Of a stretch of DNA of 45,862 nucleotides, positions 1 through 45,862 are shown in pieces. The notes beneath the pieces are model-generated. The model was not told the origin of the DNA and ran no database searches. It saw only the letters and a list, made by a program, of their open reading frames with translations. The stretch is from a virus: IMG/VR virus record IMGVR_UViG_3300031237_000010, positions 1 to 45,862 of that record; one strand, written 5' to 3'. Numbering within the stretch: the stretch's first letter is position 1; every line of letters begins with the position of its first letter. Position numbers and translations under genes: made by a program.

Positions 1-71
1 TTCCGCACCTTCGGAGGGCGCGGGGCCTTCTCCCTCTTGGCGGGCTTCGGCACAGGGCGGAAGGTCGTCAC
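1..71 (-). CDS. N-terminal part of a small basic/Cys-containing early protein that crosses the window junction
   Basis: A GTG start at 71-69 overlaps the TGA of the upstream gene as GTGA. The frame runs to base 1 without a stop (residues MTTFRPVPKPAKREKAPRPP and on) and, if the molecule is circular, continues in the same frame at 45862 and ends at 45637, giving 98 residues. The Pro/Lys/Arg-rich start resembles the basic N-termini of small phage recombination-region proteins. The C-terminal half has a CGC...C pattern that could bind a metal. No function can be assigned. Confidence 0.7.
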   Translation of the reverse strand, partial: MTTFRPVPKPAKREKAPRPPKVR

Positions 72-484
72 AGTGGGTTCTCCGATAGACGAAGCTCGTG
101 CTCCCATGACTCTAGCGGGCGGACGTAGTAGGGTCGCCCGTAAGTGATTTCCTCGGAGGCGTCGAGCGGCAGGATGGCCCCGCACCGCTTACAGGAGTTG
201 TCATAGTGCTCAACGAGGGTATGGTCGCATGCGTTCTCCCAGACGTATTCCTTGCGCCACTGGTGGAACTCGCGGATCTCGCTCACGGCTTCGCGGAAAA
301 GCTTTCGGTAGTCTGGCCCCGGCTGGAGGAGGTGGGCGACCGAGCGCAGCGCCTCGATCACCACGGCGTCGTCGGCCTCCGTCTTTCCGTCGCGCTCCAT
401 CGCCGTGCTGACGGTGAGGGCAAAGCCTCGCGCCGCCGCAGCCAACTTCACGCCGTCATCGTGGACTACCTGTTCCCGGGTCAC
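68..484 (-). CDS. Early phage protein with a C-terminal zinc-finger-like motif
   Basis: About 138 residues. I chose the GTG at 484 because a purine-rich AAAGGAAG lies just upstream and the longer in-frame extension looks like non-coding GC-rich sequence. Residues about 95-115 hold CDHTLVEH...CKRCGAIL, a C-x-H...C-x2-C arrangement typical of small zinc-binding phage proteins. The rest is helical and charged. The stop is coupled by a GTGA overlap to the junction-spanning gene. Function unknown; the position in the early operon suggests DNA metabolism or host takeover. Confidence 0.65.
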   Translation of the reverse strand: MTREQVVHDDGVKLAAAARGFALTVSTAMERDGKTEADDAVVIEALRSVAHLLQPGPDYRKLFREAVSEIREFHQWRKEYVWENACDHTLVEHYDNSCKRCGAILPLDASEEITYGRPYYVRPLESWEHELRLSENPL

Positions 485-545
485 GGTGTTTCTTCCTTTC
501 GTGGGGCGATCACGCCCATTTGTTCCAACCCCAGCTCCGCTGTGC

Positions 546-743
546 TCACCGGGCCGCCATCTTCCGCCGGCGGGCCACCACCGCACTCGCCGGGATGCTC
601 CAGCTCCACCGCCGATACGTCTTCCGCTTCCGCTTCCACTCCATCAGGATCAGCTTCGACCCAGGCAAGGCCCCGTCCCGGCACAACTGGCTGACGCTGT
701 CCTCGGTGATCTTCAGGCTGTTCGCGGCGTCTGCGGTGGTCAT
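546..743 (-). CDS. Excisionase-like / MerR-type helix-turn-helix protein
   Basis: 65 residues beginning MTTADAANSLKITEDSVSQL, followed by CRDGALPGSKLILMEWKRKR. This is the familiar pattern of short excisionase-family DNA-binding domains: a helix-turn-helix in which the second helix precedes a beta wing with a conserved LPG/Lys. The ATG overlaps the upstream stop as ATGA. It lies between the replication loader-like gene and the small zinc protein and may be a regulator of the early operon. A second candidate excisionase sits next to the integrase at 44846-45076, so this one is more likely a transcription factor or a Cro-like element. Confidence 0.6.
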   Translation of the reverse strand: MTTADAANSLKITEDSVSQLCRDGALPGSKLILMEWKRKRKTYRRWSWSIPASAVVARRRKMAAR

Positions 744-1273
744 CGGGTCTCCTGTGTTGGGATAGCGCGGGTGAAGCCCCGCTCTACATGCGCGGTTGTC
801 TGCCGCTCCCGATACCGGGAGCTCGGGTAATCCCGAGGCTTGATCCGGCCCTGGTGTTTGTCCGGCTCATCTTCCGTCCAGGCCAGAGCGGCGTCGGTGT
901 ACCACATCGGATCCGGCAAGGGACAGGCGCAGCGAAGCCGGGGGGTAATGACCCCCGACGGGGTGGAGCAGCCAGCATAGAAACTCCGCATCCCGCAGAA
1001 GACGCATACCTCCGGGTCACCGTTCGTCTGCCGTTCTCCGTCGGTCTTGGGCAGGTGGCAGCGGGCTCGCTCCAGCAGGTCGGAGGCCGAGGGGAAGCGT
1101 TTGCTATTGCCGATCGCCTCGTCCGTCGCCCGCTCCAGGGCTTGTCCCGGGATGCCGGCGCGACGGAAGGCGTTGGCGTATTCCTCGCCCATCTTCTCGG
1201 TCTGAAGGCCGAAGGGTTTCCCGAAGGCATGGGCCAGCCGCTTGAGCTGCACCAGCATCACCGCGGTAGTCAC
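740..1273 (-). CDS. Putative replicative helicase loader-like protein (G39P-like N-terminus, zinc C-terminus)
   Basis: About 177 residues from the GTG at 1273, which lies next to the upstream TGA; an ATG at 1258 is an alternative. The N-terminal helical part (YANAFRRAGIPGQALERATD ... FPSASDLLERAR) matches the general pattern of phage helicase-loader proteins, in which a short helical bundle ends in a phrase like FPSxAELLE. The C-terminal part carries CVFCGMRSFYAGC and RCAC, possible metal ligands. It follows the DUF1376-type replication gene, which supports a role in loading the host replicative helicase. The assignment rests on pattern and context. Confidence 0.5.
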   Translation of the reverse strand: MTTAVMLVQLKRLAHAFGKPFGLQTEKMGEEYANAFRRAGIPGQALERATDEAIGNSKRFPSASDLLERARCHLPKTDGERQTNGDPEVCVFCGMRSFYAGCSTPSGVITPRLRCACPLPDPMWYTDAALAWTEDEPDKHQGRIKPRDYPSSRYRERQTTAHVERGFTRAIPTQETR

Positions 1274-1274
1274 A

Positions 1275-2072
1275 TCATCGCGCACGGCCGGCCTCTTTCG
1301 CCTGGGCGGAACGGATCGCAGTATCGAAATCATCCTCGACCGGAACTCGAGACGGGCGGGGTTCGCTCTCCTGCATCGCCTTCTGCACGAACGACCGAAG
1401 GGCCAGACCAGTGAGCCGCTGGGTGCCGTTCAATGCGTGATCCCGGAGTGCCGCGCCAACGTGCGCCCAGGTCGCTCCCGGGATACGGTGGCCCGTCCCG
1501 ATCATCTGGATTTCCCCGACCAGGGCGAGGGGGTTTGCGGAAGATTTCAGCAGTCCATCGAAGGCCGCTCGGCAGTCCTCCGGTAGCTCGGCCCGCACCG
1601 TCGCCTCTGCGTGTGTGTGTTCTCTTTCAGGAGAAGGAGAAGGAGAAGGAGAAGGAGAAGCAAGCTTTACCGCCGCTTGAGCGGGGCTTGAAGGCTCGCT
1701 TGAGGCTTGCTTGAGCGCCGCTTGGGTTTTGATACCCCCCAGCCTTCCCGCTCGCTGCTGGTTCGCTCGGTACTCCGCTGCCTCCTGGCGGATGCGCTCG
1801 AGCTTCGGATTCACCAGCCGGCCCGGGTCGCTAACTAGCGGCACGAAACAGGGTTCGACACCCTCCCAGAGCTTCCGCATGGCGGGCACCGACTGACCCT
1901 TGCAGAGCTTGGCCAGGTCCGCCAGGGCGGCGGGGATGGAGCCGTGGAGCCACTGGTGATCCAGCAGGCGGCGATAGGCACCCTCCTGGGCCAGCGTCAT
2001 CATGACCACATGCTCATCGGCGGCAAAATCCCGCGGATACCAGAGGTAGGCACCCACTTTGGCATGGCTCAC
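1275..2072 (-). CDS. DUF1376 (YdaU-like) phage replication initiation protein
   Basis: 265 residues. The N-terminus (KVGAYLWYPRDFAADEHVVM, then LAQEGAYRRLLDHQWLHGSI) is the hallmark of DUF1376, a winged-helix-like domain found in phage replication modules: W-Y-P, a D near position 15, then L-x2-E-x-G-A-Y-x-x-L-L. A flexible linker of five exact Ser-Pro units follows, encoded by a hexanucleotide repeat, then a C-terminal domain (residues about 165-265) that probably contacts DNA or the helicase loader. The GTG start overlaps the upstream stop as GTGA, and the next gene downstream is the loader-like protein, a common pairing. Confidence 0.75.
   Translation of the reverse strand: MSHAKVGAYLWYPRDFAADEHVVMMTLAQEGAYRRLLDHQWLHGSIPAALADLAKLCKGQSVPAMRKLWEGVEPCFVPLVSDPGRLVNPKLERIRQEAAEYRANQQRAGRLGGIKTQAALKQASSEPSSPAQAAVKLASPSPSPSPSPEREHTHAEATVRAELPEDCRAAFDGLLKSSANPLALVGEIQMIGTGHRIPGATWAHVGAALRDHALNGTQRLTGLALRSFVQKAMQESEPRPSRVPVEDDFDTAIRSAQAKEAGRAR
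1631..1660. repeat. Perfect hexanucleotide microsatellite, five GAGAAG units
   Basis: Five exact tandem copies of GAGAAG on the plus strand. On the coding (minus) strand they read TCTCCT repeats, i.e. Ser-Pro dipeptides in the linker of the DUF1376 protein. Loss or gain of a unit keeps the frame, so only linker length would change. Confidence 0.9.
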
Positions 2073-2437
2073 GCCTGGGCCTTTCGCCTTACCCGGCGTT
2101 CGATGAGGGGCAGCAGCCGGGCGTCGGCCGCCACCAACTCATCGGCCAGGTACCCGGTCCAAGAATTATTGAGGTCGGCCGGTATCAGGTCCGACTCCTC
2201 GTCAGCGGCCAGCTCCCGGTATGCCTCAAAGAGCCCCTTCGTGGTCACCCGTTTCCGCCCAGCAGCAAGCGCACGACGGGACCGCTGCAGCATCCAGCCG
2301 AACACCCGACCACCCTCCTCGGAGCGGCGCCAGACGCGGTAGGCGGCGAGGGAATTCGCCCGGCGGGAGGGGACCGAGGTCTGGGGGCCGCTAGGCAACG
2401 CAAAGAGAGGCATGTCCGAGAAGTCGCCGGGGGTCAC
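2069..2437 (-). CDS. Conserved phage/actinobacterial-type early protein of unknown function
   Basis: About 122 residues. The part from about residue 28 (RANSLAAYRVWRRSEEGGRV ... GRKRVTTKGLFEAYRE) and the later NNSWTGYLADELVAADARLL resemble a common phage protein family in which a helical N-terminus and a phrase like 'gdgFKINNNYsaryaR' are conserved; no activity has been assigned to it as far as I know. The GTG at 2437 forms a GTGA overlap with the stop of the alternative methyltransferase frame (2434). An ATG at 2413 is a second possible start. It is coupled downstream by GTGA to the DUF1376 gene. Confidence 0.6.
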   Translation of the reverse strand: MTPGDFSDMPLFALPSGPQTSVPSRRANSLAAYRVWRRSEEGGRVFGWMLQRSRRALAAGRKRVTTKGLFEAYRELAADEESDLIPADLNNSWTGYLADELVAADARLLPLIERRVRRKAQA

Positions 2438-2664
2438 GCGGCCTCACTCTTTCGGGGCCAAGAGATGCCATGCGAGGCGCACCACTGCTGGAACCTGTCC
2501 GTTGCCAAGGGCCTTGAGTCGGTCCATCCGATCGGCCACCCCATCAGCCACTCGTACACCTCGGGGGTCAGCTTCCCAAACAGCTTTGTCAGCCGCCGGC
2601 ACCCAGGATGCTTCTGCATGGAGGACGCCATCTGATTCGCCTTGGTCGTGGGCGTGGACAGCAG
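2434..2664 (-). other. Alternative open frame overlapping the methyltransferase C-terminus, resembling another methylase C-terminus
   Basis: In the frame one nucleotide downstream of the methyltransferase frame, this DNA reads LLSTPTTKANQMASSMQKHP, then GCRR ... LTPEVYEWLMGWPIGWTD and DRFQQWCASHGISW. These phrases resemble the C-terminal part of a common family of phage cytosine methylases (PTPT, KANQ, MGWPIGWTD). The main frame over the same bases reads DRMDRLKALGNGQVPAVV, the usual motif X. The alternative frame ends at 2434 with a GTGA overlap to the next gene, matching the operon's style. It could be reached by +1 frameshifting, be a fossil, or be a second coding layer. Confidence 0.45.
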
Positions 2665-3082
2665 ACCACAGTCGGCGCCTAAGGTGCGGTGCGCCCACGT
2701 CGGCAGCGGACACCGTGCGCCCCGGCAACCAGGAGTTGACGACGTTCTCTGCAAAGACGAAACTCGGCTGGACCTCGTTCGCGATGCGGACGACCTCGGG
2801 CCAGAGATTCGGCGCGACCAGTCGACCTCGGGCGGCAGAACTAAACGGTTGGCAGGGGAACCCGGCGCTGATGACATCAACGTGTCCCCGCCATGGTCGT
2901 CCGTCGAACGTCGTAACGTCATCCCAGATGGGGAACGGGTCGAGGAATCCGTCTCGCTGTCGGGCGAGGAGAATGGAACGGGCGTAGGGAGCAAGTTCAA
3001 CAGCGCAGACGGTGCGCCATCCCAGGAGGAGCCCTCCCAGAATGCCTCCTCCCCCGCCTGCAAAAAGTGCCAGCTCACGCAT
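2444..3082 (-). CDS. DNA (cytosine-5) methyltransferase, compact form
   Basis: 212 residues. Motif I is ALFAGGGGGILGG (about 5-17); the catalytic motif IV is GFPCQPFSSA with Cys77; motif VI is AENVV (112-115); motif VIII is VGAPHLRRRLW (129-139); motif X is LGNGQVPAV (192-200). It transfers a methyl group from SAM to C5 of cytosine in DNA, probably protecting phage DNA from host restriction. It is short: only about 15 residues separate motif VI from motif VIII and there is little room for a target recognition domain, so specificity is unclear. A GGAG precedes the ATG. No restriction endonuclease partner is seen, so it is an orphan enzyme. Confidence 0.85.
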   Translation of the reverse strand: MRELALFAGGGGGILGGLLLGWRTVCAVELAPYARSILLARQRDGFLDPFPIWDDVTTFDGRPWRGHVDVISAGFPCQPFSSAARGRLVAPNLWPEVVRIANEVQPSFVFAENVVNSWLPGRTVSAADVGAPHLRRRLWSAVHAHDQGESDGVLHAEASWVPAADKAVWEADPRGVRVADGVADRMDRLKALGNGQVPAVVRLAWHLLAPKE

Positions 3083-3140
3083 TCATTCTCCGGACATTGG
3101 AGCGGGTCATCCGTCTACCAGGTGAGGCGTTGAATCGAAA

Positions 3141-3241
3141 ACCAGCGCCGAGGACTTGAACCCCGGATCGTAGGGCAGCGCATTCCGCCACCCCTGTTCG
3201 TAGGGCAGCCACTTCGGCCACCCCCCGTCGAACTACGCTGG
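3141..3241 (-). ncRNA. tRNA-like element (possible degenerate or unusual tRNA)
   Basis: Read on the minus strand, CCAGCGT at 3241-3235 pairs over 7 bp with GCGCTGG at 3148-3142 (one G-U). A T-arm-like hairpin, CGGGG TTCAAGT CCTCG, sits directly before the 3' strand. TTCG/CGAA can form a D-arm-like stem right after the 5' strand, separated by two bases. The middle is too long (about 47 nt) and contains one copy of a 30-bp tandem duplication, so no convincing anticodon arm can be drawn. It may be a decayed tRNA, a tRNA mimic or an RNA leader of the methyltransferase gene. It fills the non-coding stretch 3083-3330. Confidence 0.4.
3168..3224. repeat. Imperfect tandem duplication, period 30 bp
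   Basis: The 27-base unit beginning TCGTAGGGCAGC at 3168-3194 recurs at 3198-3224 with four mismatches. Removing one 30-bp period from the tRNA-like element would leave about 71 nt, close to normal tRNA size. Confidence 0.75.
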
Positions 3242-3330
3242 CCCTGCCTTCGCTCCCCCGGCCAGATTTGCGAGCCGACCGGGCCCTACGCCCGCGCCGC
3301 CTCCAGGCGTTGCGGGTCCTACCTCCGCTC

Positions 3331-3594
3331 CTACTTCACCCCTCGCTTCGCTCGATCCGCTTTCACCTCTGCAAACGTCCGACCACTCCGCACCAGCCGT
3401 ATCCCGCACAACGCCGCATCCCGTTCAGTCAGTCTCAGGGCTTCGTCCACCGCGTGCTGCCGCTCATGGAATCGCGTCAGCATCGGCCGGCGCTTGTCTC
3501 CCGTCACCGCCACGACTCTCCAGCCGGATCCCTCAAACAGATCCTTGGGGCTGCGCGGCTGCCCAGGGGCTCGCTCGACTTCGTATCGGGTCAC
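3331..3594 (-). CDS. Small hypothetical early protein
   Basis: 87 residues starting at a GTG that overlaps the upstream TGA as GTGA. The sequence is basic, with WRVVAVTGDKRRPMLTRFHE in the middle and a run of Lys/Arg at the C-terminus. No recognised domain, membrane segment or metal site. About 90 bases separate its stop from the tRNA-like element. It is probably the last gene of the 6.8-3.3 kb run before a structural break. Confidence 0.55.
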   Translation of the reverse strand: MTRYEVERAPGQPRSPKDLFEGSGWRVVAVTGDKRRPMLTRFHERQHAVDEALRLTERDAALCGIRLVRSGRTFAEVKADRAKRGVK

Positions 3595-3905
3595 GCGGCG
3601 TCATCCTCGTTGTCGTTGTTTACTTCGGCTGCGGTGAAGAGCTTGTAGAGCCCCCGGTCCAGTATCTCCATCGCCACCGGCCCATCCCCTGGGGGCACCT
3701 TCTGCCGCGGGGGGCAGTGGGCCACATGCACCAACACCTCCATCAGCACCAGCCCCGCCGCCACACGGTTCCCCGGTTCCGCCATCCACTGCTCATGACA
3801 CCCGTTGCAGCAGAGGATGGTCTTGGCGCCGGTGGCGAACCCGATGGAGATCCCGAACTGCTCCCAGGTGTCGAGGTTGCCGATGCCGTAGCGAATGCCG
3901 GTCAC
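3591..3905 (-). CDS. Hypothetical early protein with a CCxxCH cluster
   Basis: 104 residues from the GTG at 3905, chosen because it makes a GTGA overlap with the upstream gene. Residues about 34-41 read CCNGCHEQW and a further HC lies near residue 74, so metal binding is possible. The C-terminus is acidic (NNDNEDD). No family recognised. Confidence 0.55.
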   Translation of the reverse strand: MTGIRYGIGNLDTWEQFGISIGFATGAKTILCCNGCHEQWMAEPGNRVAAGLVLMEVLVHVAHCPPRQKVPPGDGPVAMEILDRGLYKLFTAAEVNNDNEDDAA

Positions 3906-4240
3906 GCCCCAAATCCCTTTTTCTGGACTTCCCGTTCCCAAAGAGTGCGACCGTCGAGCCCGTCCGTCAGGAACTCCAGATAAGCGGGGTGGACATGAGC
4001 TAGGGTGTTCAGTCGCGCTTCAGTGACGGAGGTCTTGTCCAGCGCGAACTTGGCCCGCAGTACTTCGGTGCAGGAACTCAAAACCGCCTTGCGCCAATGG
4101 TCCCACATCCCATAGTTCCCGAACCAGCATGCGAGCTGCGCCGGATCATTCGCGTCCCACGTCGGGGCGCAGAGGACTTCCGGCACCTCCGGGGCGGGCG
4201 GTGGTTGCCAGGATACGGGCAACTCGGACGGATGGGTCAC
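3902..4240 (-). CDS. Hypothetical early protein, helical
   Basis: About 112 residues, GTG start overlapping the upstream stop by GTGA and its own stop coupled the same way downstream. A Pro-rich N-terminus is followed by a helical part (WFGNYGMWDHWRKAVLSSCT). It directly follows the putative recombination protein, so a helper role in recombination or replication is possible, but nothing in the sequence proves it. Confidence 0.5.
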   Translation of the reverse strand: MTHPSELPVSWQPPPAPEVPEVLCAPTWDANDPAQLACWFGNYGMWDHWRKAVLSSCTEVLRAKFALDKTSVTEARLNTLAHVHPAYLEFLTDGLDGRTLWEREVQKKGFGA

Positions 4241-5067
4241 GCTACCGCAGCCGGCTCGTCCTGCTCTTGCCCTTCTTCGTGGCGTGCGATCACCGTCTCA
4301 CAGGCGGCGATGAACGCCTTGAACCGTTCCGGATTGTTGGCCTCGGCCCACTCTTTCATCTTCACGACGTGCTCTGCCGAGCACTCGCTGAGCGGCTTAC
4401 CCTTGTCCTTCCCGAAGGGAATGACCATGGCGTTCTCTTTCGCTGCCGGCGGGGATGCAGCGACCGGAGTCTCGGCATCGCGCGGCAGGTCCTCCACGTC
4501 CTGGGTAAAGCGATCCGAAAGCCCGAACGCGTTGAGGGTCGCAGCCACTAGCGCCCGCTTCTGCGCCATCTTGGCCACAGTGTTCTCACATTCCCGGGGC
4601 CGGTCAACGTACTTGGACTCCATCGTGGAGCAGGCGCCGATGCCGACACCGAGGATGGCCCCGTTCCCCCGGGACACGATCTGGCAGCGCACGACGTAGC
4701 GGTACAGGCCGGCAGACTCTCCGGTTTCCTGTTGCCAGGTGAACTCACGATCCCCGCGGTGCGCGTTGCGCCACACCTTCTTGCGCTTGGACCAGGTGAC
4801 CGGCCGGTCGTGGTCGATCTCCTGGGAAATGACCTCGTAGTCCGGGTAGGACCCGAAGGCGATACACAGCCGCTCGGCACCGGGCTTCAGCAGAGTGGGC
4901 TTGTCGCCCGTTCCGGGGATCACCCCGAAGTCTTTCCCTTTTTCCAGCGCCTTCTCGATCAGCTCGGACACCGCTTTGTGCGCTTCGATCAGCGCGGCGG
5001 GGGTAGCCACCGGGCGGACGAGGGCCGTAACTCCGGGCCCGTCAACCGTCGACAACTCGGTACTCAT
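4237..5067 (-). CDS. Phage recombination-region protein (KPTLLKPGAE family) with ExoX-C-like tail
   Basis: 276 residues. AAAGGAG lies 9 bases before the ATG at 5067, so the 34-residue upstream extension is left out. Residues about 48-68 carry GVIPGTGDKPTLLKPGAERL and about 143-152 GVGIGACSTM followed by ESKY, the signature of a widespread phage family found in early operons, often in the place of an annealing protein. Residues about 215-260 (IPFGKDKGKPLSECSAEHVV) resemble the small DNA-binding module found at the end of exonuclease X and DUF3820 proteins. I infer a role in single-strand annealing or processing of DNA ends; the family's activity is not certain to me. Confidence 0.6.
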   Translation of the reverse strand: MSTELSTVDGPGVTALVRPVATPAALIEAHKAVSELIEKALEKGKDFGVIPGTGDKPTLLKPGAERLCIAFGSYPDYEVISQEIDHDRPVTWSKRKKVWRNAHRGDREFTWQQETGESAGLYRYVVRCQIVSRGNGAILGVGIGACSTMESKYVDRPRECENTVAKMAQKRALVAATLNAFGLSDRFTQDVEDLPRDAETPVAASPPAAKENAMVIPFGKDKGKPLSECSAEHVVKMKEWAEANNPERFKAFIAACETVIARHEEGQEQDEPAAVA

Positions 5068-5080
5068 TGTGTAGGCTCCT

Positions 5081-5260
5081 TTATCGGTAGAGCTTCTTCC
5101 AGCGGGTTTCCCGGAGGTCCCGGCTGATCTGACGCCACTTCTTCCCCAACCGCAGATCCAGGAACCCACCCACGAGGCCGACCACCGTCAGGAATCCGAC
5201 GAGGTAGACCGCGACGTCGAAGGTGTCGAGCATCCCGCGGGCAACCTCGGCCGGCGTCAC
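5081..5260 (-). CDS. Small single-pass membrane protein
   Basis: 59 residues from the GTG at 5260, which overlaps the upstream TGA. Residues about 14-36 (VAVYLVGFLTVVGLVGGFLD) form one membrane helix, followed by a strongly basic tail (KKWRQISRDLRETRWKKLYR), giving an N-out/C-in prediction. Function unknown; it is one of three consecutive small membrane proteins in this early operon. Confidence 0.55.
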   Translation of the reverse strand: MTPAEVARGMLDTFDVAVYLVGFLTVVGLVGGFLDLRLGKKWRQISRDLRETRWKKLYR

Positions 5261-5502
5261 TTCAGTTGATCCTCGGCGTAGGACCGCCCGCACCCGTGGC
5301 AGAGCACCCGGTGGGAAGGCAGAGTGTACAGTGCCGTGCTGTGGCAATGCGGGCACTCGGGTTGAGGCTCCGAGGGTTGGGTCTCCAGCCCGTAGGTGTG
5401 GCGACTCGATGCCTCAGACTGAGCCTGGAGATCGGCATTCCGGAGCTCCCGCGCCCATTTCCTAATCATTGGTCGCCCCGTCTCATCGCGGGCCACGGTC
5501 AT
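5257..5502 (-). CDS. Small zinc-ribbon protein
   Basis: 81 residues with CPHCHSTALY (about 49-58) and VLCHGCGRSY (about 66-75), i.e. two C-x2-C/H knuckles 13 residues apart, the classic zinc ribbon. The N-terminal half is charged and helical. The ATG at 5502 overlaps the upstream small membrane protein by 20 bases. It may bind nucleic acid or a host protein. Confidence 0.65.
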   Translation of the reverse strand: MTVARDETGRPMIRKWARELRNADLQAQSEASSRHTYGLETQPSEPQPECPHCHSTALYTLPSHRVLCHGCGRSYAEDQLK

Positions 5503-5629
5503 GATTGACGATCCGCCGCTCCCGGGCCATCTGGGTCACGCAATAGAGGCCGACGTAGAGCACCCCGACGTAGATCGCCGCCAGCAGCACCGCCCGGGTG
5601 GCGACGTTGAGCGCGAGGGTGATGGTCAT
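5483..5629 (-). CDS. Very small membrane protein
   Basis: 48 residues from the ATG at 5629, which overlaps the upstream stop as ATGA. Residues about 8-31 (NVATRAVLLAAIYVGVLYVG) are a single membrane helix; the C-terminus is basic and polar. Function unknown. Confidence 0.5.
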   Translation of the reverse strand: MTITLALNVATRAVLLAAIYVGVLYVGLYCVTQMARERRIVNHDRGPR

Positions 5630-5787
5630 CGGGTGATCCACCAGGTGAAGGCGCCCCACAGGAGGCCGGTCGCACCCACCACGAGCCCGAGCCGACGGGT
5701 TGACCAGCCCCGGTCCTCCAACACCACGAACAGGCCGGACAGCAGGAGCAGGCCCAGCAGCAGGAGCGCCCAAAAATTCCAGTTCAT
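5626..5787 (-). CDS. Small two-helix membrane protein
   Basis: 53 residues, found by reading the frame directly. It starts MNWNFWALLLLGLLLLSGLF and ends GLLWGAFTWWITR. There are two hydrophobic helices (about 4-22 and 30-48) with a short basic hairpin between them (EDRGWSTRR). Both ends are ATGA overlaps with neighbours, strong support for a real gene. It could be an early-expressed holin-like or exclusion protein; no family is recognised. Confidence 0.6.
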   Translation of the reverse strand: MNWNFWALLLLGLLLLSGLFVVLEDRGWSTRRLGLVVGATGLLWGAFTWWITR

Positions 5788-5945
5788 CGTCCGGCCTCAA
5801 TTACGATCTTTCGACCAGTGAAGTACTCCCCGAGCTGGCGCATCGACATGCCCGATACGGTGAACGGGGTGAGGTCCCATTCGTCGGTGAAGCCGTTCCA
5901 CCGCTCCCAGCCGAAGCGACCGAGCCGCAAGCGAACCGGGTTCAC
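5784..5945 (-). CDS. Small hypothetical early protein
   Basis: 53 residues from the GTG at 5945, which has GGGAGG 7 bases upstream; the longer frame upstream overlaps another gene and looks non-coding. The product has an aromatic/basic half (RLRLGRFGWERWNGFTDEWD) and a C-terminal helix. No known domain. Confidence 0.5.
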   Translation of the reverse strand: MNPVRLRLGRFGWERWNGFTDEWDLTPFTVSGMSMRQLGEYFTGRKIVIEAGR

Positions 5946-5979
5946 TTCTGGCCCTCCCGGTGGGCGTGGACGGCTGCGT

Positions 5980-6192
5980 TCATCGGTCGTCCCATGCCTG
6001 TGGGCCGCAGTCGAGATAGCGGCCATGCTGCTCTTCGCGGCTCGCGTGCTTCGCGTTGGCCTTCGAGACGTGGCGCCTGTTGGCCGCATTGAAGCGCGGC
6101 ACATTGCCGATCATGCCACCGGGGAAGCCCTGTTGCCGCTGTTGCGCCTGACGGGCGAGGAACTTCTCGCGGCTGCGTTCTTTCTCGGTCAT
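5980..6192 (-). CDS. Small basic glutamine-rich early protein
   Basis: 70 residues, ATG overlapping the upstream stop as ATGA. Very rich in Arg, Lys and Gln (EKERSREKFLARQAQQRQQG), with no hydrophobic core visible, so it may be a nucleic-acid-binding or disordered adapter protein. Function unknown. Confidence 0.5.
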   Translation of the reverse strand: MTEKERSREKFLARQAQQRQQGFPGGMIGNVPRFNAANRRHVSKANAKHASREEQHGRYLDCGPQAWDDR

Positions 6193-6614
6193 CGTGCTGT
6201 CTCCCGGTGGGCGTGGATGTCCCGCAACACCGCGAAGCCCTCGGCGATCTCCCGCCGCACCCGGGCCTCCAGCAAGTCGATCTCTTCCGGGGTCGCTGAG
6301 TCGATCAGGCAGAGCTCCCGCGCCTCGTCCTGGGCCCGGGACACCCGGCCGTCGTTGAGCAGGGCGTAGGTGAGCGGCCGCGCCGGCCCGGTCTCCAGCA
6401 TGGCGGTCAGGTGGGCGACGTGGGCGACGACCGGCCCGGTGGCGCCGCGCTGCACCAGCACCTGGGCGACCCGGATGGTTTCGGTGAAGGAGCGGTCGAT
6501 CTTCTTCTGGGCGGAATCGAGGGAACTGCAGCCGAAGGCGGCCTGCACGGCCTCCGGTCCCACCCCTCGACTCTGGGACTTGCCGTAGTTGGTGCCGCGC
6601 TGGAGGCTTGGCAT
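6189..6614 (-). CDS. Hypothetical early protein, all-helical
   Basis: 141 residues. The ATG at 6614 forms a TAATG overlap with the stop of the first early gene. It is predicted mostly helical, with a middle section VVAHVAHLTAMLETGPARPL and an acidic C-terminal helix (TPEEIDLLEARVRREIAEGF). No family is recognised. As the second gene of the leftward early operon it may act in regulation. Confidence 0.55.
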   Translation of the reverse strand: MPSLQRGTNYGKSQSRGVGPEAVQAAFGCSSLDSAQKKIDRSFTETIRVAQVLVQRGATGPVVAHVAHLTAMLETGPARPLTYALLNDGRVSRAQDEARELCLIDSATPEEIDLLEARVRREIAEGFAVLRDIHAHRETAR

Positions 6615-6805
6615 TATGCGGCCACCTCCTCTTTCGCCTTCTCGTGGATTTCGACGCACTGGCTGATGGAGTAATCCCGGAGAACCGAGGAAACCCCCTC
6701 GTACTTCGTCCCGTGGATGTTCTTGACGAACTCCACAGCCCGCATCTCGCTCGGGGTGACCCTGAGGTTCAGCGGCTCGCTTTTGGTTTCGGTCGGCTCT
6801 GGCAT
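6614..6805 (-). CDS. First early gene: ribbon-helix-helix-like regulator
   Basis: 63 residues preceded by GGAG. The core PLNLRVTPSEMRAVEFVKNI has the alternating polar/hydrophobic strand (LNLRV) followed by helices that is typical of ribbon-helix-helix DNA-binding proteins such as Arc. It is transcribed divergently from the XRE repressor, the position usually held by Cro or an antirepressor. I infer that it helps control the lysis/lysogeny switch. The RHH call is from sequence pattern only. Confidence 0.55.
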   Translation of the reverse strand: MPEPTETKSEPLNLRVTPSEMRAVEFVKNIHGTKYEGVSSVLRDYSISQCVEIHEKAKEEVAA

Positions 6806-6899
6806 GGCGCTCCTACGGTTCCGGGCTATGATTCCTTGTGAAATACCCTGCTACTAATCGGAAGGTACTGCTATTTGGCAGGACCGTCAAGGGGGCTGT
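6806..6899. promoter_or_regulatory. Divergent switch region between early operon and repressor
   Basis: This 94-bp gap separates the leftward early gene and the rightward repressor. On the minus strand TTGACG (6890-6885) and TACCTT (6867-6862) are spaced 17 bp apart and could be the -35 and -10 of the leftward promoter. The 11-mer AGGACCGTCAA at 6880-6890 is repeated exactly at 7594-7604. Loosely related phrases (AATACCCTGCTAC and GGTACTGCTATTTGG) lie in between and may be operator half-sites. The rightward promoter is not clear. Confidence 0.5.
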
Positions 6900-7325
6900 T
6901 TGAGCACCCTCGCGGATCGGCTCTGGACGGCCTTAGAAGCCAAGACCTGGAGCCCGGCCGATCTCGACCGGGAGATCGGGGCAGGGTCAGGGCCTATATC
7001 GAAGTGGCTGAACGGAAAACAGGAGCCTGGGGCGGAATCGCTGGCGAAGCTATGTCACGCGCTGGAGATCTCCGGACACTGGCTGCTTCTGGATGAAGGG
7101 GGTATGGCTGCGCCTGGGGCCGCCCAGATAGGGCCAATCGAGCAGGCGCGGCTTGAGGTACGGGTAGAGTTCCGCCGACGCGTCCTAGAGGCGGTAGAAG
7201 CGGCGCTCCCTACCGAACCACCTGAAGCCGAGGACGGGTCTCTCCTATCTCACCGGGATCGGGAGACTGAGCGCCAGCAGAAAGCAGGGAAGTCACGAGC
7301 GAAGCGACCCCGGAAGGCGGGTTGA
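6900..7325 (+). CDS. XRE-family (CI-like) repressor
   Basis: 141 residues from a TTG at 6900, preceded by AAGGGGG; no better start fits the frame. Residues about 5-60 form a lambda-repressor-like helix-turn-helix: LADRLWTALEAKTWSPADLD, then PISKWLNGKQEPGAESLAKL as recognition helix and helix 4. The C-terminal half is a charged helix with a basic end and lacks the Ser-Lys protease domain of LexA-type repressors, so induction would not be through RecA-stimulated self-cleavage. It is one of only three plus-strand genes and divergent from the early operon, as expected for the immunity repressor. Its 3' end overlaps a convergent gene. Confidence 0.8.
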   Translation: MSTLADRLWTALEAKTWSPADLDREIGAGSGPISKWLNGKQEPGAESLAKLCHALEISGHWLLLDEGGMAAPGAAQIGPIEQARLEVRVEFRRRVLEAVEAALPTEPPEAEDGSLLSHRDRETERQQKAGKSRAKRPRKAG

Positions 7326-7503
7326 CCCCCAGCTCCAGGTCTCCCTGCTCGAAAGCCAACAGGGCGGCGCCGATGTTCGGCACCGGGGCGGGTCGCCAGC
7401 GGGTCAGGAGTTCAGGGGCGGAGGGGTCGAGGATGACGCGATCGCCAATTCGGAGGTGGAGCCGGGGGACGGGCCTGACGGCCCGCAAGACAATCGCAGC
7501 CAT
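7210..7503 (-). CDS. Small conserved-looking protein antisense to the repressor 3' end
   Basis: 97 residues. AAGAGGAGG lies 5 bases before the ATG at 7503, one of the best ribosome sites in the window. Residues about 18-55 (RIGDRVILDPSAPELLTRWR, then PVPNIGAALLAFEQGDLE) look like a genuine folded segment. Its last 116 bases overlap the repressor gene on the opposite strand, so transcription from here would make antisense RNA to the repressor. Function unknown. Confidence 0.6.
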   Translation of the reverse strand: MAAIVLRAVRPVPRLHLRIGDRVILDPSAPELLTRWRPAPVPNIGAALLAFEQGDLELGVNPPSGVASLVTSLLSAGAQSPDPGEIGETRPRLQVVR

Positions 7504-7648
7504 AGAACCTCCTCTTACGGGAAACTATCGGGTCATTTCGGCTCACGCTAGGCGTTGGAGGGGCTACCACGAAGCATACTGCGCCGGTTTCAAAGGACCG
7601 TCAAATCATTCCGGGACGGGCCACTATGAGATGTTATAGGGCCTCTCG
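7504..7648. promoter_or_regulatory. Intergenic region with second copy of the TTGACGGTCCT motif
   Basis: On the minus strand TTGACGGTCCT occurs at 7604-7594, identical to the switch region copy. The following TATGCT at 7578-7573 is 20 bp from TTGACG, longer than ideal. It could drive the gene that starts at 7503. No good promoter is seen for the plus-strand genes at 7649 and 7919. Confidence 0.35.
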
Positions 7649-7915
7649 GTGAGGACTGAGCGCCCGCGCTGGCTGCTCCTGGTCGCGTTGCTGCTGCTGC
7701 TCGCCTACTTGATCTACATGACCGGTTTCCCGATCCCAAGACAGGAAACCGCAACCGAGCGATGCGAGCGGGTAAGCACGGAGCAGGTGGTGCACGACAA
7801 CCTGGTATCCCGCGCCAACAGGACCGGGGATACTTCCGCTATATCTAAGCCACCGAGTCGCAAAGACCGAGAGTGGTATCGAGAGAACTGCTTCAACGGA
7901 AAGCCGATGCAATAA
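7649..7915 (+). CDS. Small membrane-anchored extracytoplasmic protein (possible lysogeny gene)
   Basis: 88 residues from a GTG. After a short basic start, residues 8-24 (WLLLVALLLLLAYLIYM) form one membrane anchor; the remaining 64 residues are polar and contain two cysteines (39 and 81), suitable for an exported disulfide. The polarity (basic N-terminus) predicts that the tail faces the periplasm or outside. It has the same direction as the repressor, so it could be expressed in the lysogen, for example in superinfection exclusion. That role is inference. Confidence 0.5.
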   Translation: MRTERPRWLLLVALLLLLAYLIYMTGFPIPRQETATERCERVSTEQVVHDNLVSRANRTGDTSAISKPPSRKDREWYRENCFNGKPMQ

Positions 7916-7918
7916 CCC

Positions 7919-8152
7919 GTGATCTTCTACCAGCTCCGCCCCGATCGGGCCCAGCACCATCCCGGCTTCTTGGTCGGCCAGCGCTACCGCTTCCTCAAGC
8001 CCACCCACCCCACCGGCTACATCTTCCTAGAACTCGGTGGGAAACCTCGCTGCGTCTGGGCGGCTGACTTCTCCAAATGCAGAGGCGGGTCATGCGGTTT
8101 CCCAACCCGCGCCCTCGAGCACCCGGACCAGCCGATCCGCCGCTTGAAGTAA
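7919..8152 (+). CDS. Small hypothetical protein after the membrane-anchored gene
   Basis: 77 residues from a GTG four bases after the previous stop region. The first 50 residues (MIFYQLRPDRAQHHPGFLVG, YRFLKPTHPTGYIFLELGGK) look protein-like, with many aromatics; the last 20 overlap the convergent glycosyltransferase gene. There is no strong ribosome site, so the call is tentative. No domain recognised. Confidence 0.35.
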   Translation: MIFYQLRPDRAQHHPGFLVGQRYRFLKPTHPTGYIFLELGGKPRCVWAADFSKCRGGSCGFPTRALEHPDQPIRRLK

Positions 8153-9601
8153 GGGACCCTCCCAGTCGTCGGCCCGGGTTTGCCGGATCATCCGGAGCCG
8201 GGTGTACCATGGGGTCCGCTCCCCACTCAATCCCCAGCGCCAGTCCGGTGCGGCCGGGGTCAGCATCCAGGTCCACGGCCCCTCGATCAGACTCGCACAG
8301 GCGTGGACCGTCGCCGTATCCACCGCGATCAGGCCGTCCATTTGCGACAACACCGAGGCGGTTTCCGCATACCCTGTAATCAGCGGGGTGGCGTCGAACA
8401 CCCCAGGGTTCTCCTCGTCCAGGTCTCTGGCCCGGTCTCCGACCTGCACCGAGACCCAGTCCACCCGGTCCTTCAACCGCGGGTCCTTGAGCAGTACATC
8501 CCGCCACTGGGGCCAGAGGATCGACCGGTAGCGATCGTTTTTGTGGGCCTTCGACCCGGCCCAGGCTATGCCCACCCGGAGCCGTTTCTTCTCCGGGAGC
8601 TCGACATGGTGCCCCGCGATCGGCCGCAGCCACCCATCCGCATGGGTCACCTGGTGGAGCCCGAACATTCCCGCTTTCTGGGGAACGGTCATCATCGGGA
8701 GGTAGCGGTCGATGTGCTCCACCTCGTCCGGGATCGGGGAGTTGGACGCGATCACATAGTCCACCCCCTTGACCTGAGCGAGGTAGTCCACCAGCGACTC
8801 TCCGACTTCCAGGATGATGGCCTTCGCCTGACTCCGCTCGGCCACCTTCCCCAGAAACCGGGACACCATCAGCACGTCCCCGGCGCCCTGCTCGGTGTGC
8901 ACATACAACACCTTCCCTGGAATCGCCCCGCCGTTCCAGTGCCGGGCTCCGCCGAAGTTCCGCCGGTTCTCGGTCAAAAAGGACGCGGTATTCCAGCGAG
9001 CCGTGTAGTCAGACCATCCGCCGGCATAGTCGCCCAGCGCCAGCCGCGCGAAGCTCCGGGCATAGATCGCATCCGGATTCTTGGACCTGGTGGCCGCCGC
9101 GGACTGCATCCACCGACGCCCTTCCTCCATGTTGCCCAGGTTCATGTAGCAGCCGGCCAGCGAGGTCTTGGCTTCCAGCATATCAGGACAACTCGTGAGC
9201 GACTTCACGAAAAACTCCCGGGCCCGCTCCACCTCCCCCATACGATGCAGCAGGATCCCCAGGTTGTAGTGCGCTTCCGGGATCTCCCCGAGCTGCTGGA
9301 CGGCGTGCTCCATCAGGGCCAAGACTTTGCCTTCGGGATGGTTCTGTTGGGAGAGGGCGATGGCGGAGTAGTAGAGCGCCTTCTTATTCAGCCGATCGTA
9401 CAGCAGGACTTCCCGATACCGCTGCATCGCCTCCTGGTTCTTCCCCCGGATATGGAGGGCGATCGCTTCCTCCAACATTGCGTTGATCTCGAGCGGGGTG
9501 TAACGGGACGGGGGAACCGGGATCTCCGGCACGTCATCCAGAGAAACAGGGCCGGCATCGTAGGCAAGGCGGGGATTCCGGGAGAGATCAGGCAGGGTCA
9601 C
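8090..9601 (-). CDS. TPR-repeat glycosyltransferase (GT9/heptosyltransferase-like C-terminal domain)
   Basis: 503 residues. Residues about 40-200 form four to five tetratricopeptide repeats (for example PEAHYNLGILLHRMGEVERA and MLEAKTSLAGCYMNLGNMEE). Residues about 220-490 match the fold of family 9 or SPINDLY-like transferases: VLYVHTEQGAGDVLMVSRFL at the start, RVGIAWAGSKAHKNDRYRSI in the middle, GLIAVDTATVHACASL near the nucleotide-sugar site, and WRWGLSGERTPWY. It would transfer a sugar from a nucleotide sugar to a protein or glycan. It is the last gene of the tail operon, directly after the probable receptor-binding protein, so the target may be a tail protein or the host surface. GTG start. 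Confidence 0.75.
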   Translation of the reverse strand: MTLPDLSRNPRLAYDAGPVSLDDVPEIPVPPSRYTPLEINAMLEEAIALHIRGKNQEAMQRYREVLLYDRLNKKALYYSAIALSQQNHPEGKVLALMEHAVQQLGEIPEAHYNLGILLHRMGEVERAREFFVKSLTSCPDMLEAKTSLAGCYMNLGNMEEGRRWMQSAAATRSKNPDAIYARSFARLALGDYAGGWSDYTARWNTASFLTENRRNFGGARHWNGGAIPGKVLYVHTEQGAGDVLMVSRFLGKVAERSQAKAIILEVGESLVDYLAQVKGVDYVIASNSPIPDEVEHIDRYLPMMTVPQKAGMFGLHQVTHADGWLRPIAGHHVELPEKKRLRVGIAWAGSKAHKNDRYRSILWPQWRDVLLKDPRLKDRVDWVSVQVGDRARDLDEENPGVFDATPLITGYAETASVLSQMDGLIAVDTATVHACASLIEGPWTWMLTPAAPDWRWGLSGERTPWYTRLRMIRQTRADDWEGPLLQAADRLVRVLEGAGWETA

Positions 9602-9634
9602 GCCCGACAGCGTGCCTGATTGTACCCTGAGAGT

Positions 9635-10864
9635 CTACATCGCCTTATACACCGCCCGGAGTCGGGTCATCTCAGTGGCGATCTCGACTTGCGAGAGTTT
9701 GGTGGTCGAGTAATACGAAAAGAAACTCAAATACAGCTCCCCGAAGGAGACCGGAGCCCCGCCGCCGTTGCCGCTCGCCCCGAAGATCAGGGCGGTATAG
9801 GTGAAATCGGCTGGCGGCGCCGCTGTAAGAATGTGGGCGACCGCGGTATGGCCGACATATGCGATCAACACCCATTGCCCCGCTCGGGTGCACCACTGAA
9901 AGCAGTACACTCGGCGAACGTACTTGCCCGCCGTGCCGGTGTCGCCATCGTCGGTCGCCGCACAGCCGCCGGATCGGGCCGTCGCCCCGCCGACATTGTT
10001 GGCGCGGACCGCCATGTTATCGCCGTTGGTTGTCACGAGCCCGCCCGCGCTCCCACCCCCACCGAACGCCGAGGCTGACTGGAGTTCCCAGAGGACCCCG
10101 GCCGTTCCGGGATGCGAGGCGACCAGGAACACGATAAGGTCTGTATTGGCCGGCGAGGTCATCCCGGTGCGCCGCATGTACTCATCCACGCCATCGAAGT
10201 GCACCGCCGGGACGCCGTCCCCGTCATTCAACGGATCCAGGTGATATGAGGGACGCACGCCGGCACCGGGATCGGGCATGTTGCCGTTGCCGGTGTCGTC
10301 GGTCCACGCGGTAATGTCTGCGCCGTCGCTTGTGCCGACCAGGCTCTCCACCCGGAACATTCCCTTGGCGCCGGGCGGGGCCGCCGCGGCGGCTGCCGCG
10401 ATCGCTTGTACGCTGGCGAAGTCCCGCCAGGTCACCTCATAGTCATTGTCCGTCGCCTTGACCGCGAGGTCCCCTTCGTTTCCCCCTGGAGGCAGCAGGC
10501 CCCGGCGATCGAATGCCGCGTCCCGGATGTCCTTGAAGTGCGTCATCACTCCGCCAGCGCAAATGACGATCGCCATGGGGAGGTTGAACGCGAGGAGCGT
10601 GGACGCGGTGCTCACGGTACCCGCATAGTCGTGCTGCACCACGACGGTGGAGTTGTCGGGGCAGACGATCGTCCCGTTGGCGACGAGCGACGTGACGCCG
10701 GTCACCCGGTTGAAGACCGGGCCGCCGAAGTAGGCAAAAGTGCGGGTCGCCACGACGACCGCCTTGAGGTTCGGCCCCCAGCCCCCGGTCAGGAGCGCGT
10801 CCAACTCCTGGAGCGCGTACTCAGGATTCCCCCAGTCGAGGCCGTACCGCTTGGTCGCCCCCAT
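9635..10864 (-). CDS. Probable receptor-binding tail protein with LamG/ConA-like C-terminal domain
   Basis: 409 residues; ATG in a TAATG overlap with the preceding tail gene. A phage-tail-like N-terminal part (to about 140) is followed by an Ala-rich helical linker (AIAAAAAAAPPGAKGMF) and a C-terminal jelly-roll-like domain (about 170-405) with ITAWTDDTGNGN and VPAVHFDGVDEYMRRT, phrases typical of concanavalin A/LamG lectin folds. Such domains bind sugars, which fits a fibre or tip protein contacting the cell surface. The last structural gene before the glycosyltransferase is the usual place for host-recognition proteins. Confidence 0.65.
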   Translation of the reverse strand: MGATKRYGLDWGNPEYALQELDALLTGGWGPNLKAVVVATRTFAYFGGPVFNRVTGVTSLVANGTIVCPDNSTVVVQHDYAGTVSTASTLLAFNLPMAIVICAGGVMTHFKDIRDAAFDRRGLLPPGGNEGDLAVKATDNDYEVTWRDFASVQAIAAAAAAAPPGAKGMFRVESLVGTSDGADITAWTDDTGNGNMPDPGAGVRPSYHLDPLNDGDGVPAVHFDGVDEYMRRTGMTSPANTDLIVFLVASHPGTAGVLWELQSASAFGGGGSAGGLVTTNGDNMAVRANNVGGATARSGGCAATDDGDTGTAGKYVRRVYCFQWCTRAGQWVLIAYVGHTAVAHILTAAPPADFTYTALIFGASGNGGGAPVSFGELYLSFFSYYSTTKLSQVEIATEMTRLRAVYKAM

Positions 10865-12510
10865 TACGGGATGCTCCAGTCGGGTTCCGGATATGCCGGG
10901 TCGGCGTCGGTGTCGTCATCTACATCGGCAGGTGGCTCCACCCAGCCCGATTCCGGCGGGGTCGCATAGATCGCGCTCGACACGTTGAACACGTCCTGCA
11001 TCGCTTCCACTTCGATGGTCCCGTCATCCAGGGAGCCGTAGTTGATCCGGGTAATCCGGAGCACCAGGTCACTCACTCCGAAGGCCGTGGGGTCGGCGCT
11101 CACCACGTCCCCTTGCATCAGCGTGTAGCCTTCCCGATTCATCTTCCAGGAGCACCGGGCCAAGGGAACGCCTCGAGACCGCCGGAGCCGTTCCGCCTTG
11201 AGCGCCGCCACGTCCGGGTCGGTGATCAGCGGGGCATTGGCCGTGAGGGTCCGAATGCGGCCGGTGCCTTGCCAGTTGGCTCCGTCCTGGGCCGAGGCGA
11301 TGTCCGGCACGAATCCCCGCCGCTCGAACGTGTCCACGAACCGGTTATAGGTGAGCCGGATTTCATTGTAGGTATCTGCCCAAGTCGAAGGGCGGTAGAC
11401 GAAATCCCATGAGTTGCTGGGGTCAATCACTGGAAGATTCGCCACCACATAGTCATCCCGGATCAACTTGAGCCGGTAGAGTCCGGTCAGGGGATTGGTG
11501 GCGAGCGAAGCGTCGATGGTGTCCAGGATATCCGAGATCACCGACTTCGCCTCGATCGGGTTGTTGATGACCAGCGAAATGCCAAAGCCGGTCTTGAATC
11601 CGGCGACGATGGTTTCATTCTTGAGGGCGAGCGCCACGTCGATGAAGGATTGCAGGTCTATCCTTGCGGTAGACCGGCCCAGGCCATACACCGCGTTGGT
11701 TAGCAGGTCATAGAGCACTTCCGCCGGGTTCGCGTCATAACCTAGCGTGGCCTCGTTCTCCGTTTGCCCCAACGGAGACAGGGCGGTCTCCCACCAGGCA
11801 GTCCGGCGCAGCACGGCGCGAAGCGGATAGGGTTGCGCAGTATTGGCCCCGAGATAGAACGGCTCGGTCCCCCCGTCGCCACCTCCGGATGCGGCCCCAC
11901 CTTGGCGGATGTAACAGATGCGGGGCCAGCGGGAGACGAAGGAGGACCCGTAAGCTTCCGAGAGTGAGAGGTAGGTATCAGCCGCCTGGGCGTCAGTGCC
12001 CCAGTAGATCTTGAGCCCTCCCGCGACCCCTCCCCCTTGCTGATTGCCGCCGAACATCGAGCCCGACTGGTCGATCTTGGGAAAGGAGTCCCCGTGGATG
12101 TCCACGAAGTACGGAGCGCCGTTGTTGAGGATGCGACCGGCCAGGACCGGCGGCAAGAGACCATAGACCGGATGCCCCGGCTGGAAGGTCAAGTGATGAT
12201 TGCGCGCACTCTTTTCATCCCAATTGAGGTCGATCAGTTCATTGACCTTGCCGATGCAGAAGATGTGATGTGCGGCGCCGTAGAAGCGCCAGAACTGGTC
12301 TATCTTTCGCTTGAGGAAGTGGCCCGTCCATGCGGTGTTGGGCGCGAGTTCTGCCACCCCCCAGAACACCGGGATCACCCCGCCTGCCTCCGAGGTGGGT
12401 TGGGTATGATCAGGCGCGTCGCGCTTGGGCCTGGGGCGCAGCGCCGACGCCAGCAGGCTGGTCGCGATCGAGATAATGAGCCAGCCAAGCCATCCGATCT
12501 GTAGTGCCAT
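10864..12510 (-). CDS. Tail tip / tail hub protein (Phage-tail_3, gpJ-like)
   Basis: 548 residues. The N-terminus has a hydrophobic stretch (GWLGWLIISIATSLLASALR) and then VIPVFWGVAELAPNTAW, which resembles tip proteins that begin with a hydrophobic segment and a G-x-R/V-x-x-P phrase. The centre (RILNNGAPYFVDIHGDSFPK; NPAEVLYDLLTNAVYGLGRS) is characteristic of the hub domains shared by gpJ-like and GTA tip proteins. The acidic C-terminal tail (DVDDDTDADPAYPEPD) may be flexible. It would close the tail tube and carry the receptor-binding protein encoded next. Confidence 0.75.
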   Translation of the reverse strand: MALQIGWLGWLIISIATSLLASALRPRPKRDAPDHTQPTSEAGGVIPVFWGVAELAPNTAWTGHFLKRKIDQFWRFYGAAHHIFCIGKVNELIDLNWDEKSARNHHLTFQPGHPVYGLLPPVLAGRILNNGAPYFVDIHGDSFPKIDQSGSMFGGNQQGGGVAGGLKIYWGTDAQAADTYLSLSEAYGSSFVSRWPRICYIRQGGAASGGGDGGTEPFYLGANTAQPYPLRAVLRRTAWWETALSPLGQTENEATLGYDANPAEVLYDLLTNAVYGLGRSTARIDLQSFIDVALALKNETIVAGFKTGFGISLVINNPIEAKSVISDILDTIDASLATNPLTGLYRLKLIRDDYVVANLPVIDPSNSWDFVYRPSTWADTYNEIRLTYNRFVDTFERRGFVPDIASAQDGANWQGTGRIRTLTANAPLITDPDVAALKAERLRRSRGVPLARCSWKMNREGYTLMQGDVVSADPTAFGVSDLVLRITRINYGSLDDGTIEVEAMQDVFNVSSAIYATPPESGWVEPPADVDDDTDADPAYPEPDWSIP

Positions 12511-13326
12511 TCAGGCGCCCCGTTTCCAGGTGTTGCGGAGCGGGATCTTGGCGTATCCCTGGAACCGCGGAAGGTTACTGAACAGGGAATTGCAGACCGA
12601 CGCGGTCCGGTTACAGCCCCGGCGGAGGCTCACGGTCTGTCCGATGATGAGATCCGGCAACGGGGTTTGCAGGGTGAACACCCCCGCGGCTCCCTCGGAG
12701 ATGATGAAGCTCACATAGAGTGAAGTGAACAGCACCCCGCTGGCATAGTGGGACGGGGAGCTGCCCAAGTCCGCGGGACCGGTCACAGTGATGGTCCGCC
12801 CGCTGTCTGCTTTTACGGTAACCGTCGCATTGAATGTGTGGCTCGCCGCGACCACACCACAAAGCGAGTCATAGAGCATGTTCGGGCAGGTGCGGCTGAA
12901 GGTGAGCCGGCCGACCTGTCCGCCTAGTGCCGTCTCCTCCGTGGTGCAGAGCAGGGTTAGGGTGCTGTCCCGGAACGTGACGCCCGCGACTTCGCCCAGC
13001 CAGATCACCTTCGCGTCCCCCGCCGCTTCGTTCCGGTGATTGCGCCACAGCGTGACGCTGACCGGGAACGGCGACAGGCTCCCGATGAACTGTGCGGCTA
13101 GGTCAATCGTGCGAGGCAGGGTGATACTCAACTGCATGGAGCTGTCTTCCTCCGTCTGCTCAATCGGTCCCCGCTCGATCCCCGCCAGGGCGGTGTATAT
13201 GTTCCCGTTGAAGGTCTGGTCTGTTTCCGCCGACGTGTAGCGCCAATAGGTGCCATTCCGCTCGAATTGCAGGTATTCGATCGGGGCGCCGCTCGCCGCG
13301 CTGATTTCCCGGCTGTCGTAGCTCAT
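12511..13326 (-). CDS. Minor tail protein, DUF2163 / phage BR0599 family
   Basis: 271 residues. Start SREISAASGAPIEYLQFERN and the end RRGCNRTASVCNSLF ... LPRFQGYAKIPLRNTW are the signature of this family, which ends in C-x(6)-C-x(3)-F-x-N-x(3)-F-x-G-x(3)-I-P. Homologues in gene transfer agents and siphoviruses form part of the distal tail between tube and tip. It sits between two paralogous tail genes and the hub gene, as in such tails. Confidence 0.8.
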   Translation of the reverse strand: MSYDSREISAASGAPIEYLQFERNGTYWRYTSAETDQTFNGNIYTALAGIERGPIEQTEEDSSMQLSITLPRTIDLAAQFIGSLSPFPVSVTLWRNHRNEAAGDAKVIWLGEVAGVTFRDSTLTLLCTTEETALGGQVGRLTFSRTCPNMLYDSLCGVVAASHTFNATVTVKADSGRTITVTGPADLGSSPSHYASGVLFTSLYVSFIISEGAAGVFTLQTPLPDLIIGQTVSLRRGCNRTASVCNSLFSNLPRFQGYAKIPLRNTWKRGA

Positions 13327-14138
13327 GCGACCGTCATGGCAAGACCAGTGTCCGTTTCTGAGGGCAGGCCCAGGGTGACGCGTTTCTGTGCTGTGATCGA
13401 GAGGCCCGTGTCGGTTGCCGACGCCAACCCGATCGCCAGCGTCTTCCGGCCCGTGAGTGGCAAAGCGGTGTCGGTCTCAATGGCCGGCCCAATCACCAGC
13501 GGGTCGCCCGCAACCGCCGCATCCCACGGCACGTCGATCAGGGGGAGCTCGAGGATGGCGATATCCCAACTCTCCCGATGCAGCACCAGGTCGTCACTCT
13601 CCGCCCGGCAGAGCAGGAGGAAGCAGACGCGATCTCCCACCGCCAGCGTGACCCCGATGGCGCTATCGAGGGTAATTGTCTCGGCTGTTTCGCTCACGAC
13701 CGCAGCCGCGGTCACTTCACGGTACACGACTGTCCCTGGGGATCCGGTGGGGAAGAGGGCCACATGCTGCCGTCCTTTGCCCGCCCCGAAGAACCACTTG
13801 GTGAATCCGATATTGGTAATGGACAGCGTGGTTGATCCAGAGGACGCACCCGCTGTCAGGAACACGTCGTCCACCCATTCCGGCACCCAGAAGGCGTTGA
13901 GGCGCCCCTGGGCTGTGTCCCTGATAAAGGCCAGCGCTTCCATGATCTCGGCCCGGGTGGTGAACACGTACCGCACCCGGCGGAGTGTGCGGGGGCTGAT
14001 CTCATAGGGGGTATCGTCCCGCACCTTCCCCGCCTTGCCGTCCCAGCGGTTCTTCCGGCGGAACAGGGTCGTCACGGGCTCTTGCCAGTCCGGTTCCCAG
14101 GTGATGACGGGGTGGGCCAGGTAGGTCGGAAAAGTCAT
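13323..14138 (-). CDS. Distal tail protein with C-terminal ETDTGL repeats
   Basis: 271 residues from the ATG at 14138 (ATGA overlap). The main part (about 5-210) is related to the C-terminal half of the upstream gene: both have an N-terminal W-E/Q pair, an arginine-rich strand, and the phrase WVPEW followed by a sandwich-like domain. The last 55 residues are three repeats of about 18 residues (ETDTALPLTGRKTLAIG; ATDTGLSITAQKRVTLG; ETDTGLAMTVA), the same module that makes up most of the protein at 27186-27806. It probably forms part of the tail tip collar. Confidence 0.65.
   Translation of the reverse strand: MTFPTYLAHPVITWEPDWQEPVTTLFRRKNRWDGKAGKVRDDTPYEISPRTLRRVRYVFTTRAEIMEALAFIRDTAQGRLNAFWVPEWVDDVFLTAGASSGSTTLSITNIGFTKWFFGAGKGRQHVALFPTGSPGTVVYREVTAAAVVSETAETITLDSAIGVTLAVGDRVCFLLLCRAESDDLVLHRESWDIAILELPLIDVPWDAAVAGDPLVIGPAIETDTALPLTGRKTLAIGLASATDTGLSITAQKRVTLGLPSETDTGLAMTVA
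13326..13500 (-). repeat. Three ETDTGL-type protein repeats in the distal tail protein
   Basis: Roughly 54-bp DNA units encode repeats of the form I/L-G-x-A-x-E-T-D-T-G-L-x-x-T-x-x-K-x. They are similar in protein and partly in DNA to the array at 27280-27790, so they could recombine with it. Confidence 0.65.
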
Positions 14139-15376
14139 GCGTCCACCAGAAACTCGAGCTCCGTTTCCGCCATGTGCCGCGCGGGGCGCACGACATCCAC
14201 GCTCTCCGGCAACCGCGCCGCGGCGAGCGGGAGGATGTAGGTGACGCCTTTGGTAAACGCGTGGATGGTGGCCCAGTAGAACTGGATGGAGGTGGCGGAC
14301 ACGATCTCCACTACATGTATCTCCCAGGTATCCGGCGCCGTCCAAAGCAGCACGTACTTCGGCGGGCCGGTCAGATCGTCAACCGCATTGTATTCCCGGT
14401 CCGCCGAGTCCAGCACGTTGACCACCGTGTCCCCGATCACCACGTTGACCGAGACCACCGCCGCGTTCCACCACTCCGGCACCCACACGGTCATAGGGTT
14501 GGAGCCGAACAGGAGGGCCATCAGGTGTTCGGTCTCGTCCCGGGTGAAGGTGGCGAGGGGCTTCCGGAACACCCGGCGCGGGAGAGCGGGATTCCGGACC
14601 GCGATGCGCTGCTCGCTCCCGTCATCCGCGGTCAGCACATCGGTCAGGTAGGCGTACTGCTCCTGCATCGGCCAGTTGAACCGGAAGGGGAAGGGAACCA
14701 TGTCGGCCACCTGATCCCGGACGGTGAGGTCGATCAGGGCGGTGCCGGCGGCGTCGTTCCCGGACGTGAGGATGAGGCCGATATGGTCATTCCCCGCGAC
14801 CATGAGCGCGGAGGGCACCCGGGCCCGGACCAGGAGGGTCGCATGCAGGGCCCCGTCCGATTCCGCCGCATAGAGGGAGACCACGTCTTCCACGACGGTA
14901 GCAAAGATCCTTCGGGGGCCGCTCTGGAGCGGGAAACTGAAGTCCCGGCCTGTGGCGAGGGTTGTCACGACGCCCGCTGCATCCACCCACTGGACGCCTC
15001 CCCGTACCCCGCCCGTGCCCGTGCGGGCCAGTCCGATCCGGAGATAGGAGATGTTGGTGTACGACCCGATGGCGGTGTTGGGAACGAAGAAACAGAAGTA
15101 GATCGTATCCGAGACGTTGTCCACGCCCAGCTTGAACAGGTTGGCCCAGATCTCGAGCCGGGTGTGATCGAAGGCTGCGTTGATCCGCGCCACCTGACCA
15201 TCGAACGCGGAGGAACAGGTGAGCATGTGGTAGTCGCGGATGCGATAGTCGGCCGCGGCACCAGTGTACTCCCAGGCAGTGGCGCCGCTCGCCAGGGGTC
15301 GCGTGGGGACGTGACTCGACAGGGGCACATCAGTGACCCCGTCCCCGATGAACCGGTCATAGAACAGGTCGGCCAT
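14135..15376 (-). CDS. Distal tail protein with lectin-like N-terminal half
   Basis: 413 residues. Residues about 1-215 look like a beta-sandwich (DRFIGDGVTDVPLSSHVPTR; YLRIGLARTGTGGVRGGVQW; NDHIGLILTSGND), as in carbohydrate-binding ConA-like domains. Residues about 225-400 (YLTDVLTADDGSEQRIAVRN, then FGSNPMTVWVPEWWNAAV) are paralogous to the next gene downstream. It is encoded right after the tape measure, where distal tail proteins (Dit-like or its partner) are found. It may form the ring that joins tube and tip. Confidence 0.6.
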   Translation of the reverse strand: MADLFYDRFIGDGVTDVPLSSHVPTRPLASGATAWEYTGAAADYRIRDYHMLTCSSAFDGQVARINAAFDHTRLEIWANLFKLGVDNVSDTIYFCFFVPNTAIGSYTNISYLRIGLARTGTGGVRGGVQWVDAAGVVTTLATGRDFSFPLQSGPRRIFATVVEDVVSLYAAESDGALHATLLVRARVPSALMVAGNDHIGLILTSGNDAAGTALIDLTVRDQVADMVPFPFRFNWPMQEQYAYLTDVLTADDGSEQRIAVRNPALPRRVFRKPLATFTRDETEHLMALLFGSNPMTVWVPEWWNAAVVSVNVVIGDTVVNVLDSADREYNAVDDLTGPPKYVLLWTAPDTWEIHVVEIVSATSIQFYWATIHAFTKGVTYILPLAAARLPESVDVVRPARHMAETELEFLVDA

Positions 15377-17577
15377 CAGAGCCCCAGCGCGAACTTGACC
15401 GCGCCTTTGTTGTTACCGAGCCCGCGAATGATGGCCCGAAGGCCAGGACCCCGCTCCACCTGCTTGACCACCAGGTCGGTGCTGGCCTCCACGGTGACCA
15501 GTGCGCCGGCGGGACCGCCGACCGCAGGTCCAGTCGCAGCAGCCACGACTCCACCATCCGCGAAGCGGGGAACCCGTCGGTGTCCCCGAAGGGCCCTCTG
15601 ATTCAGGAACGCGATTCCCGCCGGCCCGCCCAGCATATCAACGCCCCGTGCGGTGATTACTCCCTCCCCATTAGACAGGAGGGCAGGGATGGAGTCGGAC
15701 GTGGATGTACCCGGTCCCCGAACAACACCTCCACCGTCTAGGAGCACCGGGGCTCCGGCCTTCCGGGAGACGACACCACCCTCGGCCGCCCCCAAGAAGG
15801 TGAACAGTTTGTCGATCGTCTTCTCGGCGGCCTTCTGGGCCAGCACATCCGCAAGGGTTTGGGCCAGGGCCAGTCCAAACGCCTGCACCGCCTCGCCCAG
15901 CGATTCAAAGGTCGCAATCCCACGGGACAGGAAGTCTCCCAACGCCCCGATGAGCCCGCGCCGCATGTCCTCGATGAACAGCAGCGTTTCTTCGGAGCGT
16001 CCGATGTCGCCAGGGTCGGTGCCGACCGGCTTCCCTGCGGGAACCGAACCCGGACCCACGATGACTACCGGCAACGGTCGGGTAGGGAAGGGGAGTTTGC
16101 CGGTTTGCGCGACGTTCGGGATGCCAAGTTCCGCAACAGCCCGAAGTTGGGTAGATGCCCCAAGCGCTGCGCCCACCTGACTCAGTCGCTCCCGGAGCCG
16201 CAGTTCTTCCTGGAGAGAGGTGTTCTTCTTGTCGATCGCGGCAGTGAGCTGTGCTTCCAAACCCCGGAGTCGCGCCAGATCGCCGCCGGTGAGTTGCCCC
16301 GCCTCTGCCTTGGCCCGGAGCAGTGCCACCTCGTCGTCCTGGGCCTTGCGGAGCCGATCATTGGCCTCGACTCCGCGCTCGGTGATCGCGGTTTGCGCGT
16401 CGGTGATGGCGGCCAGACGCTCCCGGAGCTCGAGTTCTTCGGCCTGTTTGAGGTTCCCTTCGGCGATCTTGGCCGTCAGCTCGGCCCGTAACACGTTCAG
16501 CCGGGAGAGATCGGCCGCGCTTTCTTTGCCCGCATCGATTCGGGCCCGGATGAGGGCGATTTCCTCCTCTTGTGTTCCGGCCGCCGTCTCCCGTCCGACA
16601 GCCCGGTTCTCGGATAGCGCCTTCTTCGCCCGTGCCAGTTCCTTTTCGGCTGCGCGGATCTGGCTCCGGACGATGTCCAGTTCCAGCACTCCGACATTCG
16701 CGGCGCCGGGCGTGGTGGGGGCCGCCGAAATACGGAGCTCGGCTTCCCGCTCCCTCAGTTTCTCCAGTTTCAGTTGCGCGTCCGTGACGGCCATCAGGGT
16801 CTTGAGCCGGCGCTCGTTTGCCGCTACTCCGGTCCGCTCGTCGTTCGCCTTGACCTGGGCGTCGATCAGGTCCAGCGTGGCCTGTCGCGCCTCTCGCGCC
16901 CCGCGGGTATACCGGTCCCAGATCGCCACAATGGCGGTGATGCCCGCCACAACGCCGAGCGTCCACCCTCCGCCCAGGGTAAAGGTGGCGAGGGTGGAGA
17001 TGACCCTTCCTGCGGCCCCGGGAATCCCCGAGAGCCCGAAGGCAAGCTGCTGGACGGCGTTCTGGAGTTTCCCGAATCCCGGTACCGCACCAGTTGCGGC
17101 ACGGCCGAGGTTCTGGGTAACGATGACGGACTGTTGCTGGGCCCGGGCGCCCGCCGCGGCGCTTCCCGCCAGGCGACTGCGGAGCGCCACCAGCCGGGTT
17201 TCCTGTTCCGCGACCCGCTGGGCCTGAATCCCCAGCCCGCGGAGCTGGTTGACTTCGTTCTGAACGGCGCGGGAATGCTGGGCACTGGCCTGGGCGCTCT
17301 TGGTTGTTGCGACAGCGGTCGCCTGGGTCGCGACAGCACCGGCCCGCAGTTTCCCCGTCTTGGCATCCAGCGCGGCGAGGAGATCTTTGACGCTCTTGAA
17401 CCCGAGCCGCTGGGCTTCGGCGAGGTTCTTTTCGGCTGCGGTGAGTTCGCGGGTGGTCGCGGCGGTCGCCTGCTCCGCTTTCTGGAGCTGGGCGTTCTTC
17501 TTGATGACGGCGTCGATCGCCTGGGAGGCGTCGTCTTTCGCCTGGATGAGGAGGGAGACTACGCCCTTGGTTGCCAC
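15376..17577 (-). CDS. Tail tape measure protein
   Basis: 733 residues, the longest alpha-helical protein of the tail module. Coiled coil covers about 10-150 and 240-490 with two related 66-residue blocks (LIRARIDAGKESAADLSRLN and LLRAKAEAGQLTGGDLARLR). A hydrophobic stretch lies at about 175-220 (GAAGRVISTLATFTLGGGWT). The C-terminus has the usual tape-measure phrase VRGPGTSTSDSIPALLSNGE and GVDMLGGPAGIAFLN. At about 0.15 nm per residue this predicts a tail of roughly 110 nm. It is short compared with many siphovirus tape measures. The tail assembly chaperone precedes it, as expected. Confidence 0.9.
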   Translation of the reverse strand: MATKGVVSLLIQAKDDASQAIDAVIKKNAQLQKAEQATAATTRELTAAEKNLAEAQRLGFKSVKDLLAALDAKTGKLRAGAVATQATAVATTKSAQASAQHSRAVQNEVNQLRGLGIQAQRVAEQETRLVALRSRLAGSAAAGARAQQQSVIVTQNLGRAATGAVPGFGKLQNAVQQLAFGLSGIPGAAGRVISTLATFTLGGGWTLGVVAGITAIVAIWDRYTRGAREARQATLDLIDAQVKANDERTGVAANERRLKTLMAVTDAQLKLEKLREREAELRISAAPTTPGAANVGVLELDIVRSQIRAAEKELARAKKALSENRAVGRETAAGTQEEEIALIRARIDAGKESAADLSRLNVLRAELTAKIAEGNLKQAEELELRERLAAITDAQTAITERGVEANDRLRKAQDDEVALLRAKAEAGQLTGGDLARLRGLEAQLTAAIDKKNTSLQEELRLRERLSQVGAALGASTQLRAVAELGIPNVAQTGKLPFPTRPLPVVIVGPGSVPAGKPVGTDPGDIGRSEETLLFIEDMRRGLIGALGDFLSRGIATFESLGEAVQAFGLALAQTLADVLAQKAAEKTIDKLFTFLGAAEGGVVSRKAGAPVLLDGGGVVRGPGTSTSDSIPALLSNGEGVITARGVDMLGGPAGIAFLNQRALRGHRRVPRFADGGVVAAATGPAVGGPAGALVTVEASTDLVVKQVERGPGLRAIIRGLGNNKGAVKFALGL

Positions 17578-17912
17578 TCAGCGCTCCCGGAGTATGCGCG
17601 GGATCTTCGGCGGCTTCGCCCCTTTCTTGAGATGGGGGGCCAACACCGCGAAGACCAGCACCGCGTCCTTGTAGTCCTCCCGGGCCCGCTCCTTCAGGTG
17701 CTCCTCATAGGCGAGGAGGGCATCCCGTAAGGGCCAGCCAAGGATCTCCGGGCATCGTAGGGGATTGTACGCGGCCAGGACCCGGACCAGGCGGTCCCAC
17801 TGGCCATACTGCACCTCACCCCGCACGTCCGGGGTAGGGCTTTTCTCGAGCGCGGTTTTCGACTTCGGGCCAACGATTAGTGGGAAGTCACCAAGGATCG
17901 CGGCCCGCCGGG
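17578..17912 (-). CDS. Tail assembly chaperone, frameshift extension (gpT-like)
   Basis: This frame is reached from the upstream chaperone gene by a -1 slip on a run of eight T. From the slip it reads SRRAAILGDFPLIVGPKSK and so on with no stop to 17578, adding 111 residues to make a 226-residue fusion. The extension ends with a basic segment (HLKKGAKPPKIPRILRER). An internal GTG at 17826 exists but has no good ribosome site. In lambda and relatives such G-T fusions bind the tape measure and bring tail-tube subunits; the position just before the tape measure agrees. Confidence 0.75.
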
Positions 17913-18257
17913 AAAAAAAAGGGCCAGCCCTTCCGTGAGGATCAGCCGGAGTTTGGCCCGATCAGTGGCAGGAAGCGGGCCATTCAGCCGCTCGGCCGCT
18001 CCCTTGGCCCATTCGGTCGTCCAGCGCTGGCCGACCGGCTTGACCATGCCGGCCGCCACCGCGCCCAGGTATCCCGAATCCGACAACGCGGAGAGCGCCT
18101 GGTCGGTGGAAACGGCCGCACCTCCGGCTTGCTGCTCCAGTAACGCGACAAGGCCGGAGGCTTGGAGCACTCCGGCCATGTAGACGTCATATCCCACGGA
18201 ATGCGCCGAGCTGTCCAGGGGGGCGTACTCCACGCCCCCGATCTCAAGCGTCGTCAT
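17877..18257 (-). CDS. Tail assembly chaperone, short form (gpG-like)
   Basis: 126 residues from the ATG at 18257 (TGATG overlap with the tail-tube gene). Predicted helical after a short beta start (TTLEIGGVEYAPLDSSAHSV), with a conserved-style end LILTEGLALFFPGG. The FF codons are part of the slippery T run. The short form ends at 17877. Order tube, G, G-T, tape measure is standard for siphoviruses. Confidence 0.75.
   Translation of the reverse strand: MTTLEIGGVEYAPLDSSAHSVGYDVYMAGVLQASGLVALLEQQAGGAAVSTDQALSALSDSGYLGAVAAGMVKPVGQRWTTEWAKGAAERLNGPLPATDRAKLRLILTEGLALFFPGGPRSLVTSH
17913..17921 (-). promoter_or_regulatory. Programmed -1 frameshift site (CTT TTT TTT CCC)
   Basis: On the minus strand a C is followed by eight T. 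The zero-frame codons are CTT TTT TTT CCC, so the last seven T form the classic X-XXY-YYZ heptamer. The -1 frame is open for 29 codons up to the start of the second chaperone frame and beyond. GC-rich sequence follows the site (CCCGGCGGGCCGCG) and may fold and pause the ribosome. Confidence 0.75.
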
Positions 18258-19048
18258 CAGGTGGTGCCCTGGTGAATCTTCCGGAAGTAGGGCGCCGTGG
18301 CCGAGCCCCCGTAGGTACCGGCCGCGTCGTTGAGCGCCGCCATGTTGAGGGTGTATTCGCCCCAGTCTTCGGAGATCAACCCGAACTCCCCGCCCGGGCT
18401 CACCGCGCAGCGCCACACCTCCACGCCGAACTGCGGGCCCGTGGTCGGGTCAGGCACGAACAGCAGCGACCCTTCCACCTTGGTCTTGGTCGCCCCCAGC
18501 ACCATGTCGAGGGAGAGGGAGGCCCGGGTGTAGGCGATGGTCGCCGTGGTCCCCGTGGTCACCGCCGTCGAGGTGACTGCATTCACCTGGATCAAGGCCG
18601 CGGAAGCATCGGCGATGAGGTAGTCGGTGGTGAGCGCCCAGGTCACCGTCCCCTGGGTGATGACCACACCCGTCGCATTCCGATTCGCGGTCTTGTAGTA
18701 CCGGCCCTTGACCACAGAGGTGGTAAGGATTTCTCCGGTGATGGCCGAGGACGCCTGGGTGAAGGTCGAGGCATCGCCCATCATCGCCAGCGCCATGTTG
18801 GCGATCGCCATCTCATTGGACACGATCTCGATGTTCACCTCCCGGCTCCGGGTGGCCTGCTTCAACAGACCCCGGGACGCATCCTGAGAGGTGTTCAGCT
18901 TGATGATGTCATCCACCAGGGAGATCGCGAACTTCGAGCAGTTCCCCATGTGGAAGTACCCGGTCCGGGCGTTGTTGGCGTCGAACCGGTCAAAGAACAG
19001 TTCGCCGGCGCCCAGGATGATGTTGTCGGCGGAGGGAGCAAGTGCCAT
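18257..19048 (-). CDS. Major tail (tube) protein
   Basis: 263 residues. The start ADNIILGAGELFFDRFDANN is typical of siphovirus tube proteins, which begin by describing a measurable 'gage' strand and G-x-L/I-F-x-D. The centre (about 105-175) is an inserted beta domain rich in Thr and Val (ALTTDYLIADASAALIQVNA). The rest is a tube beta-barrel (SLDMVLGATKTKVEGSLLFV). It lies immediately before the chaperone and tape measure and after the tail completion genes. Confidence 0.8.
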   Translation of the reverse strand: MALAPSADNIILGAGELFFDRFDANNARTGYFHMGNCSKFAISLVDDIIKLNTSQDASRGLLKQATRSREVNIEIVSNEMAIANMALAMMGDASTFTQASSAITGEILTTSVVKGRYYKTANRNATGVVITQGTVTWALTTDYLIADASAALIQVNAVTSTAVTTGTTATIAYTRASLSLDMVLGATKTKVEGSLLFVPDPTTGPQFGVEVWRCAVSPGGEFGLISEDWGEYTLNMAALNDAAGTYGGSATAPYFRKIHQGTT

Positions 19049-19064
19049 CGGGATACCCTCGAAG

Positions 19065-19595
19065 TTAGGTCGTGCGTTGCGCTCGTTTGTCGAACGCTCT
19101 TACCGTGAACACCACCGCGCCCAAGGCGCCCATCCCGTCATCCGTCACCAGTCCGACTTGCAACTGGGCCGTGTCCAGTACGACGATCTGGTTCCGCGTC
19201 CGCGCGGCCTCCGCCTGCTCGAAGTACTTCTCCACCGACAGCGTGAGTGCCCGGAGCACATGGAGCGCGTCTTGCACCTTGTCGGCTGCTTCCCCACCTC
19301 CCCGGTGCGCCACTGTCATGCTGATGGGGATCCGCCCCACCGAAAACACGCTGCCCCGGAACTTCTCCCCCTGCAGGAGCGTCGGCCCGTCGGCCATCAC
19401 CAGCACCAGCAGGTCCGTGCCGCGGGCGACCTGTTCGCCCTTGGCCAGCGCATGATCCTTTGTCCCATCCACCACTAGCACCTTCTGCGGTGCGGAGGTC
19501 CCGGTATCCACCGGCAACCCGGCGAGCTGTGCGGCCACCCCATAGGTGGTATTCAGTAGCCACTCGCTCAGTTCCCGGACCACCTCAAGCTGCAC
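19065..19595 (-). CDS. Probable tail terminator / minor tail protein
   Basis: 176 residues, starting inside the end of the upstream gene (11-base overlap). Mixed alpha/beta: an N-terminal helix (VVRELSEWLLNTTYGVAAQL), then VSVGRIPISMTV-like strands and a C-terminal strand GAVVFTVRAFDKR. By position (between the morphogenesis protein and the tube protein) it should be the tail terminator or joining protein that caps the tube below the head. The sequence itself gives no firm family match. Confidence 0.5.
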   Translation of the reverse strand: MQLEVVRELSEWLLNTTYGVAAQLAGLPVDTGTSAPQKVLVVDGTKDHALAKGEQVARGTDLLVLVMADGPTLLQGEKFRGSVFSVGRIPISMTVAHRGGGEAADKVQDALHVLRALTLSVEKYFEQAEAARTRNQIVVLDTAQLQVGLVTDDGMGALGAVVFTVRAFDKRAQRTT

Positions 19596-20124
19596 GCTGC
19601 CCGCCGATCAGCCAGTTGACCAGGATCTTCTCCCAGGTGCTCACCACTTCCGCCGGCATCGGGTCCGGCACCAGCGGCCGGGCCGGGATCGTCTTGGGTC
19701 GCGCCCGTTTGATCGGGACCGGCAACCCGTTCTTGTCCACCACCACGAAGTACTTGCTCTTGAACCCGGTATGGTGGTATCCCGCATGGGGGACCGTGGT
19801 CCCCCGCTCGAGACTGGTCGGCGTTACCACTTTGATCGCGTCCGGTCCCAGTCCCGATTTCGTGAGGCTGGCCCAGGTCCGGTTCGTGTCCCGCAAGATT
19901 CCGCCCCTCCCATGTCCCGGACGCTGGCGGAGCCTCAGTGTCACCGGGTGCAGCGGCCTCCACGGTGTCCCGCCAAAACCGCCCTGGCTGTCGAACTGCC
20001 GACGGAACACCGTGTCCACCGACTTGTTGATCGGCCCGGCAAACACCAGCGACAAGTCCTGCAATCCGCGTTGGACGTTCAGCAGCACTGACCGCGCGCC
20101 GGCAGTGTTGATCTGTACGCTCAT
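19585..20124 (-). CDS. Phage virion morphogenesis protein (tail completion, gpS-like)
   Basis: 179 residues. The segment GGFGGTPWRPLHPVTLRLRQ followed by RGGILRDTNRTWASL is the hallmark of the virion morphogenesis family, in which W-x-P-L-x(3)-T and L-x-x-(T/S)-x-x-L are conserved. The later AGYHHTGFKSKY and IPARPLVPDP match the usual 'YA-x-x-H-x-G ... PAR-x-F-L' end. These proteins finish the tail or head-tail joint. It is flanked by a connector candidate and a terminator candidate. Confidence 0.75.
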   Translation of the reverse strand: MSVQINTAGARSVLLNVQRGLQDLSLVFAGPINKSVDTVFRRQFDSQGGFGGTPWRPLHPVTLRLRQRPGHGRGGILRDTNRTWASLTKSGLGPDAIKVVTPTSLERGTTVPHAGYHHTGFKSKYFVVVDKNGLPVPIKRARPKTIPARPLVPDPMPAEVVSTWEKILVNWLIGGQRAA

Positions 20125-20576
20125 GTCGCGTACACCGGCACCCGGATGTCCCAGTTACTCAGGCGCCGGGTCCAGGCCCCCGGGGGGAAGTCGTGGTGCA
20201 CATCCCCCCGGAAGGACTTGGTTGCTCCGGGGTTCGCCCCCACCGAAGTGAGCAGGGGCGATTCCCCGGTCTTACTGAGCCGCCACTTGATCACGTCCGC
20301 CACTGTGTCCCGGAGTGCCAGCACCAGCCCCGCGTCGGTGCAGCTGGCGGAGTCGGGGTCGAAGTTCTGGAGACACACCGTGAGGCCGTTGGCCTGCAAA
20401 TACCCGGGGCCCGTGGCGAACTGGCTGGACAACTCCTGGCTCGCCGGGTACCGGGTCGTGAAGTGCGCGATCACGTCACGCTCCGCCTGTTCTGAGACAG
20501 TGGGGAGGTCATCATGGTCCCGCAGTGCGGCCGGGATCATCGTGACGTGAATGTTCGGGTCGAAATAGCTCGCCAT
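20121..20576 (-). CDS. Head-tail connector / neck protein candidate
   Basis: 151 residues, ATG 19 bases downstream of a hairpin that follows the coat gene. It is mixed alpha/beta with LPTVSEQAERDVIAHFTTRY near the start and ADVIKWRLSKTGESPLLTSV near the end. The first gene after the coat gene is normally the head-completion or adaptor protein. The family is not recognised. Coupled by ATGA to the morphogenesis gene. Confidence 0.5.
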   Translation of the reverse strand: MASYFDPNIHVTMIPAALRDHDDLPTVSEQAERDVIAHFTTRYPASQELSSQFATGPGYLQANGLTVCLQNFDPDSASCTDAGLVLALRDTVADVIKWRLSKTGESPLLTSVGANPGATKSFRGDVHHDFPPGAWTRRLSNWDIRVPVYAT

Positions 20577-20594
20577 GGTCTCCCCAGGACGAAA

Positions 20595-20614
20595 CCCCCG
20601 GAGGTTCCCGGGGG
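20595..20614 (-). terminator. GC-rich hairpin after the coat gene (partial terminator)
   Basis: CCCCCGG and CCGGGGG form a perfect 7-bp stem around a 6-base loop, 14 bases after the coat stop codon. On the minus strand it is followed by TTTCGTCC, a short T tract, so it may stop only some transcripts and keep coat expression above that of the tail genes, or protect the mRNA 3' end. Confidence 0.55.
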
Positions 20615-20627
20615 CTCGTCAGTTGGG

Positions 20628-21806
20628 TTACGAGATGTAGCGGACGGCCATGTCGGGGTTGAGCACCTTGACTCCCCAGAGGGCATCGACCCGCACCTGG
20701 ACACTGGCGTCGTAGCCCTCGTACCACATGGTGATCCGGAGAGCCAGTCCGGTCTTCGGGTCGCTGATGCTCGCCATGGCGGCTCCCATGGCCTTGCCCG
20801 TCTGGGGCAGCGGCGCCATCGCCAGCGCGGCGAAGTTCCGGTGGAAGGCCAGATTGTCGAACTTGGTCGCGTCACCGACCTTGAAGCCCACCGTGGTGCC
20901 CGACGCGGCGGTGTGGCTGGCCGAGGGCGAGACCGCAGCCGTGATGGTGTTCGAGGTGGCGGTAGCCGCGGCGGTGACCACGAAGTTCCGGGCCCCGGAC
21001 CGCGCGGCACCGGTGAGGCCGGTGGTAGCGGTCGAACCCACCTGCACGATGTCCCCGACCTTGAGCGCCCCGGTCATGGTGGAGGCAGCGATCACGATGG
21101 ACGCCTGCCCGACAGTCACCGCGACATTCACGGTGGCGGGGCCATTGCCCACGGTCGGCGCGGTGCCGGCCTGCTGGGCCGCGACGTTCTGGTTGGCGAA
21201 GATCTCGAAGCCCAGCTTCTCGCCCAGCGTCCCCTTCTGCTGGGTCCCGGAGCTGCCAGCCTCGTTGGCGCGGAGGAAGATGTCCTGGCCCAGGAAGTAC
21301 TGCTCCCGCTCCCCGTTGAGCTCGAGGTGGAGATCGGTGAGGGGCACCTGGTTGTCGAACAGCCGGCGCCGGAGCGCGGGCAGGTCCGCCACACCAGCGG
21401 TCGCCGTGACCGGGTAGTACCAGGGAATCGACTGCGCCAGCGCGTTGAGCGACTGGTCGATCTTGTCCGCCACAGCCACCGCGGCCGGCCGGATGTGCTC
21501 GTCGATGATCTGCTGCTGGGTGAAGGACAGTTCCTTGTCGGTCAGCCGGAACTGGACCCCGTGCCACTGGTCCAGCGTGATGGCCACCGAATCGGTGACG
21601 AGGTCCGAGGTGTTGGCCGAGGAAATCGGCATAGTCTGCGCCGTGAAGTACGACGGCCGGCGCAGGTTGATGACCTCGCCCCGTTCCTGGGGGTCCTTGT
21701 CGTAGCCGCGGAAGACCCGCCCGGCCAGGCCGAGCTCCTTCTCGAGCTGCTGAAGCGCGAGCGCCGCGAAGATGGTCGGGTTGTAGTTGCCGAGCGTGTT
21801 GGCCAT
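20628..21806 (-). CDS. Major capsid (coat) protein, P22 coat / HK97-fold type
   Basis: 392 residues. The start NTLGNYNPTIFAALALQQLE followed by GLAGRVFRGYDKDPQERGEV, the strand YFTAQTMPISSANTSDLVTD and the phrase VQFRLTDKELSFTQQQIIDE are typical of the P22 gene 5 coat family. An inserted Thr/Ala-rich beta domain (about 225-310: IVQVGSTATTGLTGAA, NTITAAVSPSASHTA) matches the extra Ig-like domain of some members. No head protease gene is found, in keeping with P22-type assembly that uses a separate scaffold. The leader contains a hairpin near the ribosome site. Confidence 0.85.
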   Translation of the reverse strand: MANTLGNYNPTIFAALALQQLEKELGLAGRVFRGYDKDPQERGEVINLRRPSYFTAQTMPISSANTSDLVTDSVAITLDQWHGVQFRLTDKELSFTQQQIIDEHIRPAAVAVADKIDQSLNALAQSIPWYYPVTATAGVADLPALRRRLFDNQVPLTDLHLELNGEREQYFLGQDIFLRANEAGSSGTQQKGTLGEKLGFEIFANQNVAAQQAGTAPTVGNGPATVNVAVTVGQASIVIAASTMTGALKVGDIVQVGSTATTGLTGAARSGARNFVVTAAATATSNTITAAVSPSASHTAASGTTVGFKVGDATKFDNLAFHRNFAALAMAPLPQTGKAMGAAMASISDPKTGLALRITMWYEGYDASVQVRVDALWGVKVLNPDMAVRYIS

Positions 21807-21818
21807 TGGAAAATGCGT

Positions 21819-21857
21819 CTCCCCGCGACAGTTGAGAGATTCAGCGGTCGCGGGGAG
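21819..21857 (-). promoter_or_regulatory. Coat gene leader hairpin covering the likely ribosome site
   Basis: CTCCCCGCGAC (21819-21829) and GTCGCGGGGAG (21847-21857) are a perfect 11-bp inverted repeat with a 17-base loop, between the scaffold stop and the coat ATG at 21806. On the minus strand the distal arm ends in GGGGAG, the only Shine-Dalgarno-like stretch before the coat start (12 bases away). The fold could hide or position that site, or stabilise the coat mRNA. Confidence 0.6.
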
Positions 21858-21877
21858 CTGTCACGGTGGTGACTCCC

Positions 21878-22714
21878 TCAGACCTGGACGATCGTCAGCC
21901 CTTCTTTGTCCGCCCGCTCCTTCGCCTTCCGGAAGTACACGGGATCGAGGATCTGAGCCTCGGTCAGCCGCAGTTCCCGTCCCACCTGACCCGGGATACC
22001 TCCATCTGCCTGTGCTTCGGCGCCCTGTTGCCGCTGGCTGCGAAGGAAGTCCTTGCCTTCACCCGCGGCCCAGCCGCTCATGTGTTCCATGATCGGCATG
22101 TAGGGCGGCCCGCCCTCCTGCTGCGAATACGCGAACCCGGTGGGCCCTTTCGCGAACCACGCCCGGTGCTCCGGGTCGAAGTCGTACAGCGGGCGCAGCA
22201 TCGCGACGATCAGGGGCTTGGCCCCCTTCGCTGCGGGCTTGGTGAACCGGTCGTCCACCTTGAGCGCCGCTGCCGCCTGAAGGATCTGGTTCTCCACCTC
22301 GCTCTCGCGAAGTAGAGCGATCTCCCGGTTGGCCGCTTCCAGCTTCTTCTCCCGCGGCTTCACTTCGCGCTCGAACAGGTCCGTCTTCGCTCGGTTGAGC
22401 TGTTCCTGGAACTGCTCCCCGCTTGCGGTGTTCAGGCCCCAGGTCTTGACCGCCCGGTCCTTGAACTCCGGGTCGTTGAGCAGGTCGTCCGCGGGACGAA
22501 GGCCCTTGAAGGCTTCCATCTCCTTGCGGTGCCGCGCTTCGCGATCGTTGAGCACGCCTTTCGGGACGTACTTCGCGTCCACGTCGGCCTTGGCCAGGTA
22601 GCCAGCCGGCAGCGGGACATCCACTGCCTTGCCATCCACCTCCACGCGAATCGTCGGCGGAGCGCCACCGCCAGCATCGTCCTCTGGCGAGAGGTCCAGC
22701 GTTCGGAACAGCAT
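21878..22714 (-). CDS. Scaffolding protein
   Basis: 278 residues with AGGAGG 5 bases before the ATG. An acidic, Gly-rich start and a small beta motif (TIRVEVDGKAVDVPLPAGYL) are followed by a long charged coiled coil (about 95-150: RAKTDLFEREVKPREKKLEA) and a helical C-terminal hook (TEAQILDPVYFRKAKERADK). Size, position between MuF/portal and coat, and composition fit internal scaffolds that guide coat assembly and then leave. Confidence 0.75.
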   Translation of the reverse strand: MLFRTLDLSPEDDAGGGAPPTIRVEVDGKAVDVPLPAGYLAKADVDAKYVPKGVLNDREARHRKEMEAFKGLRPADDLLNDPEFKDRAVKTWGLNTASGEQFQEQLNRAKTDLFEREVKPREKKLEAANREIALLRESEVENQILQAAAALKVDDRFTKPAAKGAKPLIVAMLRPLYDFDPEHRAWFAKGPTGFAYSQQEGGPPYMPIMEHMSGWAAGEGKDFLRSQRQQGAEAQADGGIPGQVGRELRLTEAQILDPVYFRKAKERADKEGLTIVQV

Positions 22715-22750
22715 TCGAGCCTCCTGAATTACGGGTCAGGGCACCGGGCA

Positions 22751-22763
22751 CCCCCGAAGGGGG
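22751..22763 (-). other. Short hairpin in the 129-bp gap before the scaffold gene
   Basis: CCCCC-GAA-GGGGG is a perfect 5-bp stem with a 3-base loop, not followed by a T tract. The rest of the gap (22715-22843) holds the scaffold ribosome site; a TTGACC occurs on the minus strand but no -10 follows it, so I see no promoter. Confidence 0.4.
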
Positions 22764-22843
22764 AAACAGCGGTCAACTGTGACAGCCACCCGGCAAGCGG
22801 GGGAGTAACTGATTGGCATCGTAGGTGATTGTACGTCCGGGTT

Positions 22844-23980
22844 CTACTGGACCATTCCGGCTACCGCGGCTTGGTTGGCGAGCGCATCCAGCTTGAGCGG
22901 GGAACCCGATCCCGCGGTGGTGACGAACACGTTTCCCACTTGGCGGATGATGCGCTCCCGGTCCTGCGCAATCATCGTGTCGGAGCCCCGGACCTTGGCC
23001 TCTGCGAACGGGAGCACGCGGTCGGGGTCGGGCTTTGGCCGGTCCACTTCCGAGAGAGGTCGGGTCACCGGAACACGTTCGCACCGATCCCACGGGTGAG
23101 GGCTCACCGGGACCTTGGTGACGGGGTAGACCCCTTTCCCGAGTCCATAGAAGTCGGAGTCGGCCAGCGCATCGCATACATCCGGCTCGGTTTGCGTGCC
23201 CCGGTTCGGGGAGAGGGTCCAGCGTACCGCATTGACGAAGGGATCCGCGGCGAACGCCTGTACCTCCGCCTCCCCCCTGGCGTTGTGCACTTCCGAGAAG
23301 GCGATCCGGGCGGCGTTGTGCCGGAGCGTCTTGGCCGACTGCGCGGTGGCGGGGGTGTTCAGGAGTTGGGCCAGGTCCCGGTCCGAGAGACCTTCCGCTC
23401 CCTTCATCGCTTCCGGCAACGTCTCTGCCCCTCGTACATAGGGCCGGAGCCGCTTGGCCAGTTCATCCGGGGACACCCCAGCTGTCATTGCCACGGTGAC
23501 GACCCGCTGCACGTCATCTACCGCGCCATCCGAGTACCGGGACAGCAGGGTCTTCCAAGTAGCGGATCCGGTGCCAAGAGATTCCCACGCGCCCGCCATC
23601 GTGACCTTGGGAACCCGGACCGCGCCCAGCAGGTTGTTCGGGATGTCCGTTGCTCTCGCGACAGCCAGGGTGGCATCGGTCTGGATACCCAGAATGGCAT
23701 CGAAGGAGGTCTGCCGTCCGGTGGAGACGGCAACTTGCAGGAGCTCCCGGAGTCGGACCCGGACCCTGGTCTGAATGATCTGGAGGGCTCTGGCGAGGGC
23801 GGACTGGCGGGCCGATTCCCCTTCCGGAAGCGTCCCGAGCACCCGGGTCAGGTCATCCGCAAAGGTTTCGATGGAGCGGTCAACCCGCCGGAGGGATTCG
23901 ATTGAGAGGGCATGCACCCGGCGCCGGGCGTTGATCTGCGCCTGACGGTAGGGGGAATAGACGGGGTTCCGCCGGGACAC
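22844..23980 (-). CDS. MuF-like minor head protein
   Basis: 378 residues. The N-terminal half is helical. The conserved core is at about 225-310: RIAFSEVHNARGEAEVQAFA, then DVCDALADSDFYGLGKGVYP and VPVSPHPWDRCERVPV, i.e. the C-x(2)-A ... P-x-H-P-x-C/D-x-C pattern of Mu gpF and SPP1 gp7 proteins. A few copies bind portal inside the head and may help genome delivery. It lies directly after the portal gene, as in SPP1 and P22-like heads. Confidence 0.8.
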   Translation of the reverse strand: MSRRNPVYSPYRQAQINARRRVHALSIESLRRVDRSIETFADDLTRVLGTLPEGESARQSALARALQIIQTRVRVRLRELLQVAVSTGRQTSFDAILGIQTDATLAVARATDIPNNLLGAVRVPKVTMAGAWESLGTGSATWKTLLSRYSDGAVDDVQRVVTVAMTAGVSPDELAKRLRPYVRGAETLPEAMKGAEGLSDRDLAQLLNTPATAQSAKTLRHNAARIAFSEVHNARGEAEVQAFAADPFVNAVRWTLSPNRGTQTEPDVCDALADSDFYGLGKGVYPVTKVPVSPHPWDRCERVPVTRPLSEVDRPKPDPDRVLPFAEAKVRGSDTMIAQDRERIIRQVGNVFVTTAGSGSPLKLDALANQAAVAGMVQ

Positions 23981-23984
23981 GGAC

Positions 23985-26030
23985 CTATTCCACTAACTGC
24001 ACAGGCGGCTTTCGTGGACCAGTGGGCGGGGGGTCATCGTTGTCGGCGGCCGGGTTGGGGTTCGGGGTTGTCGGTGTCTTGGTTCCCGCCGAACCCATGA
24101 CCTGCTCGGCCTGTTCCGGTTTGATGTTGAAGAACGCTTGCAACATCTCGACGCCCGTGTCGCGGGGGAGGTCGCCTTTGGTAACCGACGTGACGATGGC
24201 AACCGCAGCCGTAATCTGAGCGCCATTGAGGACCAGATCGACTTCGGTCGCGATGCTGCCCGGTGCGTCGGCGTTCGGAACCTTGGGTGCCGTTGCGTCG
24301 GGCAAGGGTGCCCCCGGATCGAACGCCGGCAGCTCGGCCATCCGCCGGTCCGCTTCCTCTTTCATCTTCGCATTGCTCAACGTCTGCTCGATCAGAACGG
24401 CCAGGAGCTTCTTCTTCTCCCCGTCCGCCATCTGCACTTCTTCCTTCGGGTCAATCAGCCCCATGGCTGCGACCAGCCGCATGGCGATCCGCGCCTTAAC
24501 CTCGGCCGGCGCCACGCCCAGCGACTCGAGGCTCTGCATCAGGTCGCCCATGCGCTTGGCGTCCACCGCGGCCTCGATCTCCCCGTCCACAACCGGGAGT
24601 CCGTCGTAGCGAGCCGAGTCCTTGGACAACTGGATCAGAGCCGACCGCCCTACGGGTACTGGGGTTCCGGTTCCCAGGTACCGGTTCCGCATGGTGTCGA
24701 TGATGGCCGACAGGTCAATGGCGCTGAAGTCGTCCGACCGCTCCACCCGGGCAATACCCCAGGAGTCGGGCGATTCCGACCGCTCGGCCTGCTCCAGCCG
24801 CCAGAGCGCCCCGTTCTCGGCATCATCTACCGCGGCTTTCAGAAGTTGCAGGAAAGCCCCCACACCAGCGGCGACGTCCTGTTTGACCTCGGTGGCGGTC
24901 TTTTCCCGGGCCGAGTCGGCGTACATCTTAAATCCGGATTTCCAGAAGTCCTCGATCTTGGTCTTGAGGACTTCGGAGGCGTTGGCCAGGGCGTCGGTGA
25001 CCGGCGAGATGAACCGATGGGCGCCGCCTACCTCCTTGCCTTCGGGCAGAATGTTCTCGCCTGCCTGGATTTTCTTGAGGAGGTTTCCGAATTGCTCCTC
25101 GCTCTCAGTCCCGATCACCAACTTGACGAAACTGGCCACCCGAATCGCGAAGTCCCGCACACTTTCCTGGTTGAAGATGACCGCGGCTTTCTTGGCCAAG
25201 AGCCACGCCACGTACCGCCGAATGGGGAGCTGCACCGGGAAGATCGGAAGCGTCGGATCCCCGTTCCGATCCACGTAGGCGTAGGAGCCCCGCGATCCCT
25301 CCCCGGTCAGTTGCCGCGGGGTGCCGTCGGCGTCCTTCACCCACCGCGTCCAGCCGTTGATCTGCCAGCGGATGAAGGTCTCCTGCTCCGCTATTCCCTC
25401 ACCGTCCAGGCGAGTCCGGGAATCCCGGCGTTCCTTCATCAGCACATCGATCGGCCCGTTGTGCCCTTCCACCCAGTTCGGGACCGCGGTGGGAGGCACC
25501 AGCTTGACGACATGCCGGCCCTTCACGGTGTCTACCAGCACCCAGTGGAATTGCGTGTTGATGATATCCAGGGTGCAGCGCCGCCAGAGGGTCAGCCACC
25601 CGCACCCCTTCCCGTCCGCATCCATCATCAGGCGGTGGGCGGGGGTGCCTTTCTTGTTAGGGTCGCCGAGCCCGTCATTACCGGACTCTCCGGTCCATAC
25701 CCGGGTGGCGCGGTCCTCAACCGCGAACAGCATCCCGGCCAGGGTGTCGATCAGGGTACCGAGATGCGGGGTGTAGTCCGCGACCTTCACCCGCTCGTTG
25801 AATGCCTTGAGCGGTTCCCCCTGGAAACGCTGCACCAGATAGGTGCGGGCGGTGTTCTCGTCCGCCACTTCCCCCAGGTAGAAGTCACTGACCATCTGCC
25901 ATCGGGGGAGTAGTTTGTCGTACAGGGGATGGGTAACGTCCAGCCAGGAGTCGTTGGATCCAGAGACCGGGGTGAACGCCCCGGCCTGGACCTGTAGCGT
26001 GTCAGACTGACCCGCGAGCAACTGGGTCAC
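23985..26030 (-). CDS. Portal protein
   Basis: 681 residues, GTG start in a GTGA overlap. The beginning HPLYDKLLPRWQMVSDFYLG, then QGEPLKAFNERVKVADYTPH and IDTLAGMLFAVEDR is characteristic of portal families of the SPP1 gp6/DUF4055 type. The wing and stem follow (DFWKSGFKMYADSAREKTAT, VKQDVAAGVGAFLQLLKAAV). The C-terminus (LNGAQITAAVAIVTSVTKGD, then FFNIKPEQAEQVMG) is a common portal ending, followed by a Pro/Asn/Asp-rich tail. It forms the 12-subunit ring through which DNA is packed. Confidence 0.85.
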   Translation of the reverse strand: MTQLLAGQSDTLQVQAGAFTPVSGSNDSWLDVTHPLYDKLLPRWQMVSDFYLGEVADENTARTYLVQRFQGEPLKAFNERVKVADYTPHLGTLIDTLAGMLFAVEDRATRVWTGESGNDGLGDPNKKGTPAHRLMMDADGKGCGWLTLWRRCTLDIINTQFHWVLVDTVKGRHVVKLVPPTAVPNWVEGHNGPIDVLMKERRDSRTRLDGEGIAEQETFIRWQINGWTRWVKDADGTPRQLTGEGSRGSYAYVDRNGDPTLPIFPVQLPIRRYVAWLLAKKAAVIFNQESVRDFAIRVASFVKLVIGTESEEQFGNLLKKIQAGENILPEGKEVGGAHRFISPVTDALANASEVLKTKIEDFWKSGFKMYADSAREKTATEVKQDVAAGVGAFLQLLKAAVDDAENGALWRLEQAERSESPDSWGIARVERSDDFSAIDLSAIIDTMRNRYLGTGTPVPVGRSALIQLSKDSARYDGLPVVDGEIEAAVDAKRMGDLMQSLESLGVAPAEVKARIAMRLVAAMGLIDPKEEVQMADGEKKKLLAVLIEQTLSNAKMKEEADRRMAELPAFDPGAPLPDATAPKVPNADAPGSIATEVDLVLNGAQITAAVAIVTSVTKGDLPRDTGVEMLQAFFNIKPEQAEQVMGSAGTKTPTTPNPNPAADNDDPPPTGPRKPPVQLVE

Positions 26031-26308
26031 GCGACCTCATGGGGGCTGGCCCACTGAGCCCGCAGTTTCACGAACCGCCTGGCCTGACGCCGCGCTGCAC
26101 CCTCGCGCTGGGCGGGTGTCGCGTCGTGACCGTACAAGCCCTTCACTTCGGCGGGGCTCGTACTGAGGTAGCGGACCTCCGAGTCTGTGAGGATCGGCCG
26201 CCCATCCTCGGTAACGTGCACCATGGTACGCCACGGACCGAAGGGTCCCTGCCCGCTGAAGGGCTGGGTATACCAGCCCGTTGGCCCATACTTCGGCTGG
26301 TCGTTCAT
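26027..26308 (-). CDS. Small hypothetical protein upstream of portal
   Basis: 93 residues, coupled to both neighbours by ATGA/GTGA overlaps. Aromatic N-terminal half (YGPTGWYTQPFSGQGPFGPW) and basic C-terminal helix (QREGAARRQARRFVKLRAQW). No family recognised; by position it may be a minor head or assembly protein. Confidence 0.5.
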   Translation of the reverse strand: MNDQPKYGPTGWYTQPFSGQGPFGPWRTMVHVTEDGRPILTDSEVRYLSTSPAEVKGLYGHDATPAQREGAARRQARRFVKLRAQWASPHEVA

Positions 26309-26784
26309 GCGGCCCGGAAGAAGCCGAGGGCATTGACCTGGGCCACGATGTCCGATCCGTCCGGGGTCACCGCGAAGTCATGCATGGTGAGCGGGATGAT
26401 GTTGGCATCCGTCCCCGCGGTGGTGTCCGGGTCGTAGCAGATCAACAGCATCCCCCATGCCCCCCCGGTGGTCTGCACCGCCGTCCAGGTCTGGTCCGGG
26501 ATGTCCACCTCATACCGATCGTTGGTGTCATCCGGCGCCGGCAGCGCGGCAAGCTCCGCCTGGGTGAGCACCTTCCGGGCGTACCCAGTGTTAGTGGCCT
26601 CGTCGTTGGTCGCGGCGAGAATCGCGGCCAGGTCGTCGTAGTCCTTGAGGGTGGCGTGCGACTCCAGTCCCGTCGCCTTCAGAGCCACCACGATCAGGGC
26701 GCTGTTGGCTGGGTCATCACCCTCAACCCGGTTGTAATACTCCACCACGCGACCTTTGGCAATATTGAACACCGAGTCGGCCAC
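26305..26784 (-). CDS. Putative virion protein (upstream of portal)
   Basis: 159 residues. The phrase ANSALIVVALKATGLESHAT followed by LKDYDDLAAILAATNDEATN and TGYARKVLTQAELA is typical of a structural protein that recurs in diverse siphoviruses next to head or tail-fibre genes. The C-terminal half is beta-rich and ends PDGSDIVAQVNALGFFRAA. Its exact place in the virion is not known to me. Confidence 0.6.
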   Translation of the reverse strand: MADSVFNIAKGRVVEYYNRVEGDDPANSALIVVALKATGLESHATLKDYDDLAAILAATNDEATNTGYARKVLTQAELAALPAPDDTNDRYEVDIPDQTWTAVQTTGGAWGMLLICYDPDTTAGTDANIIPLTMHDFAVTPDGSDIVAQVNALGFFRAA

Positions 26785-26805
26785 ACTGATACCCTACTTT
26801 CGTGG

Positions 26806-27189
26806 TTAGGCGAGCTGCGCCTGGTTGACTACTCGATACGTGATCTCTTTCGCCCCCTGGCGGGTTCCGCTGGCCCAGGTCCACCGCACCAGCGCCACAT
26901 GGAACTCCTGGGCCGCGCTCTGGCTGCTGAGCACGTTGTCCAGGTTCCCCAGCACCAGCGTCAGCGTCCCATCGGTTGCCACCGTGCCCCCGTTTGCGTC
27001 CAGTATTGTCTGGGCGTTTCGGCTGTTGATGTAGGTGCCGGGCACCCCCGCCTGGTATAGCGTTAGCGTCACCGTACTTAATTGCACCTTCGGAACCAAG
27101 ACGTCGTCTTGGTCGGTCAGAGGCAGGGTCAGGGTGCAGGCCGTCTGTTCACAGACGGGATCGGTGATCCGTTGCCGGAAGTCGCTCAT
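26806..27189 (-). CDS. Putative virion protein, beta-sandwich (baseplate-upper-like)
   Basis: 127 residues. Strand-rich sequence (TCTLTLPLTDQDDVLVP-like start with STVTLTLYQAGVPGTYINSR, later QEFHVALVRWTWASGTRQGA) resembles the small N-terminal domains found in BppU-like and other phage structural proteins: polar strands, an N-x-R-N/D turn, and W-T-W-A-S-G-T near the end. Part of a group of minor structural genes (26.3-29.0 kb). Confidence 0.6.
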   Translation of the reverse strand: MSDFRQRITDPVCEQTACTLTLPLTDQDDVLVPKVQLSTVTLTLYQAGVPGTYINSRNAQTILDANGGTVATDGTLTLVLGNLDNVLSSQSAAQEFHVALVRWTWASGTRQGAKEITYRVVNQAQLA

Positions 27190-27806
27190 ACGGCAGTAGT
27201 CTCCAGGGCGGCGGGCCGACGCCCCGCCACGGTAAGGGCTGCATCCCGATGGCCGGCGGCGGTGAGGACGACAGGCCGGGCCCCGGAAATGGTCAGGACG
27301 GCGATCCCACCCCGCACCAAGACCACGGCCGATGCGCCACCAGATGCCGTCATGGCGAGGGCTGAGTCGGTTTCCTCCGCGATCCCGATGACCAGTCGCT
27401 TGGCTGGGGTGAACGCTAGGCCCGTGTCGGTCTCGACCGCTTGCCCTACCGCGCCCGCCTTCTGCGCCGTGACCGAGAACCCGGTGTCCGCCTCGACGGC
27501 GACCCCAATGGCCAGCACCTTGGAACTGGTGAACGCAAGCGCGGCATCGGTTTCGCTGGCCTGCCCGACCGCGAACATCTCCTGGGGTGAGATCGAGAGC
27601 CCGGTGTCGGTCTCCGATGCCTGACCAATCGCGGTGATCTTGGTGGAGGTGAAGGCCAGCCCGCTGTCGGCCTCACTCGCCTGACCGATGGCGACCTGTT
27701 TCTGGGCGGTGATCGACAGACCGTCGTCGGTCTCACTCGCTATCCCGATCGCCAGCAACTTTTGGGACGTGTGCGCCGCCTCGAGGAGTGGCCCGAACCA
27801 GCTCAT
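27186..27806 (-). CDS. Repeat protein built of ETDTGL-type units
   Basis: 206 residues. After a short start (MSWFGPLLEAAHTSQKLLAI) come about eight repeats of 17-18 residues of the form A-I-G-x-A-S-E-T-D-x-G-L-x-x-T-x-x-K (residues about 18-155), then a Val/Ala/Gly-rich C-terminus (VVLVRGGIAVLTISGARPVV). The regular spacing suggests a beta-solenoid or stacked strands. The same unit ends the distal tail protein at 13323. It is probably a virion decoration or fibre part. Confidence 0.65.
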   Translation of the reverse strand: MSWFGPLLEAAHTSQKLLAIGIASETDDGLSITAQKQVAIGQASEADSGLAFTSTKITAIGQASETDTGLSISPQEMFAVGQASETDAALAFTSSKVLAIGVAVEADTGFSVTAQKAGAVGQAVETDTGLAFTPAKRLVIGIAEETDSALAMTASGGASAVVLVRGGIAVLTISGARPVVLTAAGHRDAALTVAGRRPAALETTAV

Positions 27807-28151
27807 CTAGGCGACCTTCCGGATCGACCAGAGCACGGTGATGGTGCCGGCCAGAGCGTCGAGCGTGAAGTCCCAGCCGTGCAGCAAGATGTAAGAGTCT
27901 GATACCCACCCGGGCGTGGACTGCACCCCAGCGAGAACCCATTCCTCCACGAGCCGCTGGGTATCCGCAGAGCGCGTCTTCTCGTACAACCGGATCTGCA
28001 AAATGTCCCCCGCCACCATGTCGCTCAGGTCAAGGAACAGCTGAAAGATGCCGTCCGTCGTGTCAGCGGCCGGACCAGCAGCGCCAGTCGTGAGTGACCA
28101 CTCGGTCGTATCGACCGCCTTGGTCCCGGTAACGGCTTCAGAGATCGCCAC
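27807..28151 (-). CDS. Putative virion protein
   Basis: 114 residues. AVTGTKAVDTTEWSLTTGAA, then FQLFLDLSDMVAGDILQIRL and YEKTRSADTQRLVEEWVLAG form a beta-rich sequence that recurs as a structural protein in many unrelated siphoviruses; it ends GTITVLWSIRKVA. It may be a head decoration or fibre-associated protein. It is followed directly by the repeat protein. Confidence 0.65.
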   Translation of the reverse strand: MAISEAVTGTKAVDTTEWSLTTGAAGPAADTTDGIFQLFLDLSDMVAGDILQIRLYEKTRSADTQRLVEEWVLAGVQSTPGWVSDSYILLHGWDFTLDALAGTITVLWSIRKVA

Positions 28152-28159
28152 GGGTCACC

Positions 28160-28978
28160 TCAATAGAAGCAGTAGAATGCCACGTCTTGCGCCTCGGCCG
28201 TGCCCTCGGCCTCGGCCTTGATCTGCAACTGCTCCCCGGCGGCGAGGCTCATAGGGAACGGCGTCGGCGGGAAGGGCCCAGTCACTCGCTCTCCGACCTC
28301 AGAGTTTGTGTACCAGATGGTGCGCTCAGATCCGCCCACGACGAGTTTCCAGTGATAGCCGTTGTTGGTCATGACCGTATCGGCCAAAGTGCCCTGGACC
28401 TGGAGCATCACCGCCCCATAGTTCTTCGCCAGCGTGCTTCCGATGTTGGCGGCGGTGGAATCCGCTCCGGAGTTCCCCGGCGTATGGCTTGTCCCGGTTG
28501 AGGATGCCGCGGCCGTGCCATAGGCATCACAGCCCACGAACATGCGGCCCGGCAGTGCGCTGGTGTTGTAATGGCCGAAGAACAGTAGTACCGCCGTGTC
28601 GCTGGCGATGAGGGCTTGGATCCGCGCAGAGATCTGCGTTCCGCGTGGGATAAAAATGGGGAAAAAGATCGGTGACGGACCTACCAGCACCGAGGTCCGC
28701 CAGCCGCAAAGCCACTCCGGGACGATGATGTTCTCCTGGTTCGGCCCGGTAGCGATGTCCAGCATCATATCCGTTCTGGTGTTCGCTCCCCTCGTCTCCG
28801 CGATACTGATCCAGAACCCGTACATATCGGAGCCGGTGGAGGCGACGACCGTTGACCACGCACCCTTTGAGTGCGGAGTCGCGTGGGCAGTCAGCTGCTG
28901 GCCCCAATTGGATGAGGATGGCGTGGCCGGCAGGTTGTGCTCCCACTGCGTCTGGTAGTTCTTCCTGGTGCCGCGCAT
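28160..28978 (-). CDS. Putative virion protein, beta-rich
   Basis: 272 residues. Segments such as SDMYGFWISIAETRGANTRT, ENIIVPEWLCGWRT and PRGTQISARIQALIASDTAV resemble a phage structural protein family made of two beta-sandwich halves. It ends with AQDVAFYCFY, a surface-like strand. The upstream gene encodes the exported beta-helix protein; the ATG overlaps its stop region (TAATG). Confidence 0.55.
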   Translation of the reverse strand: MRGTRKNYQTQWEHNLPATPSSSNWGQQLTAHATPHSKGAWSTVVASTGSDMYGFWISIAETRGANTRTDMMLDIATGPNQENIIVPEWLCGWRTSVLVGPSPIFFPIFIPRGTQISARIQALIASDTAVLLFFGHYNTSALPGRMFVGCDAYGTAAASSTGTSHTPGNSGADSTAANIGSTLAKNYGAVMLQVQGTLADTVMTNNGYHWKLVVGGSERTIWYTNSEVGERVTGPFPPTPFPMSLAAGEQLQIKAEAEGTAEAQDVAFYCFY

Positions 28979-31221
28979 TATGGTGCCACCCCAGCGATCT
29001 TCTGCATCAGCGTGGCGAAGTCCACGCCCGGATCCTTCCCATCGGTCCCGGTGCCCCGGAACGGGCTCGAGGCCGAGAGCCGGACGTCCCCCGGGAAGCT
29101 CACGAACCCCACCCCGCCCAGGGACGGCGCGAACCGGTTGCCCGGTGGGTGCAGGGCGATCACGTTGTCATAGGCAATCACGAACAGGTTGCCGCTGACG
29201 GCCCACGCGGCGAGGTGCCCGTTCAATCCCTGCACACCGTAGTCGAACCCGTCCGCGCTCTTGATCCAGGTCTCCACCAGGTTGTTTTCCATGGTGAGCG
29301 TCCCGGTCTGCTTGGGCCCGTGGAGCAAGAGTCCGTGCCCGGTCGAGCCCAGGACGGTGTTGTTCCGGATCGTGGTGCCGGCCGTGGCGCCGTCCAGCAT
29401 GAAGCCCCGCGCCCCGCCGGGACCGTTCAGCCCGATCAGGAGGTTCTGCACCGCGGCGATGTTGTTGCCCCAGATCACCGGGTAAGGCTCCGGGTGGCCG
29501 GAGATGTCGATCCCGTGCGCGGTGTTCTTGATCAGGTTCCATTGCATCGTGACGTGCGCGGTTTCCGACCAGGGTGCGGAGTTGGCCTGGTTCACGCTCT
29601 TGATGACCACCGCGAATCCCACCTGGCCATCGGGCCAGGCGTTCTCGAGCACGTTCCCTTCGATCAGAATCCGCTTCCCGATCTTGAGCTCGAGCGAGTT
29701 CTTCACCGTCCAGGCATTACTCGCCTTCCAGGCCAGCGGCTTGTAGATGTGGTTGCGCCGGATCTCGATATCGGAGGGCACGACGCCGGAGAGCTGGGGG
29801 TCGGACCCGCCGATCATCAGGTTTTCCCCGGCGCCTTCCAGCATGTTGTTCACGATCTTGACCGGCCCCGGCGTGTCCCAGAAGAGGATGGCCTGGGAGT
29901 CGGAGCCCTTGGCGTGGCAGCCGGCGAGCCAGGAGTCCACCACGGCGACCCGCACCGCGTTAAGCAGGGCGCAGCGCCGGAGCTGAAGCTGGTCATGGCC
30001 CTGGATCACCACCCGGTCGAGGATGATGTCATGGGCCAGTTGGGAGACGGCGGTCAGCGGGGCGGTGTGGAACTCCACTAGGGCGCCGAGTGCCGTCACG
30101 CTTGTCGGCGCCTCGATGATCACCCCCATGATCCGGTAGCCACCCGCTCCGACGTTGGCCATCAGGACCGGTTGATTGCCGCCGGGAGTCCGGAGCCGGG
30201 CGAAACTGGCTCCCGTGGTCGGGGTGACCCGCGTCCCTTCCGGTGGGAGCGTGGTTTCGGTGCTCACCTCCGTCACCGCGGTGCAGTTCTTGGGGAGCTT
30301 GAAGGCCGCGGTATAGACGGCACCCGGGGCCAGCAGGATCCGCTCACCGCACGCGGCGGCGTTGAGCGCGGCCTGGAGGTCACCGCCAGCCGGCACCCGG
30401 CGGATCGGCCCGGTGGGCGCGACGTAGGCGGTATTCAGGTAGACCCGGGGAAGCTCCGGCATCCCCGCAACGGGCGGAGGGGTGCCTGGAGGGGGCGGGG
30501 GTGGAGGAACCGGGGTCGTGGTGTCCACCGGCGCGCTACTTGCGAAGAAGACCGAATCCAGGGAGACCGCCCCGTTCGCATCGAAGATCCGGAGGCCACG
30601 CCACCGGTTGTTGGTCGAGGGCGTCAGGTACGTCCAGATCGGGTTCGTGTCCTGCACCGCGGCCCGATTGCAGAGCGGGCAGATCTCGAACCACTCCCGG
30701 CGGACGATCGCCCCGGTTGATTTTGTGCCATCGAGCCAGCAGGTGAGCCCGACGCAGACCGGCGGCTTCGGGTCGATGACCGCCTTCAGCGGCGCCGGCG
30801 GAGGAGGTGGTGGCGGCGGCGGGGGAGCAGGGGGCGGGGGTGGCACAGGGGCCGGCGCCGTCCCGTTGCTGTAGATGTAGCTGCTGCTCACCTCACCATA
30901 AACCGTTCCCTGATAGAGCGCGCCGACCCGCACCGAGATGCTGTCGGGGATGCCCTGGCCCGCCCGTGCGAAGGCCACCGTATCGGCCAGCCGTGCCGTC
31001 GTATCCCTGGCCATGACCTGGTTGTTCCGAGTCCAGGTCACCACGTAGGCGATCGGGACCTGGTAGGTGATGGCCGTCCACCGCACCCGCATCCTGATCT
31101 GCGTGGTGGTCGAGCTGATCCGGGCCATACCGGGCTTCGACTGGGCCTGGGCGGCGAGGACCATGCCGAGCGTGAGCCCGATGATGGCCCAGATGGTGTT
31201 CCGCGCGAATCGAGGAATCAT
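28978..31221 (-). CDS. Exported FN3 / PKD / right-handed beta-helix protein
   Basis: 747 residues from the ATG at 31221 (ATGA overlap; the longer upstream frame is not coding). Residues 1-28 (RFARNTIWAIIGLTLGMVLA, then AQAQS) are a clear signal peptide with an AQA cleavage site. A fibronectin-III-like domain (30-115), a poly-proline linker (about 120-142), a PKD-like domain with CVGLTCWLDGTKS (145-235), a second proline linker and a parallel beta-helix (about 280-700; INGTENN-type N-ladders such as IEIRRNHIYKPL, ILIEGNVLENAW, TIRNNTVLGSTG) follow. Such helices bind or cut polysaccharides. A signal peptide is not expected for a virion tailspike, so it may be secreted by the infected cell or lysogen. 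Confidence 0.7.
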   Translation of the reverse strand: MIPRFARNTIWAIIGLTLGMVLAAQAQSKPGMARISSTTTQIRMRVRWTAITYQVPIAYVVTWTRNNQVMARDTTARLADTVAFARAGQGIPDSISVRVGALYQGTVYGEVSSSYIYSNGTAPAPVPPPPPAPPPPPPPPPPAPLKAVIDPKPPVCVGLTCWLDGTKSTGAIVRREWFEICPLCNRAAVQDTNPIWTYLTPSTNNRWRGLRIFDANGAVSLDSVFFASSAPVDTTTPVPPPPPPPGTPPPVAGMPELPRVYLNTAYVAPTGPIRRVPAGGDLQAALNAAACGERILLAPGAVYTAAFKLPKNCTAVTEVSTETTLPPEGTRVTPTTGASFARLRTPGGNQPVLMANVGAGGYRIMGVIIEAPTSVTALGALVEFHTAPLTAVSQLAHDIILDRVVIQGHDQLQLRRCALLNAVRVAVVDSWLAGCHAKGSDSQAILFWDTPGPVKIVNNMLEGAGENLMIGGSDPQLSGVVPSDIEIRRNHIYKPLAWKASNAWTVKNSLELKIGKRILIEGNVLENAWPDGQVGFAVVIKSVNQANSAPWSETAHVTMQWNLIKNTAHGIDISGHPEPYPVIWGNNIAAVQNLLIGLNGPGGARGFMLDGATAGTTIRNNTVLGSTGHGLLLHGPKQTGTLTMENNLVETWIKSADGFDYGVQGLNGHLAAWAVSGNLFVIAYDNVIALHPPGNRFAPSLGGVGFVSFPGDVRLSASSPFRGTGTDGKDPGVDFATLMQKIAGVAP
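30798..30850 (+). repeat. G-rich tract opposite the poly-proline linker
   Basis: The plus strand carries many runs of three to five G (for example GGCGGGGGAGCAGGGGGCGG) over about 50 bases, encoding poly-Pro on the minus strand. The DNA could form a G-quadruplex and is prone to length change. Confidence 0.6.
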
Positions 31222-31988
31222 GGCTTTCCCTTCCGATAGATCGGGGTCGTCACCGACAAATTGATCCGGGGTAGGGCATCCCAGAGCTTTAGCGGCATAC
31301 CAGCACCGATCGAGAGGGTTCTGTTGGTCCCGTCGAAGTCGAGGTTGACTGTCCCCATTGGACAGGGTATGCCGACCAGCGGCACCCGGCACCCGCGGGC
31401 CGCCTTCTGGAGTTGGACAATCAGACCGTCCGCCTCGTCGAGCCGGCTGCTATCCCGGGCGACACGGTTGGTCAGCGTGACCGAGTCGCGCCGGAAGCTG
31501 GCGATCGTCTGCTGCGAGGAACTGTCAGCTTTCTTGAGGTCGGCGGTCGCCCTGAACAGCGAATCATTAGCCCGCCGCACTAGCGCGCATTCGTTGCCGC
31601 GTTCGGTGCAGGCCGCCACCAGTACGTCGTTCGTGTCTTTCAGAGTCCGGGCGTTCCGGAGGCTTGCAAACATCGAGTCCGCCCGGCGCTTAGTCTCGTT
31701 CGCAGTTACCATCGTCCGCGATGCCCCTGAGACTAGCCGTGCCGCGCTCTCGGTCAGACTGAGGGTGACCGCTTCTGACCGCACCCGCCTCTCATGTTCG
31801 TCCTTCAGGTCGTTGCGCATCCGGGCATTCTCAGCCTTGTCGGTTGTCCGGTGCTCGCGATAAACCGCCAGGCTGTCGCGCAAGTCCTGGTCGTCCACGC
31901 CGCCGCTCATCCGGCCCAGCACGAAGCCCAGGCCCAGCACGCCGGCGATCGCGGCGAGCCTCCAGACCAGGTCGAGGGGGGATTTCAT
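31218..31988 (-). CDS. Membrane-anchored coiled-coil protein (possible spanin-like)
   Basis: 256 residues from the ATG at 31988 (TGATG overlap). One membrane helix at about 8-27 (VWRLAAIAGVLGLGFVLGRM) is followed by about 150 residues of charged coiled coil (REHRTTDKAENARMRNDLKD ... RRADSMFASLRNARTL) and a C-terminal beta part with cysteines (GCRVPLVGIPCPMGTVNLDF). Layout and neighbourhood of the endolysin recall inner-membrane spanins (Rz), but it is longer than usual and no separate lipoprotein partner is seen. An alternative is a virion or surface protein partnered with the exported beta-helix protein next door. Confidence 0.5.
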   Translation of the reverse strand: MKSPLDLVWRLAAIAGVLGLGFVLGRMSGGVDDQDLRDSLAVYREHRTTDKAENARMRNDLKDEHERRVRSEAVTLSLTESAARLVSGASRTMVTANETKRRADSMFASLRNARTLKDTNDVLVAACTERGNECALVRRANDSLFRATADLKKADSSSQQTIASFRRDSVTLTNRVARDSSRLDEADGLIVQLQKAARGCRVPLVGIPCPMGTVNLDFDGTNRTLSIGAGMPLKLWDALPRINLSVTTPIYRKGKP

Positions 31989-32266
31989 CAGCACTCCCTC
32001 CACACACCGCGTTCGAGGTAGCCGTGCCAGCTGCCCGTGTGGTTGGAGATCAGAATCGACGGCGCGACCGTGATCGTGCTGTCCTCGTGTTCTGTGACCG
32101 TGTGATTCGACAGACAGCCAGGGCCGGGTCCCGAAGGTGGCCAGCAGTGCCAGCAACCATCACGGTCCTTGCCGTAGTCGCCCGGCCGTAATCGAGGGAA
32201 GGGGTACTGATCAGCGTCCTGCGCCGGGTCGTGATCGATGCGCCTCCCCTGGACGCTGGTGCTCAT
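31988..32266 (-). CDS. Small conserved phage protein (DUF6527-like end)
   Basis: 92 residues from the ATG at 32266 (ATGA overlap). The C-terminal half SNHTVTEHEDSTITVAPSIL then GSWHGYLERGVWREC resembles a small phage family in which HTVTEH-D-G-T-I-T-V-S-P-S-I and W-H-G-Y-L are conserved. Cysteines in DGCWHCWPP could bind metal. Function unknown. Confidence 0.6.
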   Translation of the reverse strand: MSTSVQGRRIDHDPAQDADQYPFPRLRPGDYGKDRDGCWHCWPPSGPGPGCLSNHTVTEHEDSTITVAPSILISNHTGSWHGYLERGVWREC

Positions 32267-32667
32267 CCCTGAGCCCCTGGCAGCCCACCCAGCGGCATCG
32301 GCACGTCCGTGTCCTGCAGCGCCTCCCACTCCGCGAACGCGTCCGGATCGAACGTCGGCCAGGCGGCCGGGATCGGCGTGTCACCCGGCAGCGCCAGCAC
32401 CCGGAGCAACCACTTCCGGGCCTGCCCCCAGGTGGGCTGCGCCGGATCGATCACCACGTCGCCCCGCACCGCCCAGAAGGTGTAGTAGCCCTCGAGACTC
32501 CAGCCCTCGATGAAGCCGAGCCGGATCGCTTCCCGAAACGCGGCGTCCTCCCGCCAGTCGTAGGGCTGCACTCCGTCCACGTCGTCGGGGTGCGGGACCA
32601 GCTTCTCATCGAAGTCCTTCTCGAATCGGGCACGATCGCGCTCGGGAATCGTCAGGGTCGCGAACAT
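32263..32667 (-). CDS. Hypothetical protein in the lysis block
   Basis: 134 residues from the ATG at 32667, with GGAG 9 bases upstream; the longer frame overlaps the holin gene and is not convincing. Trp/Tyr-rich middle (GFIEGWSLEGYYTFWAVRGD) and an acidic C-terminus. No signal or membrane segment. No family recognised. Confidence 0.5.
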   Translation of the reverse strand: MFATLTIPERDRARFEKDFDEKLVPHPDDVDGVQPYDWREDAAFREAIRLGFIEGWSLEGYYTFWAVRGDVVIDPAQPTWGQARKWLLRVLALPGDTPIPAAWPTFDPDAFAEWEALQDTDVPMPLGGLPGAQG

Positions 32668-32671
32668 GGAT

Positions 32672-32977
32672 TCAGGCTCCGATCTCTGGGGGCTTGGGTT
32701 CGGGCGGTGGATCCTTCGGGGGCTCGCCCGTCTGCTTGGCCGCGACATAAGCCGCGTCGGTTGTCCGCTTGCCCATGAACTGACCCAGGTCCAGCCCGGC
32801 CCAGAGCACCAGGAAGCCGAGCCAGATTTCCGACGGCTCCCAGCCTTGACCTGTGCCGCGCAGTACCACGATGAGCGCCGTCACCGCCATGAGCAGAAAC
32901 GTCCCCATCGCCATCAGGATCGAGTTGGCGATCCGGACGTTGGTGCTCGGCATCTCAGCCAGCCATTTCCAGCTCAT
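32672..32977 (-). CDS. Putative holin
   Basis: 101 residues from the ATG at 32977 (ATGA overlap with the endolysin stop). Two membrane helices at about 19-40 (NSILMAMGTFLLMAVTALIV) and 50-66 (EIWLGFLVLWAGLDLGQFM) and a charged, proline-rich cytoplasmic tail (KDPPPEPKPPEIGA). Small size, two helices and direct coupling to the amidase gene are typical of class II holins, which open the inner membrane for the endolysin. Confidence 0.65.
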   Translation of the reverse strand: MSWKWLAEMPSTNVRIANSILMAMGTFLLMAVTALIVVLRGTGQGWEPSEIWLGFLVLWAGLDLGQFMGKRTTDAAYVAAKQTGEPPKDPPPEPKPPEIGA

Positions 32978-33462
32978 AGGCACCCCACCGCGACCCGCAC
33001 CGCTGCGACACTCAGCACCGGGTGCGCCGGGTCGGGCCCTTCGGGATCAGCTTTCCGGCCTCGAGGCCATGCCTCGGTGTTGTGGCCCACGATCCGCCAG
33101 TCATCGGTCACCGGCCAGTCGTGCGCGAGGAACCGACCTTTGCAGAGTCCGACGATCGCCGCGAACGCTTCCGGCGTCACGATGTCCCCGGCGCCGAGAC
33201 TCGCCAGCGCGATGCCTTCAAAGGCTGAGTTGCCGTCCTTGTAGGGGAGGCGTGGGTCGCTCGACTTGCAGTGCCCCGCGTGCCAGGCCCGTTTGTCCCA
33301 CGGCGCGATCAGCGCAACCTCCCCCTTCTGGGAAACGATGGCCTGATAGCTCACCTTGCTGGCCGGGTCCTTACACCACGCGACGGAGCCCGCGAAGTTG
33401 CCCGCGGTGTAGTGGATCATCAATCCCAGGCGCGGCCCGGTCGGGCTATTCCAGTTACCCAC
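32974..33462 (-). CDS. Endolysin, N-acetylmuramoyl-L-alanine amidase (Amidase_2 type)
   Basis: 162 residues from a GTG. Amidase_2 core: MIHYTAGNFAGSVAWC with His17, then VSYQAIVSQKGEVALIA and RAWHAGHC with His61, and near the end RIVGHNTEAWPRGRKADPEG with His127 and a following Asp. These are the positions of the zinc ligands and the catalytic neighbours. It cleaves the bond between the glycan strand and the stem peptide of peptidoglycan. No signal peptide, so release depends on the holin encoded next. Confidence 0.85.
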   Translation of the reverse strand: MGNWNSPTGPRLGLMIHYTAGNFAGSVAWCKDPASKVSYQAIVSQKGEVALIAPWDKRAWHAGHCKSSDPRLPYKDGNSAFEGIALASLGAGDIVTPEAFAAIVGLCKGRFLAHDWPVTDDWRIVGHNTEAWPRGRKADPEGPDPAHPVLSVAAVRVAVGCL

Positions 33463-33559
33463 CGACGTTCACCGTGACCACGTCCAGCAGGGTGAGCAGC
33501 CAGAGCCGAATGATCCCGATCAGGTAGACCAGCGCGGCGCACGTCACAAGAATGGTCAT
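33455..33559 (-). CDS. Tiny membrane protein before the endolysin
   Basis: 34 residues (MTILVTCAALVYLIGIIRLW and LLTLLDVVTVNVGG). The ATG at 33559 overlaps the upstream stop as ATGA and its own TAA lies 8 bases inside the endolysin gene, so it is tightly coupled. Almost the whole protein is one membrane helix. It could be a holin partner, antiholin or pinholin-like peptide. Confidence 0.55.
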   Translation of the reverse strand: MTILVTCAALVYLIGIIRLWLLTLLDVVTVNVGG

Positions 33560-33744
33560 CGGTCACCCGTCCTGTTGAAGTAGGGTCGTTCCAGCCGTTC
33601 CAATCGGTCGCCGTGCCCTTCGGTGATGTGGTCGATCCGCTGGATGTCCTTCCGCAGTTCGGCCACGGCGATCTTCACGCCCAGATAGGACGAGAGGCCC
33701 GCCCCAAGGATCCCCGCCAGGGAGATCAGGAGGTTGAGTTCCAT
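33556..33744 (-). CDS. Small membrane protein with coiled coil (XhlA/holin-accessory-like)
   Basis: 62 residues: an N-terminal membrane helix (LLISLAGILGAGLSSYLGVK) followed by an amphipathic coiled coil (AELRKDIQRIDHITEGHGDR, LERLER). This layout is common among lysis-accessory proteins, although classic XhlA has the helix at the C-terminus. Coupled by ATGA to the next tiny membrane gene. Confidence 0.55.
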   Translation of the reverse strand: MELNLLISLAGILGAGLSSYLGVKIAVAELRKDIQRIDHITEGHGDRLERLERPYFNRTGDR

Positions 33745-33998
33745 AGCCTGTCACTCAGGGCCACCATGATCCAGCAAATCCCGGACAACAGAAAGCCGAG
33801 CAGGAACGCGAACGACAGCACCGTGCCCACCACACGCGGCACTGGCAAAGCCGCCGGGGCTGGATGACTTAACCGCCACACCGCGAGCGCTACCAAGACA
33901 CTGCCACTCACGACGGTGACCACACCCACCGTCGCCATAAAGAGCCGAATGAAGACCACCGGCTCCCGGGGTTTCCGGAACTTCGGCAAGTCCATCAT
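33726..33998 (-). CDS. Two-helix membrane protein of the lysis block
   Basis: 90 residues with membrane helices at about 17-42 (LFMATVGVVTVVSGSVLVAL) and 58-80 (VVGTVLSFAFLLGFLLSGIC). ATG at 33998 in an ATGA overlap; its 3' end overlaps the next gene by 19 bases. Holin-like by size and topology, but no family is recognised; several candidates for the holin exist in this block. Confidence 0.5.
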   Translation of the reverse strand: MMDLPKFRKPREPVVFIRLFMATVGVVTVVSGSVLVALAVWRLSHPAPAALPVPRVVGTVLSFAFLLGFLLSGICWIMVALSDRLWNSTS

Positions 33999-34312
33999 GC
34001 GGCCGGCAATCGGCGCTCGACCGCCTGCTGGTGGTCTGCAATCGCATCTCGCATCACCTCGAGTCCCTGCATCAGCCGCTCGTGCCGGTCCCGGGCCGAG
34101 AGTTCCGCCGCGCTCTGATAGCGGCTCAAGTCCTGGGACAGGTCCCGGATGTCCCGGGACAGGGCCTCGAGCTGGAAGTAGAGCGTGCCGCCCTCGGCCG
34201 GCTTCGCTTGCCCGTTACCGTTGCCGCGTCGCAAGACCATGACCACCACCACCGCCAGCACGGCGAACCCGAGTCCGGCGTTCACCAAATACTTGATGCT
34301 GTCCGGATCCAT
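33995..34312 (-). CDS. Membrane-anchored coiled-coil protein
   Basis: 105 residues with GGAGG 7 bases before the ATG. One helix at about 9-27 (VNAGLGFAVLAVVVVMVLRR) then a long coiled coil (LEALSRDIRDLSQDLSRYQS; RLMQGLEVMRDAIADHQQAV). It resembles spanin or holin-accessory proteins; similar in layout to the gene at 33556, so the two may interact. Confidence 0.5.
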   Translation of the reverse strand: MDPDSIKYLVNAGLGFAVLAVVVVMVLRRGNGNGQAKPAEGGTLYFQLEALSRDIRDLSQDLSRYQSAAELSARDRHERLMQGLEVMRDAIADHQQAVERRLPAA

Positions 34313-34898
34313 GCTGTACCTCCACCGTAAGAACCGGGCGTGTCAGGGCGCGCACCATCCAGCCGAGCGCGAGGATTCGGGTCACCAGATAGGCGGCCCA
34401 GAGCCAGAACCAGGCCGGCTGCTCGCGGGGCACCGCGCCCATGGCCAGGAGCCAGGGAATCGCGCCCATGCAGTAGAGGAGCACCGGTCCCCGGTAGCGG
34501 CGGATCGGCCCCTCCAGGATCAGGAGCCCGACGACCGCCCCGCCGACTACCTTGACGAAGGTTTCCGGGGCGTTCAGTGTGCCGCGGGTCGCCGACGCGA
34601 TGGCCAGCAGGAACAGCCCGATCAACGCGACATTGCGCACATCGTTCCGGATGCTCACGACATAGAGCAGGAGCCCGAACTGGAGCGGCGCGAAGGCGTA
34701 GGACAGCCACCAGTTGTTGAGATGCTGAACGGCCAGCGCCGCCGCCAGTGAGTCGGCGATGAAACTGACGAAGAACGCCGCCGACAGGAGCCAGGCATCG
34801 GTCGAGGGATGGCGGTGCAGGAGGTAGAGCACCGCGCACGCCAGCAGGGGGAGCGTGGAGCTCCAGTAGGACAGGTAGGACAGGATGTCCCAGCCCAT
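34215..34898 (-). CDS. Multi-pass integral membrane protein of unknown function
   Basis: 227 residues from the ATG at 34898 (TGATG overlap). About seven hydrophobic helices, for example SSTLPLLACAVLYLL, LLSAAFFVSFIADSLAAALA, NVALIGLFLLAIASA, FVKVVGGAVVGLLILEG and FWLWAAYLVTRILALGW. Its last 98 bases overlap the next gene, including a low-complexity Gly/Arg end that may be dispensable. It is far larger than a holin and looks like a host-derived membrane protein; the role is unknown. Confidence 0.55.
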   Translation of the reverse strand: MGWDILSYLSYWSSTLPLLACAVLYLLHRHPSTDAWLLSAAFFVSFIADSLAAALAVQHLNNWWLSYAFAPLQFGLLLYVVSIRNDVRNVALIGLFLLAIASATRGTLNAPETFVKVVGGAVVGLLILEGPIRRYRGPVLLYCMGAIPWLLAMGAVPREQPAWFWLWAAYLVTRILALGWMVRALTRPVLTVEVQHGSGQHQVFGERRTRVRRAGGGGGHGLATRQR

Positions 34899-35185
34899 CA
34901 GCCGCACCGCGGCGGGCAGGGGAAGCTCTCGTTGAACCAGCCCACGATGGTGCCTTCCTTGTCGGCAACGGCGTGGATCAGCATGGCCAGCCCATCCTCC
35001 GTCATCCCCACATAGGCCCGCACGGTCGAACCCGGGTATTTCTTGAGGGATGCCGTCAGGTACTTGTTCAGCAGCCGTGATGCCTTGGCGTCCCACCAGT
35101 GGTATGCCGGCGTCGGCCGCTGGTCGGGCTGGGTGTTATTCCACCGATCCACGGCGGCATGGAAATCCGTCAGGTCGTAGCTCAT
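34898..35185 (-). CDS. Small hypothetical protein
   Basis: 95 residues, coupled by ATGA and TGATG to its neighbours. TPAYHWWDAKASRLLNKYLT is followed by a beta-rich half (STVRAYVGMTEDGLAMLIHA; GTIVGWFNESFP). Soluble. No family recognised. Confidence 0.5.
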   Translation of the reverse strand: MSYDLTDFHAAVDRWNNTQPDQRPTPAYHWWDAKASRLLNKYLTASLKKYPGSTVRAYVGMTEDGLAMLIHAVADKEGTIVGWFNESFPCPPRCG

Positions 35186-35367
35186 GGTGTCTTCTCAGGT
35201 GGAAGGAGGCGGGTCACCTTGGTGTCGAGGTCCTGGTGCAGCAGGGTCAGATCGGACAGGGCCTTGAGGATGTCCCGGGTCCACTGGCCGTGCGCCACGG
35301 TGTGCAGGACGAGCCCGGCCGTGAGGCCCAGCAAAAAGGCGAGGACGCCGACGACCAAAGCCAGCAT
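35182..35367 (-). CDS. Small membrane protein after the terminase
   Basis: 61 residues with one N-terminal helix (LALVVGVLAFLLGLTAGLVL) and a charged helical tail (DILKALSDLTLLHQDLDTKV). First gene after the terminase; the gap 35368-35420 has no recognisable promoter or terminator. Confidence 0.5.
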   Translation of the reverse strand: MLALVVGVLAFLLGLTAGLVLHTVAHGQWTRDILKALSDLTLLHQDLDTKVTRLLPPEKTP

Positions 35368-35420
35368 GGAAGACCCCGTATGGTTCAGTTCACCCAGGGG
35401 TCTAGCTATCGGATTGGACG

Positions 35421-36647
35421 CTAGAAAGCGACGGGAGCGGAGGGGGTGGAGAAGGTGGGAGCCTGCTTGATCATCGGACCCAGCCCATACCGAATGGCAT
35501 CCCAGGTGTGGTTGTGGGCATCGATCAGCTTGGGCAGTACGTCGCCGGTTCTCGGATCCGTCTTGTAGCGGTAGTGCCTCGACTCCTGGATGGTCAGCTT
35601 ACACCGGCTGTGAATGACGATCCGGTCATAACTTCGCAAGTGCTCGATGCCATCCTTGACTGACCCATCCCACTTCGGGGCGCCTTCGATCCGGAACCCT
35701 CTGCGGGTCATTTCGTTGATTGTTTCCGGCCGCGCGGAGTCGGCGCGGATGACGTGCTCTCGGGCGCCAGGCACGCGGTCAAACCGCCGGGCCAGCTCAT
35801 CCATATCGAGCTGCACACCGGATTCCTCGTACTCGATGTAGAGCCGGCGATCGGCCAACCACATCCGGATCAGGACCGAGGGATCCTTCGCAAATCCCCA
35901 GTCCGCGCCGTAATAGGGCCCATTCCAGTGGGACTGTGGGGCGAAGTCATCGACCGTGCACCGGTCCGCCAGGACCGCCTCATTAGAGCGGGTCCATGGC
36001 TCCCCCTCCCACACGTTCGCATAGGCTTCGGGGTCCTTGGTCAGGAGGTCCGCGGCCTCCTCCACCAGTTCCTTGGGCACCCAGGGATTGTCCCGGAAGG
36101 TCACCAGCTTGACGATAGATCGACCCGGGGGCTTCTCGATGAACTCCCGATAGGTGGGATCTGAGGCAAGTGCGGGGTTGAAGCTGACCCAGATTTCGGA
36201 CTTCGGTTTCCGGATCGTGGGTTTGAGCACCCGCCAGCTTGTCTCACTGACGGCCTCCGCCTCCTCCACCCAGCAGATATCAATGCCTTCGGTGGATTTG
36301 ATTTCAGCCACGTCGCGGCGCATCCCCTTGAACAGAAACTCGGTGCCGTTCTTGCCGAAGATCCCGGTCTGCTGGACTGAGTAGAACCCAGCGAGCCCCA
36401 AGGTGGTGATCTGGTCTGTCAGGAGGCGGTGCACCGAGTCTTTGATGGAGGACTGGTATTCGCGGGCACAGAGGATACGGAGTTTGGCTTGAACCCCGTG
36501 GAGGAGCAATGCGCGAGCGAACTGCCAGGACTTCGCGGAACCACGACCGCCGTAGGCGACGCGGTATCGAAGGTCACCGAGCGGGGGGTCGAGCAGAAAC
36601 CCGAAGGCTTCCGGGATCTGGACTTCGGGTTCAGCTACCTCCGGCAT
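35421..36647 (-). CDS. Terminase large subunit (PBSX/SPP1-type)
   Basis: 408 residues. ATPase: Walker A GGRGSAKS at 33-40, Walker B ICWVEEAE at 124-131 with the catalytic Glu, coupling motif VSFNPA at 154-159. Nuclease: YYGADWGFAKDP with Asp249, VIRADSARPET with Asp303, and IDAHNHTWDAIRYG near 376-390 for the third acidic group. It cuts concatemeric DNA and drives it into the prohead through the portal. This subgroup includes headful-packaging phages, which fits a circularly permuted map. The start lies 17 bases inside the small-subunit gene. Confidence 0.9.
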   Translation of the reverse strand: MPEVAEPEVQIPEAFGFLLDPPLGDLRYRVAYGGRGSAKSWQFARALLLHGVQAKLRILCAREYQSSIKDSVHRLLTDQITTLGLAGFYSVQQTGIFGKNGTEFLFKGMRRDVAEIKSTEGIDICWVEEAEAVSETSWRVLKPTIRKPKSEIWVSFNPALASDPTYREFIEKPPGRSIVKLVTFRDNPWVPKELVEEAADLLTKDPEAYANVWEGEPWTRSNEAVLADRCTVDDFAPQSHWNGPYYGADWGFAKDPSVLIRMWLADRRLYIEYEESGVQLDMDELARRFDRVPGAREHVIRADSARPETINEMTRRGFRIEGAPKWDGSVKDGIEHLRSYDRIVIHSRCKLTIQESRHYRYKTDPRTGDVLPKLIDAHNHTWDAIRYGLGPMIKQAPTFSTPSAPVAF

Positions 36648-36978
36648 CCGGCGTAACCAGCCGGACCGTGATGTTGGCCGGCGTGAGGTTCGATCCGTCA
36701 GCGTTGCTCATCGGCTGCACCGCCTTGCCATAGCCCCGCTCTGATACCGCTCGCCACATCGCCGCAAAGGCCGGGTGCTTCGGGTCGGCCAGCACGGCCT
36801 TCACCGCCTTCTCACAGGAGGGTTTAGAGATCATCGCCTGGCACCACTCCCGGTGCTTGTCAGGCGGGCGGCCGGCGTTCGGGGCGCCCTTCTTCGGCCC
36901 CCTCCCGCGGCGAGGGTCATCAGCGCCGGTGAAACCACCAGGCTGACGTGACTTTTGGCCTGACATTTTCTCAGACAT
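36631..36978 (-). CDS. Probable terminase small subunit
   Basis: 115 residues. A basic Gly/Pro-rich start (PGGFTGADDPRRGRGPKKGA, then NAGRPPDKHREW) is followed by a helical core with DPKHPAFAAMWRAVSERGYG. This arrangement recurs in phage proteins encoded directly before the large terminase. It would recognise the packaging site and recruit the large subunit. The identification depends on position and composition; a classical helix-turn-helix is not obvious. Confidence 0.6.
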   Translation of the reverse strand: MSEKMSGQKSRQPGGFTGADDPRRGRGPKKGAPNAGRPPDKHREWCQAMISKPSCEKAVKAVLADPKHPAFAAMWRAVSERGYGKAVQPMSNADGSNLTPANITVRLVTPDAGGS

Positions 36979-36984
36979 CCGTAA

Positions 36985-37788
36985 TCATAACTCCAAGACG
37001 GGTGGGAAGTTGAGCGCCTTGATCCCCCGCTCATTGGGCAGGGCCAGCACGTTCTCAGCGATCACCAGCGTTTCCTTGTTGCCCCAGAGGTCTTCAGGTT
37101 TCCCCTTGAAGTTCTTGGGGTTGAACAACGGGGTCCGGTGCCAGTGGAGCGAGTAGTTCCGGGCCCGGAACCAGTCGAAGACGGCGCCCCGCTTGAGGGC
37201 GCGGTCTGCCTCGAAGTACACGATTGGACGGCACTTGGCTATGGTCTGCTCCGCCCCCTGCAAGACGTCGAGCTCCATCCCTTCGACATCGATCGTCAGC
37301 AGGCCCATGGCGATGTCCGGGACGTTGTCCAGCTTGTAGACCGGGACCAGGTCTCCGGGCACATCCTGCACCGCCTCGATCTCGAAGGCGCCGAAGTTGT
37401 TGGGCATGTCCGGCCGGAGCATGGGGATGGTGACCAGCCCCGGCTTGTTGCCCAAAGCCGCCCAGTAGGTCCGGACGTTGAGCAGGCCGTTCAGGACGAC
37501 GTTGGCGGCGAGGAGCTGGGACATCCAGCGCTGGGGCTCGAAGGCCACCACCTCCCAGGCATGGCGGGCGAGCGGGACGACCAAGCTTCCCATGTTGGCG
37601 CCGGCCACCACGACCCGGGTCTCGTTGGTGATCATAGAAAGCAGCACGTCGAGCTCGGCTTCCGAGTATTCCCCGTACTCCTGCAGGGCCCGGCCGACAT
37701 AGGCATCGGTGGGCGGGACCAGGAAGCGGCCGTAGCGGCACCCTTCAACGAGGGTGAAGGGATTGGGGTCGGTGCCGTTAGCGGTCAT
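36985..37788 (-). CDS. FkbM-family methyltransferase
   Basis: 267 residues from the ATG at 37788 (ATGA overlap). SAM-binding motif I RVVVAGANMGSLVVPLARHA, then VVAFEPQRWMSQLLAANVVL, and the FkbM hallmark LLTIDVEGMELDVLQGAEQT with Asp and Glu near the active site, followed by CRPIVYFEAD. FkbM enzymes methylate hydroxyl groups of sugars and related compounds. With the sugar kinase, TylF-type enzyme and TPR glycosyltransferase it suggests modification of a glycan. Located just before the terminase genes. Confidence 0.8.
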   Translation of the reverse strand: MTANGTDPNPFTLVEGCRYGRFLVPPTDAYVGRALQEYGEYSEAELDVLLSMITNETRVVVAGANMGSLVVPLARHAWEVVAFEPQRWMSQLLAANVVLNGLLNVRTYWAALGNKPGLVTIPMLRPDMPNNFGAFEIEAVQDVPGDLVPVYKLDNVPDIAMGLLTIDVEGMELDVLQGAEQTIAKCRPIVYFEADRALKRGAVFDWFRARNYSLHWHRTPLFNPKNFKGKPEDLWGNKETLVIAENVLALPNERGIKALNFPPVLEL

Positions 37789-38069
37789 ATAGACCCGCCC
37801 TGCCACGGCTCCAGCGGGTCCGGATCGTCCTTCTCACCGATGACATCCCGGATCGCAGCGTCCTCCCCGATTAGTCGGTCTGCGATCCGCTCTGCGACAT
37901 CTCCCCACCTTTCGGTCAGGCCCGGCCTCTCTTTGGCACAGTTCAAGGCGGCGCGGATAGCGTTGATGTGAACGAGTCGCGGCTTTACGTCCCGCTCAAT
38001 CTCCGCAAGTCGTTCCTCTGCCCGCTCATACAACTCCGCCACGGTGAGTTCGCGGGTGGGCTTCGTCAT
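37785..38069 (-). CDS. Small helical hypothetical protein
   Basis: 94 residues, highly charged and helical (ELTVAELYERAEERLAEIER; LTERWGDVAERIADRLIGED). Overlaps both neighbours by ATGA. Not recognised; it may be a coiled-coil adapter. Confidence 0.5.
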   Translation of the reverse strand: MTKPTRELTVAELYERAEERLAEIERDVKPRLVHINAIRAALNCAKERPGLTERWGDVAERIADRLIGEDAAIRDVIGEKDDPDPLEPWQGGSI

Positions 38070-38341
38070 GGTAGCCCCTCCACGGTGGAGCCCGGGGCCG
38101 CGTGGAGATAGAACCTCCGGGTTCCAGGTTCACCGTTGCTTTCCGTAGCAATGCAACGCACCTCACGCCTCCCTTCGTCGTCCACCGCGAAGGTCTCCCA
38201 GAACGCGGGGTAGTCTGGCTCACCAGCAACCTGAACCGCGTAGGTTCCGGAACCTGTGACTATCGCATCGAAGGATTCCGGGCTGATGTGGATGCCAGAC
38301 GGAAGGATGGGGTGGCTCTTGTTAGACGGTAGGGCGTTCAT
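38066..38341 (-). CDS. Small beta-rich hypothetical protein
   Basis: 91 residues with strands PSGIHISPESFDAIVTGSGT and YAVQVAGEPDYPAFWETFAV and a C-terminal RRFYLHAAPGSTVEG. Coupled by ATGA to both sides. No family recognised. Confidence 0.5.
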   Translation of the reverse strand: MNALPSNKSHPILPSGIHISPESFDAIVTGSGTYAVQVAGEPDYPAFWETFAVDDEGRREVRCIATESNGEPGTRRFYLHAAPGSTVEGLP

Positions 38342-38799
38342 GCGGTCCTCGCCGGGAGTGGGTGTCTGCGGTCAATGTCAGGCTGGTGCCGTTCCTGTCT
38401 CCGATCGGGTGGGTCGAATACCTCCCCACACCGGGGGCAGGAAATCGCGTAAGTCGTTAAGTGTTCACACCGTGGGCACCTTCTCCGCCGGAACAGGATG
38501 AACGTCACCCCGCCCACTTCAGTGCTCTGTTCCGGAGGCAACGGGTCGATGAACTCCCGGGCTGCGGCAAACCAGTGAGCCACGGCAAGCGGGGTGATGT
38601 GCGGCCCGTCCGGCCTCCGGAGCCGGGTGTGCCAGCCCCCGCGGTAGATCCGGACCCCCTGATTGCGGATCGCATTCTCGACCGCTCGCCTCCCGTAACC
38701 GGAGGCGAAGGCGATTTGCAGAGCGGACCAGCCGTACTCAGCGTACAGGGTCGCGGCGATGAAGGCTTGCCGGGGGGTGAGGACGGTGCGGCCGATCAT
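38338..38799 (-). CDS. Helix-turn-helix plus zinc-ribbon protein
   Basis: 153 residues. Residues about 5-50 (LTPRQAFIAATLYAEYGWSA, LQIAFASGYGRRAVENAIRN) form a helix-turn-helix. Residues about 107-130 are a zinc ribbon CPRCEHLTTYAISCPRCGEV. The combination suggests a DNA-binding regulator, perhaps of late or lysogenic genes. Coupled by ATGA to the sugar kinase gene upstream. Confidence 0.6.
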   Translation of the reverse strand: MIGRTVLTPRQAFIAATLYAEYGWSALQIAFASGYGRRAVENAIRNQGVRIYRGGWHTRLRRPDGPHITPLAVAHWFAAAREFIDPLPPEQSTEVGGVTFILFRRRRCPRCEHLTTYAISCPRCGEVFDPPDRRQERHQPDIDRRHPLPARTA

Positions 38800-39761
38800 C
38801 GGGTGGCTTGGAGCCGGTCGGTCAGGTCCGGATCGGTGAACAGCGCGTCCTCTTTGGCGAGACAGAGCGTTTCCTGCTGGCCCGATGCTGTCAGCGTCGT
38901 AGCGTGGTTGACCGCCGTCTGCACCGCCTGGAACTCAGTCGCACAGGAGAGCAGGGAGTGAGTCAGGCCGGCCGTGAACACGTCCCCGGCCCCGCAGACC
39001 GTGGGGTGCGCGGAGAGGAGGACGGTGGGGTAGGCGGCGCCGGCGTTGCCCCGGTGATCGCAGTACTGGGCCCCTTCCGCGCCGTTGGTGACCACCACCA
39101 TGTGGACCTTGTACTCGAGCCGGTCCATCCAGGCCCGGGGGTCGGGGGAGATGACCGAGCGGGCTTCCCCGTAGTTGGCCTTGAGGACCACGTTCTTGCG
39201 CCAGCAGTCCCGCCAGCCGAGGAAGGCGCGGTGCAGGTCCGGCTTCACATCGAGGATCACCAGCACATCGTCCGGCATGGTGGTCAGGAGGGCCGGGACG
39301 ATTTCGCCGGGATGCAGGGAGCCCTTGCCGTAGTCCACGAACACGAAGGCATCGAAGACCGAGGGGAGTCCGTCCAGCAGCTTCAGGGGTGGAATCACCC
39401 GGGGCTGGCAGTCATCGTCTTTTCGGTAGAGCAGGCTGCCGTCGAGCCGAACCCGCTCTTTACGGGTGATTGGGGTGCCAAGGGTGAAGTCCCGGAACCC
39501 GCGATAGTCCACCCCGACCCCAGCGAGCATTTCCGCTAACCGCTGGTTGTCTGTAGGGCCCCTGGTGGTGACATCGAAGAACGTCACCTCGTTCCCCAGG
39601 GCGGCGAGGTTCGCCGCGACATTGAGCGCCCCACCCGGCTGCACCTTCGACCCCTCGTACTGCACCACCAGGGTGTCCGGGTCCTCCGGGTTCGGCCGCA
39701 CGCTCCGGAGGTCGGTCCACACATCCAACATCGGGTCACCCAGTACCGCGATGCGCTTCAT
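38796..39761 (-). CDS. PfkB-family sugar kinase (HldE/RfaE-like)
   Basis: 321 residues, GGGAGG before the ATG. Start RIAVLGDPMLDVW (sugar-binding Asp), QPGGALNVAANLAALGNEVT as the first PfkB signature, a lid region, ILDVKPDLHRAFLGW and KANYGEARSV, and the second signature VCGAGDVFTAGLTHSLL with the catalytic Asp. The pattern is closest to D-glycero-beta-D-manno-heptose-7-phosphate kinase (HldE first domain), but substrate is not certain. It would phosphorylate a sugar at the start of a nucleotide-sugar route. Phages rarely carry it; it may feed the heptosyltransferase-like enzyme at 8090. Confidence 0.8.
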   Translation of the reverse strand: MKRIAVLGDPMLDVWTDLRSVRPNPEDPDTLVVQYEGSKVQPGGALNVAANLAALGNEVTFFDVTTRGPTDNQRLAEMLAGVGVDYRGFRDFTLGTPITRKERVRLDGSLLYRKDDDCQPRVIPPLKLLDGLPSVFDAFVFVDYGKGSLHPGEIVPALLTTMPDDVLVILDVKPDLHRAFLGWRDCWRKNVVLKANYGEARSVISPDPRAWMDRLEYKVHMVVVTNGAEGAQYCDHRGNAGAAYPTVLLSAHPTVCGAGDVFTAGLTHSLLSCATEFQAVQTAVNHATTLTASGQQETLCLAKEDALFTDPDLTDRLQATR

Positions 39762-39864
39762 CGTCCCTCCCTGAAAGTGAAAACGGCCCCACTATCCCTT
39801 TCGGGACAGCTCGGGACCGTCAGAGGGTCGCGGTGAGCGGTACGAACGTGGAGACTACACGGCG
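39762..39864. promoter_or_regulatory. Intergenic gap with a third TGACGGTCC motif
   Basis: The minus strand carries CTGACGGTCCC (39823-39813), sharing 9 bases with the two copies near the repressor, and downstream a UCCC-GAAA-GGGA tetraloop hairpin. No convincing -10 box follows at 17 bp. It may hold a promoter or operator for the sugar kinase gene. Confidence 0.3.
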
Positions 39865-40083
39865 CTAGTCGTCTGAGATGACGCAGTTCTCCCAGTCAAG
39901 GTCCGCAACGTGGTCAGCCCCAAATGTCTCCGTCACCATGCGCTTGGCAAATTCCAGAGGGGTCTCGTTGTACGGGTGGTCAAACTGAAAGTCCGAGCGG
40001 ACTTCCCCGATCTGCACCACATGACCGCAGCACCCGGTGTCGCAGCCGTAGCTAGCGTGATAGACGATCACCTTTTGGCCCAT
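39865..40083 (-). CDS. Small Cys-rich hypothetical protein
   Basis: 72 residues. YHASYGCDTGCCGHVVQIGE gives a C-x3-CC-x-H cluster near the N-terminus; the rest is acidic. No strong ribosome site; the cluster and its place among other small Cys-rich genes support it. Function unknown. Confidence 0.5.
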   Translation of the reverse strand: MGQKVIVYHASYGCDTGCCGHVVQIGEVRSDFQFDHPYNETPLEFAKRMVTETFGADHVADLDWENCVISDD

Positions 40084-40132
40084 GGGACACCCCCGACCGC
40101 AGCAAGGGAGAAGCCGAGAAAGCCACGACGGT

Positions 40133-40342
40133 TCATCGTGGCCTCTGTCGCATCGGCTTGGCCAACCTGTTCTCCATTACGAACCCCTTAGGACCGCGAG
40201 TCTCAAAGTCCAGAATCAGGTTGTCGCCGCTCATACTGATTCCCGCCTTGGTCAGCTTCGCCTTCTGGGGTAGCCCAGCGACGCCAACGCTGCGAAGCCA
40301 CTCAGCAACGATCTTGGCGTCCGCAACAACATGGTATGTCAT
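40133..40342 (-). CDS. Small hypothetical protein
   Basis: 69 residues, ATG overlapping the upstream stop as ATGA. HVVADAKIVAEWLRSVGVAG then a beta part (GISMSGDNLILDFETRGPKG). Ends with a basic tail. Not recognised. Confidence 0.5.
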   Translation of the reverse strand: MTYHVVADAKIVAEWLRSVGVAGLPQKAKLTKAGISMSGDNLILDFETRGPKGFVMENRLAKPMRQRPR

Positions 40343-40485
40343 GTTCCCCTCACCACCGGGAAAACGGGGGGCGGATCAGGCTGGTTACGCCACAGGTATT
40401 CGCCCGGGTCGCGTCCTGCTATTTCCACCAGGGTATCGTGGAGTTTCGCAAGCTCAACGTGGTCGTCTGCCACTTCCGCGTCCAT
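40339..40485 (-). CDS. Very small hypothetical protein
   Basis: 48 residues read directly: MDAEVADDHVELAKLHDTLV then EIAGRDPGEYLWRNQPDPPP. The stop overlaps the next ATG (ATGA). It overlaps the preceding small gene by 32 bases and has no clear ribosome site, so it may be translated by coupling. Confidence 0.5.
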   Translation of the reverse strand: MDAEVADDHVELAKLHDTLVEIAGRDPGEYLWRNQPDPPPVFPVVRGT

Positions 40486-40591
40486 GATTAGGCCGAAGCG
40501 TCTCGAAGAACTCGTCCGTCAACCTCGGCCGCAGCGCCGCCTCGCGTTCCCTGTGGGCCTCGTCCCCTGCGATTTCCTCTGGCGTCTTCAT
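40454..40591 (-). CDS. Very small hypothetical protein
   Basis: 45 residues: MKTPEEIAGDEAHREREAAL then RPRLTDEFFETLRPNHGRGS. The ATG at 40591 overlaps the upstream stop as ATGA. Charged and helical. No domain. Confidence 0.5.
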   Translation of the reverse strand: MKTPEEIAGDEAHREREAALRPRLTDEFFETLRPNHGRGSGRRPR

Positions 40592-40863
40592 GGTGCCCTC
40601 GCTATCGGAAGGTCACTCATGGCCGACACCTCCCTGTAGGTCAGCGGATTCGGAAGCGGCAAAGCGGTGCAGCGGTTGTGAAAGACCCGCTGCGGCTCGG
40701 CGATCATGTCCGCAGAGTTGAGCCAGTATCGCTCTCCGAGATTCATCATCTCACCGCACACCATGCAGCGCCCGAACCCTTTGAACCATTCCGCCGTTTC
40801 CTTATCCCACACCGGAGCGATCCGGTTAGCCGGTAGCTGTCCGCTGCTCAGTTCATCCATCAT
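40588..40863 (-). CDS. Small zinc-finger-like protein
   Basis: 91 residues. GFGRCMVCGEMMNLGERYWL and VFHNRC form a C-x2-C...H-x2-C zinc site typical of small phage proteins that guard nucleic-acid or protein contacts. ATG coupled to the upstream stop. Function unknown. Confidence 0.6.
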   Translation of the reverse strand: MMDELSSGQLPANRIAPVWDKETAEWFKGFGRCMVCGEMMNLGERYWLNSADMIAEPQRVFHNRCTALPLPNPLTYREVSAMSDLPIARAP

Positions 40864-41051
40864 CCCCTCGCTACCGGAAGGTCCCTCTTATCCAAATGCG
40901 TCCCGCATTTACAGGTGAAGCTCTCACCGTGGACCGATGTGGGCGGTGCGGGTTTGCCTTCTGGGTGAATCCGCACCGCCACCCCTCGCCCCGATCCGGA
41001 GGCCCCCCGTACATGCCCGCACAGGGGGCACCGCCACGGCTCGTTCGCCAT
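40860..41051 (-). CDS. Small zinc-ribbon protein (start uncertain)
   Basis: 63 residues from the ATG at 41051: MANEPWRCPLCGHVRGASGS and later ESFTCKCGTHLDKRD, giving C-x2-C and C-x-C pairs. No good ribosome site. The frame is open to 41195, but that extension overlaps the upstream gene. The 110 bases between the upstream stop and this ATG hold no other gene. Confidence 0.5.
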   Translation of the reverse strand: MANEPWRCPLCGHVRGASGSGRGVAVRIHPEGKPAPPTSVHGESFTCKCGTHLDKRDLPVARG

Positions 41052-41161
41052 GAAAACATACCAAACAGTTGAGCCGGCCGCCTCCCTGGCCTCTCGGTCT
41101 GAGGTCCAGGGACGGGCTCCCGGGGGAACGGAGTCAAGGCGAAAGGACGGACCGGAGGCGG

Positions 41162-42202
41162 TCACCGGGGCCTCAGTGGGCCGTTTCGCCTGCACCAGCC
41201 CAATACGGCGTTCATCTTGGCAATGGACCCAGGTGGTCCGTATTCCCTACCGCCCCTTCGCAACATTTCCTCAATTACCGCCTGCGTTATCACCGTACAA
41301 AGCCCTAAACCGGGTTTGGGAATCGTCGGTACTTTGTGCGCCCACATAGATGCCCAACGGTAGATCTCCCGCGTTGGCACCTTGCGCCCGAGCAGGGGTG
41401 GAACGCAGTACCCCAGATCGCGCAGTTGCATTCTTTCTTGGGAGGACTGCGCTTCAAAGAAGTTCGCCGTCGCCATGGCTAAAAAGCACTCAACCGCCGT
41501 CGGCTGAATGAGGCGCTGTAGCGTCCATAGCATGGATACGCGATCACTCTTATAAATCCCCGACGCCAAGTGATCACAGAAAGCCGCACACCTATCTATG
41601 CACTCGCCAATCCTATGGCCATCTTTTCTCGTCAGCGCCTCTCGCCCGAAAGACGGACAGCCGGGAATGGGTGGGAGTCCATCGGGTATCTCTATCGGCA
41701 GCGGGTCGGTCTCGTATGATGCAGGATCGGCTATTGCTTTTGGGTCGCGTCCGCGCTGCATGTTCAAACCCACCATTACCTGCCAGCGGGACTTCGGCCA
41801 ATTTCCCGGGCCGAACAATGCCCCAATCTCCGACTGAATAGATGTAGCGATGCCGCAGAAATCCAGATTAAGAAAGCACTGTTTCGCGCCCCAGAAGCCA
41901 TCGGCCTCTAGCCGTTTGGCTGACTCCGATACGAGCAACCCGATGGCGTTTATTTTCTTGTAAGATCGTTTGTGAACCGCGACCACGGCGGGCGACTTGT
42001 CTAGTATCCACAACCGTTCAGGCGTTACCCCATTGTCGAGGGCAAGCCGAATCTCCTGATCGGTAGGACCCGGCAAGATCAGCACGTTGGCGCAGCCAAC
42101 GTCACCTATGATGTTGCGGTGGAAGGCCGACCAAATGAGTTCCCGATACGTTGCCTTCGCCGCAGCCTTGTAGCCAGAACGGGGTTGAATCGAGGACTTC
42201 AT
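41162..42202 (-). CDS. Phage protein of a methyltransferase-like family, function unknown
   Basis: 346 residues. The start SSIQPRSGYKAAAKATYREL then IWSAFHRNIIG and VLILPGPTDQEIRLALDNGV with LWILDKSPAVVAVHKRSYKK is typical of a phage family with a Rossmann-like core: a P-G-P-x-x-x-E loop at the usual cofactor site and an acidic Asp after the second strand. LNLDFCGI follows. A DNA or RNA methyltransferase is possible but not shown. Base use is visibly less GC-rich than in neighbouring genes, suggesting recent acquisition. Confidence 0.6.
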   Translation of the reverse strand: MKSSIQPRSGYKAAAKATYRELIWSAFHRNIIGDVGCANVLILPGPTDQEIRLALDNGVTPERLWILDKSPAVVAVHKRSYKKINAIGLLVSESAKRLEADGFWGAKQCFLNLDFCGIATSIQSEIGALFGPGNWPKSRWQVMVGLNMQRGRDPKAIADPASYETDPLPIEIPDGLPPIPGCPSFGREALTRKDGHRIGECIDRCAAFCDHLASGIYKSDRVSMLWTLQRLIQPTAVECFLAMATANFFEAQSSQERMQLRDLGYCVPPLLGRKVPTREIYRWASMWAHKVPTIPKPGLGLCTVITQAVIEEMLRRGGREYGPPGSIAKMNAVLGWCRRNGPLRPR

Positions 42203-42477
42203 TCGATGGCCGCCAGTCGGGCCAACACTTCATGAATGGCCTTGCACCGGGAGCAAACCTTTTCGTGGTCAACCCACCACTGATCTACCTCGTTCACTCG
42301 TTCAAGCCTGGTCCCCCTACATCCACACTTCGGCAGCAGGAAAGGCGCGACTAGTTTCAGCACATCGGCCGCAGTCAGACACCGGTGTCCGTGCCCGAAG
42401 GGAAAAGTGGTCCCGCACGTGCTGCAAATAATCTCCGTCGCCCCCATATCCACCCTCACTATCACAGGTTCGTTCAT
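42199..42477 (-). CDS. Small protein with several Cys/His metal sites
   Basis: 92 residues with CSTCGTTFPFGHGHRC, KCGCRG and HEKVCSRCKAIHEV, enough ligands for two zinc ions. Coupled by ATGA to both neighbours. Function unknown; one of a series of small Cys-rich proteins in this region. Confidence 0.6.
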   Translation of the reverse strand: MNEPVIVRVDMGATEIICSTCGTTFPFGHGHRCLTAADVLKLVAPFLLPKCGCRGTRLERVNEVDQWWVDHEKVCSRCKAIHEVLARLAAIE

Positions 42478-43034
42478 TTTCCCCCCTTGACGATCAGCCG
42501 CTTCCCGTTCGGCAATACCGGTCCCTCCCCGAACGCTTCCACCACCGCTTGTCTCACCCCCGGGCAGCCTTCCCAGGGGTAGTCATCGAACAGGATCATC
42601 CCCCCAGCCACCATCAGCGGCGGCATCAGATCGCAGATCGCCTTCGTCGGTGGGTAGACATCCACGTCGGCATGCACGAACGCCACCGGTCCCATCTCCA
42701 CCAGCGTCTCCGGGAAGGTGCCGACGCAGATCACCGCGTTCGGCATCAGCCCCCGAATCCGATCGAGCTCCCCCGCGTTCTCCGCATACCGACCCTGGGG
42801 ATGGACGGTCAGGTCGTCCCTTTCCGGGTCCACCGCGGTATGTCCCGCGAAGGTGTCATAGAGGTACAGTTTCCGGCCCTGTTTCTCCGCCATCTGGTAG
42901 AGCCAGTAGGCGGAACCCCCTTTGTAGACCCCGAGTTCCACGAAGTTCCCCGGAGGGGTAGCGCCGGCCAGCGCCACCAGCCAGGCAAGATCCGCCCCGT
43001 CGATCAGGGACTCCGGGGCCTGTGGATCGCTCAC
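42474..43034 (-). CDS. TylF/MycF-like O-methyltransferase
   Basis: 186 residues from the GTG at 43034 (GTGA overlap). GNFVELGVYKGGSAYWLYQM is motif I, then KLYLYDTFAGHTAVDPERDD, FVHADVDVYPPTKAICDLMP and MILFDDYPWEGCPGVRQAVV, the Mg-binding D-x-D and DDY of macrocin-type sugar O-methyltransferases. It would methylate a sugar hydroxyl. The frame stays open upstream to 43385, but that part looks like the shadow of two coupled small genes. Confidence 0.75.
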   Translation of the reverse strand: MSDPQAPESLIDGADLAWLVALAGATPPGNFVELGVYKGGSAYWLYQMAEKQGRKLYLYDTFAGHTAVDPERDDLTVHPQGRYAENAGELDRIRGLMPNAVICVGTFPETLVEMGPVAFVHADVDVYPPTKAICDLMPPLMVAGGMILFDDYPWEGCPGVRQAVVEAFGEGPVLPNGKRLIVKGGK

Positions 43035-43273
43035 CCTTTCACCTCTTCCCCCTGGACGTAGACCGTCGGCCAGCAGCGGCACTCCAGGTTCCGGGCGCTG
43101 ATCCACTTCGGGCACCCGGGCTGGTGCCGTAACTCCAGGTGGTGCAGGTCCGTCACCGGGAGCACTCCCGAGAGCAGCAGCGCCTGGATCCGGGCGATGT
43201 CGTTCCGCTGGCACAGGGGGGTCACCCGGGACCTTGTGTGCAAGCGCAGCCATGCCGCTGTGGTCGGGCTCAA
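43031..43273 (-). CDS. Small hypothetical protein with Cys pairs
   Basis: 80 residues from a TTG at 43273 that overlaps the upstream stop as TTGA; a GTG at 43225 is an alternative. LCQRNDIARIQALLLSGVLP then GCPKWISARNLECRCWPTVY, with four cysteines that may bind zinc. Coupled by GTGA to the TylF-like gene. Confidence 0.5.
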   Translation of the reverse strand: MSPTTAAWLRLHTRSRVTPLCQRNDIARIQALLLSGVLPVTDLHHLELRHQPGCPKWISARNLECRCWPTVYVQGEEVKG

Positions 43274-43431
43274 CGATCACCATCCCCTGCGTCCGCTGCG
43301 GTCGCACTGGGTTCGCGTCGAATCCCAGTTCCCGCCAGTAGCCGAAACAGTTTGTGACCACCGCTGGTAGACGGGACGTGCTCACCGCACTGGGAACAGC
43401 GGCCGAATAGGTCGATCCAGGGCGCCGTCAT
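43270..43431 (-). CDS. Small zinc-knuckle protein
   Basis: 53 residues, read directly: MTAPWIDLFGRCSQCGEHVP then a basic, later disordered tail. C-x2-C-x2-H is seen. Start and stop both form 4-base overlaps. The sequence is also open in the TylF frame (43035-43385), where it reads NCFGYWRELGFDANP; which frame is used is not certain. Confidence 0.45.
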   Translation of the reverse strand: MTAPWIDLFGRCSQCGEHVPSTSGGHKLFRLLAGTGIRREPSATAADAGDGDR

Positions 43432-43499
43432 GAGTACCACCACCGGAGCAGCCAGGACGGCGCCCAGCGGTGCGCCCAGGTCGGCAAGGTGGACGTCAT
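43428..43499 (-). CDS. Trp-rich 23-residue ORF (possible leader peptide)
   Basis: MTSTLPTWAHRWAPSWLLRW and WYS, five tryptophans in 23 residues, ending in an ATGA overlap with the next small gene. No clear ribosome site. It could be a leader peptide or a chance frame. The rest of 43500-43697 holds the attP region and no gene that I can support. Confidence 0.25.
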   Translation of the reverse strand: MTSTLPTWAHRWAPSWLLRWWYS

Positions 43500-43640
43500 G
43501 GGATCGCGAATCCCCTGGGGGTCCACCTGGGTGCCGCGGTGTTGAATCGGGCGTATCTTGCGGAGTTCGGGCGTATTTCGACGTGGTTGGGACGGGGTGC
43601 CGCGCTATGGGCGTTGCCCAAAGTCGTTACCCCCAGCCAA

Positions 43641-43692
43641 CTTAAAATCCCTTGGGCCTCGGCCCTTGCGGGTTCGATCCCCGCCCCCAGCA
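43641..43692 (+). other. attP: attP core: 3' part of a tRNA-Leu(UAA) gene
   Basis: On the plus strand CTTAAAATCCC is a tRNA-Leu(UAA) anticodon loop and the 3' side of its stem. A long variable arm follows, then a perfect T-arm (GCGGG TTCGATC CCCGC, 43668-43684), the 3' acceptor strand CCCCAGC and a discriminator A at 43692. The 5' half of the tRNA is absent: the bases before the loop do not pair. This is the usual attP of integrases that insert at the anticodon loop and rebuild the tRNA 3' end. It lies 30 bases beyond the integrase stop. Confidence 0.75.
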
Positions 43693-43697
43693 TGCCA

Positions 43698-43713
43698 CGT
43701 TTCACGTGAAACG
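43698..43713. promoter_or_regulatory. parS: parS-like 16-bp palindrome (ParB binding site)
   Basis: CGTTTCACGTGAAACG is a perfect palindrome whose inner 14 bases, GTTTCACGTGAAAC, are the core of the bacterial chromosomal parS site (TGTTTCACGTGAAACA) bound by ParB; only the outermost base pair differs. It sits 5 bases after the tRNA-like attP core and 8 bases from the integrase stop codon. No parA or parB gene is seen, so host ParB would be the binder. Confidence 0.7.
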
Positions 43714-43721
43714 ACAACAGG

Positions 43722-44849
43722 TTAGGCACGTCGCCATCCCCTCGCCCCGCTCACTTGCCGCTTTCCTGAACGACCTACCTGGGGGTGTACCTGGGGGATG
43801 GCGAGCAGCTTGGCCATCGCTGCGGCGTCATCCTGGCGCAACCGCCGGCGGGCATACTTCTCGGTCTGAGCGATCGAAGAATGCCCCAGCGTGTGCATGA
43901 TGCTCACCAAGGGCCGACCGGCGTCGGTCAGCCACTGGGCGGCGCAGTGCCGGAGGTCGTGCAGGCGGATCTGGGGGATGCGGGCCCGCCCCAGGGCCTC
44001 GTACCACCGGACCCGGAGCGACCAGGTGGAGATGGGGCAGGGCACCGCCGCGGTGACCCACCCCCAGAGCTCCGGCGCGACAGGCAGGGTTCGCGGGGCG
44101 GCGTCGGACTTGGTGCCCGGCACCCGGATCGTATGGTTGCCCAGGTGCGCCGGCGTCAGCCGCTCGTACTCGCCGAGGCGGATCCCGGTCATGGCCAGGA
44201 GGAGGATCGGCCCTTGCAGCGGGCGCTCCAGCGCCTTTAGGGCCTTCCGGAACTCGGCCGGCGAGAGCTCGGGGACCCGCTCGACTTCTTTCCTGGCGGG
44301 GAAGCCTGCCATCACCTGCACCCGCAGCGGGTGACTCTCGTGGCCGAGGATCAGGGTCAGCACCCGGGAGACGGCGCGGCGCATCTGGTTCCAGGAGGCG
44401 GGGGAGCGGCCCCAGGCCGCCTCGAGCGCGACCCAGTCCACCCGGGTCAGGTCCGCCACGCTGGCGCCGGAGGAGAGCGCCCCAGAGGCTTGCAGGGCCC
44501 GCCAGCTCTTCCGGTAGGTCTCCACGGTGGCCGGGCTCCGGGTGATGGCGTCAAGGATGCCATCCACCGTCTTCCAGAGCGGCCGCGCGCCATAGACATC
44601 CGCCACCAGCCGCGGCAGGTCGTTCCGCCGGTCGCTGTCGAGCAGCTCCAGGATGGTGATCTTCCGGTCCTTCAACGCCCGGAGCAGGTCGAGCCGGGCC
44701 TGGTCCCGCAGCTTCCGGATCAGAGCGACCCGCTGCCAGTGTGCCCGGAGGGTGCGGGCACCGGACTTCATCCGGAGCCGGCCCACGCCAGCTATGGTTT
44801 CGTCGAACCGGTAGGAGCCGCGGTCCCCGAAGGTGCGGTCCGGGGTCAC
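43722..44849 (-). CDS. int: Tyrosine integrase
   Basis: 375 residues, GTG start overlapping the excisionase-like gene as GTGA. The catalytic set is complete: Arg224 (MTGIRLGEYERL), Lys247 (VPGTKSDAAPRTLPV), His297 and Arg300 (LHDLRHCAAQWL), His323 (TLGHSSIAQ) and the nucleophile Tyr332 (TEKYARR). The N-terminal part (about 30-180) holds an arm-binding region and a core-binding helical domain (SWRALQASGALSSGASVADL). It inserts the circular phage genome at a tRNA-Leu gene through attP immediately downstream. Confidence 0.9.
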   Translation of the reverse strand: MTPDRTFGDRGSYRFDETIAGVGRLRMKSGARTLRAHWQRVALIRKLRDQARLDLLRALKDRKITILELLDSDRRNDLPRLVADVYGARPLWKTVDGILDAITRSPATVETYRKSWRALQASGALSSGASVADLTRVDWVALEAAWGRSPASWNQMRRAVSRVLTLILGHESHPLRVQVMAGFPARKEVERVPELSPAEFRKALKALERPLQGPILLLAMTGIRLGEYERLTPAHLGNHTIRVPGTKSDAAPRTLPVAPELWGWVTAAVPCPISTWSLRVRWYEALGRARIPQIRLHDLRHCAAQWLTDAGRPLVSIMHTLGHSSIAQTEKYARRRLRQDDAAAMAKLLAIPQVHPQVGRSGKRQVSGARGWRRA

Positions 44850-45076
44850 GACGCGCGTTCCTTGCGCTGTTGGTTGATCCAGTCTTTCACGTCGGCCTCA
44901 TAGAAGAACACCCGGCGGGCGATGACAACCCGCGGGTAAACATGCTCCAGGACGTAGCGTTCGGAAATCCCCTGGGGCATCAGCTCGGCCACGACCGCCT
45001 TGGCCGTGAGCAGCCGGCCCCGGTCAGGGGGCGGGTTCAGCGCGTCGGCGTGGAGTTCGAGCCGTCGCGCCTTCAT
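44846..45076 (-). CDS. Excisionase-like winged-helix protein
   Basis: 76 residues from the ATG at 45076 (ATGA overlap with RusA). LLTAKAVVAELMPQGISERY, VLEHVYPRVVIARRVFFYEA and DVKDWINQQRKERAS show the helix-turn-helix plus wing layout of excisionase-family proteins, ending in the usual 'W-I' helix. Directly coupled to the integrase, so it probably directs excision. The much longer upstream frame is non-coding. Confidence 0.7.
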   Translation of the reverse strand: MKARRLELHADALNPPPDRGRLLTAKAVVAELMPQGISERYVLEHVYPRVVIARRVFFYEADVKDWINQQRKERAS

Positions 45077-45579
45077 GACACCATGGCCTCGACCACGATG
45101 CTCGCGCCTTCTTTGCCCGGATCGGCCCAGCGCTTCCGGGAGATCGAGTCCACGATCCGGCTGTCGTCGTCGAAGATGATCCCCTTCATCGAGTCTTCGG
45201 TGCTCCGGGCCAGCTTGCCGGCGTCCGGTTTGGTGAACGGATAGGGCGGCGCGCTCGGCTTGAGGCCCTTTTTGCCCCAGTGGCCCGCCGGCCGGATCAA
45301 GTAGAAGGTGATCTCGCATCGCAGCGGGAGGCCGACGAAAGGCGGCTCGATCCGCTCCCCGATCGCCTCGGCCGCGGCATCCCGCACGTTGGCATCCCAG
45401 GAGCGGAGCGCCCGCTGGTTGGCGCTGCTCCCGCTCGGCACATGGCGCGCCTTGCCGCCGATCAGCATGGCCCGCCCGCTTCCCTTGGGCGCCGGGCAGC
45501 CCCGGACCTGGAAGGCGACGATCCGCCGGCCGATGTCCGCCGGCCGGGTGAGCTCGAGCAGGGCGGCGGCGTGGCTCAC
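45073..45579 (-). CDS. RusA-like Holliday junction resolvase
   Basis: 168 residues, GTG with AAGGAG 6 bases upstream. RIVAFQVRGCPAPKGSGRAM begins the family core; FTKPDAGKLARSTEDSMKGI and IFDDDSRIVDSISRKRW carry the conserved Asp residues (KPD; E-D; DDD) that bind metal in RusA. It cuts four-way junctions during recombination and before packaging. Follows the small early genes and precedes excisionase/integrase. Confidence 0.8.
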   Translation of the reverse strand: MSHAAALLELTRPADIGRRIVAFQVRGCPAPKGSGRAMLIGGKARHVPSGSSANQRALRSWDANVRDAAAEAIGERIEPPFVGLPLRCEITFYLIRPAGHWGKKGLKPSAPPYPFTKPDAGKLARSTEDSMKGIIFDDDSRIVDSISRKRWADPGKEGASIVVEAMVS

Positions 45580-45644
45580 CGCAGCTCCTTGGGGGACAAC
45601 CGACCCGAGGTGTAGTCCGACAACTTGGGAAGCGGGTTAGCCAC
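45576..45644 (-). CDS. Tiny coupled ORF between the junction gene and RusA
   Basis: 22 residues (MANPLPKLSDYTSGRLSPKE, LR). GTG at 45644 overlaps the end of the preceding gene and its TGA overlaps the RusA GTG. Its end contains the RusA ribosome site, so it may only serve translational coupling. Confidence 0.3.
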   Translation of the reverse strand: MANPLPKLSDYTSGRLSPKELR

Positions 45645-45862
45645 GGTGCCTCCGGCGATAGCTTCCCGTCTTGACGTTGTGGCGAACGATCCAGTCGTCG
45701 CCGTGCTTCGGGCAATAACCCAGCATGTCCATCTTCAACCAAAACGATTCGGAGCAGCCGCAGCGATATTCCTCTATCCACGGCTCAACCTTCTCCGCAA
45801 CCTTCTCACGTCGGGTGCTCACGGGTGAGGCTCCGAAACAGCGGGCGAGGCGGGCTCGAACT
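45637..45862 (-). CDS. C-terminal part of the junction-spanning early protein
   Basis: The frame entering at 45862 continues the gene that starts at 71. It runs through VSTRREKVAEKVEPWIEEYR and CGCSESFWLKMDMLGYCPKH and ends RRRHRG. CGC and a later C-x2-H (CPKH) could bind zinc. A GTG at 45822 would give a 61-residue form if the window were linear, but the full frame of 98 residues begins with a coupled GTG at 71. Function unknown. Confidence 0.65.
   Translation of the reverse strand, partial: VRARLARCFGASPVSTRREKVAEKVEPWIEEYRCGCSESFWLKMDMLGYCPKHGDDWIVRHNVKTGSYRRRHRG

Follow-up and report, generated by a model that had tools for sequence, protein, structure and literature searches.

The cytosine methyltransferase gene of the window (the entire 45,862-nucleotide stretch analyzed, IMG/VR virus record IMGVR_UViG_3300031237_000010) probably encodes, by dual coding, both subunits of a C5-cytosine DNA methyltransferase, with the catalytic part in frame 0 and the subunit carrying the TRD and motif IX in the +1 frame. 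Analysis of the locus and its relatives revealed two selected frames, a conserved second start, a switch of constraint at the TRD region, the gain and swapping of modules, and natural fused and re-split versions of the gene.

We infer that both frames are translated and that their products physically associate. Ribosomes at one Shine–Dalgarno site would start either at the ATG of frame 0, producing the catalytic subunit with motifs I–VIII and X, or at the GTG/ATG located 4 nt downstream in the +1 frame, producing a probably disordered leader of ~140 residues followed by ~75 residues with the TRD and the motif-IX-like segment. The presence of this leader would be forced by the overlap with the core. 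Both subunits would assemble into a holoenzyme methylating phage DNA, most likely evading host restriction; DNA recognition would belong to the +1 product, the TRD modules of which would set the target and be swapped between phages.

Organization of the locus and its relatives

The locus is represented by the following features.

2444..3082, minus strand: frame 0 ORF, C5-cytosine methyltransferase catalytic subunit (212 aa; motifs I–VIII and X; PF00145, phrog_363)
2434..3078, minus strand: +1-frame ORF (214 aa, GTG start), putative separately initiated partner, TRD and motif-IX-like part at the C-terminal end
3076..3082, minus strand: staggered starts ATGCGTG, ATG (frame 0) and GTG (+1), 4 nt apart, downstream of GGAG (from the sequence)
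2660..3067, minus strand: core with motifs I–VIII, constrained in frame 0; the +1 reading is kept free of stops, shows no clear conservation and is predicted to be disordered
2849..2863, minus strand: motif IV GFPCQ with the catalytic Cys, frame 0 (from the sequence; invariant in relatives)
2575..2658, minus strand: TRD region, +1 frame STPTTKANQMASSMQKHPGCRRLTKLFG; frame 0 is here like unconstrained sequence
2518..2574, minus strand: motif-IX-like segment, +1 frame KLTPEVYEWLMGWPIGWTD (comparison with Dcm and HhaI; profile comparison)
2480..2518, minus strand: motif X in frame 0, LKALGNGQVPAVV; the +1 reading of the same bases is SRPLATDRFQQW (from the sequence; both frames conserved in relatives)
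2434..2437, minus strand: GTGA, stop of the +1 ORF overlapping the next ORF (2069-2437)

The frame 0 protein of 212 aa begins with MRELALFAG and matches Pfam PF00145 (E 2e-16, residues 2-115), phrog_363 (E 2.9e-41) and, in phmmer, M.HhaI and M.HaeIII. Motifs I, IV (PCQ), VI (ENV) and VIII follow in order, and motif X of the GNxxxP type, within LKALGNGQVPAVV, is located on the same polypeptide as the core. The +1 protein of 214 aa begins with VSWHFLQ and contains TKANQMASSMQKHP, LTPEVYEWLMGWPIGWTD and DRFQQW; its stop codon, TGA at 2436-2434, shares bases with the GTG start (2437) of the following ORF, and the frame 0 stop lies 10 bases earlier. The preliminary description had placed a second coding layer at the C-terminus of the methylase. 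This layer is real, and the motif X, the three +1 peptides and the GTGA overlap were all found as described, but the limits given for it were too narrow, since the +1 ORF (2434-3078) spans the whole methylase.

Five relatives have 14 codons (42 nt) that are missing from the window methylase (2686-2749, between ENV and motif VIII). The loss is in frame for both ORFs and affects the conserved stretch preceding motif VIII. This copy of the methylase may be impaired or misassembled, and its own activity is therefore uncertain. The neighboring minus-strand ORFs 1275-2072 and 4237-5169 match phrog_9327 (primosomal-protein family) and phrog_10048 (function unknown), respectively, and the methylase may belong to a replication-type gene cluster.

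Searches by tblastn with the C-terminal +1 peptide or with the frame 0 protein led to the same DNA in phages of Pseudomonas, Klebsiella, Acinetobacter, Salmonella, Stenotrophomonas and Microcystis. The +1 peptide has homologues with 55–67% identity in phages of Pseudomonas, Acinetobacter and Salmonella, and the same DNA gives methylase matches of 40–47% identity in frame 0; this similarity, like the rarity of +1 stops described below, exceeds chance. At the shared loci, identity is often greater in the +1 frame than in frame 0. Nearly all of the 80 IMG/VR loci found by the frame 0 protein and the 80 found by the +1 protein contain both frames. The +1 ORF of relatives starts with MSW(L/H) 4 nt past the methylase start and ends about ten codons or less from its stop. 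The TRD part in the +1 frame is also present in distant Dcm-like enzymes of Mycobacterium, Lacticaseibacillus, Synechococcus and gut phages; in these the +1 frame is closed through the core, and so the +1 start must be internal. A search of plasmids for relatives gave just one remote match. As judged from these sequences, clearly more than a hundred diverse phage loci share the dual-frame arrangement.

Constraint and modules of the TRD region

Frame-wise identity was determined by ungapped comparison of equal-length regions between relatives; alignment row set A6 was left out because it contained a wrong-frame row. Over the core with motifs I–VIII, identity is 0.724 in frame 0, 0.409 in +1 and 0.392 in +2. 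Over the TRD region it is 0.69 in +1, 0.41 in frame 0 and 0.40 in +2, with the +1 frame above frame 0 in all 285 pairs; since pairs of relatives are not independent, the counts were also made by module cluster after removal of duplicates, and 13 of the 13 clusters agree. In the motif X region, the values are 0.61 for frame 0, 0.56 for +1 and 0.45 for +2. Accordingly, the core is constrained in frame 0, the TRD in +1, and both frames matter at the end of the gene. The layout of single-chain C5-methyltransferases, with the TRD and motif IX on the same chain as the core, was not observed, since frame 0 is conserved in this region to no greater degree than +2. The +1 frame very probably encodes the DNA-recognition part of the methylase.

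In the +1 frame, the segment LNPxWVEWLMGWPxGWTD (KLTPEVYEWLMGWPIGWTD in the window) resembles canonical motif IX, namely RLTPRECARLMGF of Dcm and KLHPRECARVMGYP of HhaI. In comparison with a motif-IX profile, the +1 frame scored 13.8 and the other frames 1.7 and 1.8; column shuffles scored equally high in 2 of 200 cases. The match is short and of only moderate significance. With an HMM built only of Dcm relatives, motif IX was best in the +1 frame for 131 of the 188 loci, with scores mostly inside the shuffled range. The evidence for motif IX in the +1 frame is suggestive only.

The TRD region of the +1 frame is built of units starting with W/L-P-T-P (WPTPT...), the number and type of which vary. 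The genes of loci L236 and L240, with 96% identity over the core and 98% near motif X, differ by one whole inserted unit, LWPTPTVNGNYNAKGASKKSGDGLATAVKRQS; between L209 and L233, a whole +1 module is inserted between genes otherwise 95–100% identical. In L174 and L006, which share 55% identity, the core and motif X are followed by a +1-type domain in one chain. This fused domain, HTPTTMANY...SMMKH...EWLMGFPIG or similar, is the same module as in the window +1 protein, and the overlapping +1 frame is closed in both fusion genes. Further fusion-type relatives were sought in IMG/VR, and none was found except L174 itself. Frame 0 of L156 terminates behind motif VIII, and its +1 ORF runs on through the TRD, motif IX and motif X, although this is a single metagenomic contig and an assembly error is possible. 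The preliminary description had also suggested, as an alternative, that a frame change gave rise to one family from the other; as history this is possible, and the part with the TRD and motif IX may at one time have shared the frame of the core.

Among other rearranged relatives, the methylase of Mycobacterium phage Llama (L095:1314-2073) is split into gp74 and gp75 by a frame-swapping indel in the middle of the gene, and the same two-piece match was found in several related phages.

The +1 product could alternatively be a regulatory or antirestriction protein in its own right, encoded in overlap with the methylase but not serving as its TRD subunit. We consider this reading unlikely in view of the position and behavior of the +1 part. 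The constrained +1 part lies exactly at the position of the TRD in C5-methyltransferases, where frame 0 has none, its modules behave like TRDs, and its domain is fused to a methylase in L006 and L174. In favor of a separate protein, the +1 product has no fold match in the PDB. AlphaFold2 modelled residues 1-140 of the window +1 protein mostly at a pLDDT of 41–54; only the C-terminal ~65–75 residues (~150-214) are folded, being helical with a pLDDT of about 75–86, which is in keeping with the two-subunit reading. Comparison of this model with PDB structures gave nothing below E 6. The profile of the +1 proteins had no match among PDB sequences at E 10, and the +1 proteins had none in Pfam and NCBIfam. 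In the model of the L174 fusion, the core matches M.HhaI with Z 16.1 over 199 residues, and the C-terminal module has a pLDDT of about 70–77. No match to known TRD structures was obtained for the C-terminal domain of L174, the aligned range ending at about residue 236, which is not evidence for a new fold. The missing structural matches of the +1 fold and of this domain, the short motif-IX match and the 14-codon loss in the window copy weigh against the two-subunit reading, whereas the M.HhaI-like core of the fusion supports it.

Start codons and selection on the +1 frame

A start could be identified in 130 loci; in 121 of them, ATG (114) or GTG (7) is present at precisely +4. In the methylase, codon 2 is AAT in 111 loci and AAC in none, though AAC is twice as common as AAT in the same cores; where codon 2 encodes Arg, it is CGT in 7 of the 14 cases, while CGT makes up 7% of Arg codons. 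In the simplest reading of these sequences, the +1 product initiates independently.

This start bears on the suggestion of the preliminary description that two C-termini are made by frameshifting. Ribosomes would then leave frame 0 for +1 downstream of motif VIII, producing a chimeric protein of core, TRD and motif IX, and would perhaps return for motif X. Such programmed frameshifting is consistent with the change of constrained frame exactly at the boundary of the core and the TRD, and also with L169:2473-3273, where the core is read directly into LNPEWVEWLMGWP in one frame and motif X is in another, as a result of either natural rearrangement or an assembly indel. However, a product of frameshifting would need neither the open +1 frame upstream of the junction nor its own conserved start, and almost every locus retrieved with only the +1 protein as query still has an open frame 0 across the TRD region. 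The conserved start and the open frame upstream therefore argue against frameshifting, which is not needed for production of the +1 part and appears improbable.

Stop codons are rare in the +1 frame. In 85 relatives, 15 +1 stops were observed, while 430 were expected when synonymous codons were permuted within each gene and 840 with random codons of the same GC3; in the +2 frame of these genes, 1176 stops were found versus 982 expected. Over the catalytic core of 152 loci of the same class as the window, the +1 frame contains 19 stops versus 403 expected. In 65 bacterial dcm genes, taken as a control, 592 stops were present versus 727 expected, and none of the 65 was stop-free. Across the TRD region, 185 of the 188 loci have an open +1 frame, two of the three exceptions being the fusion genes L006 and L174; the absence of frame 0 stops in this region across these loci follows from the construction of the set. 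The frame is thus kept open in relatives, and the +1 peptide has homologues; neither of the two observations named in the preliminary description as refuting the second layer was therefore made.

Differences between close relatives at codon positions 1, 2 and 3 number 113, 45 and 127, versus 86, 52 and 295 in neighboring genes of the same locus pairs (p 6e-10); such flattening is expected if the third codon position in one frame serves as the second in the other. The idea that the openness and similarity of the +1 frame are a by-product of base composition and methylase conservation, for which it can be said that core identity in +1 (0.41) hardly exceeds that of the +2 control (0.39), is contradicted by the synonymous permutation, the +2 frame, the Dcm control, the start-codon test and the TRD region, and is extremely improbable.

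Known systems, annotation and significance

The small subunit of the methyltransferase M.EcoHK31I is encoded within the gene of the large subunit, in another frame. Multispecific C5-methyltransferases of the Bacillus phages SPR and phi3T contain several exchangeable TRD units per enzyme, in one polypeptide and one frame; here, such units are in the alternative frame. In the E. coli dcm-vsr pair, a C5-methyltransferase gene likewise overlaps another gene, but over 20 nt and with an independent repair enzyme, not with the enzyme's own TRD.

According to the account of split enzymes in PMC3404938, M.EcoHK31I (YGGCCR) consists of two polypeptides, of which the large one contains motifs I–VIII and X together with the predicted TRD, and the small one contains motif IX; in M.AquI (CYCGRG), the second polypeptide comprises part of the TRD, motif IX and motif X. 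Similar to M.EcoHK31I, the phage locus has motifs I–VIII and X in one polypeptide (here frame 0); a short profile match suggests that motif IX may be on the second one. It differs in that the TRD region belongs to the small +1 product, the +1 ORF starts 4 nt past the methylase start and spans the whole gene, the modules are multiple and swappable, and the arrangement is phage-borne and widespread. With M.AquI it would share the location of part of the TRD and motif IX on the second polypeptide, but motif X, which is in the small subunit of M.AquI, is here in frame 0, L156 alone being AquI-like. The phage locus was assigned to neither type because either the TRD (M.EcoHK31I) or motif X (M.AquI) is on the other subunit.

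In the Paenibacillus phages Sitara (gp60, ‘g59 internal gene’) and DevRi (DevRi_57), an ORF is annotated inside the cytosine methylase gene, and the +1 query matches over its end. In these two loci (DevRi and Sitara; L177:1282-1986 and L182:1282-1986), the internal ORF was annotated by hand; it is known from GenBank annotation only, and no analysis of it was found in the open literature searched, nor was a description of this methylase overlap in phages.

Such dual-frame loci of phages are usually annotated as a single gene or mislabelled. Gene callers tend to keep one frame, and thus half of the predicted enzyme is missing from the annotation. In GenBank, only the +1 ORF is annotated in L009:1126-1626 and L011:1442-2170 (in one of them as ‘DNA-cytosine methyltransferase’), and only frame 0 in other phages. 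PHROG keeps two families, both labelled DNA methyltransferase, of which phrog_363 is the frame 0 protein and phrog_1008 the +1 protein. The window +1 protein matches phrog_1008 only around EWLMGWP (E 9.6e-06), while longer +1 relatives match it over much of their length (E 6e-28 to 3e-17). The resemblance of the +1 peptide to another phage methylase family, pointed out in the preliminary description, is explained by this, as that family is the +1-frame protein itself. The families phrog_1008 (329 aa, ‘DNA methyltransferase’), phrog_35493 and phrog_26627 (68–71 aa, ‘unknown function’) match the +1 protein or its C-terminus, so that the two halves of a single gene are kept apart in PHROG as distinct families.

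If the two-subunit reading is correct, it would explain why these phage cytosine methylases seem to have no TRD between motifs VIII and X, as well as the existence of the second ‘methyltransferase’ family phrog_1008 in databases, and predictions of specificity that use only the annotated protein would be incorrect. A more far-reaching proposal, which we advance tentatively and regard as slightly doubtful, is that, in a widespread group of phage methyltransferases, the whole specificity is an array of one to several exchangeable modules in the alternative frame of the catalytic gene, each an independent recognition unit, making the enzyme multispecific in trans. In that case, recombination inside one gene would re-target the enzyme while both frames stay open. 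The two-subunit enzymes would also be a source of natural, swappable split methyltransferases, and the locus would represent a pair of overlapping genes on the same strand, long and widespread among bacterial viruses, in which the division of labor between frames is seen as a switch of constraint.

Follow-up and report, generated by a model that had tools for sequence, protein, structure and literature searches.

The window, meaning the whole stretch of DNA analysed here, corresponds to an IMG/VR virus record; it is 45,862 bases long and has a G+C content of 64.8%. A simple terminal repeat was looked for in the window and none was found, so the record may be incomplete. Almost every plausible gene lies on the minus strand; read from right to left, an integrase is followed by terminase, capsid and tail genes and then, at the left, by replication-related genes and a cytosine-5 DNA methyltransferase. 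The tyrosine integrase points to a probably temperate lifestyle. Scans of the window for promoters and terminators gave results at chance level. A preliminary description placed four genes for sugar chemistry on the minus strand, and all four open reading frames are present there, each with Pfam or NCBIfam matches and retained motifs of its family. These genes and the landmarks around them are as follows.

2444-3082: cytosine-5 DNA methyltransferase
8090..9601, minus strand: TPR (about aa 36-204) plus GT9-like GT-B glycosyltransferase (about aa 212-503), a candidate protein O-glycosyltransferase (TPR Pfam families, bacterial relatives, AF2 model)
9635..10864, minus strand: fibre-like protein, the last tail gene ahead of the TPR-glycosyltransferase and its proposed substrate (position; divergence in contig L002)
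10864..13326, minus strand: tail genes that anchor the tail module, a Phage-tail_3 protein and a baseplate-hub-type protein (PF09931/PF09356)
20628-21806: P22-type coat protein
35421-36647, minus strand: terminase large subunit (PF04466/PF17288)
36631-36978, minus strand: probable terminase small subunit, named from its position
36985..37806, minus strand: FkbM-family methyltransferase, directly before the terminase genes (PF05050, TIGR01444, phrog_8156)
38796..39761, minus strand: PfkB-fold sugar kinase, HldE-kinase-like (PF00294, TIGR02198, PDB 4e84)
42474-43034, minus strand: TylF/Methyltransf_24-type methyltransferase, 186 aa, GTG start at 43034 (PF13578, PF05711)
43722..44849, minus strand: tyrosine integrase (PF00589)

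The two methyltransferase genes and the kinase gene lie between the integrase and the terminase, and the TPR-glycosyltransferase gene lies 27 kb away; the four genes occupy two separate places and are not one operon. The suggestion that they make up one set within the late part of the genome does not fit this layout, since only the TPR-glycosyltransferase belongs to the tail module and the other three genes precede the terminase.

The TPR-glycosyltransferase is a protein of 503 aa in which TPR families score above their Pfam cut-offs. The curated cut-off for GT9 (Glyco_transf_9, PF01075) is not reached, and the glycosyltransferase half alone has no Pfam match; this half is called GT9-like because it is homologous to bacterial TPR-glycosyltransferase proteins, and not through a direct Pfam match. 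PF01075 is matched by 9 of the 11 members of the alignment of these relatives, to which the phage protein is 27-33% identical over the aligned length and 29-35% identical in the glycosyltransferase half. Residues invariant among the relatives are kept in the phage protein, among them E237, G239, G241, D242, D428, H433 and P449-W456 (PAAPDWRW). All invariant motifs of the TPR-GT9-like proteins from Rhodospirillales, Geobacter, Acidobacteriota and other bacteria (L092-L100) are found in the phage protein, which differs from them in that its glycosyltransferase half alone falls below PF01075.

The AF2 model of the protein (pLDDT 83.5, pTM 0.82) predicts a TPR domain and a GT-B domain, and its top matches among solved structures are the protein O-glycosyltransferases SPINDLY, OGT and XcOGT; a TPR protein of phage S-SRM01 is a viral structural match. 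Whole-chain TM-scores against OGT and SPINDLY are low (mostly 0.26-0.40), perhaps because of domain orientation, and the match owes much to the TPR part. Sequence similarity to OGT and SPINDLY is significant in the TPR part only. When the PDB was searched with a profile of the glycosyltransferase half, no OGT was found and WaaF (1psw) was the only match, at a non-significant E-value of 0.6; homology of the catalytic half to GT41 (OGT/SPINDLY) was therefore not detected. While the phage protein resembles OGT and SPINDLY in its predicted TPR plus GT-B fold, its catalytic-half motifs look GT9-like. Judged from these motifs and the model, its fold class is TPR plus GT-B with a GT9-like catalytic half, and membership of GT41 is unsupported.

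The TPR-glycosyltransferase gene closes the tail module, 33 bp past the fibre-like gene. Pfam and PHROG searches with the fibre-like protein found no match, and its AF2 model is uninformative (pLDDT 31.8); the “fibre” label was given because of its position and its divergence in one close relative, contig L002. L002, which covers the tail module only, was found through the TPR-glycosyltransferase itself, and was the sole match in viral scans with glycosyltransferase and tail queries. A genome scan with a tail protein as the query found no match and thus neither a prophage nor a host; the style of one L002 ORF prompted a guess at Gemmatimonadota, to which no evidential weight is given. Gene order in L002 is the same as in the phage, and the spacing from the fibre-like gene to the glycosyltransferase gene is near-identical. 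The two hub-type genes are 78-83% identical between L002 and the phage, and the TPR-glycosyltransferase is 83% identical overall, with 88% identity in the glycosyltransferase half and 67% in TPR residues 108-204. For the fibre-like protein, identity is 61% over the first 137 aa and 28% over the remainder. Faster change in the TPR region, together with divergence of the fibre tip, is as expected if the TPR face tracks a changing partner; other causes could produce the same pattern.

Searches of reference phages with phage and bacterial glycosyltransferase queries identified related TPR-glycosyltransferases in five further phages. In BUCT-ZZ01 and S-SRM01, the gene directly follows an RCC1-repeat gene that is itself near an annotated tail fibre. 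In AG-345-E08 (MH319737.1), two short genes separate it from the RCC1-repeat genes that precede it. The RCC1-repeat proteins are presumably fibre adhesins, judging from their position. The RHph_X2_30 gene adjoins tail-tip genes. Genes for structural proteins take up a large share of any phage genome, so finding such neighbours in a few phages amounts to weak statistics.

A precedent for an enzyme of this architecture is FlmG of Caulobacter crescentus, whose TPR domain binds flagellin and in which both domains are required for glycosylation (PMC7591256). The phage protein shares with this flagellin O-glycosyltransferase an N-terminal TPR array and a C-terminal GT-B domain, the comparison being one of architecture. 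FlmG modifies a surface-exposed filament protein, whereas the phage target is a proposed one; the phage gene, unlike that of FlmG, adjoins a fibre-like gene, and the activity of the phage enzyme is a predicted one. Because of the FlmG-like architecture and the gene neighbourhood, we propose that the enzyme glycosylates the phage's own tail fibre in an FlmG-like, TPR-guided O-glycosylation reaction, a proposal to which we give an even chance. Late in infection, cytoplasmic synthesis of the fibre-like protein would be followed at once by that of the TPR-glycosyltransferase. The N-terminal TPR repeats would bind the fibre-like protein, and the C-terminal GT-B domain would move sugar from a host nucleotide sugar onto serine or threonine residues. 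The decoration could stabilise the fibre, alter its receptor binding or protect it. What the sequences establish is the gene families, the motifs kept in them, the fold and the position, together with conservation alongside the tail module and a comparable position in other phages; we infer the activity, substrate and sugar of the enzyme, and any link among the four genes. As a guess, the two methyltransferases could O-methylate the fibre glycan or a different one, and the kinase could supply a sugar phosphate to host nucleotide-sugar synthesis.

FkbM and TylF-type methyltransferases have glycans or glycosides as substrates in known cases. The FkbM protein of the phage exceeds both curated cut-offs (PF05050 at 1.8e-11; TIGR01444 at 76.6 bits against 37.7) and carries the motifs GANMG, FEP and IDVEGMEL; a tblastn search of the reference phages found no match at 1e-5. 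The TylF-type protein matches PF13578 at 9.3e-12 and PF05711 (TylF) at 3.5e-9, scoring 36.7 bits against a cut-off of 23 for the latter. The acidic residues of its DVDVY and FDDY motifs align with the D and DD positions of solved O-methyltransferases (5i10/4cdz), which have a metal-site role. The GTG start at 43034, already chosen in the preliminary description, is preferred over the longest-ORF start at 43385 because the GC-frame profile switches frame near 43040. As a query in viral scans, the TylF-type protein found no relatives.

The kinase is a PfkB sugar kinase by its match to PF00294 (4.6e-11; 43.0 bits against a gathering score of 25.8) together with a GAGD motif; its motifs are GGALNVAANLAALG, VDYGKGSL and CGAGD. 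The best NCBIfam model is TIGR02198, the HldE kinase domain, matched at 3.9e-20 over aa 2-288, which is nearly the whole length, and heptose-7-phosphate kinase (PDB 4e84) is matched at an E-value of 3.2e-8. At 72.2 bits, the match to TIGR02198 is far below the equivalog cut-off of 345 bits, so the name heptose kinase is not warranted. The phage kinase thus resembles the heptose-7-phosphate kinase domain of HldE/HldA in its best family match and GAGD motif, but differs in score and in having neither a fused nor a separate adenylyltransferase. No match to the nucleotidyltransferase family of the heptose-route adenylyltransferase (PF01467) or to the phosphoheptose-isomerase-type SIS family (PF13580) was found in the record, which is possibly incomplete, and the combination of isomerase, adenylyltransferase and kinase that defines the ADP-heptose pathway was accordingly not found there. 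Viral scans with the whole kinase and a kinase fragment found no relatives, and tblastn against the reference phages found no match at 1e-5.

These properties bear on whether the four genes act together. The kinase could make a sugar phosphate, of heptose or another sugar, which would enter a host nucleotide sugar, be transferred by the TPR-glycosyltransferase to a virion protein and be capped by the methyltransferases. Support for such a single route comes from the heptose-kinase-like motifs kept in the kinase, from S-SRM01, which has a TPR-glycosyltransferase, an FkbM protein and a Methyltransf_24 domain, and from AG-345-E08, where an island containing the TPR-glycosyltransferase also holds a kinase (TIGR02198, 134 bits) and an adenylyltransferase (TIGR02199), both of heptose type, along with genes resembling glycosyltransferases, 2OG oxygenases, a dehydratase, a protein similar to HAD phosphatases, and RCC1 fibre-like genes. 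The content of this island shows that a kinase and glycosyltransferase sugar route of this kind can exist in phages. While the window shares with it a TPR-glycosyltransferase and a kinase of heptose type, the AG-345-E08 genes form a compact, fibre-side island with an adenylyltransferase, oxygenases and a dehydratase, and AG-345-E08 has no FkbM or Methyltransf_24 match. Searches of 48 contigs that carry a related terminase, using PF05050, PF00294, PF13578 and the TPR-glycosyltransferase protein, found none of the four sugar genes; L002 is a 49th record. These contigs are distant, many are partial, and they share little beyond the terminase, so the test of co-occurrence is weak, yet it points away from a conserved set. 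With the 27 kb separation, the low kinase score and the missing adenylyltransferase and isomerase matches also against it, the joint heptose route suggested earlier is unsupported in this phage. Lack of co-occurrence in related phages, which the preliminary description had itself named as refuting its proposal, holds for these 48 terminase relatives, remote and often fragmentary as they are. A single route for the four genes is unlikely. A somewhat less than even chance is given to the alternative that the kinase and both methyltransferases are unrelated cargo, serving host metabolism, defence or small-molecule methylation, whose presence in the same genome as a tail-linked TPR-glycosyltransferase is accidental. 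The two distant locations, the absence of all four genes from the terminase relatives and the presence of FkbM in other phages that lack the remaining genes all favour it. Unrelated cargo leaves the tail-linked TPR-glycosyltransferase, conserved in L002, unexplained, and is compatible with fibre glycosylation by that enzyme. The preliminary description holds gene by gene; the single spread-out pathway is possible and unproven, and the tail-linked TPR-glycosyltransferase is the best-supported part.

Tail proteins, host surface glycans and DNA bases had all been named as targets, and tail proteins are the best supported of the three. Modification of a host surface glycan by the TPR-glycosyltransferase, with or without the methyltransferases, would make an infected or lysogenic cell resist further phages. 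The probably temperate lifestyle, the LPS heptosyltransferases among GT9 relatives (with the weak and non-significant profile match to WaaF) and the glycan or glycoside substrates of FkbM and TylF-type enzymes are consistent with this, but the gene closes the tail module and is not close to the integrase, the TPR array points to a protein as the partner, and no flippase-like or lipid-linked glycosyltransferase-like match was found among the scanned proteins, a set without some small ORFs. We consider a host-glycan target distinctly unlikely. DNA bases are an extremely improbable target: phage glycosyltransferases can act on DNA (cited in PMC12619734) and the window encodes a cytosine-5 DNA methyltransferase, but the record has no match to a thymidylate-synthase-like base modifier, the closest folds are protein glycosyltransferases, and the gene is located in the tail module.

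If TPR-glycosyltransferases encoded next to fibre genes do glycosylate the fibres, such a gene pair would be a genome-readable marker of tail fibre glycosylation, which would affect host recognition and the way defences perceive phage particles, and the pair would offer a simple two-gene test system. Phage virion glycosylation has been shown in few systems. In mycobacteriophages, the glycosyltransferases involved are reportedly phage-encoded. The glycosylated mycobacteriophage virion proteins are capsid and tail tube subunits (Freeman et al. 2023, cited in PMC12619734), unlike the fibre-like protein proposed here. A broader reading is that unrelated tailed phages (the temperate phage described here, cyanophages, a marine single-cell-derived phage and a Casjensviridae phage) each recruited an FlmG-like, bacterial-type TPR-glycosyltransferase for O-glycosylation of their own receptor-binding fibres, that the TPR face and the fibre evolve together, and that here the kinase and both methyltransferases tailor the sugar. 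As a whole, we regard this reading as improbable. The last of the five further phages, MW202512.1, also bears on how exceptional the gene content is. At 44.4 kb, it has both a TPR-glycosyltransferase and an FkbM gene, the latter adjoining the terminase, so this part of the set is less unusual for a phage of such size than had been suggested; the claim stands for the kinase and Methyltransf_24, for which MW202512.1 has no match. A 176-aa protein beside its TPR-glycosyltransferase had been labelled “fkbm”, a label that was rejected since the protein does not match FkbM models. The MW202512.1 TPR-glycosyltransferase gene lies between a capsid gene and another virion gene, and its partner may therefore be another structural protein.

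An FkbM methyltransferase gene adjoins the terminase genes in two phages, in the window (35421-37806) and in the reference phage MW202512.1 (37248-39439, in the region designated L109). The two FkbM proteins share approximately 27% identity, and the phages are otherwise different.

Two open reading frames (ORFs) lie close to the TylF-type methyltransferase gene:

41162-42202, minus strand: 346-aa protein encoded between the TylF-type and kinase genes, with a lower G+C content of 56.6%
43031-43273, minus strand: small 80-aa ORF, containing Cys, just upstream of the TylF-type gene

The 80-aa ORF is likely the coding frame at its position. For the 346-aa protein, a search for a family match found none; stretches resembling a Rossmann methyltransferase were noted in it by eye.

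Three further ORFs carry repeats or a beta-helix:

13323-14345, minus strand: protein with repeats of the type 'IGxAxETDxGLxxT'
27186-27806, minus strand: protein sharing that repeat type
28978-31392, minus strand: ORF of 804 aa that includes a right-handed beta-helix region (PF13229) as well as a proline-rich linker

The 804-aa ORF is a candidate tailspike or depolymerase, and the tail-tip genes are distant from it. A 56-aa stretch of the 27186-27806 protein also matches, at 54%, the tail region of L002, a related contig covering only the tail module.

Immediately adjoining the integrase gene is a stretch (43664-43692) that looks like the 3' end of a tRNA: a T-arm, GCGGGTTCGATCCCCGC, followed by CCCCAGCA. 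ARAGORN detected no complete tRNA. This stretch is possibly the attP core.
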